From Arthrobacter sp. CDRTa11 (GTDB lineage Bacteria > Actinomycetota > Actinomycetes > Actinomycetales > Micrococcaceae), in contig NZ_CP044532.1 of the NCBI RefSeq assembly GCF_026427775.1, positions 4,526,001 through 4,590,000 of the forward strand: a stretch of DNA of 64,000 nt, read 5' to 3'. The position numbers and the translations under genes are program-made. Shown piece after piece: positions 1 to 64,000 of this stretch (position 1 is its first letter; each line of letters starts with the position of its first letter). The notes below the pieces were generated by a model that was not told where the DNA came from, did no database searches, and worked only from the letters and a program-made list of their open reading frames with translations.

Positions 1-12
1 GACTGTCGTCGT

Positions 13-1371
13 TCATTGTGGCCGGCGCAGGCTCGCCAGTACGGCCTTGGCGGCTCGCTCGCCCGAGGTCGCTGCGTCTGCTAGGGACGGCAGATCGAGC
101 TGATAGTCACCTGCGAGGTAGATAGTTCCGAGCGGATCACGCAACGTTGGAAGCGAGTTCCTTCGCCCGGGTGCCCAGAAGGGCACGACCCGACGGTGTC
201 GCCGCACGATGCCCTCGCCCAGCTTCCCCTCAAGCTCGGGGAACACCGTCAACAGGTCCTTCGTGAATCGTGACACGATCTCCTCGTCAGATAGGTCGAA
301 CAACGCGTCGGCCTGGGCGCCACCGGCGAAACAGGCGAGTGCTCCACCCGGCTCACGGTTGCCCCCGTTTCGCATCGCTGCGGCGTGGTTGAACATCGCC
401 TGGAACGACAATTCCGGCGTTGAGACGGCGAAGTAGTCGTCCCAACGCTGCGGCCCGACTTCGTCGGTGAAAAATCCGACTATCACATAACGCCCGTACG
501 TGATGTCGTTGAAAGCGTTCCGGTGCTGCTGCGAGAGGTGCGGGATAATCCGTTCGGCGACATCGCTGGGTGCAGTCACGATCGCGCGCTTCGCTCGCAG
601 CCGTGCCGGACGGTCACCGTCCTGGTAGTCAATGACCACGCCGTCGCCGTCCTGCCGCACAGATTGCACCACCGAGTTCAGCCGGATCCGGCCACCCAGG
701 TCCTGTACCAGTACGTCGGTCAGCGTCTGGTTGCCACCCACCGGCAGCGAGAAGTTCGGGATCTTCTCTGGGTCGGCCAGCGCGAGCCCCACCGACGTGA
801 CGAACTGGGTGGCTGCGGTCTCCTCCAACTCGCATCCCATCCACTGCGCCGACCACGACCGGACGAGGTTGTGGGCCAGTTCTGACCGGACGCCTTTGAG
901 CAGGTACGACCCCAGCTTGGTTTCGAGGTTGGCGCGCACCCGTTGTGCGATACTGCTCTGCGACTCGAGGAACGGCATGACCGAGAGAATGCGTGCGCCG
1001 ACAATGGCCATACCGATACGGTCCATCATGGTCATTCGCGTGCGAAACATCAGTGCGACGGGGTTCGACGTGTCGACCATTCCACCGTTAAGATACAGCG
1101 CGATGTTCTTGCCTGCGAGTGAGCCCATCTTGATGCCATGCCGATTAAGGGCTTCGATCAGCGTGCCCGTGCCCTCGGTGAACTGGGTGCCGATGTTTAT
1201 CCAGTAGTCGCCTTGCCGGACAGTCTCTACTCGTCCGCCGGTGCGATCTGTGGACTCGAGCACAACCACGTCGGTCTCCGGCGACAGTGTGGTAGCCGCT
1301 ATCAACCCCGCCATTCCTGCGCCGACGACGACCACCTCAACGGTCTCTTCCAGTACTTCCTGCGTTGTCAT
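13..1371 (-). CDS. Flavin-dependent amine oxidase-like protein
   Basis: Predicted cytosolic FAD oxidoreductase of the amine oxidase / protoporphyrinogen oxidase-like superfamily, 452 aa, a usual length for the family. The FAD-binding motif GAGMAGL lies at residues 17-23, the ribose-binding Glu at E39 and the GG doublet in DRTGGR at 42-47. A second FAD motif (GTIYLAGDY) lies near the C-terminus. The family oxidises amines to imines or aldehydes with H2O2 release, but the substrate cannot be read from sequence. The start is supported by AGGAG five bases before the ATG. It is the last gene of the minus-strand amine-catabolism run; 105 bases separate it from the membrane protein upstream. It could remove the first amine of the substrate or act as a desaturase-type enzyme. 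Confidence 0.85.
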   Translation of the reverse strand: MTTQEVLEETVEVVVVGAGMAGLIAATTLSPETDVVVLESTDRTGGRVETVRQGDYWINIGTQFTEGTGTLIEALNRHGIKMGSLAGKNIALYLNGGMVDTSNPVALMFRTRMTMMDRIGMAIVGARILSVMPFLESQSSIAQRVRANLETKLGSYLLKGVRSELAHNLVRSWSAQWMGCELEETAATQFVTSVGLALADPEKIPNFSLPVGGNQTLTDVLVQDLGGRIRLNSVVQSVRQDGDGVVIDYQDGDRPARLRAKRAIVTAPSDVAERIIPHLSQQHRNAFNDITYGRYVIVGFFTDEVGPQRWDDYFAVSTPELSFQAMFNHAAAMRNGGNREPGGALACFAGGAQADALFDLSDEEIVSRFTKDLLTVFPELEGKLGEGIVRRHRRVVPFWAPGRRNSLPTLRDPLGTIYLAGDYQLDLPSLADAATSGERAAKAVLASLRRPQ

Positions 1372-1476
1372 GATGACTCCTGACTCAAAACTTGTTTAGG
1401 GGAAGGTGCGGCGACCCTCGGCACCAATGAGTGACGACGTTCAGGGCCTCGGGGTAAGGGACGACGTCGACGCGGA

Positions 1477-2172
1477 TCATGCCGTAACGCGAGCGCTGCC
1501 GCTGACCGCCTGGTCGTCGACGCGATTGTTATAGGCGTCGAACACCCGGTAAGCGCGGTAGTACGCGAACATCTGCAGGCCCCATGTGGACAGCGCAAAG
1601 ATGTAGAAGATCGTGCGCTCCGCGTCGTCGCCCGGGATGTGGACGAAGTCGTACGTCGCGGCGATGACGAATCCGCAGGCCGTGGCAACGGCGGCCAACG
1701 CAGCGTGACCGCGCTCATTGATATCCCAGAGGCGCTTGACGAAGTAGATCAGGAAGATCGTGGTGAGCACGTTGACCACGATGTAGAAGATCTTGCCGGG
1801 GGTGCCGATCTCATCGGCGAACTGGCTGAGGAGCAAGCCGACCACTGTTGCGAAGGCGAACACGCCGACATCCACCTTCGCGGATGGCTTGTACCGGTGG
1901 GTGACCTTCATCAGTCCGAGGACGAGGATCAGCGTGATGCCGATGGACCGCGAGAAGGCGTCCAGGAAGTATGCGAAGGTGTACATTGGGCTGTCGTGAC
2001 CAGCTTTGAGGAGGCCGTAGATCAGGAAGTTGGTACCTGATGTTGCAACGACGATCCATTCGATGCCCAGCAGGTAGTTCTTGTGGTTTCGGATGAATTT
2101 GATCCCGTAGGTGAATCCTACGGCGATCATCCAGACGTCCGCGACCGCGAAAAGCAGCTCTCGGATAGACAT
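1477..2172 (-). CDS. Polytopic membrane protein of unknown function
   Basis: Protein of 231 aa that I do not recognise. It has about six or seven hydrophobic helices, starting near residues 5-25 and 35-55 and ending with a helix around 185-205. Short basic connectors such as KFIRNHKN lie between them, and the C-terminal tail is hydrophilic. It lacks an obvious transporter signature. AAGGAG six bases before the ATG supports the start. It lies between the PuuB-like oxidase and the flavin amine oxidase in the same run, so a role in uptake, sensing or membrane attachment for this pathway is plausible but only inferred from position. Confidence 0.7.
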   Translation of the reverse strand: MSIRELLFAVADVWMIAVGFTYGIKFIRNHKNYLLGIEWIVVATSGTNFLIYGLLKAGHDSPMYTFAYFLDAFSRSIGITLILVLGLMKVTHRYKPSAKVDVGVFAFATVVGLLLSQFADEIGTPGKIFYIVVNVLTTIFLIYFVKRLWDINERGHAALAAVATACGFVIAATYDFVHIPGDDAERTIFYIFALSTWGLQMFAYYRAYRVFDAYNNRVDDQAVSGSARVTA

Positions 2173-2248
2173 TGTTTTCTCCTTGGATGGTTAGTTCAGC
2201 CGATCGGCTGGGCGTCGAAGAAGCCGAGCAGAATGCTGGGGGCGCTAG

Positions 2249-3547
2249 TCATTTTGTGAAGGCTGCCAAGCGGTCGGACGCGCGGTCGGCAAGCCAGGCC
2301 GCGTACAGTGCGGGGCCGCCGACGAAACTGCGCGAGAAGCGCTTTCGGCCGTGCCAGATTGGGGCAAGGTCGTCGTGCAGCGGTGCGCCGGCGATCCGGT
2401 CCGCCAGCAGATGGCCCACGTATTGTGCCTGGGCGAATCCGTGGCCGTTGCAGGCGAGGGAGTACAGCACGTTGTCGGAGGCCTCGCCGGCCACGGGGAG
2501 CCACGTGGAGCTCATGCCAATCCACCCTCCCCAGGCTTTCTGCGGCTTAACGTCGCGCAGAGCAGGGAAGCGCTCGCGGAAACCGCGGACCAGGTCATCA
2601 GCGATGTTTCGCGCCGGAGTGCGGTCAGGCAGTGGACTCCGGCCGGTCTGCACGCGGCGGGTGCCGAAGACGATGGTGCCCCGCGGCGTGACGCGGTAGC
2701 TCTCGATGATCATGTGCAGGGTAACCATCGGGGCGCGGCTGGTCCAGCCGATCTCGTCAAGCCGCGCTGGTGCGACGGGTTCTGTCTCAACCAGGGAGGT
2801 CCACACCGGCGTCACGAGGTTCTTCGGCACGATGGAAAGACCAGCGCTGTCGGCGTTGGTCGTCAGCAGCGCCTTGCGAGCCCGCACCCTTCCATTCGGT
2901 GTCTCAACGGTGACACCGCCGCCAGCGTCCGTTACGTCCAGGGCAGGGGTGTGCTCGTAGACGCGCACCCCTGACGCGAGGGTTGCAGCCCGCAGGCCGA
3001 GAACGAACTCGCCCGGGTTGAGCGTGCCACCAACGCCCTCGCGCACTCCGCCCAGGAAGCCTTCCGGAAGGCCCGCTTCTCGGCCCTCGACGAATTTGGC
3101 AGACGAGCCGGCGGCGGCCATCACCTTCGCGTTGCGGCGCGCGTGCCCCAGCTGCCCCTTGGACACTGCGGCCATCACGATTCCTTCCTGCTGGTAGCCG
3201 CAGTCGATCTCGTGGTGGCTGATGGCGTCACCGGCGAAGTGCACCGCGTTTTCGGCGAACTTGTACAGCCTGCGCAGCCTCTCGGGCTTGAGCATTAGGC
3301 CCAGCAGCTCGGGATCGGCGGCGATCGAGTTCGTGATGTAGCCGGCGTTGCGGGAGCTGGCGCCCCAGCCGAGGGTCTGCGCCTCGAGGAGCACCACGTC
3401 AACGCCCTTTTCGATGAGACGGAGCGCGGCCGACATCCCGCCCCCGCCCCCGCCGATCACGACGACATCGCAGTCGATGTCACCCGTCAGAGGCTGTTCT
3501 GCGATGGCGGGCGGTTCTGCCCAACCCGTTTCGTGGATCAGTTTCAT
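2249..3547 (-). CDS. DAO-family FAD oxidase, gamma-glutamylputrescine oxidase (PuuB)-like
   Basis: FAD-dependent oxidoreductase of the D-amino-acid oxidase/glycine oxidase fold, 432 aa. The FAD P-loop is a run of six glycines at residues 32-37 after a CDVVVIG strand, the ribose-binding Glu is E55 (VVLLEA), and GASSRNAG at 62-69 matches the PuuB/OrdL subfamily. The subfamily oxidises the free primary amine of gamma-glutamyl-amines such as gamma-glutamylputrescine to the aldehyde. I place the start at the ATG at 3547 because AAGGAG lies eight bases upstream, overlapping the end of the hotdog gene; a GTG two codons earlier is too close to that site. A glutamine-synthetase-like ligase, an aldehyde dehydrogenase and a C26 hydrolase in the locus complete a Puu-like set. 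Confidence 0.82.
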   Translation of the reverse strand: MKLIHETGWAEPPAIAEQPLTGDIDCDVVVIGGGGGGMSAALRLIEKGVDVVLLEAQTLGWGASSRNAGYITNSIAADPELLGLMLKPERLRRLYKFAENAVHFAGDAISHHEIDCGYQQEGIVMAAVSKGQLGHARRNAKVMAAAGSSAKFVEGREAGLPEGFLGGVREGVGGTLNPGEFVLGLRAATLASGVRVYEHTPALDVTDAGGGVTVETPNGRVRARKALLTTNADSAGLSIVPKNLVTPVWTSLVETEPVAPARLDEIGWTSRAPMVTLHMIIESYRVTPRGTIVFGTRRVQTGRSPLPDRTPARNIADDLVRGFRERFPALRDVKPQKAWGGWIGMSSTWLPVAGEASDNVLYSLACNGHGFAQAQYVGHLLADRIAGAPLHDDLAPIWHGRKRFSRSFVGGPALYAAWLADRASDRLAAFTK

Positions 3548-3552
3548 TGTCA

Positions 3553-3927
3553 CTACTCCTTCTCGACTGCAGGGATGACCGCGGTGCCGCGAGCACGCAC
3601 CGCCACCAAGGGAGGCTCCAGGACTTGGGATCGGCCGGTGCCGTCGGAGGCCCGGCAGATGACGCGGAGCTCGAAGTCAACCGTGCGGCTGCGGTTGCCC
3701 TTCTTCACGAGCTTGGCCTCGGCCTCTACGACATCGCCGCCGCGGATGGCAGCGAGGAACTCGACAGACGAGTAACCGGCGAACAGGCCCTCGTGGCCGT
3801 CCTGCTCGATTGAAAGGTTCGTCCCGACGTCACCAAAGAGTTTCAGCGCGAAGGCGCCGTCGACCAGATTGCCCGCATAGTGCGCGTCGGAGAAAGCAAC
3901 GTAGCGCCGATGGACTGCTTTGCTCAT
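3553..3927 (-). CDS. Hotdog-fold beta-aminoacyl-CoA ammonia lyase-like protein
   Basis: Small protein of 124 aa with the hallmarks of the beta-alanyl-CoA / 3-aminobutyryl-CoA ammonia-lyase hotdog family known from amino-acid-fermenting clostridia. The seen motifs are SDAHYAGNLVDGA at residues 13-25, GDVGTNL at 32-38, then a YSSVEFLA strand, a GD-VEAEA strand and a C-terminal EPPLVAVRARGTAVIP strand. The family removes ammonia from a 3-aminoacyl-CoA to give an enoyl-CoA. Length agrees with the family (about 125-145 aa). GGAG precedes the ATG. Its start overlaps the monooxygenase stop (ATGA), which argues for translational coupling. A CoA ligase and a crotonase in the same run could supply its substrate and use its product. 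The assignment rests on motif recall, so the substrate is open. Confidence 0.78.
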   Translation of the reverse strand: MSKAVHRRYVAFSDAHYAGNLVDGAFALKLFGDVGTNLSIEQDGHEGLFAGYSSVEFLAAIRGGDVVEAEAKLVKKGNRSRTVDFELRVICRASDGTGRSQVLEPPLVAVRARGTAVIPAVEKE

Positions 3928-5588
3928 GAGATCTCCTGATGGATGGGGCCGAGGTGACGGGCACTTGCCTCGCCGTCAATCTGGACGCCGGGGTAGCCTC
4001 GCCTGGCGATCTCGGTGCACATCCGCCGGTACTTGCCGACACCGCCCAGATAGCCCATGAACGTGTTCGGCTTGCCCTCGATGTTGGAGCCGCGGTACCA
4101 GGAATCGGTAGTGGCATACAGGGTGGCGGCCACGGTCTCCTCCGAGATGTCCACCCAGTCGTTCTGCCCCTCGGCGGTGGCTTCAATCAGGGTCGCGCCG
4201 CAGTCACGGGCGTACTCGATGAGGTCGGCGATCCAGTCCACTGCCTGCTCGATAGTCACTACCACGTTGCTCGCCAGCGCAGGGCTTTGCGGGCCAGCAA
4301 CCATGAAGAAGTTGGGGAGGTCCGCGGTCATGATTCCGAGGTACGTGCGGACACCGTCGTGCCAGGCGTCCTGCAGCTTCTGGCCGGACGCGCCGGTGAG
4401 ATTGAGCCCGTACAACGGGCCAGTGAAGGCGTCGAAACCGATGGCGAGCACCACGGCGTCCGCCTCGTACGTCCCGTTGGAGGTGACGATCGCATTCGCC
4501 GTCATAGTCTCGATCGGCTCGTCGCGCAACGACACTAGTGACACGTTGGGCCGGTTGAAGGTCTCGTAGTAATCGGTTCCGAAGCAGCTGCGCTTGGCAC
4601 CCAGAGGGTGGTATTTGGGCACCAGGAGCTCGGCGGTGGCCGGATCCTTGACGATCTCACGGATCTTGTTGTGGATGAATTCCGACGCCGTCCGGTTCGC
4701 TTCGACGTCGGTGAGCAGGTCGGTGAACTCTGCGCCGACGCCGTTGAAACCACTGCGCTCGTAGGCCAGTTCGTAGCGACGCTGACGCTCCTCGGCGGAT
4801 ACATCAAGGGCCTTTTCGGTTGAGGGATGATCGGGGATGCCGCCGAGGGAGTGCCGGCACTCCTCGCGTATCGCATGGTAGTCACCCTTGATGGATTCGA
4901 CCTGCTCTGGGGAGAGTTCGGTGTTGCGGGCCGGCATCACGTAGTTGGGGGTTCGCTGGAATACCGTAACGTGCTCCGCGACCTCCGCGATCAATGGGAT
5001 GGCTTGCACACCCGATGATCCGGTTCCGATTACAGCGACCCGCTTGCCGGCGAGGTCGTCGAGTGCGATGTTCCATCGACTGGTGGACACCTGGAGTCCC
5101 GTGAAGTTTTTCAGGCCCGGCACGTCGAAGTCTTTGGGGGTGGAGAGCCCGCCGGCGCCCGAGATAAGGTACCGGCTGCGTCGGGTGTCGCCGTTGTCCA
5201 GCTGAACCTCCCATAGCCGGTCGGCCGCGTTCCACGTCGCACCGACCACTCGTGTATTGAACGTGAAGTGCTTGCGCAGGTCGAAGCGGTCGGCGACGTG
5301 GTTGATGTAGCTGAGGATCTCGGCCTGCGGCGCGAATCGTTGGCTCCACGTCCATTCCTGCTGGAGTGCCTTGTCGAATGAGTACGAGTAGTAGATGCTC
5401 TCGACGTCGCAGCGGGCGCCCGGATAGGTGTTCCAGAACCAGGTGCCGCCGACACTGGGTCCGGCCTCGAAGCCTGCGAAGGTCCACCCGGCCGTTGTGA
5501 GCCGGTGTGAGAGGTAGAGGCCGGCGTAGCCGGCGCCGACGCCGATGACATCGACGACACCAGTGTGGGAGGTGGAGGGGAAGTTCAT
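3924..5588 (-). CDS. Baeyer-Villiger-type flavin monooxygenase
   Basis: FAD- and NADPH-dependent monooxygenase of the Baeyer-Villiger type, 554 aa. The FAD site GAGYAG lies near residues 18-23, followed by GGTWFWNTYPGARCD at about 47-61, a strongly typical BVMO segment. The NADPH-binding site GTGSSG lies at 188-193. The BVMO fingerprint F-x-G-x3-H-x3-W is present at 162-172, but the His position holds Ser168 and the following Pro is Asn173. Such enzymes insert oxygen into ketones to make esters or lactones, and some relatives oxidise N or S atoms. It is the first gene after a 102-base gap in the run and overlaps the hotdog gene by four bases. A candidate operator lies just upstream (5611-5635). 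The ribosome site before the ATG is weak. Confidence 0.87.
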   Translation of the reverse strand: MNFPSTSHTGVVDVIGVGAGYAGLYLSHRLTTAGWTFAGFEAGPSVGGTWFWNTYPGARCDVESIYYSYSFDKALQQEWTWSQRFAPQAEILSYINHVADRFDLRKHFTFNTRVVGATWNAADRLWEVQLDNGDTRRSRYLISGAGGLSTPKDFDVPGLKNFTGLQVSTSRWNIALDDLAGKRVAVIGTGSSGVQAIPLIAEVAEHVTVFQRTPNYVMPARNTELSPEQVESIKGDYHAIREECRHSLGGIPDHPSTEKALDVSAEERQRRYELAYERSGFNGVGAEFTDLLTDVEANRTASEFIHNKIREIVKDPATAELLVPKYHPLGAKRSCFGTDYYETFNRPNVSLVSLRDEPIETMTANAIVTSNGTYEADAVVLAIGFDAFTGPLYGLNLTGASGQKLQDAWHDGVRTYLGIMTADLPNFFMVAGPQSPALASNVVVTIEQAVDWIADLIEYARDCGATLIEATAEGQNDWVDISEETVAATLYATTDSWYRGSNIEGKPNTFMGYLGGVGKYRRMCTEIARRGYPGVQIDGEASARHLGPIHQEIS

Positions 5589-5610
5589 TGATATTTCCGC
5601 TTTCGCTAGT

Positions 5611-5635
5611 GATCATCTGATTTAGTCAAATGATC
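5611..5635. promoter_or_regulatory. Candidate TetR operator upstream of the monooxygenase gene
   Basis: An outer inverted repeat, GATCAT at 5611-5616 and ATGATC at 5630-5635, encloses a 13-base core at 5617-5629. On the minus strand the core reads TTGACTAAATCAG. The same 13-mer with one change occurs directly upstream of the tetR gene at 11126-11138. This shared, spaced dyad suggests one regulator acts at both places. Operator function is inferred. Confidence 0.5.
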
Positions 5636-5690
5636 CAGTTCAAGTAGACCAGTGGTCCGGGTCACAGTCAAGGGGTGTCTTTGGGGGTAG

Positions 5691-7148
5691 CTAGATAGGG
5701 AGGTCGGGAGAATCGACGCCGACCACACGGTCGCCGCAGAATACCCGGACCGCCTCACCAGGGGCGTGGCCACCGATTCCGGAAGCGCCCCAGAAGCTCT
5801 GGGCCGAACCTTCGCCGAGATCCGCGATCTTGGCACCGTTCACGCGGACCTCGCCCGACAACACCCGGGATCCGATACCTATGGCGCGCTCCAGGTCGCC
5901 ACCAAACACGTACGCGTCGAGGCCTGACGGGTTGGCATTGGCCGCGCGCAGTGCGTCCTCGTTGGACTCCACGGAATGGACGCTGACGAGCGGCCCGAAC
6001 AATTCGGCGGTCGCCACCGACGCGTCGACTCCCGAAGCCACAGTGGGCGAAAGGAAGAACCCGTCGAGCGCGGGGAGCTCCGCGGGCTGATGGATGGTCG
6101 CGCCGTGGGCCCGCAGGGCTTCGATCCGGCTCCGCAGCGTGGCGAAATGCGGGGCGTTCGAGATGGGTCCCAGTTGCGTGTCCTCGTCAAGCGAGTGCCC
6201 GATATCGACCTGAGAGATGCGGTCGGTCAGCGCGTCCAGGAGCGGCTTTACGAGCTTCTTGTGCGCCAGCACCTTCCCGGGGCCCTCACACCACTGACCG
6301 TTGAGCTTCGTCATCCCCTCGAAGATTGCGTCGGCGGCGACGTCAATGTCGGCGTCATCCAGCACGAGGGCCGGGTTGTTGCCGCCGAGCTCGAGCTGGA
6401 GCACCTTGAAGTCCTCCGCTGCCGCCCGGGCGATCGCGCGTCCGGCATTCGGGCCGCCTGTGAACGCGACGATCTTCACGCGATGATCGCCTGTGATCAT
6501 TGCGCCCACGTCGCCGGCCCCGTGGACGAGCTGCAACGCACCGTCAGGCAGCCCGGCCTGGACGAAGCAGTCAACGATAATTTGGGCGCTGCTCGGCGCG
6601 TGCTCAGAAGGCTTGAGGATGACGGGGCACCCGGCAGCCAGTGCGCTCACCGTCTTCGCGGCGGGGATAAAACTCGGGCCATTCCATGGGGTGAGGACCG
6701 CGGCCGGGCCCCACGGGACCTTGTACAGCCGCACATCGCGGCCACCGGCTTCCAGCGCCTTGCGACGCGGGATGGCCCGAAGTTCCGCAGCGGCAGAGCG
6801 GATCCTGTGCGGGAGGAATTCTGCGATCCTCCGGGCCCTCGCGATCGGGACGCCGCTGGTGAGGGCATCGGTGCGGGCGATGTCCTCGATCCGGGTCTCG
6901 ACGAGGGCGGCCGCACGCTCGATGACAGCTGCACGTTCCTCGCTGGCCGCCTCGTCCCAGCCCTCGAAGCTGTACGACCTCTCGGCATGACGCAAGGCGC
7001 GCTCCACGTCGTCCGGGCTGGTCGTGACGGCACGGTGGATGGGCTGCCCGGTGTTGGGGTCGAGATTCCAGGCGTCCTGGATCACGCGGCACTCGGACCA
7101 TTCGTCCGCGATGTAGTTGATCGGCTGCGGCAGTTGTGTGTTTGTCAT
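5691..7148 (-). CDS. NAD(P)-dependent aldehyde dehydrogenase
   Basis: Aldehyde dehydrogenase superfamily member of 485 aa, oxidising an aldehyde to the carboxylic acid. All core residues are visible: N156 in PWN, K179 in ILKPSE, the general base E253 in ELGG and the nucleophile C287 in NGQWCEG. The segment around the Cys is unusual (QWCEGP rather than GQxC), so the subgroup is not a standard betaine-aldehyde type. GGAGG seven bases before the ATG fixes the start. It follows the alcohol dehydrogenase by 48 bases and would take an alcohol-derived or amine-oxidase-derived aldehyde onward to an acid for CoA activation. The specific substrate is not readable. Confidence 0.88.
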   Translation of the reverse strand: MTNTQLPQPINYIADEWSECRVIQDAWNLDPNTGQPIHRAVTTSPDDVERALRHAERSYSFEGWDEAASEERAAVIERAAALVETRIEDIARTDALTSGVPIARARRIAEFLPHRIRSAAAELRAIPRRKALEAGGRDVRLYKVPWGPAAVLTPWNGPSFIPAAKTVSALAAGCPVILKPSEHAPSSAQIIVDCFVQAGLPDGALQLVHGAGDVGAMITGDHRVKIVAFTGGPNAGRAIARAAAEDFKVLQLELGGNNPALVLDDADIDVAADAIFEGMTKLNGQWCEGPGKVLAHKKLVKPLLDALTDRISQVDIGHSLDEDTQLGPISNAPHFATLRSRIEALRAHGATIHQPAELPALDGFFLSPTVASGVDASVATAELFGPLVSVHSVESNEDALRAANANPSGLDAYVFGGDLERAIGIGSRVLSGEVRVNGAKIADLGEGSAQSFWGASGIGGHAPGEAVRVFCGDRVVGVDSPDLPI

Positions 7149-7196
7149 CTAACGGCCTCCCTCGATGAGTAGGTGTGTGGATGGATTTTGGTGCAG

Positions 7197-8291
7197 TCAG
7201 ACGGTGAGGTCGGCGACGATGCGGGTCACTTCGCCCGACTTCATTGCCTCGAAGCCGTCGTTGATCTCGCGGAACGGGATTACGTCGGTGACCATCTCGT
7301 CGAGCAGCAGGCGGCCCTGCAGGTACAGACGAGAGAATTGGGTGATGTCCTCGTGTGCCTGGCCCGAGCCCATGTAGGAGCCGATGAGGCGTTTCTCGCC
7401 AAAGAAGAAGTCCGACGCCGGGAGGGTGAGGTGGGTGCCGTCCGGTGCGATGCCTACCAGGCATGCGGTACCCCTGCCCCGGAGGACGGACAGCGCTGTG
7501 GCCGCGGTACGCGCGGAACCTACCGCCTCAAACGAGTAGTCCACGCCGTCGCCCAGCATCTTCCGGATCTCGGTGGGGACATCGGCCGCGCCGTTTACGA
7601 CATGCGTGGCACCGTATTTGCGGGCGGCCGCGAGCCGGGCGTCGTCGAGGTCCACGGCGACAATCGCCGAGGCGCCAGCGAGCCGCGCCCCCTGGATGAT
7701 GGCTGACCCGACACCGCCGCAGCCGATCACGGCCACGGTGGCACCGGGGCGCACCCTGGCGCCGCGGAACACGGCCCCGACGCCGGTGATGATGCAGCAG
7801 GAGAGCAGGCAGCCGACGTGCAGCCCCACCCCATCCGGGACCTTCACCAGCGAGTTCTCCCGCATCAGAATGTGGCGGGAGAACGCGCCGATGTCACCGA
7901 GCCGCTCGACGGCCTGGCCTCCCGGCAGCTGGAAAGCGGGGCGGAGCCGCTGTCGGATTTGTGCACCGCGTTGGCACTGTGTGGAGTAGCCTGCCTCGCA
8001 GTTGCGGCACAACCCACACGAGGGCGTGAGGGCGCCGACGACACGGTCGCCCGGGCGAAACCCGGTTACTGTGGAGCCGACTGATTCGACGATGCCCGCC
8101 ACCTCGTGCCCAACCACAACGGGCAGATCGGTGTGCACAGTACCGGTCATATAGTGCAGGTCACTGTGGCAAAGGCCCACGTTCGAGACCGCGACGCGGA
8201 CCTCGTTCGGCTGCGGATCGTCGACGCGGATCTTGGTAAGTACCAGTGGCTCGTTTACGGCGGTGAGTAGTGCTGCTTCGGTGGTGATCAT
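7197..8291 (-). CDS. Zinc-dependent alcohol dehydrogenase
   Basis: Medium-chain dehydrogenase/reductase of 364 aa. The catalytic zinc ligands appear as C41-H42 in GLCHSD and the GHE motif of VVGHEVAG, and a Cys cluster (CGLCRNCEAGY...C) supplies the structural zinc lobe. The cofactor-binding GCGGVG motif follows mid-protein. It resembles class III/arylalcohol-type NAD-dependent enzymes and would interconvert an alcohol and an aldehyde. Two adjacent ATGs are possible starts; I chose 8291 because GGAG then sits six bases upstream, against three for the ATG at 8294. It sits directly between the crotonase and the aldehyde dehydrogenase, consistent with a two-step alcohol-to-acid oxidation. Confidence 0.87.
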   Translation of the reverse strand: MITTEAALLTAVNEPLVLTKIRVDDPQPNEVRVAVSNVGLCHSDLHYMTGTVHTDLPVVVGHEVAGIVESVGSTVTGFRPGDRVVGALTPSCGLCRNCEAGYSTQCQRGAQIRQRLRPAFQLPGGQAVERLGDIGAFSRHILMRENSLVKVPDGVGLHVGCLLSCCIITGVGAVFRGARVRPGATVAVIGCGGVGSAIIQGARLAGASAIVAVDLDDARLAAARKYGATHVVNGAADVPTEIRKMLGDGVDYSFEAVGSARTAATALSVLRGRGTACLVGIAPDGTHLTLPASDFFFGEKRLIGSYMGSGQAHEDITQFSRLYLQGRLLLDEMVTDVIPFREINDGFEAMKSGEVTRIVADLTV

Positions 8292-8305
8292 CATCGTCTC
8301 CGATT

Positions 8306-9088
8306 TCAATTGCTCGTCGCGGGCGTCGTCGACGCCGCTTTTTTCGATGTCCAAAAGCGCTTTATGCCCTCGGTGAATGCGCCGGACTCCCACGACTCGC
8401 GGGCGGCGTTGTCTTCGCGGGTAAATGCGGCCTCGATGTCTTCAGGGCGCGGCCGCAGCAGATCCAGGTGCAGCGCGGTGGTGCGGGGATCGGAGTTCCA
8501 CTGCCTGAGTACCTCGCCAGCGCGGTCCAGCAGCGCCTCCGGGCCCACGATCTCGTCGAGAAGCCCGATCCGCAGGGCCTCGTCCGCGTTGATCCGTTCC
8601 GAGCCCAGGATGATTCGCATGGCGTGGTTGCGTACCAGACGGCCCATGAGGAAGCTCGAGGCGTTCGAAATGATGATCCCGCGGTGGTTCTCCGGCTGGT
8701 AATACTCGGCGTTTGGGGTGCCTATCCGGAAGTCGCAGGACAGGGTGACCTCCGAGGCTCCGCCCACCGCGATGCCGTTTACTGCCGCAACGACGGGGAC
8801 TTTCGTTTCAAGAATGGCCCGGGTGATGTCGTGGAAGCTGGCGAAGGCCTCGCGGACCTCGTCATACGAGCTCGGCACAGTCTGCAGGTCTTCGCCGGAG
8901 GAGAAGGCCCGACCTGTTCCCGTGAGTACGATCCCGCGGACGAGTTCACCCGCTCCGATCCGGCGGATCGTCTGAGCGAGCTCCACCCGGGTGAGCGCGT
9001 CCATTGCGTTTAGTTTCTCCGGGCGGTTCAGCGTGAGCACCGCCACGTCATGATCGATCTGCACATTCAGGTGGTCGTTGTCTGTCAT
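8306..9088 (-). CDS. Enoyl-CoA hydratase/isomerase family protein
   Basis: Crotonase-fold protein of 260 aa. The oxyanion-hole segment GRAFSSGEDL and the NGIAVGGASEVTLSCDFRIG core are clear, with Glu residues in ASE and PEN at the usual catalytic positions. The region after PEN reads HRGIIISNASSF rather than the standard G-x2-P-x2-G pattern, so true hydratase specificity is uncertain. The start is set by GAGGAG six bases before the ATG at 9088. It follows the CoA ligase by ten bases and precedes the alcohol dehydrogenase by fourteen. In this operon it could hydrate the enoyl-CoA made by the hotdog ammonia lyase to a 3-hydroxyacyl-CoA. Confidence 0.85.
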   Translation of the reverse strand: MTDNDHLNVQIDHDVAVLTLNRPEKLNAMDALTRVELAQTIRRIGAGELVRGIVLTGTGRAFSSGEDLQTVPSSYDEVREAFASFHDITRAILETKVPVVAAVNGIAVGGASEVTLSCDFRIGTPNAEYYQPENHRGIIISNASSFLMGRLVRNHAMRIILGSERINADEALRIGLLDEIVGPEALLDRAGEVLRQWNSDPRTTALHLDLLRPRPEDIEAAFTREDNAARESWESGAFTEGIKRFWTSKKAASTTPATSN

Positions 9089-9098
9089 GTCTTGCTCC

Positions 9099-10721
9099 TC
9101 AGTTGCCGCTGCCGACGGCTCGCGGCGGCTGCAGGTCGTAGGTGATGCCCGGATGCTCGGCGGAGCGGGCCTTGAGGGCTGGCTTCGACACGCGCTCCGA
9201 TGGGGTACGCGGGAAATCGGCGACGAACTCGACGTAGCGTGGAACCTTGAAGCGCGCCAGCTCTGTTCGCGCGGCGTCGATGATTCGCTCTGCGGTCGCA
9301 CGGGTTTCCTCAACGCCAGGGGCGAGCTGCACGACGGCTTTGACCTCCTCGCCGAACAGCTCGTCCGGAACGCCAATCACCGCCGCAGCGACGACGATGG
9401 CATTGCGCTCGAGGACGCGTTCGACCTCGGCGCTTGCGATGTTCTCCCCGCCGCGTCGGACCATGTCCTTGATTCGTCCTACCAGTCGGTAGCCGTCCGC
9501 CTCACGGACCGCGACATCACCAGTGTGCAGCCAGCCATCGCGGAAAACCTTCGCAGTGTCTTCCGGGCGGTTCCAGTAGCCGAGCATCATCGGCTTCCCC
9601 GATGTGATCAGCTCGCCGGGTTCTCCCACCGCAACTTCCCGGCCAGCCGGGTCGACCACCCGGATCTGCTTTGTGGGAACGGGCTGCCCCAGCCGTCCGC
9701 TGCCAACATCGCCCATGTTCTCGGGAAGGCTGATAAGATCCGCCCCGCTTTCGGTCATTCCGAAGATCTCCCGCCACGGTGCTCCCCAACGCTGTTCGAG
9801 CTGTGCGTGCAGCGCAACGGGGATTGCCGAACACAGCACTAGTCGCAAGTCGTTGTCCCGGTCCTCCGGGCTCGGCGCCTGCTTGAACAGAAGCGTGGGC
9901 ATTGAGCCGAGCACGTAGCAGAACGTCGCCTGGTGTCGGCGGACCTCCGCCATGAAACCCGAGGCGGAGAACCGAGGTAGCACCACCAACGTCGCGCCGA
10001 TCGTGAGGCACAAGGAGGTGTTCCACTGCGGATCCATGTACGAGAACGGCTGTGCGGTAAGTAGCACGTCATCCCGCCCGAGGCCTGCCGCGCTCGCGCA
10101 GATCCACCCCAGTCGGACCCAATAGTCGTGGTTCAGCATGCACGCCTTCGGAAATCCGGTGGTCCCCGAGGTGTACTGGAGGTTGGCGAGCGTCTCACCC
10201 GAGATGGCGACGGCGGGTGTGTCCGCCGGATACTGCGCGAGCTCACCGGGCGACGCGCCTTCAACGATCTGGATGTCCCCCAGATCACCATTTGCTGCGC
10301 GCACCTCTTCGACAAGGGGGGTGTGATCGGTGTCAGTGAACATTACCCGCGCGCCGGAGTCTCGGAGCACAAATTCCAGGTCGGCGCGCTGATACGACGA
10401 GTTCACCGGCACTGCAACGCCGCCGGCCTTGAGGATCGCAAGCCAAGCGACCGGCCATTGGACCACATTGGGCAGCATGATTGCGACGCGATCGCCAACG
10501 CTAATCCCGTTCTCAAAGATCAGGCGCTGTGCGAGACGAGACGTCCAGTCCTCGATCTCGCCGAAGGTCCAGGATCCTTCTGAGAACCGGAGAAACTCAC
10601 GGTCGGGACAGGTGAGCGCCTGGTTGGCCAGCAGGCCGAGGAGGGTATCGATCGGTGGGTCTATAGCCATCCGATCGACTGCCATCGCGCGTTGCCGGTG
10701 TGCTGATTCGACTTCTGTCAT
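9099..10721 (-). CDS. AMP-dependent acyl-CoA ligase, CaiC-like
   Basis: ANL-superfamily adenylating enzyme of 540 aa that makes an acyl-CoA from acid, ATP and CoA. The P-loop motif YTSGTTGFPKA, the GMTESGAD motif, the hinge region (GRIKDMVRRGGENI) and a C-terminal TPSERVSK motif are visible. The last replaces the common SGK motif and recalls carnitine/crotonobetaine-CoA ligase relatives. The start at 10721 has GAGGA seven bases upstream; the reading frame remains open further upstream but that part lacks family character. It is the first gene of the long minus-strand operon and faces the tetR gene across a 448-base gap. Activation of an acid, possibly a 3-amino acid, is inferred from the neighbouring ammonia lyase. 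Confidence 0.86.
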   Translation of the reverse strand: MTEVESAHRQRAMAVDRMAIDPPIDTLLGLLANQALTCPDREFLRFSEGSWTFGEIEDWTSRLAQRLIFENGISVGDRVAIMLPNVVQWPVAWLAILKAGGVAVPVNSSYQRADLEFVLRDSGARVMFTDTDHTPLVEEVRAANGDLGDIQIVEGASPGELAQYPADTPAVAISGETLANLQYTSGTTGFPKACMLNHDYWVRLGWICASAAGLGRDDVLLTAQPFSYMDPQWNTSLCLTIGATLVVLPRFSASGFMAEVRRHQATFCYVLGSMPTLLFKQAPSPEDRDNDLRLVLCSAIPVALHAQLEQRWGAPWREIFGMTESGADLISLPENMGDVGSGRLGQPVPTKQIRVVDPAGREVAVGEPGELITSGKPMMLGYWNRPEDTAKVFRDGWLHTGDVAVREADGYRLVGRIKDMVRRGGENIASAEVERVLERNAIVVAAAVIGVPDELFGEEVKAVVQLAPGVEETRATAERIIDAARTELARFKVPRYVEFVADFPRTPSERVSKPALKARSAEHPGITYDLQPPRAVGSGN

Positions 10722-11028
10722 GTGGTCCTCTTCGAATGTCTTAGGCGGCAGTGGGTTGGCCGTCCTGGATCGTCGGGCGGTCGTCGCGCTGCAGCAGAAC
10801 CATGGGGTCGAACATCCGACCTCGGGCCTCGGGCGCAGCCGACGTAGCGCCTCGAGAGCCATCGAGCTTAGGTTGGAGCTCCTGGGAAAACCTGCGGAGC
10901 TCTCGTCAACACTGCAGGTTAGGAAGCTGTTGTCCGCCGGCAGCATGGGTCCCTGCAGATCTCGTCCCCGCCGCTCGTAGCTACCGCCGTCACCACTTCG
11001 GGAATGTGATTTCAGTCATGACAATACC

Positions 11029-11067
11029 CCTTCATGGTCAATTGATCAAGGCAAATGACCATGAAGG
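11029..11067. promoter_or_regulatory. Perfect 12-bp inverted repeat, candidate operator
   Basis: CCTTCATGGTCA at 11029-11040 is perfectly repeated in inverse as TGACCATGAAGG at 11056-11067. The 15-base spacer contains the self-complementary TTGATCAA at 11042-11049. It lies in the divergent region between the ligase operon and tetR. It may be a regulator site or the leader of the minus-strand operon; which is not decided by sequence. Confidence 0.5.
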
Positions 11068-11124
11068 ATGTGCTCGATGAATTGCTGCGCCCTGTCGCTC
11101 GCGGTCGGGGGCTGGTAGCGTTTG

Positions 11125-11138
11125 GATTGACTCAATCA
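11125..11138. promoter_or_regulatory. Candidate TetR auto-operator
   Basis: GATTGA-C-TCAATC is a near-perfect dyad at 11125-11137, 32 bases before the tetR ATG. The overlapping string TTGACTCAATCAG (11126-11138) differs by one base from the core found upstream of the monooxygenase gene. The position suits autoregulation. Function is inferred. Confidence 0.5.
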
Positions 11139-11169
11139 GTCGTCCGTCCATGACCGCCAGGAGGAACCC

Positions 11170-11808
11170 ATGACTCGCATTCCCGCCGTAGAACGTCGCG
11201 CGGAACTGGTGGCGGCGGCTGTGCGCATGATCGCCGCCCACGGAGTGGAGGGAGCCACTACGCGTCGCATCGCCCAGGAGGCGAACGCCCCGTTAGCCAC
11301 GCTGCACTACTGTTTCGCCAGCAAGGAAATGCTGTTCGCGGCAGTCTTCGAATACGTAGCTGGGCAGTATCGTGAGGTATTGACGCGAAACGCTGTCCGT
11401 GGCGACGTCGAGACCACCGCGCGCGAACTGTTGCGCGGCCTGCTGGAATGGTACGTTGCAAATCCTGACGTCGGCCCGGCTATCGTCGAGCTGATCAGCT
11501 GGGGCCAGCGTCAGGAGGACAAGCAGGCCGAGCTGGTGTACAACGAGGCATTCGAGACCATGCGGCCGATCCTCCTGAACGCCGCGTCCTCTGCCGGCCA
11601 GTCGGTCGACCCTAGTACCATCGACGATCTGATCTATATCGTTTCCACATTGTCCGACGGATTCGCGCTGAACTGGCTAGTGTTCACCGACCGCGCAGCG
11701 GCGCTGCCACAGATCGAGCTCACCCTCGGCGTGCTCAACGCCTGGATGTCCGCGAACCTTGGCGATTCGTCTGAGCGTGGGGCCCGGGCTTCAAGGGCCT
11801 CAGCTTAA
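11170..11808 (+). CDS. TetR-family transcriptional regulator
   Basis: DNA-binding repressor-type protein of 212 aa. The N-terminal TetR helix-turn-helix spans roughly residues 10-56, with the characteristic VEGATTRRIAQEA and a LHYCFASKEMLF recognition-helix end. The C-terminal ligand-binding domain (about 70-200) is helical and not diagnostic. GGAGG five bases before the ATG fixes the start. It lies between the two minus-strand catabolic operons, divergent from the ligase operon and convergent with the C26 hydrolase gene. Operator-like dyads upstream of it and of the monooxygenase gene make it the likely local regulator. Confidence 0.88.
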   Translation: MTRIPAVERRAELVAAAVRMIAAHGVEGATTRRIAQEANAPLATLHYCFASKEMLFAAVFEYVAGQYREVLTRNAVRGDVETTARELLRGLLEWYVANPDVGPAIVELISWGQRQEDKQAELVYNEAFETMRPILLNAASSAGQSVDPSTIDDLIYIVSTLSDGFALNWLVFTDRAAALPQIELTLGVLNAWMSANLGDSSERGARASRASA

Positions 11809-11875
11809 GGAAATCATGCTTCCGCTCGTGTCCCCGGATGAGCCCGGGTGGATACCGCGCTGACAAGAAAGACAG

Positions 11876-11906
11876 CTGTGACCGCCACCCTTGGTGGCAG
11901 TCACAG
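11876..11906. terminator. Bidirectional hairpin terminator
   Basis: CTGTGACCGCCACC at 11876-11889 pairs with GGTGGCAGTCACAG at 11893-11906 with one wobble and a three-base loop. A/T-biased flanks (AAGAAAGA on the left) give a weak U tract on the minus strand. It sits between the convergent tetR and C26 hydrolase genes, where a shared terminator is expected. Confidence 0.75.
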
Positions 11907-11977
11907 TCTTGAAGATCCTGCCGGAACCGCTGGCGCCTCTCTACGATTCAGCACGGCGAACATCGCCGCTGCGTCGA

Positions 11978-12805
11978 CTAACCGTGCAGGTTGTCGCGTT
12001 CCGCCTCATGGTCATGCGGCGGAACGCAACTCCCTATCCGGCGGTTCCCCTCGATGACGATCCAGCTCAACGCCGGATCGTCGCGCTCCATCCATTCTGG
12101 ATGCCACTGGACGCCGAGCACCGCGGCCCCGGGCAGCTCTACCGATTCGACGACGCCGTCCCCCGCGCGCCCCGTGACCACCAGGCCCGTTCCGCAGCTG
12201 TCGACCGCCTGGTGGTGCCACGAGTTGGTCACAGCGCCTGCTCCGAACAGCCGTTCCGCGAGCGAGCCAGGCACGAACGTCACCTTGTGATCGTCGGCCC
12301 CGTCGAACGGCGCGGCCGAACCTGAAAGGTGCTCGACGGAGCCGTGCGGAAGGTCAGCGATCAGCGTGCCGCCCAAAGCGACGTTCAGGATCTGCAGGCC
12401 CCGGCACACCCCGAGGACTGGGATGCCCCTGGCGAGTGCGGCACGCACAAGCGCGATCTCGTACTCGTCCCGAGTTGCGTCGTGGACCATCGGATTATCG
12501 CGCGGATTCACGTCGCGGACCACCGACAGATCGCCACCCCAGCATGCGGGATGAACATCCTGGCCTCCGGTGATGACCACGCCCGAGAGCCAGTGGCAGA
12601 GTGCCTCCGGGTCGGCGTCATAGGGCAGATCCACCGGAATTCCCCCAGCCCTGGCGATCCGGTCTGAGAAGTCGGACATGAAGGCGTCAGCGAACAGATG
12701 ACCGTAGCGCTGGTCCATTCCGTCGACCAGGCCCAGCCGAAACCGTCGGCCGGTGACGCCGATGAGTGGCCGGATGGTGCCCGTCGTCGTGCTGCATGAG
12801 CTCAC
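11978..12805 (-). CDS. Class I glutamine amidotransferase-like gamma-glutamyl hydrolase (peptidase C26, PuuD-like)
   Basis: Protein of 275 aa of the C26 peptidase family, which cleaves gamma-glutamyl bonds and includes PuuD (gamma-glutamyl-GABA hydrolase). The nucleophile Cys is in GVCRGLQILN and the His-Glu pair is in VQWHPEW, so the triad is complete. N-terminal PLIGVTGRR is also typical. It uses a GTG start that overlaps the stop of the glutamine-synthetase-like gene (GTGA), so the two are probably translationally coupled. With that ligase it would attach and later remove a gamma-glutamyl group that protects an amine during oxidation. The substrate is inferred only as an amine. Confidence 0.86.
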   Translation of the reverse strand: MSSCSTTTGTIRPLIGVTGRRFRLGLVDGMDQRYGHLFADAFMSDFSDRIARAGGIPVDLPYDADPEALCHWLSGVVITGGQDVHPACWGGDLSVVRDVNPRDNPMVHDATRDEYEIALVRAALARGIPVLGVCRGLQILNVALGGTLIADLPHGSVEHLSGSAAPFDGADDHKVTFVPGSLAERLFGAGAVTNSWHHQAVDSCGTGLVVTGRAGDGVVESVELPGAAVLGVQWHPEWMERDDPALSWIVIEGNRRIGSCVPPHDHEAERDNLHG

Positions 12806-14154
12806 GGGAACTCAAAGTATCGTGTCGACTCCCATTCCGAGAGCTCGGCGAACGGATCGCCGCCAGCGGTGTGAAACTGCATCCACTCCCACCGGCGCGT
12901 ACCCACCCAGTAGTCGACGAACTCATCGCCGAGTTGTTCACGCAGGATCGGGTCCGCTTCCAGAGCAGCGGCTGCCTTGGTGATGGTATCCGGCAAGCGC
13001 TCGAGGTCGGGCGCACACCAGGCCATATCGCTAACTGGCTGGGGAGGCTCAATCGAGCCGTCCAAGCCGGCGCACACTCCGGCGAGAATGGCAGCAACCG
13101 CGAGGTACAGGTTTGCGTCCGCTCCAGGAACTCGGTACTCGAGCCGCGAGTATTCCGGGTGCCCGCATACGGCCCGCACCGCGGTGGTCTTGTTGCTGAT
13201 GCCCCACGTGACCGTCGTCGGCGGGCCGCTCAGATCGACCAGACGGCGGTACGAGGTGATCTGCGGGAGCACAATCGAAGTCGCACCCTGCATCGTTGCT
13301 AGGAGCCCGCCAATTGCGTGCCGCATCGTTGACGAGGGCCCGTCCTCGGCGTAGAACGCATTCACCCCGTCGCGCTGCAAGGACAGGTTTACGTGCGAGG
13401 CCTGGCCGTATCCGGCAGTCGGCTTGGCCATGAAGGTCACGGTGTGACCGAGTTCGAAGGCCACCTCGCGCATTACCTGCCGGGTGCGAGCCCAGGCATC
13501 GCAGACCAAGATCGGGTCACCGGGGGTTAGGTTGAGTTCAACCTGACCAGCTGCGTCCTCGTCGCTCCACGCCTCCCACTCGATGCCGATCTCGTCAAGG
13601 CGACGGGAAACGGCCGACATATAGTCGATCCAGTCCTTGGATTTCGCGAGGTGGTACGCGGTTCCGGCAGAGCCGCCAAGCGGGGTGAGGTCGCGATATC
13701 CCTTGGCGCGGGCCTCGTGGATGGACTCTTGGAATAGTGTCGCCTCGATCTCGACGGCTACAGTGGCCGTAAAACCGAGGCTTCCGACTCGCTCAACCAG
13801 TTTTCGGGCCAGGTTACGTGGACAAATTCCGACCGGGGTGCCGTCCGCTTGCCAGTAGTCACCGATCACGGACTGCAGGCCAGGTTCCCACTGCACCAGC
13901 GTCGACATATCGGGCCGGAACTGGACGTCGGCCAGGTGCCCACGCCAGTCGGGGTAGGCAAATCCGAAGGTGGGGACATTGCCTAGGTCCAGGCCGAACA
14001 GGAGATCGGCGAACGCAAAGCCCGAGCCTGCGTTCGCCGCAAACTTCTTGGGGGCGAGGTTCTTGCCGAGAAATGAGCCCTCGTGATTGGTGGCCTCGAG
14101 CCGAACTGTGTGGACGGCGTCCTGGTCCATCGAAGTGGTGGTGATTTCAGACAT
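12802..14154 (-). CDS. Glutamine-synthetase-like gamma-glutamyl-amine ligase
   Basis: Glutamine synthetase fold protein of 450 aa, likely joining glutamate to an amine using ATP as PuuA, IpuC and AtdA1 relatives do. Visible active-site features are EIEATLF (metal-binding Glu pair), a DAAGQVELNL strand and KPTAGYGQASHVNLSLQ, the counterpart of the GS K-P-x-x-G-x-x-G-S-x-H-x-H loop with its second His replaced by Asn. That change, the length and the C26 partner argue against a housekeeping GlnA. The ATG lies within the end of the SCP2-like gene (eight-base overlap), with AAGG upstream. It forms a three-gene operon with the SCP2-like and C26 genes. Confidence 0.84.
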   Translation of the reverse strand: MSEITTTSMDQDAVHTVRLEATNHEGSFLGKNLAPKKFAANAGSGFAFADLLFGLDLGNVPTFGFAYPDWRGHLADVQFRPDMSTLVQWEPGLQSVIGDYWQADGTPVGICPRNLARKLVERVGSLGFTATVAVEIEATLFQESIHEARAKGYRDLTPLGGSAGTAYHLAKSKDWIDYMSAVSRRLDEIGIEWEAWSDEDAAGQVELNLTPGDPILVCDAWARTRQVMREVAFELGHTVTFMAKPTAGYGQASHVNLSLQRDGVNAFYAEDGPSSTMRHAIGGLLATMQGATSIVLPQITSYRRLVDLSGPPTTVTWGISNKTTAVRAVCGHPEYSRLEYRVPGADANLYLAVAAILAGVCAGLDGSIEPPQPVSDMAWCAPDLERLPDTITKAAAALEADPILREQLGDEFVDYWVGTRRWEWMQFHTAGGDPFAELSEWESTRYFEFP

Positions 14155-14821
14155 TGTAACGAACCTTCCAGGATGCGCCGACCATGACCGACAGCTGAGA
14201 GAGCGTTCCGCGTACGCCGATCAGCCCGGTGGAGAGGGCGGCGATCAGGTCGTCGGCGCCCGAGAAGATACCAGCCAGTCCGTCAGGAGAACCAGCAATT
14301 ATATACTGCGTATCGCCCTCGCCAACGACCAGCTCAGACAGCCCGTCGGGGCCGTGCGCGATAGCCACGAGTACGTCGGGGATCCCCGGTACCGCTCGCG
14401 CTGCGGCCCAGAAGGTCTCGGCGGCGACCTGCCAGTCGGGCAGCGGCGGGGACAGCAGTGCCAGCGCGGTGGCAGCGAGGTCGCCGTGACCTTCGCCAAC
14501 AACAGGCGCGCCGGACAGGGCGAACCGCCCGTTCAGGTCGACGACCAGGGTTACGTCAGGGTCGACGAGTACACCGCTCGATACCGCAACGACCCCGTTC
14601 GAGATGTTAACTGTCGCAGCCTGTGGGGTGTCGTGCGAGCGGACAGCGAAACTGCCATCCACCGCCTCCACGATGGAGTCTGCACGGTTCGCACGGATGG
14701 AATCGGCAATCGTGCGGCCGACCAGCCGGACGATCGGACTAGCATCGTCCTCAATCCGTATGTCGACCCCGCCGACCGGATCGGCCTCGCGTGTCGCGTG
14801 GCCGATTGTCGTTTCGGTCAT
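14147..14821 (-). CDS. SCP2-like protein, first gene of the gamma-glutamyl operon
   Basis: Acidic 224-aa protein with no catalytic motif that I recognise. Two stretches recall SCP2 sterol-carrier folds: a DVTLVVDLNGRFALSG-type strand pair near the middle and a C-terminal IAGSPDGLAGIFSGADDL...GTLSQL segment ending at the stop. SCP2 domains bind acyl or other hydrophobic ligands. I set the start at the ATG at 14821 because a purine-rich AAAGGACAAGAGG run precedes it; the open frame extends further upstream without family character. It overlaps the ligase gene by eight bases, so it is probably made with the ligase and hydrolase as an accessory or substrate-binding subunit. The SCP2 call is tentative. 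Confidence 0.6.
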   Translation of the reverse strand: MTETTIGHATREADPVGGVDIRIEDDASPIVRLVGRTIADSIRANRADSIVEAVDGSFAVRSHDTPQAATVNISNGVVAVSSGVLVDPDVTLVVDLNGRFALSGAPVVGEGHGDLAATALALLSPPLPDWQVAAETFWAAARAVPGIPDVLVAIAHGPDGLSELVVGEGDTQYIIAGSPDGLAGIFSGADDLIAALSTGLIGVRGTLSQLSVMVGASWKVRYNV

Positions 14822-14914
14822 CCTCTTGTCCTTTCGTTTCAACGAGACCCTGCGCGCGGTAGGCGTCAGCAGCGGATCCCAAGGGAAGCATGAGTTCATA
14901 GTCGTTCGACCGAC

Positions 14915-14932
14915 TTGATCATGTGATTATGA
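14915..14932. promoter_or_regulatory. Weak operator-like site between divergent operons
   Basis: The string TTGATCATGTGATTATGA lies between the SCP2-like gene and the divergent esterase gene. It shares the TTGA-n-TCA arrangement with the dyads near tetR and the monooxygenase gene but departs in the middle. It is listed as a possible weaker site of the same regulator. Confidence 0.25.
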
Positions 14933-14980
14933 TGGTGAGGTACAGATCACTTTTTGTCAATGACTGCGAAGGTAACCGAG

Positions 14981-15943
14981 ATGGACGACAACGCCCCCAA
15001 GTGGTGGAATCTGCTCGACGAGGATGCCAGGGCTGCCGCCCGGATGATTAACCATGTCCTGCCCAAACCCCTCCATGAGCTGGGAGCGGAGCAGGCGCGG
15101 ATGCTCCTGGATACAGCTCCATCCATCGAGCCGATCACACCGCTTGCCCAAGTCGAACAATTGACCGTGCCGACCCGCGCGGGTACGATCCGGGCTCGCT
15201 TGTACCGCGCGAACGACGCTCAAGACGGCGGCAGGCCCGCCGTCGTCTATCTGCATGGCGGAGGTTTCGTCCTTGGAACTATGGACGGAGCAGACGAGCT
15301 GTGCCGTGCGATTGCCGCCGGATCCGGATGGACGGTCGTGTCCCTGGATTACCGCCTGGCTCCGGAAAACCCGTACCCGGCGGCACTTGAAGACTGCCTC
15401 GACGCCTACGCATGGCTGACCGGAAAGGCACCGGAACTCGGTATTGATCCGGAACGGGTCGCTGTGGGGGGTGACTCTGCCGGTGGCAACCTCGCCGCTG
15501 CCCTCTGCCTCCATCGACGCGACGAGGGCAGCCCCCTGCCCGTGACTCAAGTGCTCGCATACCCTGCGGTCGATGGGACATTTTCCATGCCGTCGTGGTC
15601 GGAATTCGCCGATGCACCGCTGTTGAGTACCGCGGACGCGCGCTGGTTCTGGAACCTATACGTCGGCCCGGGACACCGGGCGGACGATCATCTCGCGGCT
15701 CCTATGCGCGCCAAGTCACTGTGCGGCCTGCCGCCGGCACTGATCCTGACTGCGGAGGTTGACCCTATCCGAGACGACGCCGAGGCGTATGCAGCACGGC
15801 TGCGGCATGACGGCGTCCCCGTCTCGCTAACCAGGTATGCCGGCGTATTTCACGGTTTCATCACTGAGATCGGCGCGTTCGTGCAGGCAAAATGGGCGGT
15901 CGAAGAAGTCTGCCTCCACCTGCGGGAGGTCTCCCGGGCATAG
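14981..15943 (+). CDS. HSL-family alpha/beta-hydrolase (esterase)
   Basis: Carboxylesterase of the hormone-sensitive-lipase family (family IV), 320 aa. The oxyanion-hole motif YLHGGGFVLG, the nucleophile elbow GDSAGGN, the acid residue in EVDPIRDDAE and the His in GVFHGF are all present, so it should be active. I chose the ATG at 14981 because AAGG lies eight bases upstream; an ATG at 14960 and a TTG at 14954 are in frame but lack a ribosome site. It is divergent from the gamma-glutamyl operon. A BVMO in the same locus makes esters or lactones, so this enzyme could hydrolyse that product, which would then enter the alcohol and aldehyde dehydrogenase steps. That link is inference. Confidence 0.87.
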   Translation: MDDNAPKWWNLLDEDARAAARMINHVLPKPLHELGAEQARMLLDTAPSIEPITPLAQVEQLTVPTRAGTIRARLYRANDAQDGGRPAVVYLHGGGFVLGTMDGADELCRAIAAGSGWTVVSLDYRLAPENPYPAALEDCLDAYAWLTGKAPELGIDPERVAVGGDSAGGNLAAALCLHRRDEGSPLPVTQVLAYPAVDGTFSMPSWSEFADAPLLSTADARWFWNLYVGPGHRADDHLAAPMRAKSLCGLPPALILTAEVDPIRDDAEAYAARLRHDGVPVSLTRYAGVFHGFITEIGAFVQAKWAVEEVCLHLREVSRA

Positions 15944-16093
15944 CACAGGTGAACGCGCAGGCCGCGCATGGCCTAGGCAAGGCATGAGCTGCGCGCAGCT
16001 CATCAACTATTCGCAACGATTACGGCGCCTCACCGCCGGCTCACTGAACAACCTAGAACTGCCACATCAGTTTGTGTGCATTGAGGAGTATGA

Positions 16094-16372
16094 ATGGACC
16101 TGCATCTGCAATCAGATTGGCAACGCGCCCTGGGGCAGCGGGTAGAAATCTGGAAAGACGGGAGATTTGTCCGTAAAGGAACAGTCGAGGCTGTCATGGC
16201 CGACAACTCGCTGCTTTGGATTTCAGCGGAAGGCACCAGTTCGAGACAGATGGTTCCCCGATATGACGGATACCAGGTATTTGCGCATTTCCTGCCTGAG
16301 TCATCCGAGAAAACCACTAAACTTCCGGCCGAGTCCTGCAACGGGACCGCTCTCCTGCCGAAATCGCTATAA
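16094..16372 (+). CDS. Small conserved-looking protein of unknown function
   Basis: Protein of 92 aa with a good ribosome site (GAGGAG five bases before the ATG). The first 60 residues look like a compact beta-rich unit: LGQRVEIWKDGRFVRKGTVE, then a LLWISAEG strand and an RYDGYQVF segment, suggesting a small barrel such as an SH3-like fold. The tail is polar. No catalytic residues are obvious. It lies alone between the esterase and the end of metH and is convergent with metH. Function unknown. Confidence 0.6.
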   Translation: MDLHLQSDWQRALGQRVEIWKDGRFVRKGTVEAVMADNSLLWISAEGTSSRQMVPRYDGYQVFAHFLPESSEKTTKLPAESCNGTALLPKSL

Positions 16373-16392
16373 GACGGTTTTCAGACCCCGCG

Positions 16393-19300
16393 TCACACCT
16401 TGAAGTACTTCGCCTCCGGGTGGTGGAACACGAACGCGTCGGTGGACTGCTCGGGGTGCAGCATCAGCTCATCGCTCAGGATCACGCCCATCCGCTCGGG
16501 TTTCAGCAGCTCGGTCACCTTGCGGCGGTCCTCCATGTCCGGGCACGCGGGGTAGCCGAGCGAGAAGCGGGCACCGCGGTAGTCGAGCTTGAAGTACCCG
16601 GCCTTGTCCTTGGGCTCCTCGGCTGCGAAACCCAGCTCGGTGCGTATACGGGCATGCCAGAACTCCGCGAGTGCCTCGGTGAGCTGCATGACCAGGCCGT
16701 TGAGCTCGTAGTAGTCGCGGTACTGATTCGCGGCGAACATCTTGGACGTGAACTCCTCGATCGCTGAACCGGCGGTGACCAGCTGGATGGGCAGGACGTC
16801 GATCTGGCCAGATTCGCGTGAGCGCACGAAGTCGGCGAGGCACAGGTGCCGGTCCCGGCGCTGGCGCGGGAAGTCGAACCGCAGACGCTCGGTGCCGATC
16901 GGACCGCCTGAACCACCATCGGGGGCGAGCAGTCCCGCGGTCCCGAGGACGCCGTCGTGATCTTCTCCGTGATGCAGCACCACCACCTGCTCACCCTCGG
17001 AGACCACCGGGAAATAGCCGTACGCGACGGACGCGTCAAGCATGCCCTCGGCGAGGATGCGGTCCAGCCAGTACCGCAGGCGCGGCCGGCCTTCGAGTTC
17101 CACCAGTTCTTCGTAGGAGGCGCCGTCGTCGCCGCGGCCGGGCTTGAGCCCCCACTGCCCCATGAACGTGGCGCGCTCGTCGAGCAAAGCCGCGTAGTCG
17201 TGCAGCGCCACGCCGCGCACGATGCGCGTGCCCCAGAACGGCGGCGCGGGTACGTGGTTGTCGGCGACGACGTCGGAACGCCCGGGCATCGCCTCCGGCT
17301 CGGTCACCGTGAACTTCGCGCCGCCCTTGTGGATGCGCTTCTTCAGAGGCGGAAGGCCGACGTCGTCCGGCGACTCGCCGCGGGCAACGCGGACCAGCGG
17401 TTCCATGAGTGAGAGGCCCTCGAAGGCGTCCTTGGCGTATCGCACCACGCCATCAAACTGCTCCGCCAGGTCCTGCTCCACGTAGGCACGGGTCAGGGCT
17501 GCACCGCCGAGGATGATGGGCCACTTCTTCGCCAAGCCACGGGACTGCAGCTCGGCGAGGTTCTCCTTCATCACCACGGTGGACTTCACCAGCAGGCCGG
17601 ACATGCCGATCACGTCGGCGTTGTGCTCCTCCGCGGCGGCCATGATCTCGGCAATGCCCTGCTTGATGCCGATGTTGATGACTTTGTAGCCGTTGTTGGT
17701 GAGGATGATGTCCACCAGGTTCTTGCCGATGTCATGCACGTCGCCGCGCACGGTGGCGATCACCATGGTGCCCTTGCCCGACGAATCCGACTTCTCCATG
17801 TGCGGCTCAAGCAGGGCCACGGCGTTCTTCATCACCTCGGCGGACTGCAGCACGAACGGCAGCTGCATCTCGCCGGCGCCGAAGCGCTCGCCCACCACCT
17901 TCATGCCCTCGAGCAGGTTGTCGTTGATGATGCCCAGCGGGGTCATTCCCTCGGAGCGCGCCAGGTCGAGGTCCGCTTCCAGGCCCTTGCCCTCGCCGTC
18001 GATGATGCGCCGCTCCAGGCGCGCACCGGTGGGCAGCGCCGCGAGTTCCGCCGCGCGCTGGTCCTTGAGTGCTGCGGTGTCGACGCCGGCGAACAGGTCC
18101 AGCATGATGGCCAGCGGGTCGTACGTAACGTTGCCGTCGGCGTCGTATTCGCGGCGGTCATAGACGAGGTCCAGTGCCACCTTGCGCTGCTCCTCCGGCA
18201 GGGACGCGAGCGGCACGATCTTGGCGGCGTCAATGATGCCGCTGGACAGGCCCGCCTGTGCTGCCTCGTGCAGGAACACCGAGTTCAGGACCATGCGCGC
18301 TGCCGGGTTCAGGCCGAAGGACACGTTGGAGACGCCGAGCGTGGTGTTGATGCCGGGGTACTTCGCGGTGATCTGGCGGATGGCCTCGATGGTTTCGATG
18401 CCGTCCCGGCGGGTCTCTTCCTGGCCGGTGGCGACCGGGAACGTCAGGCAGTCGACGATGATGTCTTCTACCCGCATCCCCCATTCGCCCATCAGGGCGT
18501 CAACGAGACGGGATGCGATGGCCACCTTGCCTTCGGTGGTGCGTGCCTGGCCCTCTTCGTTAATGGTCAGGGCGATCACGGCGGTCCCGTGTTCCTTCAC
18601 GAGCGGCATGATGCGCGCGAAGCGGCTGGTGGGGCCGTCGCCGTCCTCGTAGTTGACGGAGTTGACCACCGGGCGGCCGCCGATGAGTTCGAGCCCGGCC
18701 TGAAGCACGGCCGGCTCGGTGGAGTCCATGACGAGCGGGAGCGTGGAGGCCGACGCGAAACGCGAGACGATCTCCTTCATGTCGGCCACGCCGTCGCGCC
18801 CCACGTAGTCGATGCACACGTCCAGCAGGTGCGCGCCAACGCGGACCTGCTCGCGGGCAATATCAACGCAGTCGTCCCAGCGCTCTTCGAGCATCGCCTG
18901 GCGGAACGCCTTGGAACCGTTCGCGTTGGTGCGCTCACCGATGGCGAGGTAGGAGAGTTCCTGGTCGAAATTCACGTGGTGGTAGAGGGACGCGATGCCC
19001 GCTTCCCGTTCGGTGGGAACGCGGCTGCCGTCGGCGCCCCGCCCGCCGCTGGCGACCGAGGCGCCGTTGCGGAAGGGGGCAAGACGTTCGACGACGGCGG
19101 CCATGTGCTCCGGCGTCGTACCGCAGCAGCCGCCCACCAGGCCCAGACCGAATTCGCGCACGAACTGCTCGTGCGCGGTGGCGAGTTCGGAGGGTGACAG
19201 CGGGTAGTGCGCGCCGTTGGGGCCAAGCACCGGCAGGCCGGCGTTGGGCATGCAGGCGATGGCCACGGAGGACTGCTTGGACAGGTGGCGCAGGTGCTCG

Positions 19301-20043
19301 CTCATCTCATCCGGGCCGGTGGCGCAGTTCAGACCGATGGCGTCGACGCCGAGCGGCTCGAGCGCGGTGAGCGCCGCGCCGATCTCGGATCCCATGAGCA
19401 TGGTTCCGGTGGTCTCGACGGTCACCTCGACGAAGATGGGGAGCCGGACGCCGCGGGTGACGATGGCCTGCTTGCAGCCGTTGACGGCGGCTTTGGTCTG
19501 CAGGAGGTCCTGGCTGGTCTCGATGAGGAAGGCGTCCGCTCCCCCGTCGATGAGGCCCTCGGCCTGCAGGGCGAAGGTCTGCTTGAGGTAGTCGTAGCTG
19601 GTGTGCCCGAGGCTGGGGAGCTTGGTGCCCGGCCCCATCGAGCCCAGGACCCACCGCATGCGGCCGTCTGTTTTTTCTGCCGCTTCGGCGCGGTCGCGGG
19701 CGATCTCTGCGCCCTTGCGGGCCAGCTCCTCGATGCGGTCGTCGATGCCGTAGTCGGAGAGGTTGGACCAGTTGGCGCCGAAGGTGTTTGTTTCGACGGC
19801 GTCGATGCCGGTGGCGAAGTACGCATCGTGGATGTCTGCGAGGACGTCCGGCCGGGTGTGGTTGAGGATCTCGTTGCAGCCTTCGAGCCCCAGGAAGTCC
19901 TCCTCGAGCGAGAGTTCCCGGCCCTGCAGCATGGTGCCCATCGCGCCGTCGGCAATGACGACGCGGTGGTTCACGGCGTCCAGCAGCTCCTGCGAACGGG
20001 CGGGGCGGGGGACGGAGTCTATATCAAGCGCAAAACGAGGCAT
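16393..20043 (-). CDS. metH: Cobalamin-dependent methionine synthase
   Basis: Full-length MetH, 1216 aa, transferring a methyl group from 5-methyltetrahydrofolate via cobalamin to homocysteine to form methionine in the cytosol. Domain order is complete: homocysteine S-methyltransferase (about 20-330, zinc Cys pair in GGCCGTTPEH), pterin-binding domain (about 350-640, with IGERTNANGSKAF), cobalamin-binding module with DVHDIGKNLV near residue 768 that gives the axial His ligand, and a C-terminal reactivation domain (about 900-1216). No cobalamin riboswitch box was recognised in the 224 bases upstream. It forms the left edge of the accessory island. Confidence 0.97.
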   Translation of the reverse strand: MPRFALDIDSVPRPARSQELLDAVNHRVVIADGAMGTMLQGRELSLEEDFLGLEGCNEILNHTRPDVLADIHDAYFATGIDAVETNTFGANWSNLSDYGIDDRIEELARKGAEIARDRAEAAEKTDGRMRWVLGSMGPGTKLPSLGHTSYDYLKQTFALQAEGLIDGGADAFLIETSQDLLQTKAAVNGCKQAIVTRGVRLPIFVEVTVETTGTMLMGSEIGAALTALEPLGVDAIGLNCATGPDEMSEHLRHLSKQSSVAIACMPNAGLPVLGPNGAHYPLSPSELATAHEQFVREFGLGLVGGCCGTTPEHMAAVVERLAPFRNGASVASGGRGADGSRVPTEREAGIASLYHHVNFDQELSYLAIGERTNANGSKAFRQAMLEERWDDCVDIAREQVRVGAHLLDVCIDYVGRDGVADMKEIVSRFASASTLPLVMDSTEPAVLQAGLELIGGRPVVNSVNYEDGDGPTSRFARIMPLVKEHGTAVIALTINEEGQARTTEGKVAIASRLVDALMGEWGMRVEDIIVDCLTFPVATGQEETRRDGIETIEAIRQITAKYPGINTTLGVSNVSFGLNPAARMVLNSVFLHEAAQAGLSSGIIDAAKIVPLASLPEEQRKVALDLVYDRREYDADGNVTYDPLAIMLDLFAGVDTAALKDQRAAELAALPTGARLERRIIDGEGKGLEADLDLARSEGMTPLGIINDNLLEGMKVVGERFGAGEMQLPFVLQSAEVMKNAVALLEPHMEKSDSSGKGTMVIATVRGDVHDIGKNLVDIILTNNGYKVINIGIKQGIAEIMAAAEEHNADVIGMSGLLVKSTVVMKENLAELQSRGLAKKWPIILGGAALTRAYVEQDLAEQFDGVVRYAKDAFEGLSLMEPLVRVARGESPDDVGLPPLKKRIHKGGAKFTVTEPEAMPGRSDVVADNHVPAPPFWGTRIVRGVALHDYAALLDERATFMGQWGLKPGRGDDGASYEELVELEGRPRLRYWLDRILAEGMLDASVAYGYFPVVSEGEQVVVLHHGEDHDGVLGTAGLLAPDGGSGGPIGTERLRFDFPRQRRDRHLCLADFVRSRESGQIDVLPIQLVTAGSAIEEFTSKMFAANQYRDYYELNGLVMQLTEALAEFWHARIRTELGFAAEEPKDKAGYFKLDYRGARFSLGYPACPDMEDRRKVTELLKPERMGVILSDELMLHPEQSTDAFVFHHPEAKYFKV

Positions 20044-20267
20044 CTAAACAGGTTACGTGCGACACGCCGAAACATTGCTTCGTATTTCGATGTGCTACGA
20101 CGGGGGTGGTGGGGCGGTACCGATCTGGCGCGATCGGGGCCGCGTGCCGTGAACCTTACAGTTAAGTCCCCTTGTCCCATCGAAGCCGGCCAGTAGGGGC
20201 GCCTGGGTCGTGTATGAATGGAGAGGTTGTTGGGTGCAGGTTTCGAGCCGGCACGATTTAGGGGTGG
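20044..20267. other. Intergenic region between metH and hamA
   Basis: This divergent region must hold the promoters of metH (minus) and of the Hachiman genes (plus). I looked for a cobalamin or SAM riboswitch pattern on the minus strand and saw none. No other clear element is visible. Confidence 0.4.
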
Positions 20268-21053
20268 ATGAGCGTCGTGACCATGTTTGATAGTTGGTGC
20301 TCAAACGGTGGGCTGACTCCGATCGCCAGCCAAGCAGTTGGCAAGGTAGTAGGCAAGATCGACTCTCATGACGACGCCACGGGAGTTGAGGTTTTAGCTG
20401 CCAAGCTCCCCGATTCTTACGCCGACACAACGGCTCTCGCGTTGATCGCTGAGAAGCATGGAAAGCCTGGGCTGGCGACTTTTCTCCGCCACCGGCTCCC
20501 GACAAAGAAAAGCGCTCGATCCGGCGATATGGGTGAGATCCTGGCGACGGCGTATCTCGCCGAGGAGCGCGGTTACGTCGTCGGGCCTAGTCGACTCATC
20601 GACCGAGACCACCAAGAGTGGGCGATGCGAGGTGACGACGTGCTGGCCGCCAGGATTCATGACGGCTCAAAGTTGCACATCGTCAAAGCCGAAGCCAAGA
20701 GTCGTGTCACCCTCGGTCAAGCCACAGTCAAAGAAGCAAGAGAGGGTCTCGCCCGAAACGACGAAATGCCGTCCCCGCATTCACTATCCCAATTCGCTAC
20801 CCGTCTACTGAAGACATCTGATCGCAAGATTGGCGAAGCCGTGCTCGACTTGCAGCTAACCGATGGGGTGAGGTCGGATTGCGTAGGTCATTTGATGTTT
20901 CTGCTAACGGGCGGCGACCCAAGCGCTCACGTGGGCGCAGATCTCAACGCCTATTCTGGCACGGTCGCCCAGCTGACCGTTACGCTCCGAGTCCAGCATC
21001 ACCAAAAGTTCATTAACGATTCCTACGACAAGGTTGTCGTCAATGTCCCGTGA
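20268..21053 (+). CDS. hamA: Hachiman defence protein HamA-like (DUF1837 nuclease)
   Basis: Protein of 261 aa matching HamA, the effector nuclease of the Hachiman anti-phage system, in size, motif order and partner. The core has a GDMGEILA helix (E90), a MRGDDVLA strand (D123, D124) and VKAEAKSR with E142-x-K144, forming a PD-(D/E)xK nuclease site. The flanking helices KEAREGL and a hydrophobic C-terminal strand region also fit. It overlaps the helicase gene by eleven bases. HamA is known to be held inactive by HamB and to degrade DNA when released. The start codon has only a weak ribosome site, and an ATG at 20283 is an alternative. Confidence 0.8.
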   Translation: MSVVTMFDSWCSNGGLTPIASQAVGKVVGKIDSHDDATGVEVLAAKLPDSYADTTALALIAEKHGKPGLATFLRHRLPTKKSARSGDMGEILATAYLAEERGYVVGPSRLIDRDHQEWAMRGDDVLAARIHDGSKLHIVKAEAKSRVTLGQATVKEAREGLARNDEMPSPHSLSQFATRLLKTSDRKIGEAVLDLQLTDGVRSDCVGHLMFLLTGGDPSAHVGADLNAYSGTVAQLTVTLRVQHHQKFINDSYDKVVVNVP

Positions 21054-24000
21054 CGCACAAGCGCTAGCCGCTGCCCTCAACGTCGCAACAGACGCAGGTT
21101 TCCGTGGTCGCCTACTGGCCCGCGGACAGGCCCAGTCCATGATTCGCCGGGACGGCGTGCTTCCGAACGGCTCGCCAGAGTTCAGCCCCTTCCTCGACGC
21201 CGACCTCGTCAACTATGGCTACGCGCTACTCGCAAACGGACTGGACCTACTTGACGAGTTAGAAGCCGACGGCGACGACGAAACCGACAGTCAAGTCACG
21301 GTCGCCCGGCTAGCGTTCATTCAGAGCTCCTATGCACTGGAAGCGGCCACTCGCAACGCCGCGGATGCCTCTGACAAGATGTTTCATCGACTCATCGCGG
21401 GTGCGGCTAGCCATCTCGGTGGTTACGCCGCCCGTGCGTTCTCGCTGATGGAAGGGAGCCGGGAATCCGGCCAGTTGACGCCTATGGAGCTCACCCTGGC
21501 TGACCTGACAACGCGCAATCTCGGCGCCATCGAGGAGCGAACACGGCTGATGCGCTCTTCCGAAAAAGTCTCGGACGACTCCCTGCTCGCATCCCTCTCC
21601 GATGAGGACATGCCTGAGGAGGACGCGCTCGGCCCCATCGCCCTGCTGCTCAGCGAGAACTACCTTTCGGCCGTGTCCTCAGGTCTCTTTGCAATTGAGG
21701 TCGGTAAACGCGAACTTCTGGACAACGCGTTGGAGGATATGGCTCTGGGTGAGCGTGCCTCAATGGACGTTAGCGCTCCCGGACCTTGGTGGGTATTCCG
21801 GCTCACTCGTTGGATGCTCGGCGACTTGTTCGCTACCAGCATCGACACAAACGTTCCGGTCGACCCGCCAGACGGCGGCGAGGAGGCTCGTTGGCGCTAC
21901 CTGCGCCGTACTTTTATCGAAAATCTCCTTGCACGAGAACGGTCCGAGATCGATTTGTGGCCGTCACAGCTCCACGTCGTTGACCGAATTTTCGCCGACG
22001 CACGCGACCTAGTTGTCGCCCTTCCGACCAGCGCTGGCAAGACTCGCATTGCCGAACTATCTATACTGGCGTGCCTGTCACAGAAGCGGCGTACCGTCTA
22101 CGTCACCCCGCTTCGGGCTCTCTCTGCCCAGACTGAGCAGGTCCTGACGAAGACATTCAGTCCTCTTGGAGTGCGAGTGTCGTCTCTGTACGGCAGCGCT
22201 GGGATCAGCGACGTCGACGACGACGCGTTGCGCTCAAGCGAAATCGTTGTCGCCACCCCGGAGAAGCTGGACTTCGCGCTTCGGTCCGATCCCTCTGTAT
22301 TGGACGACGTCGGGCTGGTCGTTCTTGACGAGGGTCACATGATTGGTGCGTCTGAGCGCGAGGTGCGCTACGAGGCCCAGATTCAGAGGCTCTTGCGGCG
22401 CCCCGATGCTTCTACCCGTCGAATTGTCTGCCTGTCCGCAGTGTTCCCTTCCGGTACAGATTTGGAGGACTTTGTTGCTTGGATCACCGACGACGACCCC
22501 AACGGCCTGCATCAGGAGACTTGGCGCCCTACCCTGCAGCGTTTCGGCCTCGTTGAGTGGCTCGGCGACCATGCGCGGCTGGCTATCACCCTCGGGTCCG
22601 ACCAGCCGTTCATCCCCCGCTACTTCGAGGCAAGTCGGCCGACGGGGAGGCGCAGAAGGGAGTTTCCTGCGACTCAGCGTGAATTGGTAATTGCGACAGC
22701 GTGGCGCTTGGTCGAGGAGGGCCAGACTGTTCTCGTCTTCTGCCCGCAGCGCAACTCGGTTGAGCCGTATGCGCGCGAAATTATCGATTTGCACAGGCAA
22801 GGCCTCATCACCACCGTCCTGCCTGATCACGTCGACCTGAGCGGAGCGCTCGTTGTGGGAGCCGAGTGGTTCGGTGCCGATCACCCGATTCTGAAGTGCC
22901 TTGAGCTCGGCGTTGCAATTCACCACGGAGCGCTTCCGGCGCCGTTCCGTAGGGAAGTGGAGAAGCTCCTCCAGGATGGCAAGTTGAAGGTCACTATCGC
23001 CTCGCCGACACTTGCCCAGGGACTCAACCTGTCGGCGTCGGCAGTGCTGTTTCATGGTCTGAAACGCGGCCGCGAATTGATAAAGGGATCCGATTTCTCC
23101 AACGTCATCGGTCGTGCCGGGCGCGCGTTCGTCGACACTGAGGGACTGGTGCTCTACCCGATCTTCGAGCCGCGACCCCACGAACGCCAAAATTTACGGC
23201 GGGACTGGCTGCAGTTGACGGAAGGTGAGGGAGGTAAGGCGCTCAAGTCAGGACTCATCCAGATCGGCTTTGCGCTGCTCAAGCGCATGTATGCCTCGCG
23301 CGGGGCCGGACCCATCGAGCCCTTCCTGGACTACCTGACGGGTGGGCCAGACTGGGGGCTTCCAGTCCTGCAGCAGGAGTCAGCTGCAGACCAGGTGAAA
23401 GCCGGGGCCGCGTGGCGATCCAACCTTTCACTGCTTGATATCGGAATTTTCAGCATCATTGGGGACGGCGCTTACGACTCCGACCCGGACGCTGCCACGC
23501 AGATACTCGCCGATGCTCTTGTGGACTCGTTATGGGAGCGCCAGCTGCGCCGCGGAGAAAGCGGCGCCGCCGGGGCCGTTCGTGAATTGGTCACGGGTCG
23601 GGTACGATATCTATGGCGCACATCCACGCCTTCTCAACGTCGCGGCTGGTATCTCGCTGGGCTGGGAGCCGACGCCGGGGCGAGTCTGTCCGCGATCTCA
23701 GAGCATGTGATCGACCTGCTGGGCCAAGTCGAAGTCGACCTCGTCAATGACGATCACGTCGCCGCGTCCGATCGTCTCATCGAGGTCGCTAATGCTGTCT
23801 TTAGCCTGGAAACGTTCGCCCCTGAAGTCTTGGTTGATGACTGGAGCGGCGTGCTTCGTTTGTGGGTCCAAGGACTGAGTCTTGCGGACCTCCCTGGGGA
23901 TCGCGTCGCGATCGCGCGATTCATCGAATCCGGGCTGGTCTATAAATTGGTCTGGGGAATGGAGGCCGCCCGCGTCTTCGAGGCAGCCCAAGGCAATGTC

Positions 24001-24357
24001 CTGGCCGAGACGTTGAATGGTGCAGCCGTAACCGCAATCGAAACCGGGACTTTCAACTGGTCGGCATCGGTCCTCATCCGTTCCGGATTCGACCATCGAC
24101 TTGCCGCTGTGAATGCAGTAATCAGCACTGGTGCCGGCTTCAACTCGGCGGCAGACATGCGCCAATGGATAGATGACCTCGACCCCAAATACGAATCGAA
24201 CGCAACGTGGCCAAGCCGTGAATCTCGGTCGGCCTGGGAGGAGTTTGCGTCGCACGTCCGCCGCCCGAGCCTCCGGCAATGGACGCGTACAAATGAAGAC
24301 ATTGAAGATGTCAGGTGGCATGGAGATGTGCCTGCCCAGAATACTTGCTCCGGGTGA
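21043..24357 (+). CDS. hamB: Hachiman defence helicase HamB-like
   Basis: Superfamily 2 DExH helicase of 1104 aa, Ski2-like. Motif I is LPTSAGKTR at about residue 326, motif II is DEGH at about 428, motif III is LSAVFPSG, and the second RecA domain ends with GRAGRAF at about 689. The 320-residue N-terminal helical region and the 400-residue C-terminal region have no familiar motif, which agrees with the large HamB proteins. I set the start at the ATG at 21043 (AAGG nine bases upstream) within the end of hamA. In Hachiman, HamB senses damaged or foreign DNA and restrains HamA. The tight gene overlap with the nuclease supports the pair. Confidence 0.85.
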   Translation: MSRDAQALAAALNVATDAGFRGRLLARGQAQSMIRRDGVLPNGSPEFSPFLDADLVNYGYALLANGLDLLDELEADGDDETDSQVTVARLAFIQSSYALEAATRNAADASDKMFHRLIAGAASHLGGYAARAFSLMEGSRESGQLTPMELTLADLTTRNLGAIEERTRLMRSSEKVSDDSLLASLSDEDMPEEDALGPIALLLSENYLSAVSSGLFAIEVGKRELLDNALEDMALGERASMDVSAPGPWWVFRLTRWMLGDLFATSIDTNVPVDPPDGGEEARWRYLRRTFIENLLARERSEIDLWPSQLHVVDRIFADARDLVVALPTSAGKTRIAELSILACLSQKRRTVYVTPLRALSAQTEQVLTKTFSPLGVRVSSLYGSAGISDVDDDALRSSEIVVATPEKLDFALRSDPSVLDDVGLVVLDEGHMIGASEREVRYEAQIQRLLRRPDASTRRIVCLSAVFPSGTDLEDFVAWITDDDPNGLHQETWRPTLQRFGLVEWLGDHARLAITLGSDQPFIPRYFEASRPTGRRRREFPATQRELVIATAWRLVEEGQTVLVFCPQRNSVEPYAREIIDLHRQGLITTVLPDHVDLSGALVVGAEWFGADHPILKCLELGVAIHHGALPAPFRREVEKLLQDGKLKVTIASPTLAQGLNLSASAVLFHGLKRGRELIKGSDFSNVIGRAGRAFVDTEGLVLYPIFEPRPHERQNLRRDWLQLTEGEGGKALKSGLIQIGFALLKRMYASRGAGPIEPFLDYLTGGPDWGLPVLQQESAADQVKAGAAWRSNLSLLDIGIFSIIGDGAYDSDPDAATQILADALVDSLWERQLRRGESGAAGAVRELVTGRVRYLWRTSTPSQRRGWYLAGLGADAGASLSAISEHVIDLLGQVEVDLVNDDHVAASDRLIEVANAVFSLETFAPEVLVDDWSGVLRLWVQGLSLADLPGDRVAIARFIESGLVYKLVWGMEAARVFEAAQGNVLAETLNGAAVTAIETGTFNWSASVLIRSGFDHRLAAVNAVISTGAGFNSAADMRQWIDDLDPKYESNATWPSRESRSAWEEFASHVRRPSLRQWTRTNEDIEDVRWHGDVPAQNTCSG

Positions 24358-25281
24358 CCGTCAGTGACGCGAACACCATCCAAATTTGGACACCTGGCTT
24401 TGACCTCTCTAAAGGTATCCGCCTGATGTATCGAGGCCCACGAGACCTCTTCCCCGCCACCAACTCAAGGAGTTAGACGCACTCCCGGTCAGTAGGCAGC
24501 ACATAGAAGGAACTGCGAAACTTCATTGAGCGGGCCATGTTGCACCAACCGACGAGCGGAAATGTATAAAGGGCCCTCCCTTCCAGCATAGGCAAAAATG
24601 GCCCTTCGGATTTTAGTCAGGTTGAGGGTGTTCTTCCGGTAGGTCCGTGTCGCCGGCTGCGAGTAGGCATTTGAGTTCTGTAGTTCCTTCCGCGCCCCGC
24701 CGCACCACAATCGGGCGCAACTAATGCGAGCTCCCAAGTCCGGTAAGCGCCTCCAAGTCCTGCTCCAAAAGAGCACGAGGCTGGGGCAGCACCACGTTAG
24801 TTGTGGCAGGTGGCATCAAGGTCCCCGACTGCAGTGATGGGGTCTCGGTTAAGCGGCCAAACATGAACTGCAAGGGGCCCATGTGCGCGGCCCCCAGCGC
24901 TACGAGAAGGACACCTCCCACCCATTGGGGGCTTCTTCCACCACTCGGTAACGCTTGTACTGCTCGTTCTGAGTTCCCTTGTTCTTCGCAGCCTTTACAA
25001 GCGAGAGCAACGGACATTCACACCGCGTCGAGTGCTGGGAAGGTTGACCGATCTACCAAGCCTCTGTTCATCCAACAGGTAACGTTGAGGGCCCTTTAAA
25101 GTCTTTCCTACCGTAGCTTCCCAGAATCGTCCTTATCGACGTTAAAGCACGACAGCGGAGGTGGCAGCGAGAAACCCCGTTCATGACGGATTCGGGCGTA
25201 TGCAGAAGTATTTTCTGCTTAGGCGGGGTTAACAGGAGTCATGTTCCTCGCTGCTGAGAGAATGGCCACTAGCATCATCGA
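24358..25281. other. Gene-poor stretch in the island
   Basis: No convincing gene lies in these 924 bases. A minus-strand frame at 24721-25017 could encode 98 aa with one hydrophobic segment (GGVLLVALGAAHMG), but its start lacks a ribosome site. A short hairpin, GCAGAA at 25202-25207 with TTCTGC at 25213-25218, lies before the next gene. Base composition is less GC-rich than the flanking operons. Confidence 0.4.
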
Positions 25282-26190
25282 GTGGCAAAACTAAAACTGC
25301 GTTCCATTTTCTCGTTCAGAAGCAAGCGTGAACAGCTAGCTGACCATGGTCAGATTGAGCACGATGCTACCGATGTGCACCCTGAAAAGCCTTGGTACAT
25401 GGTCACGTTACTTCGTGAGCATCTCACTGTCGTAATTTCAGCATTTCTTGTCACCTTTGCGGCGACAAAAATCCTAATCTTCTCGCTTGGCGACTACTCG
25501 ATTGCTCTAGCCGTATTGAATGCCGGCCAGCAGTTCACGATTCTGGCCAGTACAATGTTCAGCCTACTTGTCATCGGCGCAGCTTTTCTAATTCTAGTCC
25601 CAACAATATTTCCCACTTTCGGCCAAGAAACCAAAAGCAACGATAAGCTCACCTTCCTGAAGCAGAATCTTCAGCGCTACATACCTCGATTTTTTGCTTG
25701 GGCCTTGATACTAATAGCAGCGCCAGCATATTACATTATATTAATTCTGATTATGATCTTCTGGGTGCGCTTTCTCCTGCATCGCGACCGAAAGAAGAAG
25801 CGGTCGAAACCTCGGGCAGCAATCATACGCCGACGACGAAAAGTGGCCATTTTGCTATTGAGCGCAAATTCCGTTCTCCTGGTAATATCCCTTGCCGCTG
25901 CGCCGTGGACTCCCCAAGAGAATGTGACATTTAGCGAGAAGGGAAACGAGATCAAAGTCTCAGGATATATGATTGGGCAGCAGGGAAAGCAGCTACTGCT
26001 AGTCGAAGCAGACAAAAGCTCACTTCGATGGATCGGCGAAGATTTTATTGGGAGTCGTAAAGTCTGTGTTGTAGACAGTGGCATCATTATGGCTGCAAAA
26101 CCCGTACTCGCATTGACGGGTGCCGCATTTGGTTCCAACCATATCGCCGAGGAATGCATATCTGCTAGCAAATTCGTTTTTCCCATCTAA
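25282..26190 (+). CDS. Four-helix membrane protein of unknown function in defence island
   Basis: Protein of 302 aa that I do not recognise. A basic N-terminus is followed by hydrophobic segments at about 50-68, 87-110, 137-165 and 188-208, with a very basic loop (RDRKKKRSKPR) between the third and fourth. The C-terminal 90 residues form a polar, strand-rich domain that would lie on the opposite face to the basic loop. The GTG start has no strong ribosome site. Codons use more A and T in third positions than the flanking housekeeping genes, a sign of transfer. Its place 0.9 kb after hamB suggests an accessory or separate defence role, unproven. Confidence 0.6.
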   Translation: MAKLKLRSIFSFRSKREQLADHGQIEHDATDVHPEKPWYMVTLLREHLTVVISAFLVTFAATKILIFSLGDYSIALAVLNAGQQFTILASTMFSLLVIGAAFLILVPTIFPTFGQETKSNDKLTFLKQNLQRYIPRFFAWALILIAAPAYYIILILIMIFWVRFLLHRDRKKKRSKPRAAIIRRRRKVAILLLSANSVLLVISLAAAPWTPQENVTFSEKGNEIKVSGYMIGQQGKQLLLVEADKSSLRWIGEDFIGSRKVCVVDSGIIMAAKPVLALTGAAFGSNHIAEECISASKFVFPI

Positions 26191-26614
26191 TCGACGAACG
26201 GAAGTGCATTCTCAGAATTTGCTTCCGAGATCGAATATCGATTGAGGTTGATCTTAAAGAGAGTAGTTGTCTTAGGCAACCGATTAGAGCGTCATGAGCG
26301 CTAAAGTCCGTTGGACAACTCGTTCCGCAGCCCACCGCCGGGTTTCTTTGTCTCACTGTGGCAACGATTAACGCCAACCGAAAGAAATTACTTGCGTCCG
26401 ATGAGCCAGGACAGCAAAGGACCACCCGCTGCCGCAGTCTGCAATGGCCGCTAGGCACGGACCACAGTTCTCTCACCGGCTAAAGGGGCCGCCTGATCGA
26501 GAAGGGCATCATCTTTGGGGTACAGTTCACCGTACCCGGCATGGGGGCTTTCATCATTCGTCAAAAGTTCGACCCACACGTCACATTGCCCCGCTATCCT
26601 GGCTGCGGCAGGAT
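26191..26614. other. Intergenic region without recognised gene
   Basis: These 424 bases separate the membrane-protein gene from the convergent HEPN-like gene. I see no open frame with protein-like character, no clear terminator hairpin and no transposase remnant. Confidence 0.4.
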
Positions 26615-27628
26615 CTAGCTATCGAAGGGTGGCCGCAGGAAGCGGCCCATAGTGGCCGTTACGGCCTCGTCGATCTCGGCTAGTTGCGCAGGCGGAGGGA
26701 AGTTTATTCTCCTACAGATTTCACTTATGACCTTATGCCGCCGCGCCTTCTCGAAGGGCACTTCGTACTTCTTGTGACGGCGATCGGCCACAAAGCGCTT
26801 TAAGAAGACTCGTTCACCTCTTTTGGTCTGTGCAAGTTCGGCGTCCACCGTGCACACAATTCGCCGCAAGACCTCGCTAAACGCCAGCATGTCTTTGAAT
26901 GGAATATCGATAAATTCGCCCTCTGCAAGCGGGGGGAGGGCAGGAAACCACTTGAGCGGAGGCAGGCCCCTCGCGGCTATGCCTGTGAGTCTTTGAGCAT
27001 CTGCAATGAACCGGCTATTAGCACGCCCGCCTCCGTGCGTGATGCAGTTCCGCGCCTCCTTCCAAGCTCGAAAGCAAATGTAGAAGTCGTCGAGATTGTT
27101 GAGCGAGTATACAGCGGCGCCGGTAAGGGCCGGTCCAAAAGAGTTCACCATGAGAGCGGAAGGTTCGCCATTGCGAAGCCGTGCAAGCACATCAGTACAG
27201 CCAGGGCCTTTTGATTGCCCGTTTGACTTCAACCTCTGGTAGCTCGACTGGCTGGGCCACTCAAGAGCTTGCTTGTAGTTATTACTCAAACCGTATTCTT
27301 CGCTTATTGCATCCTGCCAACCTTCAAAGAGACTGATGTTCGTCATAAGAGACATGCGGACCAAGACAGCTAGGTCATCCGCGAAAGAATCAGGAGCAGC
27401 GAGTTGCAGGAAATCACCCTTCGTCAAACTACTGCCAGCAAGAAACCTCCGCCGCAACATGTCGTGATCAGGCTTCGTTTTAGAACTGAAGTAGCCAGCT
27501 GCATCATAAACTGCACTTACTTCCCGTCGGAGATTGAACAACCCAACTGCAGCCGACTGGCTCACCGTTGAGAAGTTTTGATGGTCCCGATAAAAGTTCC
27601 GAGTGGCGTCAAAGAAGGAGAAGGGCAA
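26615..27628 (-). CDS. Putative HEPN-domain protein
   Basis: Helix-rich protein of 337 aa, not matched to a named family. Near the middle, EARNCITHGGG contains R193-N194-x3-H198, the R-x4-H form (with Asn second) that marks HEPN ribonuclease domains. The preceding sequence (DDFYICFRAWKEARN) forms the expected amphipathic helix, and an ISLFEGWQDAI helix at about 98-108 could pair with it. HEPN domains occur in toxins and defence effectors, where they cleave RNA. It uses a TTG start with AAAGG seven bases upstream. It stands alone in the island and convergent with the membrane-protein gene; no antitoxin partner is visible. The HEPN call rests on one motif. Confidence 0.6.
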   Translation of the reverse strand: MPFSFFDATRNFYRDHQNFSTVSQSAAVGLFNLRREVSAVYDAAGYFSSKTKPDHDMLRRRFLAGSSLTKGDFLQLAAPDSFADDLAVLVRMSLMTNISLFEGWQDAISEEYGLSNNYKQALEWPSQSSYQRLKSNGQSKGPGCTDVLARLRNGEPSALMVNSFGPALTGAAVYSLNNLDDFYICFRAWKEARNCITHGGGRANSRFIADAQRLTGIAARGLPPLKWFPALPPLAEGEFIDIPFKDMLAFSEVLRRIVCTVDAELAQTKRGERVFLKRFVADRRHKKYEVPFEKARRHKVISEICRRINFPPPAQLAEIDEAVTATMGRFLRPPFDS

Positions 27629-28206
27629 AGCTAGCGCCTTTCAGCAGGGAGAGAGTGGACTTACAAGACCAGTATGGAAAACGTCCATCATCAAGGCTCG
27701 GGGTCGAACGAATGGACCGGCTTCTACGCTATTCGCAGCCGACACTACCGCCATCGCGGTCGAGATGCGCCCCATATTCAGGCTGACCTATACCAACCGG
27801 TGCTGCTCCGGCATCACGGCTAGAACATGCGCTTCCTAAAACCTTGGCCGGTATTAGAGTTGGACGGTATAGCGGATCGCCGGACATGATTCCCCCAATT
27901 GTGCAAATTCTAGATCGAGATCCTAGCACCCTCCGGGGGGCGTTATGGTCCTACAGGTCATCCTGCGGGCTCCCAAGGGTCAAGAGGGTCTGCTTGCAGG
28001 CGCGAACGCCAGTCACGCGACAGTGACGCCCGACGATCAAGCCGCTTTGGTGCGCCTGGTCGCCCCTACGCGATTGTGGAACTGCCCTGGGCTTGGGCAT
28101 CGAATGGACCGAACGAACCGCGGAGGTCGCGGCCTGCGTGCCACGGCCCCCGTCACGGCGATGGGCCCTGTGGCCGGGTACGAAACCCGTGACGATACTC
28201 CTCTCC
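27629..28206. other. Intergenic region at the right end of the island
   Basis: No gene is supported in these 578 bases. Frames on both strands are short and lack protein-like composition. The stretch runs into a decayed ABC exporter fragment just before lipA, so this is probably recombined or decaying DNA. Confidence 0.4.
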
Positions 28207-28370
28207 TGCCCCAGCTCCGCCACCAGGGACAGTCACGAGATCAGCGGCTTGTCCGGCGAGTAGAAGAGGGACACGTCCTCGAACACCAGCCGGCCGGGGC
28301 CGAACCCGTCCGAAGAAGCCCCACCTACACCAGGTTCCCGATGAACGTCATAGCCGTCTACCCAGAGTTC
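28207..28370 (-). pseudogene. Decayed ABC exporter gene fragment
   Basis: About 160 bases resemble two separate parts of the exporter gene at 53057-55096. Positions 28207-28311 match the linker and start of the nucleotide-binding domain (compare 53707-53820), and 28321-28361 match part of the membrane domain (compare about 54030-54070). The intervening 210 bases are missing and the frame is broken. It is a remnant, not a gene. It abuts the end of lipA. Confidence 0.7.
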
Positions 28371-28378
28371 GCGGCAGA

Positions 28379-29386
28379 TTAGGAGTGCGCCGCGAGCAGT
28401 GAGCTGGCTTCCTGGCGGGTGCTGCCGGAGGATTCGATGTGCGCCAGTTCGGCCGGGATTTCCCAGCCTTTCTTGCGCATCGCGGTGGCCCAGAGCCGGC
28501 CGGCGCGGTAGGAGGAACGGACCAGCGGCCCGGACATCACACCCAGGAAGCCCATCTCCATCGCCTCGTCCTGGAGGTCCACGAATTCCTGCGGCTTGAC
28601 CCAGCGGTCCACCGGCAGGTGCCGTTCACTCGGGCGCAGGTACTGGGTGATGGTGATCAGGTCGCAGCCGGCCTCGTGCAGGTCCCTCAGGGCTTCGGAG
28701 ATTTCCTCACGAGTTTCCCCCATGCCAAGGATCAGGTTGGACTTGGTGACCATGCCCAGCTTCCTCCCCTGCGTGATGACATCCAGGGAGCGGTCATAGC
28801 GGAACGCGGGCCGGATCCGCTTGAAGATCCGCGGCACGGTCTCGACGTTGTGCGCGAACACCTCAGGCTTGGAATCGCAGATCGCTTCGATGTGCTCTGG
28901 CTTGCCGGAGAAGTCCGGGATCAACAGCTCGACGCCGGTACCCGGGTTCAGTTCGTGGATCTTGCGGACCGTCTCGGCGTACAGCCAGACGCCCTCGTCG
29001 GCCAGGTCATCACGGGCCACGCCGGTGACGGTGGCGTAGCGCAGCTGCATGGCCTGCACGGACCTGGCCACCTTCGTGGGTTCGAACATGTCCACCGGCG
29101 AAGGCTTACCGGTGTCAATCTGGCAGAAGTCACACCGCCGGGTGCACTCGGACCCGCCGATCAGGAACGTGGCTTCCTTATCTTCCCAGCACTCAAAAAT
29201 GTTGGGGCAGCCCGCCTCCTCACAAACAGTGTGGAGGCCTTCCTTCTTGACCAGGTTCTTCAGCTGGACGAACTCGGGACCCATCTGGACCTTGGCCTTG
29301 ATCCAGTCCGGCTTCCGTTCCACCGGCGTGGCCGCGTTCCGCTGTTCGATGCGCAGCATCTTCCGGCCTTCTGGTGCCAGTGTCAT
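28379..29386 (-). CDS. lipA: Lipoyl synthase
   Basis: Radical-SAM enzyme of 335 aa that inserts two sulfurs into octanoyl groups on lipoyl domains such as GcvH. The auxiliary cluster Cys set is in [12 protein letters not shown] and the radical-SAM CxxxCxxC is in CTRRCDFC. The C-terminal Ser-rich tail also fits the family. AAGGAAAG precedes the ATG. It is the last gene of the minus-strand glycine-serine run, 13 bases after sdaA. Its place in the same run suits GcvH, which needs lipoate; in many relatives lipA sits with lipB instead. Confidence 0.97.
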
Positions 29387-29399
29387 CAGTACTCTTTCC

Positions 29400-30827
<1,428 letters not shown>

Positions 30828-30878
30828 GCGCGTGGTTCCTAACTAGATAATCGTTGCAGGTGAGGTGGTGATGCCCCT

Positions 30879-30973
30879 GTGGGACCGGCATCCGGAAGCG
30901 TGCGTCTAAGGGAGCGTCACGTCCGCTTAGCGGGCGTCTACGCGACCGAGCACGCGGAGGATGCCGGTCCCAC
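30879..30973. repeat. Long inverted repeat between glyA and sdaA
   Basis: GTGGGACCGGCATCC at 30879-30893 is perfectly repeated in inverse at 30959-30973. A further pair, GCGTGC and GCACGC, lies nested inside at matching distance. The RNA would form a long stem with a loop of about 40 bases. It sits between two co-directional genes, glyA and sdaA, so it may be a terminator, an attenuator, an RNA-processing site or a mobile palindromic repeat. Confidence 0.7.
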
Positions 30974-31003
30974 CGGGCAAAGGCGAGCACAAGCCGGAAG
31001 ACC

Positions 31004-32323
31004 TTAGGACAGATTCGCGACGCCCGGGTATAGCGGATGGGCCGCGGCGAGAACCTCTACGCGGTGACGCAGCCCTAAAAGGTCCGCATCGGCGTCGGCC
31101 AATAAAGCCTCGGCGATGATGTCCGCGACCTCACGGAAGGCTGCTTCACCGAACCCTCGGGTCGCCAGCGCAGGGGTGCCGATCCGCAGCCCGGATGTAA
31201 CCATGGGCGGGCGGGGGTCGAACGGCACGGCGTTGCGGTTCACCGTGATGTCGATTTCCGCGAGCCGGTCCTCGGCCTGCTGGCCGTCCAGTTCGCAGTT
31301 CCGCAGGTCCACCAGGACCAGGTGCACGTCGGTGCCGCCGGAGATGACGTTGATCCCCTTGGCGGTGACGTCCGGCTGGACCAGTCGCTCGGCCAGAATG
31401 CGGGCGCCGGCCAGGACGCGTTCCTGGCGTTCCTTGAACTCAGCGGACGCGGCGATCTTAAACGCTACGGCCTTGCCGGCGATGACGTGCTCCAGCGGAC
31501 CGCCCTGCTGGCCCGGGAACACCGCCGAGTTGATCTTCTTGGCGATGGCGGCGTCGTTGGTCAGGATGATGCCGCCACGCGGACCGGCGAGGGTCTTGTG
31601 CGTGGTGGAGGTGGTGACGTGGGCGTGCGGCACCGGTGAGGGGTGCAGCCCGGCTGCGACCAGCCCGGCGAAGTGCGCCATGTCCACCATCAGGTACGCA
31701 CCCACGGAATCGGCGATCCGGCGGAACTCGGCGAAGTCCAGCTGCCGGGCGTACGCGGACCAGCCTGCCACGATGAGCTGCGGCTTGTGTTCCTGGGCCA
31801 GGCGCTCCACCTCGGCCATGTCGATCCGGTGGTCCTCTTCGCGGACCTGATACGGGATCACGTTGTACAGGCGGCCGGAGAAATTGATCTTCATCCCGTG
31901 CGTCAGGTGGCCGCCGTGGGCCAGGTTCAGGCCCATGATGGTGTCGCCCGGCTTGATCAGCGCGTGCATCACCGAGGCGTTCGCCTGTGCACCGGAGTGC
32001 GGCTGCACGTTCGCAAACTCTGCGCCGAACAGGGCCTTTACGCGGTCGATGGCGAGCTGCTCGATCACGTCAACGTGCTCGCAGCCACCGTAGTACCGCT
32101 TGCCCGGGTAACCCTCGGCATACTTATTTGTCACCACCGAGCCCTGCGCCTGCATCACGGCTACGGCGGTGTGGTTCTCCGACGCGATCATCTCCAGGCC
32201 ATCGCGCTGGCGGCCCAGTTCGTCGTCGATCTTCACCGCGATCTCCGGATCCAGGACCGACAGGTCCGCGTCCAGGCTCGGCGAAACAACCTGCTCGAAT
32301 GCCGTCACGGCTGCCGGGTTCAC
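31004..32323 (-). CDS. glyA: Serine hydroxymethyltransferase (copy 1)
   Basis: PLP enzyme of 439 aa that interconverts glycine plus methylene-THF with serine. The N-terminal MIASENH, the [15 protein letters not shown] segment, and [16 protein letters not shown] with the PLP-binding Lys are visible. It ends with HPLYPG and a short tail as expected. Its ATG overlaps the gcvH stop (ATGA). In this operon it would use methylene-THF released by the glycine cleavage system to turn a second glycine into serine. A second copy (51485-52813) lies in the window; this one belongs to the riboswitch-led run. Confidence 0.97.
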
Positions 32324-32703
32324 AGTTCGCCACCGTTCGTTGCAGCGTATTCCTCAGCTGACATCAGCGGACCTTCTTCGGTCACGGCCACCCTGAACAG
32401 CCAGCCGGCACCATAGGGATCGTTGTTGATCAGGGCAGGATCACTGACAACGGCGTCGTTGATCTCCGTCACCTCACCGGTGACCGGCGAGTACAGATCG
32501 GACACGGACTTGGTGGACTCCACCTCGCCGCAGGTCTCTCCCGCGGTCACGGAAGCGCCGACGTCGGGCAGATCCACGTACACAATGTCACCCAAGGCGT
32601 CGGCCGCAACGGCAGAGATCCCAATCCCCGCAGGCCCCGCCCCATCCGAAGCAACCCACTCGTGCTCGGCCGAATACTTCAGTTCAGCAACTACTTTGCT
32701 CAT
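32320..32703 (-). CDS. gcvH: Glycine cleavage system H protein
   Basis: Lipoyl carrier protein of 127 aa, the usual size. The lipoylated Lys is in [13 protein letters not shown], preceded by ETCGEVES. It shuttles the aminomethyl group between GcvP, GcvT and the dihydrolipoyl dehydrogenase. The ATG is preceded by a short AAGGAAAT. It follows gcvT after 108 bases that carry a repeat element, and overlaps glyA by four bases. Lipoyl synthase at the end of the same run could supply the cofactor. Confidence 0.97.
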
Positions 32704-32727
32704 GCTATTTCCTTAATTTGGTGTGAG

Positions 32728-32773
32728 AAGTGAGAGAGCGTTGGCCCAAACACTGCGTTAAGTGAGAGAGCGT
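32728..32773. repeat. Direct repeat and GC hairpin between gcvT and gcvH
   Basis: The 14-mer AAGTGAGAGAGCGT occurs perfectly at 32728-32741 and 32760-32773, 32 bases apart start to start. It is followed by a GC-rich stem (GGGCCC-GAC-GGGCCC). The unit looks like a dispersed intergenic repeat rather than a protein-binding operator. Its effect on gcvH expression is unknown. Confidence 0.7.
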
Positions 32774-32811
32774 CCAGGCCCCTTCGGGCCCGACGGGCCC
32801 CCGAGGGAGGC

Positions 32812-33948
32812 TTAATTGATCCGCTTGTAGAACGGCAGCGAAACAACTTCGAAGGGTTCCAATTTGCCGCGGAGGTCCACGTCGACGATCGTGCCCGGCT
32901 CGGAGTGCGCGACGTCAACATAGGCCAACGCCACGGGGTATCCGAGCGTCGGGCTCGGCTGGCCAGAGGTGACTTCGCCGATGAGTGTGCCGTCTTTGAG
33001 GACCGAATAGTGGGCGCGGGCAGCCCGGCGGCCGGTCCCTTTAAGGCCGACGAGCTTCGGGCCGATGGTCGACCCGACGCCCGCAGACTTGATGGCCGTC
33101 AGCGCTTTCCTGCCAACGAAATCGCTTTCCTTGGCCAGCGAAACAACCGGGCCAAGGCCTGCCGCATAGGCGTTCACGTAGCGGGAGAGTTCGTTGCCAT
33201 AGAGCGGCATGCCGGCTTCGAGGCGCAGTGAGTCGCGGGCTGCGAGGCCTGCCGGGATGAGCCCGTGGCTTTCCCCGGCGTCGAGCAGCGCTTCCCAAAG
33301 GCCGGCTGCGTCCACATTCGGGATGTAGATCTCGAAGCCGTCTTCGCCGGTGTAGCCGGTGCGGGCGAGCAACAGCTCCTGCCCGTTGATATCCGCTTCA
33401 ACCGCGGCGTAGTACTTCAGGTCCCTGACCAGCTGGTGCTGCCCGGCCGGGACCAGCGTCAGCAGGATCGCTTCCGCGTTCGGTCCCTGCACGGCGATCA
33501 GCGACGTCTCAGCGGAGGCGTCCCGAACGACGACGTCAAAGCCGGCCGCACGGTCCAAAAGCGCCGCCGCAACCACCTTCGCGTTGCCGGCGTTGGGGAC
33601 CACAAGGTACTCGTCCACGCCGTCTTCGGGAGACGGGCGACGGTAGGAAATGAGGTCATCGATGATGCCGCCGTCAGTGTTGCAGATCAGCGAGTACTTC
33701 GCCTTGCCCACGGCAACCGCTGAAAGCTTTCCCACCAGCGCGTAGTCCAGGAACGCTGCTGCATCCGGCCCGCTGACCCAAACTTCGCCCATGTGGGAGA
33801 GGTCGAACAGGCCTGCTGCGTTGCGGACAGCGTGGTGCTCGGCGAGCTCGGACTCGTACTTGAGGGGCATCTGCCAGCCGCCGAAGTCCGTGAAGGACGC
33901 GCCGGCTTTTTTGTGCTGCTCGTAAAGGGCTGTGTAGTTCTCAGTCAT
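32812..33948 (-). CDS. gcvT: Glycine cleavage system T protein (aminomethyltransferase)
   Basis: Aminomethyltransferase of 378 aa that moves the aminomethyl carbon to tetrahydrofolate and releases ammonia. The N-terminal ASFTDFGGWQMPLKY, LFDLSHMGE and the folate-binding TGYTGEDGFEIY are typical. The C-terminal barrel ends with KPF/LPFY-type residues as expected. It starts 11 bases after the gcvP stop, with GGA upstream, and is the second gene of the riboswitch-controlled operon. Confidence 0.97.
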   Translation of the reverse strand: MTENYTALYEQHKKAGASFTDFGGWQMPLKYESELAEHHAVRNAAGLFDLSHMGEVWVSGPDAAAFLDYALVGKLSAVAVGKAKYSLICNTDGGIIDDLISYRRPSPEDGVDEYLVVPNAGNAKVVAAALLDRAAGFDVVVRDASAETSLIAVQGPNAEAILLTLVPAGQHQLVRDLKYYAAVEADINGQELLLARTGYTGEDGFEIYIPNVDAAGLWEALLDAGESHGLIPAGLAARDSLRLEAGMPLYGNELSRYVNAYAAGLGPVVSLAKESDFVGRKALTAIKSAGVGSTIGPKLVGLKGTGRRAARAHYSVLKDGTLIGEVTSGQPSPTLGYPVALAYVDVAHSEPGTIVDVDLRGKLEPFEVVSLPFYKRIN

Positions 33949-33959
33949 GAGTCGCGTCC

Positions 33960-36836
<2,877 letters not shown>

Positions 36837-36879
36837 GAGGAACTCCATGATTCAGGCGCCCAGTGAGCGCCACGATGAT

Positions 36880-37075
36880 GTGGGTTCCTCCCCGCTCTGT
36901 ATTGGACCTGAGAGATTCCGCAGATTGTGTTCTGCTTGCACCGTCGGTGAGCCCGATTATCGGACTGCTTTCCAGAGTTGCCTCGCCGCGGCGGTACATG
37001 GGCCTGAGAGATTCCTGGGGAGGATTTGCTCCTACGGCGCCTGACTGGATGTACCGGCAGGACTCTCCCGCCGCA
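36880..37075 (-). promoter_or_regulatory. Tandem glycine riboswitch (gcvT element)
   Basis: On the minus strand two aptamer units are visible. The first spans about 36970-37075 and the second about 36880-36969. Each ends with the diagnostic GGAATCTCTCAGG segment (antisense at about 37003-37015 and 36905-36917), and the first has the GCCGTAGGAGCAA core at about 37025-37038. Glycine riboswitches with two aptamers normally switch on glycine cleavage genes when glycine is abundant. It ends about 45 bases before gcvP. Confidence 0.92.
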
Positions 37076-37183
37076 GTTCAAAAGCGTTGCGCCACCCTTG
37101 AGGGGTGGCACGGTTCACACCATAGCGGGTATTTCTGCAAGTACGCAAGGCCAGGTTTGACTGGCCAGAGACTTGGCGGCGGA

Positions 37184-38677
37184 TTAGCTCCGCATCGCCT
37201 CGTGAATCTGCAGCGCGAACCACAACTGGGCAACCGTGGACGTTTCACCCATGTCCAACCCCGTCAGTTCACCGATTTTCCGGATCCGGTAAATGATGGT
37301 TTGCCGGTGCGCGAACAGGGCAGCGGCCGTCTTTTGCCACGAACGCTGCGAGTCCAGATACGTCCTCAGCGTGACTATCAGATCGCCTTCCTGGCTCTGC
37401 TCGTAGTCAAAAATCGGGCCCAAAAGGCGCCGGACCAGGGCAGTTCCTTCCTCAAAGCCGGTCAGCCCCAGCCAAGACGGACCTTGCGCATAGCGGGCCA
37501 GGCCCAGCTTGTTGGCGCGGGCCGATCCCAGCGCCCAGAGGGACTCCTGCAATGCCCGCTGAATGCCGGCAACCGTCGTCGGGGCACTGATGCCCAGCGC
37601 GGCGCCGGACCCGGCACAGTGCACCAGCACGTCGTCGGCCACATCCGCCGGAACCACCACGTGAAGCCTGTTGTTCCGCCTTAAGGAGGCGGCTGAAATT
37701 CCGTGACGCCAAAGTTCGATGTGGACGTTAGCCAGCTGCGCGCCGTCGTCCGCGGAGATTGAGGCGACCATAAAGTCCTGCGCCGGGACGCCAAAAACCG
37801 CCAGCCGGCTTTCCATCTCCGCTGTCCCCAGCCGGCCGTCTATAGCCTGCAGCAGGAACTCACCCGCCAGCCGGTGCTGCCCTTCCAGCGACAGGACGAT
37901 GCGCGAAAGCTGGAGTCCCAGCACGGTTGCCGCATGCAAAAGTACGACGGCGTCCGGGTGCGGTTCGCTCCTGGGCAGCACCACAAGGAGCGCGTTGGCG
38001 TGGGTGGGGATGTCCATGGTCAACACGTGGCGGCCCCTGACCCGATGCCACTGGAAGTTCTTGCCAGCCAGGGACACCTGCCCGGAGAGCGGCGCCCACT
38101 CGTCCGCGAGGAACACCGGCAGTGATTGTCCGTCAGGATGCCACGGGTGAAGGCAGCGGTGATCCACCACAAAGAGCTCAGCGTCCAGTTCCGTCGCCAA
38201 TCTTTGGACGAGGCTCTGCCAATGGTTCTCGGAGGCCCCCGCCGTTCTCAGCAGATCGTAAACCCGGGCAGTCTGCCGCAGGCGCCTGGACTCTTCGAGC
38301 AGGGAAGACTCAGCAACCGAGCGGGCGATCGCGATGAACGGCAACGGGTAGGGGATGTTGATCAGCGGCAGCGGGAGCCGGTCGCAGGCCTCCAGGAACT
38401 CCGGAAGCAGCGGCGGCGCATGCATCTTCTCGCCGATGGCCAAGGCGCTGGCACCTGAATCCATCAGGGCCTCTGCGAGCGCCACCTGCCCCTCGGCATC
38501 GGCGGGGATGGACATGCCGTTCGTCATCATGAGTTCGCCACCGGTGACCCATTCCCACAGCCGGGGCAGGTCCGAGGTGTGGGCCCACGTGATGCGGTTG
38601 TCCTGGCCGGCCGTACCCGCGAGGAAGGTGAGCCCCAACTGCGGTTCAGCCACAAGTTCGGCAACGGTGATTGCCAT
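37184..38677 (-). CDS. PucR-family transcriptional regulator
   Basis: Regulator of 497 aa with the PucR layout: an N-terminal PucR domain (about 8-125, with LTFLAGTAGQDNRITWAHTS and MMTNG), a central GAF/GGDEF-like region and a C-terminal helix-turn-helix (about 435-490, ALFAHRQTIIYRIRKIGEL). PucR proteins respond to purine or amine metabolites and often control divergent catabolic genes. It is divergent from the ureohydrolase-permease operon, and a perfect dyad lies between them (38725-38740). It ends about 110 bases before the start of the riboswitch leader. Confidence 0.92.
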   Translation of the reverse strand: MAITVAELVAEPQLGLTFLAGTAGQDNRITWAHTSDLPRLWEWVTGGELMMTNGMSIPADAEGQVALAEALMDSGASALAIGEKMHAPPLLPEFLEACDRLPLPLINIPYPLPFIAIARSVAESSLLEESRRLRQTARVYDLLRTAGASENHWQSLVQRLATELDAELFVVDHRCLHPWHPDGQSLPVFLADEWAPLSGQVSLAGKNFQWHRVRGRHVLTMDIPTHANALLVVLPRSEPHPDAVVLLHAATVLGLQLSRIVLSLEGQHRLAGEFLLQAIDGRLGTAEMESRLAVFGVPAQDFMVASISADDGAQLANVHIELWRHGISAASLRRNNRLHVVVPADVADDVLVHCAGSGAALGISAPTTVAGIQRALQESLWALGSARANKLGLARYAQGPSWLGLTGFEEGTALVRRLLGPIFDYEQSQEGDLIVTLRTYLDSQRSWQKTAAALFAHRQTIIYRIRKIGELTGLDMGETSTVAQLWFALQIHEAMRS

Positions 38678-38724
38678 CGGATTCCGTCCTGGTTCCTTGA
38701 TTCCGGGGCCTCTTGGAGCGGTAC

Positions 38725-38740
38725 TTAGACATTCGTCTAA
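38725..38740. promoter_or_regulatory. Candidate PucR operator
   Basis: TTAGAC-ATTC-GTCTAA is a perfect six-base inverted repeat with a four-base spacer. It lies between the divergent PucR-type gene and the ureohydrolase gene, about 48 bases before the first and 116 before the second start. Operator function is inferred from position and symmetry. Confidence 0.5.
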
Positions 38741-38855
38741 ACGCCTCGGCCATTTGTAGTCAATGTAGCGCTATCCGCGGTGATCCGCGTCACCAACAAT
38801 GGAATTACCTACTTCCCGCTCAACGGCGAGCACCCCTCAACCCAAGGATCCCGGC

Positions 38856-39854
38856 ATGACAACGCACCAGCCCATCGGCCCTGTCGACGCAACCAAAGTC
38901 CCCCGGTATGCAGGCCTCGGCACCTTCGCCCGCCTCCCCCAGATTGACCGCGTCCCGGACTACGACATCGCAATTGTCGGCGTACCGTTCGACGGCGGAA
39001 CCTCCTTCCGGCCCGGCGCCCGTTTCGGTCCTGCCGCAGTCCGCGAAGCCTCCCGCCTTCTGCGCCCCGGCTATCATCCCGAGCTCGACGTTGAGCCCGT
39101 GTACGAAGCCCAGGTTGTGGACGCCGGCGACATCGCGTGCACTCCGTATGACATCAGCCGGGCAGTCCGTGAAATCGAAGAGCAGGCCTTGCCGCTGATC
39201 AGCGAGGACAAGAGGCTGATCTCCATCGGCGGCGACCACACCATCGCCCTTCCCATGCTGCGGGCCCTGAACAAGGTCCATGGCCCGGTGGCGTTGCTGC
39301 ATTTCGACGCCCATCTGGACACTTGGGATACCTATTTCGATCAGCCCGTCACGCATGGAACCATCTTCCGGCGGGCGTTTGAGGAAGGCCTGCTGGTGGA
39401 GGACAGGTCCATGCATGTGGGCATCCGCGGGCCGGTCTATGACCGCAACGACTTCCTCCGCGACCACGAATTCGGGTTCCAGATCATCCGTTGCTCAGAC
39501 CTGGACGTCATTGGTGTTCCGGCGGCGATCGCCCAAGTGAAGGAGCGGCTCGGCGACACCCCGGTGTACGTCTCCATCGACATCGACGTCCTGGATCCGG
39601 CCTACGCACCTGGCACCGGCACGCCAGAGATGGGCGGGCTGCACTCCCGCGAACTCCTGGCCCTGCTCCGCGGACTGAACGGCATCAACATTGTGGGCGC
39701 CGACGTCGTGGAGGTCGCCCCGGCATACGACCATGCGGATATCACCACCTTGGCCGCGGCCACCCTGGTCTTCGACCTTCTTGCGCTGATGGTTAACCGC
39801 AGCAAGGCTACCCCTGTCCGTGAACTGCAAGAAGCCACTTGGAACGCATCATGA
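38856..39854 (+). CDS. Agmatinase / guanidinobutyrase-family ureohydrolase
   Basis: Manganese ureohydrolase of 332 aa that removes urea from a guanidino compound. The metal-binding motifs GGDHTIALP, HFDAHLDTWD and SIDIDVLDPAYAPG are complete. It also has an N-terminal PFDGGTSFRPGARFGP typical of SpeB/GbuA proteins. I chose the ATG at 38856, with AAGGA upstream, over an ATG at 38799 that has no ribosome site. Context (permease, aminobutyraldehyde-type dehydrogenase, PucR) suggests guanidinobutyrate or agmatine as substrate. It overlaps the permease gene by four bases (ATGA). Confidence 0.9.
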   Translation: MTTHQPIGPVDATKVPRYAGLGTFARLPQIDRVPDYDIAIVGVPFDGGTSFRPGARFGPAAVREASRLLRPGYHPELDVEPVYEAQVVDAGDIACTPYDISRAVREIEEQALPLISEDKRLISIGGDHTIALPMLRALNKVHGPVALLHFDAHLDTWDTYFDQPVTHGTIFRRAFEEGLLVEDRSMHVGIRGPVYDRNDFLRDHEFGFQIIRCSDLDVIGVPAAIAQVKERLGDTPVYVSIDIDVLDPAYAPGTGTPEMGGLHSRELLALLRGLNGINIVGADVVEVAPAYDHADITTLAAATLVFDLLALMVNRSKATPVRELQEATWNAS

Positions 39855-41302
39855 GCACCACCGTCACCCCCTTAACTGAGGTACCCCGGCTCGAGGACAA
39901 GACCATCCAGCCCATCCCGGCCAACGAACGCCACGGCAAGGCGCGGGACCTGTTCACCATCTGGTTCGGTTCCAACATCATGATCATGACCATCGTGACC
40001 GGCGGGCTCGCCACCACGGTGTTCGGCCTCGGCTTTGTGCCGGCGGTCGTGGGCATCATCATCGGCAACGTGGTGGGTGGCATCTTCATGGCGCTGCACT
40101 CCGCCCAGGGCCCGCAACTGGGTGTGGCGCAGATGATCCAGACGCGCGGCCAGTTCGGCTCCTTCGGCGCCCTGCTGATCGTGGTCATCGTGGTGATCAT
40201 GTACGTCGGCTTCTTCGCTGCGAACCTGGTCTTTGGCGGCGAAGCCATGGCCGCCGTCAGCCCCGGCATCAGTGTGGATGCCGGCATCATCATCATCGGC
40301 GTGGTCAGCGTTATCGCCACAATCTTCGGATACCGGCTCATCCACGCCTACGCCCGGGTCCTGAGCGTCGCGGCCGGCCTGGCATTGCTGCTGGCCTTCG
40401 GCTGGATCCTGCTGGTCCACGGACTGCCCGCCAGCTTCCTGGAGCAGGGCAACTTCAACTGGGTGGGCTTTATGGCGACCATCTCCGTGGCCGCACTGTG
40501 GCAGCTCGCCTACGCCCCGTACGTCTCGGACTATTCGCGCTACATGCCGCAAGGCACGGGCTCGGCACCGGCGTTCTGGGCTTCCTACTCCGGCTGCGTC
40601 CTGGGAACGCTGTTCCCCATGATCCTCGGTGCCCTGGTGGGAACGCTCGCCGTGACCATGAGCAGCGAAGCCGGCGACGTCGAAATCGTCGGCAGCCTCG
40701 GAGCGATGCTCCAGCCCTGGACCTTGATCATCGTCGGCATCTTCTGCCTGGGCGTCGCGGCCTCGAACGCCATGAACCTCTACTGCGGCGTCCTGTGCAC
40801 CCTCACCATCGGCCAAACGTTCAAGCCGAACTGGTTGCCGCGTGCCAAGACCCGGAGCATCGCGGCGGTCATCATCTTCGCCGTCGCTGTTTCCATCGCC
40901 TTGTTCGCCCGCGATAACTTCATCCTTTTTTACACGAACTTCCTCTCCTTCCTGATGTACGTGCTGGTTCCCTGGACGGCCATCAACCTGGTGGACTATT
41001 ACCTTCTCCGGCATGGCGACTACCGGGTTGAGGACTTCTTCAAGCGCGACGGCGGGGTGTACGGGCGGTTCAATTGGACCGCCATCGGCTCCTACGTAGC
41101 AGGCGCCCTGATCCAGGTCCCGTTCTCCGCAACCGCCGTGTACACCGGGCCCTTGGCCGCCGCGATGGGTGGCGTGGACATCTCCTGGATCGTCGGCCTG
41201 GTGGCGGTCGCTCCGCTCTACTACTTCGCGGCCCGCGTGTTCCGTCAGAGGACGGAAGCCGCCCCTGTTCCTTCTCCTGCACTCACCCCAGACCTCATCT
41301 GA
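39851..41302 (+). CDS. NCS1-family permease (purine/cytosine permease-like)
   Basis: Membrane transporter of 483 aa with about 12 hydrophobic helices, of the nucleobase-cation-symport-1 family. Typical landmarks are RDLFTIWFGSNI near the N-terminus and YAPYVSDYSRYMP mid-protein. It imports a nitrogen compound by cation symport. The start is the ATG in the ATGA overlap with the ureohydrolase gene; an ATG four codons earlier is in frame. In this operon the likely cargo is the guanidino or amine substrate rather than a nucleobase, which is inference. Confidence 0.9.
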   Translation: MSTTVTPLTEVPRLEDKTIQPIPANERHGKARDLFTIWFGSNIMIMTIVTGGLATTVFGLGFVPAVVGIIIGNVVGGIFMALHSAQGPQLGVAQMIQTRGQFGSFGALLIVVIVVIMYVGFFAANLVFGGEAMAAVSPGISVDAGIIIIGVVSVIATIFGYRLIHAYARVLSVAAGLALLLAFGWILLVHGLPASFLEQGNFNWVGFMATISVAALWQLAYAPYVSDYSRYMPQGTGSAPAFWASYSGCVLGTLFPMILGALVGTLAVTMSSEAGDVEIVGSLGAMLQPWTLIIVGIFCLGVAASNAMNLYCGVLCTLTIGQTFKPNWLPRAKTRSIAAVIIFAVAVSIALFARDNFILFYTNFLSFLMYVLVPWTAINLVDYYLLRHGDYRVEDFFKRDGGVYGRFNWTAIGSYVAGALIQVPFSATAVYTGPLAAAMGGVDISWIVGLVAVAPLYYFAARVFRQRTEAAPVPSPALTPDLI

Positions 41303-41314
41303 AAGCGAATTGTC

Positions 41315-42835
41315 ATGAATCCCACAAACACTGCCCACGTAGAAACAACAGCGTTCACGGTCCGGCGCTCCCCGGACCAGAGCACCACCGGAGCCCTGCC
41401 TTTGCCTCCGTCCGGCCATTTCATCAGCGGATCTTTCGTCCCCGGATCCGGAACCCAATTCATCGAGGTCGTGGACCCCAGCACCGAGCAGGTCATTGCC
41501 TCGGTGCCGGCAGGCACAGCGGATGATGTGGACGTTGCTGTACAGGCCGCCGTCGGCGCCCAAAAGTCCTGGGGTGCCACCACCCCAAAGGAACGGGCGG
41601 ACGTCCTGAACCTCATTGCCAACATCATTGAAGCCAACCGCGAGGCCTTCGAGGTCATCGAGTCCGCCAACACGGGGAAGCCGCGCGCCGTGGCCGAGGA
41701 CGACGTCACCAGCACCATCGATACGTTCCGTTTCATGGCAGGCGCCTCCCGCACGCTGACGTCCATGGCCGGCGGCGACTACGCAACGGGCCACACCTCG
41801 GTGATCCTCCGGGAACCGGTGGGCGTGGTGGGTGTCATTACACCGTGGAACTACCCGCTGCTGATGGCTGCCTGGAAGATCGCGCCTATTCTGGCAGCCG
41901 GCAACAGCATCGTCATGAAGCCTTCGGAACAGACGCCGCTGTCCACCCTGAAACTTGCCGAACTCGTGGCGGGACGCATTCCGGATGGAATCCTCAACGT
42001 TGTCACGGGACGGGGCCGGACTGTAGGCCAACGGCTTTCCGAACACCCTGATGTCGCCCTGGTGGCGTTGACCGGCAGCGTGGTCAGCGGCCAGGCGGTG
42101 GCGGAAACCGCAGCCAAGTCCGTCAAGCGCGTCCACCTTGAACTCGGCGGCAAGGCTCCCGTTGTGGTCTTCCCCGACGCCGACCTCCGCGCCGCCGCTG
42201 CCGGAGTCCGGAACGCCGGATTCTGGAACGCCGGCCAGGACTGTGGCGCAGCCTGCCGTGTGCTGGTTCACGAATCCGTGGCTGAGGAATTCACCGAGCT
42301 TTTGGTCCGCGAAGTCAGCACGCTGGTAGTTGGTTCACCCGGTGCGGGGGACGACGTCGAAATCGGTCCTATGATCTCGCTCCCCCACTTCGAGCGGGTC
42401 AAGGAATCGCTGGCAGAAGCCCGCGCTGCCGGCCTTCGGGTGGCCATTGGAGGTTCGGCGCTGGACGGTCCGGGCTACTTCATCGAACCCACGGTCATCA
42501 GCGACGTTCCTGCCGGGGCACAAATCGCCACACACGAGATCTTCGGCCCCGTGGTCACTGTGGAGACCTTCAGCGCCACCGAGGAAGCCATCACCCGGGC
42601 CAACGAGAGCCCGTACGGCTTGTCCGCTTCAGTGTGGACCCGCGATTCCAGCCTCTCCCTGCGGGTTCCCAAGCAGCTCGATTTCGGCACCGTCTGGGTC
42701 AATGCGCACCTGGTCCTGGCCTGCGAGGTACCGTGGGGCGGATTCAAGGGATCCGGTTATGGCCGCGACCTGTCGCTCTACGCCCTTGATGATTACTCGC
42801 GCACCAAGCACGTCATGATCAACCACGGCGCATGA
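41315..42835 (+). CDS. Aldehyde dehydrogenase, gamma-aminobutyraldehyde dehydrogenase (PatD)-like
   Basis: Aldehyde dehydrogenase of 506 aa. The nucleophile is in WNAGQDCGAACRV, close to the FNAGQDC-AACR motif of PatD/YdcW aminobutyraldehyde dehydrogenases. The base Glu is in ELGGKAP, the NAD site GSVVSGQ and ITPWNYP are present. It oxidises an amino- or guanidino-aldehyde to the acid. It starts 12 bases after the permease. The product would be a 4-amino or 4-guanidino acid, the latter a substrate for the ureohydrolase upstream in the operon. Confidence 0.9.
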   Translation: MNPTNTAHVETTAFTVRRSPDQSTTGALPLPPSGHFISGSFVPGSGTQFIEVVDPSTEQVIASVPAGTADDVDVAVQAAVGAQKSWGATTPKERADVLNLIANIIEANREAFEVIESANTGKPRAVAEDDVTSTIDTFRFMAGASRTLTSMAGGDYATGHTSVILREPVGVVGVITPWNYPLLMAAWKIAPILAAGNSIVMKPSEQTPLSTLKLAELVAGRIPDGILNVVTGRGRTVGQRLSEHPDVALVALTGSVVSGQAVAETAAKSVKRVHLELGGKAPVVVFPDADLRAAAAGVRNAGFWNAGQDCGAACRVLVHESVAEEFTELLVREVSTLVVGSPGAGDDVEIGPMISLPHFERVKESLAEARAAGLRVAIGGSALDGPGYFIEPTVISDVPAGAQIATHEIFGPVVTVETFSATEEAITRANESPYGLSASVWTRDSSLSLRVPKQLDFGTVWVNAHLVLACEVPWGGFKGSGYGRDLSLYALDDYSRTKHVMINHGA

Positions 42836-42864
42836 GCACCCAGACAAGCAACGGAGCTTTCACC

Positions 42865-44157
42865 ATGACCACTAACGTTTCCCGTCCTGCCTCTTTGGCA
42901 GGTGCCTCCACGCCTTCCGCCCCCTTCGGGACGGACGTCACGTGGACCAACTGGGGCGGGAACCAGAGCGCCACGCCAGCCTTCACGGTGCGGCCGGGGA
43001 ATGAACAAGAAGCTCTCGACGCCGTCCGTTTCGCCATCCGCGAGGGCTTGCCTGTGCGGGCGGTCGGCTCAGGGCATTCGTCTTCTCCGCTGGTCCAAAC
43101 CGGCGGAGTGCTGATGGACATGTCCGCCCTGTCGGCCATCACCGGCACCGACCGGGTGGGGCGCCGCGCCCGGGCCTTGGCCGGAACCACCATCAACGCC
43201 TTCGGTGACGCCTTGTGGGAGAAGGGACTGGCTTTGGGCAACCAGGGGGATATCGACAAGCAGCAGATCGCCGGGGCCCTTGCCACCAGCACCCATGGCT
43301 CGGGCAAGAACCTGGGCAGCTTCTCGTCCAACCTCCGCTGGGTGAAGCTGATCAACGGCTACGGCGAGATTGTGGAAATCGGCGAAGGCCAGCTCCGCGA
43401 ACTTCGGGCCGCCCAGGTGGCATTGGGCACTCTCGGGATCTTCCTGGAGGTGGAACTGGCCGTTGAGGACAGCTACTACCTGCAGGAACAAATCACCTAC
43501 CCCACGTGGACGGAAACTGTGGAAACCTGGCAGTCCGACATCGATTCCAACAGGCACTATTCCTTCCTCTGGTGCCCCCAAGACGACTCGTGCGAGCTTC
43601 TGGACCTGCCGGGTTCGCCGGATTACGGCATGGGAGGCCGGAGCTACACGAAGAAGTACAACATCGTGGACGTCCAGGACGAACGCCAAATCTCAGGCAT
43701 TGAAGGCGCCCGGCTGGACCGCTCGTACCGGATCTATCCGGGCGGCTTCACCACGCAGTTCCATGAACTGGAGTACTTCGTCCGCAGCGAGGACGGCCTG
43801 GCCGCCGTCGAGGCTGTCCAGGAGTTGATTCGAAGCAGGCACCCGGATCAGAAGTACCCCGTGGAGGTCCGCTGGGTGAAGGCCGATGACGCCTACATGT
43901 CCCAGTTCCAGGGCCGGGACAGCACTGTTATTACGCTTACCACCGAGCCCGGCACCGACTACTGGCAGTTCTTCCGGGACGCCGACGCCGTCCTGCAGCA
44001 GTTCGAGCCGCGGGCACACTGGGGCAAAATCCACTTCATGACCAGGAGCCGTCTCGAGCGTCTCTACCCTGAGCTGGACACCTTCCTACAGGTTCGCCGG
44101 GAGTTCGATCCCCGCGGGATATTCCTCAACGACCACACGCGGGCGCTCGTAGGCTAG
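42865..44157 (+). CDS. D-arabinono-1,4-lactone oxidase/alditol oxidase-family FAD oxidase
   Basis: VAO-type flavoprotein of 430 aa. The FAD-binding N-terminal domain has VRAVGSGHSSSPL, with the His usually flavinylated, ALATSTHGSG and a NLRWVKLING strand; the C-terminal HWGKIHF motif is that of aldonolactone and alditol oxidases. The family oxidises a hydroxyl group of a polyol or lactone with O2. I chose the ATG at 42865 (GGAG eight bases upstream); an ATG at 42832 overlapping the previous stop lacks a ribosome site. A role as an amino- or guanidino-alcohol oxidase making the aldehyde for the preceding dehydrogenase is attractive but unproven. Confidence 0.85.
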   Translation: MTTNVSRPASLAGASTPSAPFGTDVTWTNWGGNQSATPAFTVRPGNEQEALDAVRFAIREGLPVRAVGSGHSSSPLVQTGGVLMDMSALSAITGTDRVGRRARALAGTTINAFGDALWEKGLALGNQGDIDKQQIAGALATSTHGSGKNLGSFSSNLRWVKLINGYGEIVEIGEGQLRELRAAQVALGTLGIFLEVELAVEDSYYLQEQITYPTWTETVETWQSDIDSNRHYSFLWCPQDDSCELLDLPGSPDYGMGGRSYTKKYNIVDVQDERQISGIEGARLDRSYRIYPGGFTTQFHELEYFVRSEDGLAAVEAVQELIRSRHPDQKYPVEVRWVKADDAYMSQFQGRDSTVITLTTEPGTDYWQFFRDADAVLQQFEPRAHWGKIHFMTRSRLERLYPELDTFLQVRREFDPRGIFLNDHTRALVG

Positions 44158-44278
44158 GCGGCGATTCCGCGCAGTGGGCTTCTCTCCTCCGGTCATGACC
44201 CCGATGCTACCGCCTTACCCTTCGGGTGCTGCCGGCGCACTTGCCTGGTAGGCCACGGCTGCCGTACGGTGGCAGAAG

Positions 44279-44313
44279 TTTCACCACTTTCACCACTTTC
44301 ACCTAGTTTCACC
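44279..44313. repeat. Fourfold TTTCACC direct repeat
   Basis: TTTCACC occurs at 44279, 44288, 44297 and 44307, spaced 9, 9 and 10 bases. It ends 11 bases before an AGGAGG sequence (44325-44330) and lies in the leader of the AAA ATPase gene. It may be a regulator-binding array or a slippage-prone tract. Confidence 0.7.
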
Positions 44314-44378
44314 TACGTTTTCCCAGGAGGTCCGGGCAGAACCCCTTCAAGCCGACGGCAGGAGCAACGCCCCCTGCA

Positions 44379-45419
44379 TTGGTCGGACGGGCCGGGCTTT
44401 TGGACGAGTTCGAGTACGGCCTGCAACAGGGTTCCGGAGCGCCTGGCCTTCTGACCATCATCACGGGCTCCAGAGGCATCGGCAAGACGGTCATGTTGAG
44501 CGCTGCCGAAGGCATCGCCCGGGCTCACGGCTGGGCCGTCATCTCCCGGACAGCCACACCCGGGTTCCTGGCCGGAATCGGCGACGACATGCTCGCTCTC
44601 CTCCAGGAACTCGGGGACGGGCCTCCTGCCCGGAAAATTACAGCCTTTTCCGCGGCAGGGTTCGGACTGACAACCCATCTTCCCCCGGAACGGGCGGCCG
44701 ACTGGCGCCGTACCGGGAACGAACTGCTGCGCCTGCTGGACGCTCAAGGCACAGGACTGGTCATCACCGTTGACGAGATACACGCCGTCGACAGGACGGA
44801 GATCTCGCAGCTGGCCGCCGACGTCCAGCACTTCATCCGCGACGGGCTGCCCATCGGCCTGATCTTCGCCGGCCTGCCATCAGCTGTCTCCGACCTCCTC
44901 AACGAAGGCGTCGCCACCTTCCTGCGTCGCGCCGACAGGATAAATCTCCACGAAGCAGCCATCACTGAAGTCACTGCATCGTACAGCGAGCTTTTCAGCC
45001 AGGGGGACATCAGCATCTCCCCCGACCTCATTAACGAAGCAGCCGAGGCCACCGAGGGGTATCCTTTCCTGATCCAACTGGTCGGCTACTACCTCTGGCT
45101 CGAAGCCGACAAGGCAGGATGGAAGCTGAACCAGGGCAGCGTTCAGCGCGCGATCACTGCCGCCCAAAGACGAAACACCTTGGTGGTCGTCGAGTCGGCG
45201 CTGTCGGACATCTCTGACAAAGACCGCGAGTTCCTCGACGCAATGGCCGCCCAAGATGGTCCCTCTGCAGCCGGTCAGATTGGCGCCATCCTCAAGGCTA
45301 AGCCCAATCTCGTATCTAAGTACCGGAACAGGCTCATGGCTGCGGGCCTGATCGAGTCCGCAGGCTACGGCAAAGTGGACTTCGCAATCCCCGGGCTCCG
45401 CCAATACCTTCGCGAGTAG
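44379..45419 (+). CDS. AAA ATPase, Orc1/Cdc6-like
   Basis: ATPase of 346 aa as bounded by a TTG start. Walker A is TGSRGIGKT, Walker B is LVITVDEIHAV, and a winged-helix-like end (GQIGAILKAKPNLVSKYRNRL) could bind DNA. Function of this actinobacterial family is unknown. Homologues usually begin NPFKPTAGATPP before LVGR, and the same residues are encoded here in frame from 44340 to 44378, just after an AGGAGG at 44325. No ATG, GTG or TTG lies between the upstream stop and 44379, so either an unusual start codon near 44337 is used or the start codon has been lost. Confidence 0.75.
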   Translation: MVGRAGLLDEFEYGLQQGSGAPGLLTIITGSRGIGKTVMLSAAEGIARAHGWAVISRTATPGFLAGIGDDMLALLQELGDGPPARKITAFSAAGFGLTTHLPPERAADWRRTGNELLRLLDAQGTGLVITVDEIHAVDRTEISQLAADVQHFIRDGLPIGLIFAGLPSAVSDLLNEGVATFLRRADRINLHEAAITEVTASYSELFSQGDISISPDLINEAAEATEGYPFLIQLVGYYLWLEADKAGWKLNQGSVQRAITAAQRRNTLVVVESALSDISDKDREFLDAMAAQDGPSAAGQIGAILKAKPNLVSKYRNRLMAAGLIESAGYGKVDFAIPGLRQYLRE

Positions 45420-45523
45420 ATCGATCAGAAGTTCCGTTATCGGCGTTCGGAAATGGGCAGACCGCAAGCGGACCTGGTCCAGTCAATGATTGCCCCGTTA
45501 TCAGGTGACCTGCAGGACCTGGG

Positions 45524-46756
45524 TTAGGCGAGTTTGGTCACTTGGTAAGTGTGACCGGCTGCACGGAGTCGCTGTATGAGCACGTTGCCGAGTGCAGTGG
45601 CCGGTGTCAGCGACCCTTTCGCGGTCGGCAGCCGGTCGCCGTCGAGGGCAAGAGCGAGTGCCGTCTCCCCTGCCATCACGGCGGTGGCGGCATAGCCGGG
45701 ATCACCGGGGCCGGCAGCAATCGCCTGGTATCGGTGCCCGCCCTCGGTGTGGGCGGTCACCTGGGAGTGGAACCAGCCCGCGCGCTGCGTGCTGGTGCTC
45801 GGACCCGCACCTGGTGCCGGAAGACAGCGGTCGAGCACCCTCCGGGTCGGCGGGAACGCCATCGCGCCCGTGAATGCCCGGAGCCCGAGTGCGATCGCCC
45901 TGGCGATGACCGCTCCTGCCGGTCCGCGGGCCACCCCCATCACCTCGCCGTACTGAAGGGAGCGGCCATAGGCCCAGCCCTGCAATGCGTTGCTGCGGCG
46001 CACTATCCGGGTGTTGAACGGGGCCATGATGAAAGGCGCGGTCCAGGTGCCGTCATCGGAACGGCGGACAGGACCGGCGTCAGGAGGCTGTTGAGTCGTC
46101 GGCTCCCGTGTGCGGTCGGGGCTCAGAGCGTAGGGGTCCGCGGCTAATGATCTCAGGGCGTTGCTCGATCGCATCGCGTCGAGCTGCCCGCGCATCGATT
46201 CGAGCGTGCCTCCGCTGATGCCACCCTTGGCAGTAGCAACGAGTTGGACCTCGACCAAACCGCCAGCGCCATCGGCTTTTGCCGCCTGGTGAAGCAGCAG
46301 TACAGTGAGGTCGGACGGCACGGAGTCGTAGCCGCAGGAGTGCACGATCCTGGCCCCGTTCGTCTTGGCCAGAGCGTCGTAGCGATCGATCGCCTCCCTG
46401 ATGAAGGACACCTCACCCGCGAGGTCGGCGTAGTGGGTACCGGCCCGTGCGCAGGCGTCGACGACAGGTAGTCCGTGTTCCGCGTATGGACCGACGGTTG
46501 TGAAGAGCACGCGTGTGCCCGCGGCCAGGGCGGCGATTGAGTCAGCGTCCTCCGAGTCGGCTTCGATGAGGGCCCATCCGTGCGCCGCAACCGGCAACCG
46601 CGACCGAACCGCCTCGAGTCTGGACCTGGACCGGCCCGCGAGTCCGACTCGCATGCCGGCCGGTGCATTCTCCGCGACGTAGACGGCGATCAGTCTGCCA
46701 ACGAAACCCGTCGCTCCGTAGAGAACGAGGTCATGTTCCCGAGATGAGATGTCCAT
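45524..46756 (-). CDS. Saccharopine dehydrogenase-like / trans-acting enoyl reductase family protein
   Basis: Rossmann-fold oxidoreductase-like protein of 410 aa. The N-terminal VLYGATGFVGRL is the NAD(P)-binding motif, followed by GLAGRSRSRLEAV, FTTVGPYAEHG and IVHSCGYDSVPSDL, all typical of the saccharopine dehydrogenase NADP-binding family that includes mycobacterial trans-acting enoyl reductases. The C-terminal half is less conserved. Members act on lipids or are uncharacterised. It stands alone, convergent with the AAA ATPase gene. No particular substrate can be given. Confidence 0.82.
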   Translation of the reverse strand: MDISSREHDLVLYGATGFVGRLIAVYVAENAPAGMRVGLAGRSRSRLEAVRSRLPVAAHGWALIEADSEDADSIAALAAGTRVLFTTVGPYAEHGLPVVDACARAGTHYADLAGEVSFIREAIDRYDALAKTNGARIVHSCGYDSVPSDLTVLLLHQAAKADGAGGLVEVQLVATAKGGISGGTLESMRGQLDAMRSSNALRSLAADPYALSPDRTREPTTQQPPDAGPVRRSDDGTWTAPFIMAPFNTRIVRRSNALQGWAYGRSLQYGEVMGVARGPAGAVIARAIALGLRAFTGAMAFPPTRRVLDRCLPAPGAGPSTSTQRAGWFHSQVTAHTEGGHRYQAIAAGPGDPGYAATAVMAGETALALALDGDRLPTAKGSLTPATALGNVLIQRLRAAGHTYQVTKLA

Positions 46757-46833
46757 AACTGCAGCTTTTCACAGCGGCAACTCCACGCTGACACACGGCT
46801 CCCTGCCTTGGTCCTCGGAACAACCGGAACCGA

Positions 46834-47020
46834 TCAGACCCCCGCCACTGGAGCCGCGAACTGCGCCTCATACAACCGCGCACAAGCCCCGCCGCCAGCC
46901 AACAGCGAGGCGTGTGTCCCCGGTTCTACGATCTGACCGGCGTCCATCACCAGGATGAGATCGGCGTCGCGGATCGTGGAGAAGCGGTGCGCCATCACAA
47001 AGGAGGTCCGGTCGGCCGCA
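46834..47020 (-). pseudogene. Truncated ABC exporter gene, C-terminal remnant
   Basis: The frame from about 47020 to the stop at 46834-46836 encodes about 62 residues that closely match the C-terminus of the exporter at 53057-55096: [20 protein letters not shown], then [11 protein letters not shown] and [13 protein letters not shown]. The switch-loop His is kept, but there is no start and no Walker A, signature or membrane part. It is a remnant rather than a gene. Confidence 0.8.
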
Positions 47021-47337
47021 GCTTGCCGCGTTATGCATCCCCCGGATACGCCAGCAGTTCGTGCCGGTGGTGGAGCAGGAACTCGTGCCGGTAGTGAAGG
47101 CCAACCCAGGGTGAGGCGCCGAAGGCGTCAATACTAGGAAATTCCCGCGCTGCAGAATTCTCGCATGTTTGTGGCGGGGCGGACGGAAAGGATCGAACCG
47201 CGCCTTGGCGAATGCGGTTGTGCGGCGCTTGATCCTGGGGCATGGTTTTGTCCTCATCTCCGTTGAGGGTTGGGTGATCGTACGTACGCCTCCAGCGCGG
47301 GCGGATGAACTGCAGGAAGCCCATGACGTGCTTCCTG
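47021..47337. other. Intergenic region downstream of pntB
   Basis: No gene is supported. An imperfect direct repeat of about 18 bases (GTGCCGGTGGTGGA-like) lies at 47057-47074 and 47081-47098. On the minus strand a frame starting ATGGGCTTCCTG (47323) could encode about 98 aa, but its composition is not protein-like beyond the first 25 residues. Confidence 0.4.
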
Positions 47338-48813
47338 TCAGAACGCTTTGAGGATGTCTTCGACGCGGGCTTTGGCGTCGCCGAAGAGCATTTGGGAGTT
47401 GTCGCGGAAGAACAGGGGGTTTTGGACGCCGGCGTAGCCTGCGGCCATGGAGCGTTTGAACACGATGACGTTTTCGGCTTCCCAGACCCGCAGGACAGGC
47501 ATCCCGGCAATGGGGCTGCCCGGGTCTTCTGCGGCGGAGGGGTTGACGGTGTCGTTAGCGCCGATGACGAGGACCACGGAGGTGTCGCCGAGGTCTTCGT
47601 TGATTTCGTCCATTTCCAGGACGATGTCGTAGGGGACTTTGGCTTCGGCGAGGAGAACGTTCATGTGCCCTGGCAGGCGCCCGGCGACCGGGTGGATGCC
47701 GAACCTGACGTTCACACCCCTCTCTCGGAGCTGGTGTGCGAGTTCCGCGACAGGGTACTGTGCCTGCGCGACGGCCATGCCGTAGCCGGGGGTGATGACC
47801 ACGGACGAGGCGTTGGTCAGCATTTCAGCGGTGGCTTCGGCGGTGATTTCGCGGTGCTCGCCCTGGTCCGTGTCCCCCTTGCTGGCGGGGGCGGCGATGC
47901 CGAAGCCGCCCGCGATCACGGAGATGAAGGACCGGTTCATGGCCTTGCACATGATGTAGGACAGGTATGCGCCCGAGGAGCCAACCAAGGCACCGGTGAT
48001 GATGAGCAGGTCATTATTCAGCAGGAAGCCTGCCGCGGCCGCGGCCCAGCCGGAGTAGCTGTTGAGCATGGACACGACCACGGGCATGTCGCCGCCGCCG
48101 ATGGAGGCGACCAGGTGCCAGCCCAGCGCCAGGGCAAGGGCTGTGACGACGATGAGGAGCCAGAGCTGGGAGTCGTTGACGTACCAGACGGTCAGGGCGA
48201 TGAACGCGGCGAGGGCGCCGAGGTTGATCGCGTTCTTGCCCGGCAGCATCAGCGGTGAGGACTTCATCCGGGCGGAGAGTTTCAGGAACGCCACGATCGA
48301 GCCGGTGAAGGTCACCGCGCCGATGAACACGCCGATGAACACCTCGGCGTGGTGGATCGCTGTCAGGTCCGGGGATAGGTCAGGGGCTTCAAGGTGCCCG
48401 TTCCAGCCGACCAGGACCGCGGCGAGACCAACGAAGCTGTGCAGCAGGGCGATCAGTTCGGGCATGCCGGTCATTTCGACGACGCGGGCGCGCCAGAGCC
48501 CGATGGCGCCGCCGACGGCCACCGCGGCGACCAGCAGGCCCAGGCCGGTGAGGCCGGCGCCGGTGCCCCAGGCGTCCTGGACGGTCAGCCAGATCGTCGC
48601 GGCGAGGGCGATGACCATGCCGGTGATGCCGTAGATGACCCCGGCCCGGGCTTTCTCGTGCTTGCTCAGCCCGGCGAGGCTGAGGATGAACAGCAGGGCA
48701 GCGACGACGTAGGCGGCGCCGGCGATGGAGTCGGCGGTCAACGGACCGGAGACGGTGTCAGACACGGTAAGGCTCCTCGATAGAATTCCTGCTGCTTCAG
48801 TGGCCGCGCTCAT
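47338..48813 (-). CDS. pntB: NAD(P) transhydrogenase subunit beta
   Basis: Membrane subunit of 491 aa of the proton-translocating transhydrogenase, moving hydride between NADH and NADP. It has about nine membrane helices followed by the soluble NADP-binding domain with [13 protein letters not shown] and the C-terminal [25 protein letters not shown] motifs. The ATG overlaps the pntA stop (ATGA). It is the second gene of the pntAB operon. Confidence 0.96.
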
Positions 48814-50363
48814 GAACGTGCCTTCCCGGCCGAGAACATGGCGAGCATGCGCCGGGTGACGGCGAAGCCGCCGAAAATGTTAATGCTGGCCAGCAGCACC
48901 GCGACGGCCGCGAGGACCTGCATGACAATGTTGTCCGAGGTGACCTGCAGGAGGGCACCGACGACGATGATCCCCGAGATCGCGTTCGTGACGGACATCA
49001 GCGGGGTGTGCAGGGCGTGGTGGACTTTCCCGATGACGTAGAAGCCGACCACGATCGAAAGCATCAGAACCGTAAAGTGCTGGGGCAGCGGCGCCGGAGC
49101 CACCGCGTTGACCAGGAACAACGCCGCGATGCCGGCGGCAAACAAGCCCGCTTTACCGGCGGTACCGAGGCCTTGCTTCTTCTTCGGGGCGGTGGTTTCG
49201 GCAGCCGTGGCCTGGGCCTTGGCCGCCGGGGCGGCGGAGACCTGGACCGGTGGCGGCGGCCAGGTCTTCTCACCGTCGCGCACCACCGTCACCGAGCGCT
49301 GCACCACGTCATCAAAATCGATCCGAAGCTGACCGTCCTTATCCGGCGTCAGGAGCTTGAGCAGGTTCACCATGTTCGTCCCGTACAGCTGGGACGCCTG
49401 GGCCGGCAAACGGGCCGGAAGATCCGTGTAGCCCAGGATCACCACCCCGTTGTCCGTCACGATGCGTTCGCCGGCGACGGAGCCTTCAACGTTCCCGCCC
49501 TGACCCGCTGCCATGTCCACGATCACACTGCCAGCCTTCATACCGGCCACATCCTCAGCCGTGAGGAGCTTCGGCGCCGGACGCCCCGGGATCAGGGCCG
49601 TGGTGATGATGATATCCACATCCGCTGCCTGCTCGGAGTAAATTTCCGCGGCCCGGGCGTTGTACGCCTCGGACGTCGCCTTCGCGTATCCATCGGAGGA
49701 CTTCATCTCTTCGGCGACCTCGACCTTGAGGTAGGTACCGCCGATGGATTTCACCTGGTCGGCGACCTCCGGCCGCGGATCAGTCGCCCGGACAATCGCG
49801 CCCAGGCTGGACGCGGCGCCGATCGCCGCCAACCCGGCGACGCCGGCGCCTGCGACGAGGACCTTCGCGGGCGGGACTTTGCCCGCCGCGGTCACCTGAC
49901 CGGTGAAAAACCGGCCGAACTCATGGGCCGCCTCGATGACGGCACGATACCCGGCAATGTTCGCCATCGAACTGAGCACATCCATCGACTGGGCCCGCGA
50001 GATCCGCGGCACCGCATCCAACGCCAGCGCCGTGATCGGACGCGAAGCCAGAGCCTCCACCAGCTCAGGCCGCAAACCAGGGCTCAATGACCCGATCAGC
50101 GTGGCGCCCGATGCTAGACGGGCAATCTCATCCTCAGTGGGCGGATTTATCCGCAACACCACCTCGCTGCCCCACGCCTCATCGGCGCCCACAATCAGGG
50201 CACCCGCTTCGGCATACGCTTCATCGCGGAACGACGCGGACTCCCCCGCACCCTTCTCGACCACAACCTCGTAGCCCAACCCAAGCAGCTGCTTCACGGT
50301 GACAGGCGTCGCCGCCACCCTCGTCTCGCGACCCAACTCGGCCACAATGCCAATACGTGTCAC
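48810..50363 (-). CDS. pntA: NAD(P) transhydrogenase subunit alpha (fused alpha1-alpha2)
   Basis: NAD(H)-binding subunit of 517 aa that also carries membrane helices, so alpha1 and alpha2 are fused as in E. coli. The N-terminal [20 protein letters not shown], the [17 protein letters not shown]ossmann motif and [12 protein letters not shown] are typical; helices fill the last 110 residues. I chose the GTG at 50363 with AAAAGGAAAA upstream; the frame is open further upstream but without family sequence. It precedes pntB with a four-base overlap and follows pdxS by 46 bases. Confidence 0.95.
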
Positions 50364-50409
50364 TTTTTTCCTTTTCTCTAAGATGTGATGCCCGGTCAAT
50401 GTCGTTGCT

Positions 50410-51324
50410 TTACCAGCCGCGCTCGGCGAGGCGGTGCGGCTGCGGGATTTCGTCCACGTTGATGCCCACCATGGCTTCGCCCAGACCGCGTGAGGCCTTG
50501 GCGATGACGTCCGGGTCGTCAAAATAGGCAGTGGCTCTGACGACGGCGGCGGCGCGCTGGGCCGGGTTGCCGGACTTGAAGATGCCCGAGCCGACGAACA
50601 CGCCGTCGGCGCCGAGCTGCATCATCATCGCCGCGTCCGCGGGGGTGGCGATGCCGCCGGCGGTGAACAGCACCACCGGAAGCTTGCCCGTGAGCGCTAC
50701 TTCCTTGACCAGTTCATACGGGGCCTGCAGTTCCTTCGCGGCAACGTACAGCTCATCCTCGGGCAGCGAGGAAAGCCTGCGCAGCTCGGCACGGATCTGG
50801 CGCATGTGCGTGGTGGCGTTGGAAACGTCACCAGTGCCTGCCTCGCCCTTGGACCGGATCATCGCCGCGCCCTCGTTGATCCGGCGCAGCGCCTCACCAA
50901 GGTTGGTGGCACCACAGACGAAGGGAACAGTGAATTCCCACTTGTCGATGTGGTTGGCATAGTCCGCCGGGGTCAGGACCTCGGACTCGTCAATGTAGTC
51001 AACGCCCAGGGACTGCAGGATCTGGGCCTCAACAAAGTGGCCGATCCGGGCCTTGGCCATGACCGGCACGGACACGGCCTCGATGATCTTGTCGATCATG
51101 TCCGGATCCGACATCCGGGACACGCCGCCCTGGGCGCGAATATCAGCCGGCACGCGTTCCAGCGCCATCACTGCAACGGCACCGGCGTCTTCGGCGATGC
51201 GGGCCTGCTCGACGTTGACGACGTCCATGATGACGCCGCCCTTGAGCATCTCAGCCATGCCGCGCTTGACGCGCTTGCTGCCCGTGACGGCGATGTGTTC
51301 GTACGGGAGTCGTTTCAGGGACAT
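50410..51324 (-). CDS. pdxS: Pyridoxal 5'-phosphate synthase subunit PdxS
   Basis: PLP synthase lyase subunit of 304 aa that condenses ribose 5-phosphate, glyceraldehyde 3-phosphate and ammonia. The active-site Lys is in [15 protein letters not shown], the phosphate loop in [12 protein letters not shown] and [15 protein letters not shown] seven bases before the ATG supports the start. The glutaminase partner gene pdxT, often next to pdxS, is not in this window. It follows the glyA2 and sdaA remnants in the same direction and precedes pntA. Confidence 0.96.
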
Positions 51325-51347
51325 TTCTTGCTCCGATAGGACAGGCT

Positions 51348-51506
51348 GGTCTCTTTGTCGAGGGATACCTTGTGGCTTCCGTCGCCGTGCAGGGCAAGGC
51401 GGGCGGCATTGATGGCATTGACGCTGACGATGGCGTTGCGTTCGATGCAGGGGATCTGCACCAGCCCGCCCACGGAGTCGCAGGTCAGGCCAAGGTTGTG
51501 TTCAAT
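51348..51506 (-). pseudogene. Internal fragment of a second L-serine dehydratase gene
   Basis: Minus-strand codons from 51506 read [19 protein letters not shown], then CIERNAI and end with HKVSLDK, matching the cluster-binding part of the sdaA gene at 29400-30827. Only about 53 codons remain. The upstream part is replaced by the end of glyA2 and the downstream end runs into the pdxS leader, with a stop at 51315. It is a deletion remnant. Confidence 0.85.
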
Positions 51507-52813
51507 GCCCGGACCACACCGTCCTTATGACTTCTTCGGGTCCAGATTGGGGTAGAGGGGAACTTTCCGGCGAGGATTTCAACCCGCTGCCGAAGTTCTG
51601 CCACGGTCTCTTCATTGAAATCGTGCTTGAGGGCTGCTGCGATAATGTCTGCCACCTCGGTGAATTCTGCTTTTCCGAACCCACGCGTGGCCAGTGCCGG
51701 TGTGCCGATACGAAGCCCGGAGGAAACCATCGGGGGACGCGGGTCGAAGGGCACAGCGTTCCGGTTAACGGTGATCCCGATCCGGTGCAGGCGGTCTTCG
51801 CCCTGCTGGCCATCCAGTTCCGAATTGCGCAGGTCAACCAGGACCAGGTGCACGTCGGTACCACCGCTGACCACGGTCACACCGGACTCTGCGACGTCGG
51901 CAGCCAGAATACGTTCTGCGATGATGCGGGCGCCTTCCAGGGTGCGTTCCTGGCGGTCGCGGAACTCCGGCTCAGCAGCGAGCTTGAACGCCACGGCCTT
52001 CGCGGCAATGACGTGCTCCAGCGGGCCGCCCTGCTGTCCGGGGAACACTGCGGAGTTGACCTTCTTGGCGATGCCGGCGTCGTTGGTCAGGATCACTCCA
52101 CCGCGCGGGCCGCCAAGGGTCTTGTGGGTGGTGCTGGTAACGATGTGGGCGTGAGGCACGGGGTTGGGGTGCAGTCCTGCAGCCACCAGGCCGGCGAAGT
52201 GGGCCATGTCCACCATCAGGTAGGCGCCCACCAGGTCAGCGATGCGGCGGAATTCGGCGAAGTCCAGCTGGCGGGAGTACGCGGACCAGCCGGCGACGAT
52301 CAGCTTCGGCTTGTTCTCAACCGCCAGGCGCTCCACTTCCGACATGTCGATCTGCATGGAGTCTTCATCGACGCCATACGGGACCACCTTGTAGAGCTTG
52401 CCGGAGAAATTGATCTTCATGCCGTGCGTCAGATGGCCACCGTGAGCCAGGTTCAGGCCCAGGATGGTGTCACCGGGCTGGATCAGGGCGAACATCGCCG
52501 CTGCGTTGGCCTGCGCACCGGAGTGGGGCTGTACGTTGGCGAATTCGGAACCGAAGAGGGACTTGAGGCGGTCGATGGCCAGCTGCTCCACCACGTCAAC
52601 GTGTTCGCAGCCCCCGTAATAGCGCTTGCCCGGGTACCCCTCGGCGTACTTGTTGGTCAGTACGGATCCCTGCGCCTCCATGACGGCAGTCGGCGCAAAG
52701 TTTTCCGAGGCGATCATCTCCAGCGTGCCCTGCTGGCGCAGCAGTTCCTGCTCCACAGCGGCGTGGATAGCAGGATCCGTCTCTGCGAGCGTGCGGGTCA
52801 GAACGTCGACCAT
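51485..52813 (-). CDS. glyA: Serine hydroxymethyltransferase (copy 2), C-terminal frameshift
   Basis: PLP enzyme of 442 aa with the same core motifs as copy 1: [22 protein letters not shown] and the PLP Lys in [15 protein letters not shown]. The body is complete, but the last 20 or so residues are abnormal. After AGKFP the frame reads [10 protein letters not shown] and runs into sdaA remnant DNA, whereas adding one C to the four-C run (51557-51560) restores [10 protein letters not shown] and a stop. This is either a one-base deletion or a sequencing slip. The catalytic core is unaffected. I chose the ATG at 52813, five bases after GGAG, over the adjacent ATG at 52816. Confidence 0.9.
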
Positions 52814-52835
52814 CATGTCTCCTAAAGTTTTAAAC

Positions 52836-52858
52836 CTAATATCCCATTGATATATTAG
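52836..52858. promoter_or_regulatory. Candidate operator upstream of glyA2
   Basis: CTAATATC at 52836-52843/44 faces GATATATTAG at 52849-52858 around a short CCATT spacer, an A/T-rich dyad in an otherwise GC-rich area. It lies about 23 bases before the glyA2 start. AT-rich dyads of this kind are typical of GntR-family sites, but no such regulator gene is in the window. Confidence 0.45.
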
Positions 52859-53008
52859 TTTCTGCGCTCAAGTATGCTATCGACGCCGGAGAGTGTCAAC
52901 AGGTTCTCGCTGGATGTGCATGGGGACGGCCGGGAGAAGTCAACGACTCCGGCCGCCTGGGTGAAGGTCATGGAGCTGGACCGCTTCGACCTGCGCTGAC
53001 TGATGCGT

Positions 53009-53038
53009 CCGGGCCGGCTGTTCTTGCAGCCGGCCCGG
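53009..53038. terminator. Hairpin terminator after the ABC exporter operon
   Basis: CCGGGCCGGCTG at 53009-53020 pairs perfectly with CAGCCGGCCCGG at 53027-53038 around a six-base loop. It lies 19 bases past the stop of the downstream exporter gene. No T tract follows on the minus strand, as is common in actinobacteria. Confidence 0.7.
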
Positions 53039-53056
53039 GGCACGAACAATGCCAGT

Positions 53057-55096
53057 TCACACCTCCGCCACGGGCGCCGCAAACTGCGCCTCGTACAGCC
53101 GCGCGTACGCCCCGCCCGCAGCCAGCAGTGAAGCGTGCGTCCCCTGTTCCACGATCTGCCCGGCCTCCATCACCAGGATGAGGTCGGCGTCCCGGATGGT
53201 GGACAGGCGGTGGGCAATCACAAACGAAGTCCGGTCGGACCTCAACGCACTCATCGCCTTCTGTACCAGCACTTCGGTCCGGGTATCCACCGAAGACGTC
53301 GCCTCATCCAGGATCAGGACAGAAGGCCGCGCCAGAAAAGCCCGCGCAATCGTCAGCAGCTGCTTCTCCCCCGCAGACACGTTGGCGCCCTCGTCGTCCA
53401 AAACAGTGTCATACCCCTCAGGCAGCGACCGCACGAACCGGTCAACGTACGTCGCCCGCGCCGCCTCCAAAATCTCGTCCTCGGTAGCCGAAGGCCTGCC
53501 GTACGCAATGTTGTCCCGGATGGTCCCGCCGAACAGCCACGTATCCTGCAGCACCATGCCCATCCGCGCGCGCAGCTCGCGCCGGGGCACCGAGGTGACG
53601 TCCACGCCGTCGAGCGTTATCCGCCCGGCGTCCAGCTCGTAGAACCGCATCATCAGGTTCACCAGCGTGGTCTTGCCCGCACCGGTGGGCCCCACAATCG
53701 CCACCGTCTGTCCAGGCTCCGCCACCAAAGACAAAGAAGAGATCAGCGGCTTGTCCGGCGAGTAGGAGAAGGAGACGTCCTCAAACACCAGCCGGCCACG
53801 GCCAAAACCGTCGGAAGAAGAATCCCCAGGCAATGGATCCGGCAACTCCTCGTCCTCGTCCAAGAGCGAGAACACCCGCTCGGCGGACGCCACCCCGGAC
53901 TGCAGCAAATTGGCCATGGACCCCAGTTGCGCCAGCGGCATGGTGAACTGCCGCGAGTACTGGATGAACGCCTGCACATCGCCCAGCTGCATCGCCCCGG
54001 ACGCCACCTGCAGCCCGCCCACCACCGCAATCCCCACGTACACCAGGTTCCCGATGAACGTCATGGCCGGCATGATCAGCCCGGAGATGAACTGCGCCCC
54101 GAAGCTCGCCTCATACAGCTCCGCGTTCTTCTGCCGGAACCGCTCGCCCACCTCCTGCTGCCGGCCGAACACCTTCACCAGCGCGTGCCCGGTGTACGTC
54201 TCCTCGATCTGCCCGTTCAGCTCCCCCGTGTGCTTCCACTGCGCCACAAACAGCTTCTGCGAACGCTTGGCGATCAGCGCCGTAATCCCCAGCGTCAGCG
54301 GAACGGTCACCAGCGCAATCAGCGCCAGCGTGGGCGACAGGATGAACATCATCACCAGCACGCCCACTACCGTCAGCACCGACGTGACCGCCTGGCTGAT
54401 GGACTGCTGCAAGCTCTGCGAAATGTTGTCCACGTCGTTTGTCACCCGGCTCAGCAGCTCGCCGCGCTGGATGGAATCGAAATACCTCAGGGGCAGCCGG
54501 TTGATCTTCGCCTCGATCCGCTCCCGCAGCCCGAACACCGTCCGCTGCACCACCGCGTTCAGCACATACGCCTGCACCCACATAAACGCCGACGCCAGCA
54601 CATACAGCACCAGCGCCCACAGCAGCACGCTGGACAGCGCCGCGAAATCGATCCCCTGCCCAGGCGTCAGCGCCATGGGGGTGAGCATGTCCGCCTGCTG
54701 GTTCTGCCCGGACGCCCGCAGCTGCGCAATCACGTCCGCCTTGCTCGCCCCGGCCGGCAGGTCCCGGGACACCACCCCGGCGAAGATCAGGTTGGTGCCC
54801 TCCCCCAGCAGCCGCGGCCCGATCACCGAGAGCGCCACACTGGCCACCCCCATCGCCAGCACCAGCAGCAGCCACCCCCGCTCCGGCCGCAGCGTGCCCA
54901 GCAGCCGTTTGGCCGACGGCCCGAAGTTCATCGCCTTCTCGGCGGGCACGTTCATCCCCGCGAAGGGTCCGCCGCGTCCCGGCCCGCCCGCCGGACGGGG
55001 AATGCGTTCGACGACGGCGGGCCCGCCTTTAGCGGCGGGTGCCGTCCCGCCGGTGGTTCCGGAAGCGTTCGACGGCGGCCGGTGCGGGGAGCTCAT
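53057..55096 (-). CDS. ABC exporter, membrane-ATPase fusion (canonical subunit)
   Basis: Type IV ABC transporter half of 679 aa with a long, Pro- and Gly-rich N-terminal extension (about 65 residues), six membrane helices (about 75-400) and an ATPase domain. Walker A is GPTGAGKTT, the signature is VSAGEKQ, Walker B is LILDEATSS with the catalytic Glu, and the switch His is in IAHRLST. It likely pairs with the 582-aa subunit encoded just upstream; the two genes overlap by four bases. Cargo (drug, lipid or peptide) is not readable. Fragments of a paralogue lie at 28207 and 46834. Confidence 0.92.
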   Translation of the reverse strand: MSSPHRPPSNASGTTGGTAPAAKGGPAVVERIPRPAGGPGRGGPFAGMNVPAEKAMNFGPSAKRLLGTLRPERGWLLLVLAMGVASVALSVIGPRLLGEGTNLIFAGVVSRDLPAGASKADVIAQLRASGQNQQADMLTPMALTPGQGIDFAALSSVLLWALVLYVLASAFMWVQAYVLNAVVQRTVFGLRERIEAKINRLPLRYFDSIQRGELLSRVTNDVDNISQSLQQSISQAVTSVLTVVGVLVMMFILSPTLALIALVTVPLTLGITALIAKRSQKLFVAQWKHTGELNGQIEETYTGHALVKVFGRQQEVGERFRQKNAELYEASFGAQFISGLIMPAMTFIGNLVYVGIAVVGGLQVASGAMQLGDVQAFIQYSRQFTMPLAQLGSMANLLQSGVASAERVFSLLDEDEELPDPLPGDSSSDGFGRGRLVFEDVSFSYSPDKPLISSLSLVAEPGQTVAIVGPTGAGKTTLVNLMMRFYELDAGRITLDGVDVTSVPRRELRARMGMVLQDTWLFGGTIRDNIAYGRPSATEDEILEAARATYVDRFVRSLPEGYDTVLDDEGANVSAGEKQLLTIARAFLARPSVLILDEATSSVDTRTEVLVQKAMSALRSDRTSFVIAHRLSTIRDADLILVMEAGQIVEQGTHASLLAAGGAYARLYEAQFAAPVAEV

Positions 55097-56841
55097 ACCG
55101 TCTCCTCCGCTGCCAGCTGGGACGAGACGATTTCGCGGTACGTCTCGGACGTCTCCAGCAGCTCACTGTGCGTTCCGCGCCCGACGATCCTGCCGCCGTC
55201 GAGCACTAAAATCTGGTCCGCGTCCACGATGCTGGACACGCGCTGGGCGATGATCACCAGCGTGGCGCCGGCGGTGCTGCGCTTGAGGGCCTGCCGGAGC
55301 CGGGCGTCGGTGCCGGTGTCCAGCGAGGAGAAGGAGTCGTCGAAGATGTAGAGTTCGGGCCGTTTCACCAGTGCCCGGGCGATGGCCAGCCGCTGCCGCT
55401 GTCCGCCGGAGACATTGGTGCCGCCCTGCGAGATGGGTGCGTCCAGCCCGCCCTCCATCTCCTCCACAAAGTCCCGGGCCTGGGCGATGCGGAGCGCTTC
55501 CCAGAGCTCATCTTCAGTAGCGTCCGGCTTGCCGTACTGCAGGTTGCTGCGCACGGTGCCGGTGAAAAGGTAGGGCCGCTGCGGGACCAGGCCGATGTGC
55601 CCCCAGAGCAGGTCAGGGTGCAGCTCGCGGACGTCAACGCCGTTGATCCTGACCGATCCTGTGGTGGCGTCGAACAGCCGGGGCATGAGGTTCACCAGGG
55701 TGGTTTTGCCGGCGCCGGTGCTGCCGATGATCGCCGTCGTCTGGCCGGAGCGGGCGGTGAAGCTGATGCCGGACAGGACGGGCTGGTCGGCACCCGGGTA
55801 CGCGAATCCGACGTCGAGCATTTCCAGCTCTCCCCGCCGGTGCCCGTCGCTGGACGGGGCGCTGCCAACCGGATGCAGCGGCGGCAGGACGCTGGATTCG
55901 GTGCCCAGCACCTCGCCGATCCGGTCAGCCGAGACGGCCGCCCGCGGGATCATGACGGCCATAAACGTGGCCATCATGACGGACATCAGGATCTGCAGGA
56001 GGTAGCTGAGGAACGCGATCAGGGTGCCCACCTGCATGGAGCCGTCCTGGATCCGGAAGGAGCCGAACCAGATCACCGCCACGCTGGAGACGTTCAGCAC
56101 CAGCATCACCACGGGGAATGCGAGCGCCATCAGGCGGCCGGTGCGGAGGGCGGTGTCCGTGACGTCCTCGTTGGCGCGGGCGAAGCGTTCCGTTTCGATG
56201 TCCTCGCGCACGAAGGCCCGCACCACGCGGATGCCGGTGAGCTGTTCGCGGAGCACCCGGTTCACGGTGTCGATCCGCTTCTGCATCTTCCGGAACAGCG
56301 GCACCATCCGGATGATGATGAGGCCCACCCCGATCAGCAGCACGGGCACGGCGACGGCGATCAGCCAGGACAGCTGCACGTCCTGCCGCACGGCCATGAT
56401 CACCCCGCCGATGCTGAGCATGGGTGCGGTGACCAGCATGGTGGCGGACATCAGGACCAGCTGCTGGACCTGCTGGACGTCGTTGGTGGATCTTGTGATG
56501 AGGCTTGGTGCGCCGAACTTGGTGACTTCCTGCTCGGAGAACTCGCCCACGCGTTGGAAAACAGCCCCGCGCAGGTCCCGGCCCACGCCCATCGCCGCTT
56601 TCGCTGCGAAGTACACCGCGACCACGGCGCAGACGATCTGCAGCAGCGTGATGGCCAGCATCAGGCCGCCCAGGTTCAGGATGACGCCGGTGTCCCCCTT
56701 GGCCACGCCCTCGTCGATGATGTCCGCGTTCAGGGTGGGCAGGTACAGGGACGCGATGGACTGCGCCAGCTGGAAAACCACGACGGCGGCCAGCAGCTGC
56801 CGGTGCGGCCGCAGGTATTCAACAAGCAGTTTCCAGAGCAA
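55093..56841 (-). CDS. ABC exporter, membrane-ATPase fusion (degenerate-site subunit)
   Basis: ABC transporter half of 582 aa with six membrane helices (to about 320) and an ATPase domain. Walker A is GSTGAGKTT and the signature is VSGGQRQ, but Walker B ends FDDSFSSLD, so the catalytic Glu is Asp. That is the mark of heterodimeric exporters with one weak site; its partner (53057-55096) has the intact Glu. The short N-terminus lacks the partner's extension. Start overlaps none upstream; it is the first gene of the operon. Confidence 0.92.
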   Translation of the reverse strand: MLWKLLVEYLRPHRQLLAAVVVFQLAQSIASLYLPTLNADIIDEGVAKGDTGVILNLGGLMLAITLLQIVCAVVAVYFAAKAAMGVGRDLRGAVFQRVGEFSEQEVTKFGAPSLITRSTNDVQQVQQLVLMSATMLVTAPMLSIGGVIMAVRQDVQLSWLIAVAVPVLLIGVGLIIIRMVPLFRKMQKRIDTVNRVLREQLTGIRVVRAFVREDIETERFARANEDVTDTALRTGRLMALAFPVVMLVLNVSSVAVIWFGSFRIQDGSMQVGTLIAFLSYLLQILMSVMMATFMAVMIPRAAVSADRIGEVLGTESSVLPPLHPVGSAPSSDGHRRGELEMLDVGFAYPGADQPVLSGISFTARSGQTTAIIGSTGAGKTTLVNLMPRLFDATTGSVRINGVDVRELHPDLLWGHIGLVPQRPYLFTGTVRSNLQYGKPDATEDELWEALRIAQARDFVEEMEGGLDAPISQGGTNVSGGQRQRLAIARALVKRPELYIFDDSFSSLDTGTDARLRQALKRSTAGATLVIIAQRVSSIVDADQILVLDGGRIVGRGTHSELLETSETYREIVSSQLAAEETV

Positions 56842-56993
56842 AAGCGGCTCCTGGTCCAGGGCTCACGGAACGTGATGCGAAGGTCAGTTTACGTCCGGAG
56901 GCTGGGAACCAGACCTGTGTCCGCTGGAGAAAACCGGGCGGTTCTCCGACAGCGTATTCGCCTCCTGAAGCCGGTCCACGGCGAAGTGCGGCG

Positions 56994-57146
56994 GACGGTG
57001 ACCTGCTCAATATCGGAGCGGAAGTCTGTCAGCCATGAGTCGACGACGGCGTAGGACGCGTACCAGGACGAGCCGGCCGCGACGTTCCATGCGCTACGCA
57101 GCGCTTCCTGGCTGAGGCGGTTCCCCAGGAAGTTATCCGTGCGCAT
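56994..57146 (-). pseudogene. Fragment of an alpha/beta-hydrolase (chloroperoxidase-like)
   Basis: The minus-strand frame from 57146 reads RLSQEALRSAWNVAAGSSWY and then DSWLTDFRSDIEQVTV, which recalls the cap or C-terminal part of non-haem chloroperoxidase-type hydrolases. After about 51 residues the sequence loses family character, and the catalytic Ser and His parts are missing. It lies 112 bases downstream of the amidohydrolase stop and is not a functional gene. Confidence 0.55.
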
Positions 57147-57258
57147 AGGCCCGCATCCGGCCTCAGAGCGCCATCAGTGTTGACCGTTCTTTCCGGGAGG
57201 CCAAAAGCCCCTTGATCTGCACGGACCGGCGCCTATTTACGGGTATTTTCGCGGCTTC

Positions 57259-58512
57259 TTAGGCAACCGGAACGTCTAACGGCATGTCCGCCGCGCCCCA
57301 AAGGGCACCGGTGGAGATGATCTCCCCGTCCTTAATCACGGTACGTGTCCTGCTCTCGTCCCAGAGGATCGAGGGTTCGTGGAAGGGATTCCCGTCCAGC
57401 ATCACCAAGTCCGCGCAGGCCCCCTCCGTGATGCGTCCTAGGTCACCACGCCGAAGCAAGGCGGCGTTGGTTGATGTTGCCGACCGGAGTGCGCCGTACA
57501 CACCAAGCACTTCGCACTGCAGACGGAGTCCGGCCAGTTGCTCATCCTCCAGCTCACCCATGAGGTCTGTTCCGAACCCAATCCGGACCCCTGCATCTCG
57601 GGCCAGTGCCACGGCGTTCCTCCCGGCCTCCAGCACTTCCCGGTTCTTGGCCGCTCCCACTTTGGTGAGGCCGACTTCCTCTCCGCGGCGGCCCATCGCG
57701 TCGTACGTGACCAACGTGGGCACGAGGTAGACGTCGTACTCCGCCATGAGCCGGGCGGTTTCAGCATCCAGAAGGTTGCCGTGTTCGATGCAGCGAACTC
57801 CATTAAGGACTGAGTGCCTGATGGCTTCCGGCGAGTAGGCGTGAGCGGTGGCGTAACTGCCCCGGCGTGCTGCTTCCTCTGCGACCACGCGGATTTCAGC
57901 GGCGCTGTACTGCGGGACACGGATCGGGTCGACCGGGGAGATCACACCTCCGGAGGTCATGAGCTTGATGGCGGTGGCACCGGTCCGGAACCTGTGGCGG
58001 ACCGCCCGCAGCAAGTCCTCTGCGCCGTCCACTACCTCGCACATGTGGCCGCCATGGAAGCAGCTGCCATCGTTCGCGGCGCGGATGTCACCATGGCCGC
58101 CGGTCTGGCTCAGCGCGGGACCGGTAAAGAAGTAGCGGGGACCAGGGTACAGTCCTTCCTCGATGGCATTTGCAAGGCCCACGTCACCCCCGGCGACGTC
58201 ACGAACCGCAGTGAAGCCGCGGAGCAGTGCAGCCTCAAGGCGCCGTGCCCCGGCAAGTGCGGAATAGCTCAGTGGTCCCGTCTCGTTCGTGGCGGACGTC
58301 AGGCTGAGGGCGTAGGCATGAAAATGCGCATCGATGAGTCCTGGAATCACGGTTCGGCCGCCGGCGTCAAGGACGACGCCTGTCTCTTCCACCTCCCGCC
58401 CTGCGGCGCTGATCCGGCCATCTTGGATGCTGATCGAGCCTTCAATCAGGTCAGGTGATTCACCGTCGAAGATTAGGGCGTTCCGTATTGTCAGGCTTTC
58501 CTGAGTGGTCAC
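57259..58512 (-). CDS. Metal-dependent amidohydrolase
   Basis: Amidohydrolase-superfamily enzyme of 417 aa of the imidazolonepropionase/Xaa-Pro dipeptidase-like group. Metal ligands and the carboxylated Lys are visible: H-x-H in DAHFHA, AIKLMTSGG, the His in ATAHAYSPEA, the EHGNLLD His and the GTDLMGE Asp. It hydrolyses C-N bonds in cyclic or linear amides. It follows the GAF-domain gene by 63 bases and ends the hyuAB operon, so it may open a ring or cleave a carbamoyl product. Substrate unknown. Confidence 0.88.
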   Translation of the reverse strand: MTTQESLTIRNALIFDGESPDLIEGSISIQDGRISAAGREVEETGVVLDAGGRTVIPGLIDAHFHAYALSLTSATNETGPLSYSALAGARRLEAALLRGFTAVRDVAGGDVGLANAIEEGLYPGPRYFFTGPALSQTGGHGDIRAANDGSCFHGGHMCEVVDGAEDLLRAVRHRFRTGATAIKLMTSGGVISPVDPIRVPQYSAAEIRVVAEEAARRGSYATAHAYSPEAIRHSVLNGVRCIEHGNLLDAETARLMAEYDVYLVPTLVTYDAMGRRGEEVGLTKVGAAKNREVLEAGRNAVALARDAGVRIGFGTDLMGELEDEQLAGLRLQCEVLGVYGALRSATSTNAALLRRGDLGRITEGACADLVMLDGNPFHEPSILWDESRTRTVIKDGEIISTGALWGAADMPLDVPVA

Positions 58513-58575
58513 GTGCGTTACTTTCCTGTTGTCCCAGCGGGCGGGCCCCCCAATTGGTGCCCGCCCGCTGAGGAA

Positions 58576-59031
58576 CTAGTTGGCGGTGGTAAGGGCTTCT
58601 TCGAGCAGATGGACGGACCGCCGTGCGACGTCCACGGCTGCGTCCACCGAACTCTGGTCGTAGCTGCCCTCAGGTGCGAGGAAGTTCATGGATCCGATGG
58701 TCTGGCCGTTGCTTACGACCGGAACGTTGACGATGGCGCCGCAGTCCAGTGACTCGATGGTTGCCGAATCAAAGAAGAACGCGCGGACCGCTTCCTTATC
58801 CGCTCCCAGGAACGGCTGCTGTCCAATGAGCACCTGCTCCAGCCACACCCGGTTCGTGTCCCCGGCGAGGGTCTTCTTCCCGCCGACCGGATAGACATCG
58901 GGATGGGTGGTGTAGACGCGGGCCATACTGGCACCGTTATCGGCAATGACGGAGGCGGTAAAGAGCGTGACACCGACTGCTTCCCGGGCGTGAGCGTACA
59001 CGTCGTCAAAGGATTCAAATTGGGAACTCAT
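58576..59031 (-). CDS. GAF-domain protein
   Basis: Single-domain protein of 151 aa with a GAF-type fold: ARVYTTHPDVYPV, then an alpha helix, GAIVNVPVVSNGQTIGSMNFL as the central strands, and a C-terminal helix. No output domain (kinase, HTH, cyclase) is attached. GAF domains bind small ligands. Placed between hyuB and the amidohydrolase, it is probably a ligand-binding accessory or allosteric partner for this pathway, which is inference. The ATG is preceded by AAGGAC-like bases. Confidence 0.75.
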   Translation of the reverse strand: MSSQFESFDDVYAHAREAVGVTLFTASVIADNGASMARVYTTHPDVYPVGGKKTLAGDTNRVWLEQVLIGQQPFLGADKEAVRAFFFDSATIESLDCGAIVNVPVVSNGQTIGSMNFLAPEGSYDQSSVDAAVDVARRSVHLLEEALTTAN

Positions 59032-59075
59032 AACGTCCTTATCTTTCTTGATGGGAGCCCATCCGCTGGCGGTGC

Positions 59076-60749
59076 CTAGTAGCCGTAGTGGGTCTTGGCG
59101 TAGTCTTCGGTGATGAAACCGTTGACGATGTCATAGGTGATGGCATCGCGGGAGCGTTTGGAAACCTCTCCGAAACCGCCGCCCCCTCCCACGGCGAGGC
59201 GGACGACGTCGCCGGCCTTGATCTTGTGGGCGTTCGCCTTCAGGGTACGGACCTCATCAGAGCGGCCGGGGTTGATGACAACTTCCGGGCCCTGGGCGTC
59301 GGATCCGCCGAAGAGCCCCCAGGCGGGGGTCTTCGACCGCTCGAACCAGAGCCCGACCACGCAGTCAGCCAGGAATTCGTATTCGCGCACCACGCCGTTG
59401 CCGCCACGGTACTGCCCGGGGCCTCCGGAATTGGGGCGGATGGAGTACTCGTTGATCCGGAACGGGTAGCGGGTCTCCAGCATCTCGATGGGCAGGTCCT
59501 TGAGGGAGCCGTTGACGTTGTTGATCATGGCTGATTCACCATCCGTGCCCTGCCAGGCACCCCAGCCGCCCAGGGTTGCTTCCATGGTGACGAAGTTCCG
59601 GCCGAAGCGGGCGTCGAAACCGGCGGCGGTGATGATCATTGAGTCACCGTGGCTGGCGCTGGCGACGCGTTCGGGCATGGCAGGGGCCATTGCCTTGGAG
59701 ACGAGGTCGATCAGCAGCCCCAGGTGGGAGAAGTACCACTGGCACGGTGCCGGCGTAACGGCGCCGAGCACTGAGCCGGACCGAACCTGGGTGGTCATTG
59801 GCCGGAATGAGCCGCCGTTGGAGTTGGACTCCGGGCTGACTAGAAGTTTGTAGCCTACCCGCAGTGCCGAGACGGCCTGGGCGGCACCGCAATTGACCGG
59901 GCCCATGGTCTGGTCCGCCGAACCGGTGACATCGAAGTCAACGGTGTCGCCGGCTACAGTGATCCGCAGCCTGATCGGAATGGGAGTATCCAAATTGATG
60001 CCGTCGTTGTCCAGGAAGCCCTCGGCTTCGTAGACCCCGTCCGGGATGTTGCGGACGGTCGCACGCTCAATTTCCTCCGTTTGGCGGAAGATCTCATCCC
60101 GGGCGGCATCCAGCTGCTCCATTCCGTACCTGCCCACGAGCTCCTTCATCCGGGTGGTTCCCATCCGGAGCGCTGCGATCATCGCGTGCATGTCACCAAT
60201 GGTCTGGTAGGGGAAGCGCACGTTGGTCCGGATCAGGTCCACAACCGAAGTCTCGACTCCGGCTTCGACCAGCTTGACCGGCCCCATCCTGAAGCCCTCC
60301 TGGAAGATATCCGTCGAGTCCATCGAGCCGCCCACATCTTTGGACCCCATGTCCATCCAGTGCGCACGGGTGGCTGCGAACCCGACCACCGCGCCGTCGT
60401 CGAAAATCGGAGCAAAAAGGGTCACATCGTTCAGGTGAGTGCCGCCCAGGTATGAGTCATTGAGGATCCAGATGTCTCCTTCCTGCCAGACCGCGCGGCC
60501 GTACATCTCTTCCACAGCGATCGAACAGGTTTCGAGGTTGCCGAGGAACAGCGGCAGGCCGGCGGACTGCCCGAGCACGCGGTGTTCGGTGTCGAGGAGG
60601 GCCACCACGCAGTCCCCGCCCTCATAGAGGATTGGTGAGTAAGCGGAACGGATCAGGGTGGCGTTCATGTCATCCGCAGCGCTGGTGAGCGCGTTGCGGA
60701 TGATTTCCACGGTGACGGGATCCAGGGTTTTGACTGCTGTAATTGTCAT
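59076..60749 (-). CDS. hyuB: Hydantoinase B / oxoprolinase family subunit
   Basis: Subunit of 557 aa of the ATP-dependent hydantoinase/oxoprolinase/acetone carboxylase superfamily (HyuB). The N-terminal VTVEIIRNALTSAADDMNAT and the SYLGGTHLNDVTLFAPIF and NSGGPGQYRGG motifs are typical. I chose the ATG at 60749 with GAGG upstream; the open frame extends further but overlaps hyuA. It starts 11 bases after hyuA ends, so the two form a complex. Substrate may be a hydantoin, oxoproline or similar cyclic amide. Confidence 0.92.
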   Translation of the reverse strand: MTITAVKTLDPVTVEIIRNALTSAADDMNATLIRSAYSPILYEGGDCVVALLDTEHRVLGQSAGLPLFLGNLETCSIAVEEMYGRAVWQEGDIWILNDSYLGGTHLNDVTLFAPIFDDGAVVGFAATRAHWMDMGSKDVGGSMDSTDIFQEGFRMGPVKLVEAGVETSVVDLIRTNVRFPYQTIGDMHAMIAALRMGTTRMKELVGRYGMEQLDAARDEIFRQTEEIERATVRNIPDGVYEAEGFLDNDGINLDTPIPIRLRITVAGDTVDFDVTGSADQTMGPVNCGAAQAVSALRVGYKLLVSPESNSNGGSFRPMTTQVRSGSVLGAVTPAPCQWYFSHLGLLIDLVSKAMAPAMPERVASASHGDSMIITAAGFDARFGRNFVTMEATLGGWGAWQGTDGESAMINNVNGSLKDLPIEMLETRYPFRINEYSIRPNSGGPGQYRGGNGVVREYEFLADCVVGLWFERSKTPAWGLFGGSDAQGPEVVINPGRSDEVRTLKANAHKIKAGDVVRLAVGGGGGFGEVSKRSRDAITYDIVNGFITEDYAKTHYGY

Positions 60750-60759
60750 TTTTGGTACC

Positions 60760-62811
60760 TCAGTTTCCTTCGACGTTTTCAGAACGGATGACCAGGGAGC
60801 CGAACTCGTCGACCTCGACGTTGAACCCGGGTGGAACCACGGTGGTGGCGGTCTGCTCCACGATGATGGCGGGTCCTTCGAAAGTGTGGCCGGCCCCGAG
60901 GTCATCCCGGCGGACTATGGTGGTGTCGTGCTCGACGTGGTCAAAGACCACGCGGCGGGTTTCGTGCTTGAACTCCGGGTCCTGTGCGGTGGCGTGACTG
61001 GGAGCTTCCAGTCGTCCCAGGTCGCCGACGGCCTGGGTGCGCAGTGTGACGATTTCGATCGGGGCGCCGAGGTTGGAGTGGCCGTAGCGCTCGTGGTACA
61101 TCGCGGAAAAGCGGACAGCGAGGTTCGCGATGAAGTCGGGAGACTCGGGTTCGTCAGCGGATGTCAGGGGAACGTTCAGGGAGAACTCCTGCGATTGGTA
61201 GCGGACGTCCACGGACGCCGTCGTGGCGCGGCTTTCCTCCGGGACTCCTTCCGAGACCAGAGAGGACAAACCGTCGACTTCCATCGAGCGCAGGATGCCG
61301 GCCATGTCTGCCACATCGATGTCTTCGTCGAGGTAGAAGTAGGGTTCGGAGAAGTCCTTGCGGATGTTGGTTTGCAGCATGCCCCAGGCGGAGAAAGCGC
61401 CGGGGAAGCGCGGAACGATCGTTTCCGGGATGCCAAGTTCCTTAGCAAGGAAGACGGCGTGCATGGGTCCGGCTCCGCCGAAGGCTACGAGGGAGAAGTC
61501 GCGGGGTTCGATGCCGCGGGAGATGGTGATGGTCCGGATGGCCTGCGCCATCTGTGAGTTGGCGACGTCGCAAATGCCTTCGGCCATGGCGATGGGATCC
61601 AGCCCGAGTTGGTCACCTACTGTTTTCAGGGCTGTTATCGCGGCTTCACGGTCCAAGGCGACCTGTCCTCCGGCGAACCAGTCCGGATCGACACGGCCGA
61701 GCACCAGGTTGGCGTCGGTAACTGTGGGTTCCGTCCCGCCGCGGCCGTAGCAGGCCGGTCCGGGATTGGCTCCTGCGGAACGCGGTCCAACCCGGAGGCC
61801 CCCGGCTTCGAGCCAAGCGACGGAGCCGCCGCCAGCGCCGACGGTGTGGATATTGACAACGCTCATGAGCATCGGCAGACCTTCAAGGTGGGCCTCCGTG
61901 GAGACGTCCGGCTTGCCGTCAACCACCAAGGAAACGTCAAAGGATGTACCGCCCATGTCCACACCGATGAGGTTGCGGTTGCCCGAGACACCCGCCAGTT
62001 CGACATCGCCCATGGCACCGCCGACGGGGCCGGAAAGTAGCGTCTGCAGCGGCCGCTTGCGGGCGGACTCGGCTGTAAGGACGCCGCCTGAGGACTGCAT
62101 GATGTGCAGCGGGGCTTCCACTCCCCGGTCGGCGAGCTTCTCTTCCAAGTCCAAAAGGTAATTGCGTACAACCGGCCCCGTATAGGCCTCCACGACGGCG
62201 GAGGACGTGCGCTCGTATTCGCGCCATTCCTTGGCTGCTTCGTGCGAAAGGGAGACTGTGAAGTCTTCCCCGAGTTCCTCGATCAGGATTTCGCGGGCCC
62301 TGAGTTCATGCGAGTGGTTCTTGTAGCTGAACAGGAACGCAACGGCGACGGCGCCGTACCCCTCATCCACTGCCCGGCGCGCTGCCTGGCGGACTGCCAG
62401 TTCATCCAAGGGCACGAGTTCCTGGCCTTGACTGTCCAACCTGCCACCGACGCCGATGACGTCCTTGCGCTCGACCAGCGGGGCAGGCTTGCGGTACTGG
62501 GCATTGTAGAGCTCAAGACGGGGGCCTCGGGCAATGTGATAGGTATCTTCGATGCCGGCCGTGGCCAGCAGTAGCACGGGAACCCCACGACGTTCCAGGA
62601 ACGCATTCAGGCCCTGGGTGGTGCCGTGGACCAGGAAATCGATGTCAGAGAGATCCTCAACTATCGATTCGAGGCCTGCGATGACGCCGGCACTCAGGTT
62701 CCCCGGCGTAGTGGACGCCTTCGTAGCCGCGTAGGTTCCGGCGTCCTGGTCGTACGCCACAATGTCCGTGAAGGTTCCGCCGATATCCATCGACACCCTG
62801 TAGTTCGGCAT
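60760..62811 (-). CDS. hyuA: Hydantoinase A / oxoprolinase family subunit
   Basis: ATP-binding subunit of 683 aa. The N-terminal YRVSMDIGGTFTDIVAYD is the hydantoinase A/oxoprolinase motif, with LVHGTTQGLNAFLER and, further in, GVDMGGTSFDVSL, both parts of the actin-like ATPase fold. GAGGAG six bases before the ATG sets the start. It is the first gene of the hyuAB-GAF-amidohydrolase operon and is divergent from the MFS transporter gene across 551 bases. Confidence 0.93.
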   Translation of the reverse strand: MPNYRVSMDIGGTFTDIVAYDQDAGTYAATKASTTPGNLSAGVIAGLESIVEDLSDIDFLVHGTTQGLNAFLERRGVPVLLLATAGIEDTYHIARGPRLELYNAQYRKPAPLVERKDVIGVGGRLDSQGQELVPLDELAVRQAARRAVDEGYGAVAVAFLFSYKNHSHELRAREILIEELGEDFTVSLSHEAAKEWREYERTSSAVVEAYTGPVVRNYLLDLEEKLADRGVEAPLHIMQSSGGVLTAESARKRPLQTLLSGPVGGAMGDVELAGVSGNRNLIGVDMGGTSFDVSLVVDGKPDVSTEAHLEGLPMLMSVVNIHTVGAGGGSVAWLEAGGLRVGPRSAGANPGPACYGRGGTEPTVTDANLVLGRVDPDWFAGGQVALDREAAITALKTVGDQLGLDPIAMAEGICDVANSQMAQAIRTITISRGIEPRDFSLVAFGGAGPMHAVFLAKELGIPETIVPRFPGAFSAWGMLQTNIRKDFSEPYFYLDEDIDVADMAGILRSMEVDGLSSLVSEGVPEESRATTASVDVRYQSQEFSLNVPLTSADEPESPDFIANLAVRFSAMYHERYGHSNLGAPIEIVTLRTQAVGDLGRLEAPSHATAQDPEFKHETRRVVFDHVEHDTTIVRRDDLGAGHTFEGPAIIVEQTATTVVPPGFNVEVDEFGSLVIRSENVEGN

Positions 62812-63362
62812 GTGTATCTCCTCATAGTTCTGGAATGGAAAGGGTTCTGGAATGGAACTCTGTGTGTGGAAGATCACGCTACATATGGGGCCGACCGAGG
62901 TGGTGGGCATAGTGCACGGTTCGGCTGCAGTCGGACGGGCAGAGTGCATAACAGGTTTGCGCGTGCACCGGAATTGTCGGGGCCTGCGGGCTCCAAAGAA
63001 TGGGCGTGAGGCTACTGCATGGCTGGCGCCAGCCATGAAGGGCCTGGCAGCGGTGGATCGGGAATCTGCCTGATATCCCCAGATCAAGAAAATGCTTTTG
63101 ACCTGCGCAGAGACGTGCGCTTTTAGAAGAGCAGTGCTTTACGCCCAAACAGGCAAATCAAATAAGTGCAAAGTGAACACCATCGGGGCGCGCACCGTTT
63201 GTAGTGTGAGGTCAATCACTCGGCGGGAGGCTAGGACCAGCTACTCCGAGTGGAGGCTTGGATAGCTGCTCCGAGGTGGATTCCTTGATATCCGGGCTGT
63301 TCTCCGTGCACAGAAACCCTGCGTGTACTTCTTATCCTGTCCAAAATATCGGAGGTCAAAAC
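62812..63362. other. Divergent intergenic region between hyuA and the MFS gene
   Basis: No gene is seen in 551 bases. Imperfect direct repeats, AGCTACTCCGAGTGGA at 63239-63254 and AGCTGCTCCGAGGTGGA at 63264-63280, lie about 100 bases before the transporter start and may be regulator sites. Promoters for both operons must lie here. Confidence 0.5.
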
Positions 63363-64000
63363 GTGTCAAGTATCGACCCACTCATTTCAGGGCAAGCGCC
63401 CGGGACGGCGAGCCCACCTCGCTCCTTGGCCGTCGGGCATGCGTTCCGCGACATGCCATTCGGGTCCATTCACTTCAAAATCGGTGCCGTCCTCTTCTTC
63501 GCTTTCGCGATTGAAGCCTGGGAGATGCTCATCCTCACTTACGTCGCCGGTGATCTGGCGACCAGCCTGCAGGTCGGTGCGACCCAGGTGGGAATCGCCA
63601 TCTCGGCACTCTTCCTCGGCATGATCCCCGGATCTCTCCTATGGGGCCCCATCTCCGACCGGATCGGCCGGAAAGCGACGTGCGCGTGGAGTTTCGCCGG
63701 CTACGGCGTCATCACACTGCTGAGCAGCTTCGCGCCGAACTTCGAGACCCTCGCGATAGCCCGCTTCCTCTCCGGGTTTTTGTTCTCCGGCGTCTTCACT
63801 GTGACCTTCCCGTACTTTGAAGAACTCCTCCCGGTCAAGGTCCGCGGAAAGGCGTCGGTCTATCTCGCTGCGGGGTGGCCTATTGGCATCCTTGCCGCCC
63901 TCGGAACTACCGCCCTGATTGGAGGGCACGGTTGGCGTTGGGTCGTTGCTGTCAGCGCACTCGCCAGCCTATGGGGCATCGTTGTGTACAAGGTCGTTCC
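63363..64000 (+). CDS. MFS transporter, aromatic-acid:H+ symporter-like (partial)
   Basis: Five-prime part of a major facilitator transporter, 212 codons before the window ends. A GTG start is preceded by GGAGGT five bases upstream. Helix 1 (FFAFAIEAWEMLILTYVAGD) and the GRKATC loop after DRIGRKA (MFS signature in WGPISDRIGRKA) are clear, as is the second MFS segment RFLSGFLFSGVFTVTFPY. It is divergent from hyuA and probably imports the substrate of that operon. The C-terminal half is missing. Confidence 0.85.
   Translation, partial: MSSIDPLISGQAPGTASPPRSLAVGHAFRDMPFGSIHFKIGAVLFFAFAIEAWEMLILTYVAGDLATSLQVGATQVGIAISALFLGMIPGSLLWGPISDRIGRKATCAWSFAGYGVITLLSSFAPNFETLAIARFLSGFLFSGVFTVTFPYFEELLPVKVRGKASVYLAAGWPIGILAALGTTALIGGHGWRWVVAVSALASLWGIVVYKVV

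Follow-up and report, generated by a model that had tools for sequence, protein, structure and literature searches.

We identified a gene cluster in Arthrobacter sp. CDRTa11 that may encode a single catabolic pathway, in which Baeyer-Villiger chemistry would shorten the carbon skeleton of an amine, with glutamate as a natural protecting group on its nitrogen. We give this reading roughly even odds (about 0.5). The cluster lies at the start of the window, by which we mean the whole 64,000-nucleotide stretch of DNA analysed. Profile and homology searches recovered every enzyme that a first-pass annotation had listed at this locus, and the gene content also includes a TetR regulator, a tandem SCP2-fold protein, a multi-helix membrane protein and an MFS transporter (Table 1). 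The longest open reading frames of ADH, ECH and LIG overlap one another, and internal ATG codons near positions 8294, 9088 and 10721 remove the overlap. Pfam and NCBIfam profile searches placed the membrane protein in no family. Both crotonase Glu residues of ECH are retained in 37 of 37 aligned matches. The top NCBIfam match of LIG is PRK06155, at 358 bits, which does not reach the cut-off of 722.

Table 1. Features of the cluster, with positions counted from the first letter of the window unless marked as genome positions.
Feature	Position	Strand	Evidence or remark
AO, flavin amine oxidase	13..1371	-	PF01593, 135 bits; proposed to convert an amine-bearing carbon to a carbonyl
MEM, multi-helix membrane protein	1477..2172	-	helical AlphaFold model; many database records name 'transporter'
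PuuB-like FAD oxidase, DAO family	2249..3553	-	PF01266, 181 bits
HD, hotdog protein, probable beta-aminoacyl-CoA ammonia lyase	3553..3927	-	NF052388, 155 bits; 4mtu, E 3e-19
BVMO, type I Baeyer-Villiger monooxygenase homologue	3924..5588	-	phenylacetone monooxygenase (PAMO) 1w4x, E 4e-156; FTGLQVSTSRWN
Candidate operator-like palindrome, before BVMO	5612..5634	.	29.0 bits; 20 shuffled windows reach 16.7 at best
ALDH, aldehyde dehydrogenase	5691..7148	-	PF00171, 346 bits
ADH, zinc alcohol dehydrogenase	7197..8294	-	PF08240, PF00107; start inferred
ECH, crotonase	8306..9088	-	PF00378; start inferred
LIG, CaiC-like acyl-CoA ligase	9099..10721	-	PF00501; start inferred
Candidate operator palindrome, between TetR and LIG	11037..11059	.	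32.6 bits; 0 matches expected from 100 shuffles
TetR regulator	11170..11808	+	PF00440
C26, gamma-glutamyl hydrolase, PuuD family	11978..12805	-	PF07722, 173 bits
GS, glutamine-synthetase-like gamma-glutamylamide ligase	12802..14154	-	PF00120, 260 bits
UNK, tandem SCP2-fold protein	14147..14821	-	start inferred from homologues
Weak operator-like site, between UNK and HSL	14905..14927	.	15.8 bits, inside shuffle range
HSL, hormone-sensitive-lipase-family esterase	14954..15943	+	PF07859, 251 bits
MFS transporter gene	genome 4524187-4525785, just outside window	-	

The substrate, the steps and their order are deduced from enzyme families and gene linkage. MFS and/or MEM would move the amine or a product. 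GS, which may receive a hydrophobic amine from the SCP2-fold protein, would form a gamma-glutamyl amide. AO and/or the PuuB-like oxidase would turn another carbon of the amine into a ketone, BVMO would place an oxygen beside it to give an ester, and HSL would split the ester. ADH and ALDH would take the alcohol fragment to the acid, and C26 would remove glutamate to leave a beta-amino acid, for example beta-alanine or 3-aminobutyrate. LIG would then make the CoA ester, HD would eliminate ammonia and ECH would hydrate the enoyl-CoA. Starting from a gamma-amino ketone, the beta-amino acid would arise by way of the 'normal' ester followed by HSL, ADH, ALDH and C26, and a beta-amino ketone would yield it directly through the 'abnormal' ester. 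In the part of PMC7986699 that bears on this chemistry, N-protected beta-amino ketones were tried with BVMOs including PAMO, and ester hydrolysis led to a beta-amino acid and a beta-amino alcohol. The TetR protein would control the operons through a common palindrome. Two amine oxidases, AO and the PuuB-like enzyme, are kept in the cluster, and the proposed pathway gives no reason for both.

GS has Phe and Gly at the positions aligned with an Asp and a Glu of true glutamine synthetase, residues that we take to be its ammonium site and flap. It scored 161 against curated GlnA (cut-off 429) and 165 bits against the gamma-glutamylputrescine synthetase model NF045547 (cut-off 650), below both cut-offs. 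At 1e-3, neither Pfam nor NCBIfam assigned the neighbouring UNK protein to a family, so there is no SCP2 profile match to the protein itself; PF02036 was found on one homologue, P0117, and the protein has the SCP2 fold in tandem arrangement.

The score of HD extends over nearly the whole of NF052388, the profile for 3-aminobutyryl-CoA ammonia lyase (KAL), and misses its cut-off of 160 by 5 bits. Two relatives at 54-57% identity were tested and both exceeded that cut-off, and lysine 5,6-aminomutase genes stand beside HD relatives in the two neighbourhoods examined, findings that uphold the earlier description of this protein as ammonia-lyase-like. We regard HD as KAL-like rather than as KAL, with ammonia elimination from a beta-aminoacyl-CoA as its probable activity. 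It is homologous to the hotdog proteins KAL of lysine fermentation and beta-alanyl-CoA ammonia lyase (4mtu), but differs from KAL in falling under the cut-off, in adjoining a BVMO and in belonging to a cluster with no aminomutase or cleavage enzyme.

BVMO aligns with 1w4x over residues 12-535, which establishes overall type I homology. Its translation contains GGTWFWNTYPGARCD and matches the fingerprint [A/G]GxWxxxx[F/Y]P[G/M]xxxD, a pattern given in an excerpt of PMC4498894. The fingerprint FxGxxxHxxxW[P/D] is not matched; the corresponding segment is FTGLQVSTSRWN, with Ser in place of His and Asn in place of P/D. BVMO is thus BVMO-like, a homologue that the strict motif definition does not cover, and motif-based surveys would omit a clade without this His. 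Ser occupies the position in 120 of the 120 closest homologues among the matches listed. The protein stands closest to phenylacetone and steroid monooxygenases, and cyclohexanone monooxygenases come next. Its Baeyer-Villiger activity is putative, the gene swap described below being the evidence in its favour.

The gene block was found again in Nocardia, Rhodococcus, Hoyosella, Gordonia, Streptomyces and others. It is present in 1 of 149 genomes of the family of Arthrobacter sp. CDRTa11, where it looks horizontally acquired. Anchoring on HD gave 26 loci in 25 genomes. LIG was present in all 26 (in L015 as a partial gene at the stretch edge), and an intact orthologous BVMO lay directly upstream of HD in 24. 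Among 301 genomes of one family, the 14 with a BVMO orthologue are also the 14 with a GS orthologue of at least 78% identity (Fisher p 2e-24, a value that ignores relatedness). The first-pass annotation would have been refuted had its genes not co-occurred in relatives; instead the block is conserved across them.

An HSL orthologue was found in 9 of 11 genomes tested, and the two without one have no intact BVMO orthologue either. There, an unrelated BVMO-type enzyme with a canonical fingerprint (FMO2) adjoins an unrelated hydrolase; in L025 the hydrolase is truncated at the end of the stretch and the match to FMO2 is split in two. The replacement in these two genomes may be one single event. 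Since BVMO and the esterase are both replaced by an unrelated monooxygenase and hydrolase, an ester is likely an intermediate. FMO2 also adjoins this hydrolase in Gordonia and in all six type II stretches examined. A monooxygenase-hydrolase pair is either retained or replaced in types I and II. A class B monooxygenase is present in 4 of 6 type III stretches, and SCP2, GS, ADH and C26 genes are contiguous in 5 of the 6. Conserved linkage, a common operator and the joint loss of BVMO and esterase back the earlier idea of one pathway. The joining of gamma-glutamylation with Baeyer-Villiger chemistry is supported as well.

The genes common to all cluster types examined are SCP2, GS, C26, ADH and ALDH; their staying together is expected if glutamate protects nitrogen during carbon-chain oxidation. 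Genomes with the sister (type II) cluster alone gave no hotdog match at 1e-20 and retain LIG and ECH; Rhodococcus koreensis DSM 44498 has both type I and type II. The 3-amino-acid end is therefore a type I trait and not part of the core, and the substrate of LIG may be something other than a beta-amino acid. Tentatively, and at somewhat less than even odds, we extend the proposal to gamma-glutamylation as a general bacterial nitrogen protection for Baeyer-Villiger shortening of amino ketones. It would define an Actinobacteria superfamily of at least three cluster types that share an SCP2-fold partner, a GS-like ligase, ADH, ALDH and C26, with the monooxygenase-hydrolase pair swapped by lineage; the window type would end in CoA-dependent ammonia elimination and use a BVMO clade lacking the fingerprint His.

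Several known systems resemble parts of this scheme. The E. coli Puu gamma-glutamylputrescine pathway handles its amine as a gamma-glutamyl amide, as proposed here, with a GS-like ligase, a flavin oxidase, an aldehyde dehydrogenase and a C26 hydrolase; to our knowledge it has no BVMO, esterase, zinc ADH, CoA ligase, ammonia lyase or SCP2 protein. The mycobacterial mymA operon brings together a BVMO, an HSL-type esterase, a zinc ADH and an acyl-CoA ligase, and we know of no GS, C26, amine oxidase or hotdog lyase in it. For the GlnA4 ethanolamine route of Streptomyces coelicolor, the relevant part of PMC6529630 proposes oxidation of a gamma-glutamyl alcohol to the aldehyde and acid, then hydrolysis to the free amino acid; that cluster differs in its short-chain dehydrogenase and, as shown there, includes no BVMO, esterase or CoA steps. 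As described in an excerpt of PMC11335346, GS-like enzymes also form glutamylated intermediates in the isopropylamine and aniline/1-naphthylamine routes, and the aniline system has a GAT-like hydrolase, but the aromatic amines are degraded via a dioxygenase and not by Baeyer-Villiger chemistry. The beta-valine route, in the portion of PMC4619459 that sets it out, uses a CoA ligase and then ammonia elimination from a beta-aminoacyl-CoA, like LIG and HD; it differs in its crotonase-type lyases, and glutamylation is not described there. Among the papers listed by our literature searches, none showed glutamate protection and Baeyer-Villiger chain shortening together. Physiological BVMO substrates are widely unknown, according to part of PMC4498894, and the present reading, if true, would give a BVMO a genetic context, a regulon and a natural gene swap. 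The His-less clade and the SCP2-GS partnership are offered for testing, with possible use in making beta-amino acids.

A common 23-bp palindrome precedes the cluster operons, and 94 of 100 matches lay upstream of a cluster gene. One match (L001:1050, genome 4509050) precedes a nearby beta-oxidation operon, and this placement hints at a fatty-acid product. The operon has genes of the acyl-CoA dehydrogenase, thiolase, ligase and FadB-like kinds, and isocitrate lyase and malate synthase come after it. On such a route an oxidase would turn a hydrophobic amine into a ketone, BVMO and the esterase would release a fatty acid and a gamma-glutamylated amino alcohol, and LIG, ECH and the neighbouring operon would consume the fatty acid, with SCP2 binding the lipid-like substrate and HD in a side role. 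The tandem SCP2 fold and the retention of LIG and ECH where HD is missing fit this alternative, which is the strongest competitor and still unlikely. The match is a single orphan site, the TetR gene beside the beta-oxidation operon is not similar to that of the cluster, and two type II stretches carry amino-acid permease genes, which point to a small polar substrate. HD would also go unexplained, although all 26 of the loci anchored on it have it intact (by construction), as do two loci that lost BVMO.

We consider it more doubtful still that the cluster is a Puu-type diamine pathway, taking for example 1,3-diaminopropane via beta-alanine to acryloyl-CoA by GS, the PuuB-like oxidase, ALDH, C26, LIG and HD, with BVMO, HSL and AO as accessories for another compound. 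All four types of Puu enzyme occur here, and the HD relative 4mtu classically acts on beta-alanine. Against it stand the co-occurrence of BVMO and GS, the retained or exchanged monooxygenase-hydrolase pair of types I and II, the type III class B monooxygenases and another GS/C26/ALDH set elsewhere in the genome, near 4.49 Mb (L002). A plain putrescine role is not supported, given that other set and a Puu route that, as we know it, needs neither BVMO nor esterase.

An alicyclic route as for cyclohexylamine, from amine oxidase through cyclic ketone, lactone and hydroxy acid to a dicarboxylate, is very improbable. Amine oxidase, BVMO, esterase, ADH and ALDH are all there and AO remotely matches cyclohexylamine oxidase (E 2e-6), but such a route leaves GS, C26 and HD peripheral and unexplained, does not need the gene set found in all types examined, and sits poorly with the position of BVMO relative to cyclohexanone monooxygenases. 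Slightest of all is the chance that 'BVMO' is an N-oxygenase acting on an amine or imine nitrogen, with a nitronate-monooxygenase (NMO) homologue handling the nitro product: the Ser of the closest homologues listed and an NMO-family gene in 8 loci, with palindrome matches upstream in 4 cases, would fit, but the NMO homologue best matches FabK in NCBIfam (245 bits, under cut-off), and BVMO and HSL are substituted by canonical-fingerprint FMO2 with its hydrolase. The fingerprint His is also missing from 3 of 11 outgroup BVMOs, and 25 of 25 retain the Asp and Lys-Arg motifs that align with PAMO.

Every gene that the first-pass annotation had listed for this putative amine-breakdown cluster was found at the locus. 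We observed three groups on the minus strand, which read, as transcribed: the SCP2-fold protein, the glutamine-synthetase-like ligase (GS) and the gamma-glutamyl hydrolase (C26), with overlaps of 8 and 4 bases; the acyl-CoA ligase (LIG), crotonase (ECH), alcohol dehydrogenase (ADH) and aldehyde dehydrogenase (ALDH); and the BVMO, hotdog protein (HD) and PuuB-like oxidase, with overlaps of 4 and 1 bases, followed by a multi-helix membrane protein (MEM) and the flavin amine oxidase (AO). The TetR gene and the esterase gene (HSL) lie on the plus strand, and an MFS gene comes next after AO, directly beyond the window edge. On the other side, the cluster adjoins a methionine synthase gene with B12 domains (window 16393-20043, minus strand), perhaps its old chromosomal neighbour. 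A Hachiman anti-phage pair is nearby (20268-24357, plus strand; HamA 277 bits, HamB 1411 bits), and GC falls to ~0.53 at 24-28 kb.

The cluster is a real, conserved unit. A search with HD returned 26 loci in 25 named genomes, from Nocardia, Rhodococcus, Hoyosella, Antrihabitans, Gordonia, Mycobacterium, Tsukamurella, Haloechinothrix, Streptomyces and Amycolatopsis. All 26 HD-anchored 20-kb stretches contained LIG, and 24 of them had a BVMO orthologue that was intact; absent genes, including HSL, GS and MFS, were often recovered in twelve stretches then added from the same genomes. Across 149 genomes of the family to which the window genome belongs, HD, BVMO and GS (cut-offs 1e-8, 1e-180 and 1e-100) each occurred in one, the window's own, yet Rhodococcus koreensis proteins share 77-93% identity with those of the window. 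The simple reading is horizontal acquisition in the window genome. By database names, single cluster genes occur in at least two other Arthrobacter-like strains (P0003, P0309). Within the G463 family, sampled at 301 genomes, we found 17 orthologues of HD (74-94%), 14 of BVMO (72-91%) and 14 of GS (at least 78%); the BVMO and GS genome sets were identical and contained in the HD set. Loosening the GS cut to ~65% added five genomes that lack HD, along with G463 and G464. Of the three HD genomes in which BVMO is missing, the third, G658, carries the cluster in a decaying form (L097): its HSL and PuuB-like genes are fragmented and its BVMO is a short remnant, with full-length matches for HD, MEM and AO.

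The cluster is probably co-regulated. We searched for a palindrome with a matrix built from relatives, and 94 of the 100 matches of at least 20 bits over 55 stretches lay upstream of a cluster gene. Of the six orphans, one (L001:1050, genome position about 4509050; 29.5 bits) is a strong operator match before a beta-oxidation operon ~17 kb from AO, encoding an acyl-CoA dehydrogenase, a thiolase, a ligase and a FadB-like protein; genes for isocitrate lyase, malate synthase and transhydrogenase lie after the operon. This site is the strongest hint for an alternative in which amine breakdown yields a fatty acid used by beta-oxidation. Eight loci hold an additional nitronate-monooxygenase-family gene within the cluster (e.g. 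L003:13840-14820, L025:11509-12576), at times with its own operator match.

Palindrome and its matches at the window locus (L001, genomic stretch extending beyond the window)
Feature	Position	Location	Support
23-bp palindrome	11037-11059	between TetR and LIG	none in 100 shuffles
Palindrome match	5612	before BVMO	29.0 bits (matrix)
Palindrome match	L001:17807	before MFS	27.8 bits (matrix)
Weak palindrome match	14905	between SCP2 gene and HSL	15.8 bits; best of 20 shuffled windows 16.7

Two HD loci lack an intact BVMO. Mycobacterium sp. PS03-16 (L024) retains only BVMO fragments ahead of HD, which is intact; at the HD locus of Tsukamurella sp. PLM1 (L025), a BVMO orthologue is absent. Whole-genome searches gave a best BVMO match of 48% in one and none at 1e-60 in the other; the HSL orthologue was likewise missing, the top hit reaching 42% in one genome and the second genome having no hit at 1e-60, and it was found at 60-82% in the other nine genomes tested. 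In both loci a distant class B monooxygenase (FMO2) adjoins an alpha/beta hydrolase of another family, although in L025 the hydrolase is cut off at the stretch end and the FMO2 match is in two pieces. A Gordonia locus (L055) has an overlapping operon, in which FMO2 and the hydrolase are joined by a second amine oxidase, next to PuuB-like, MFS and MEM genes, in a genome that also has BVMO and HSL orthologues. FMO2 of L024 and L055 carries the canonical BVMO fingerprint. Since oxygenase and esterase were jointly lost and replaced, these data, from two genomes and perhaps one event, suggest that BVMO and HSL catalyse consecutive steps with an ester in between.

We observed directly the co-occurrence, the gene order, the common palindrome, and that BVMO and HSL were lost together and apparently replaced. 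We infer all reactions of the proposed pathway, in which glutamate would tag the nitrogen during Baeyer-Villiger chain cutting, plausibly a new combination of known chemistries. The model would give each conserved gene a job, that of MEM being a guess, and would need one fewer than the two amine oxidases. A passage of PMC7986699 describes BVMOs, phenylacetone monooxygenase (PAMO) among ten, tested on N-protected beta-amino ketones, with hydrolysis of the resulting esters to a beta-amino acid and a beta-amino alcohol; part of PMC6529630 proposes an ethanolamine route from gamma-glutamyl alcohol via aldehyde and acid to the free amino acid. A small amino ketone of the gamma or beta type would suit the enzymes as candidate substrate, as would a diamine or cyclic imine that is converted to one. 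Given the SCP2 fold and the beta-oxidation operon nearby, the substrate could also be more hydrophobic.

The BVMO aligns with PAMO over its own length. Its closest homologues (best 120 of 7,878) uniformly have Ser for the fingerprint His; outside the clade His occurs in 8 of 11 outgroup sequences, so it is not universal there either. As an excerpt of PMC4498894 describes it, that BVMO set was curated by the His motif, so Ser-type enzymes would be missed by such surveys. An outgroup BVMO from Gordonia asplenii (L105, 44% identity) likewise has Ser; the change may thus have arisen more than once or predate the clade. GS carries Phe and Gly at the positions of an Asp and a Glu in the genome's GS paralogue (1.94 Mb), which we take to be the ammonium site and the flap residue. 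The SCP2-fold model (pLDDT 84) has SCP2 chains as top structural matches.

HD aligns with beta-alanyl-CoA ammonia lyase (4mtu) over 116 residues and scores 5 bits below the cut-off for 3-aminobutyryl-CoA ammonia lyase (KAL, NF052388); of its relatives at 54-57%, the two tested both exceed it. Both examined neighbourhoods of these relatives contain lysine 5,6-aminomutase genes, and one contains diaminohexanoate dehydrogenase. Lysine-fermentation-type genes occur in Actinobacteria in the clusters L066 and L067: both encode lysine 5,6-aminomutase subunits, and the former adds a KAL-type lyase and diaminohexanoate dehydrogenase. The two crotonase Glu residues of ECH are conserved in 37/37 aligned matches, so the enzyme could be a hydratase or, where HD is missing, an ammonia lyase like BvaB, which part of PMC4619459 describes as such.

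HD was not found in six stretches (L089-L094) that we term type II, nor genome-wide at 1e-20 in G550, G631, G518 and G615. All six share SCP2-GS-C26-LIG-ECH-ADH-ALDH, FMO2 with the hydrolase, and the PuuB-like gene; AO or AO2 was seen in four and MEM in four, counts from which stretch ends or broken genes may conceal members. Two of three tested type II proteins were identified as amino-acid permease. In type III (L095, L096, L098, L101-L103; GS at 47-61%), SCP2, GS, ADH and C26 are contiguous in 5/6 stretches, ALDH is close by in all six (27-32%), and a class B monooxygenase and an HSL homologue occur in four and three, respectively. Across the three cluster types, the glutamylation module and the alcohol and aldehyde dehydrogenases are constant; it is the pair of oxygenase and hydrolase and the final part of the route that differ.
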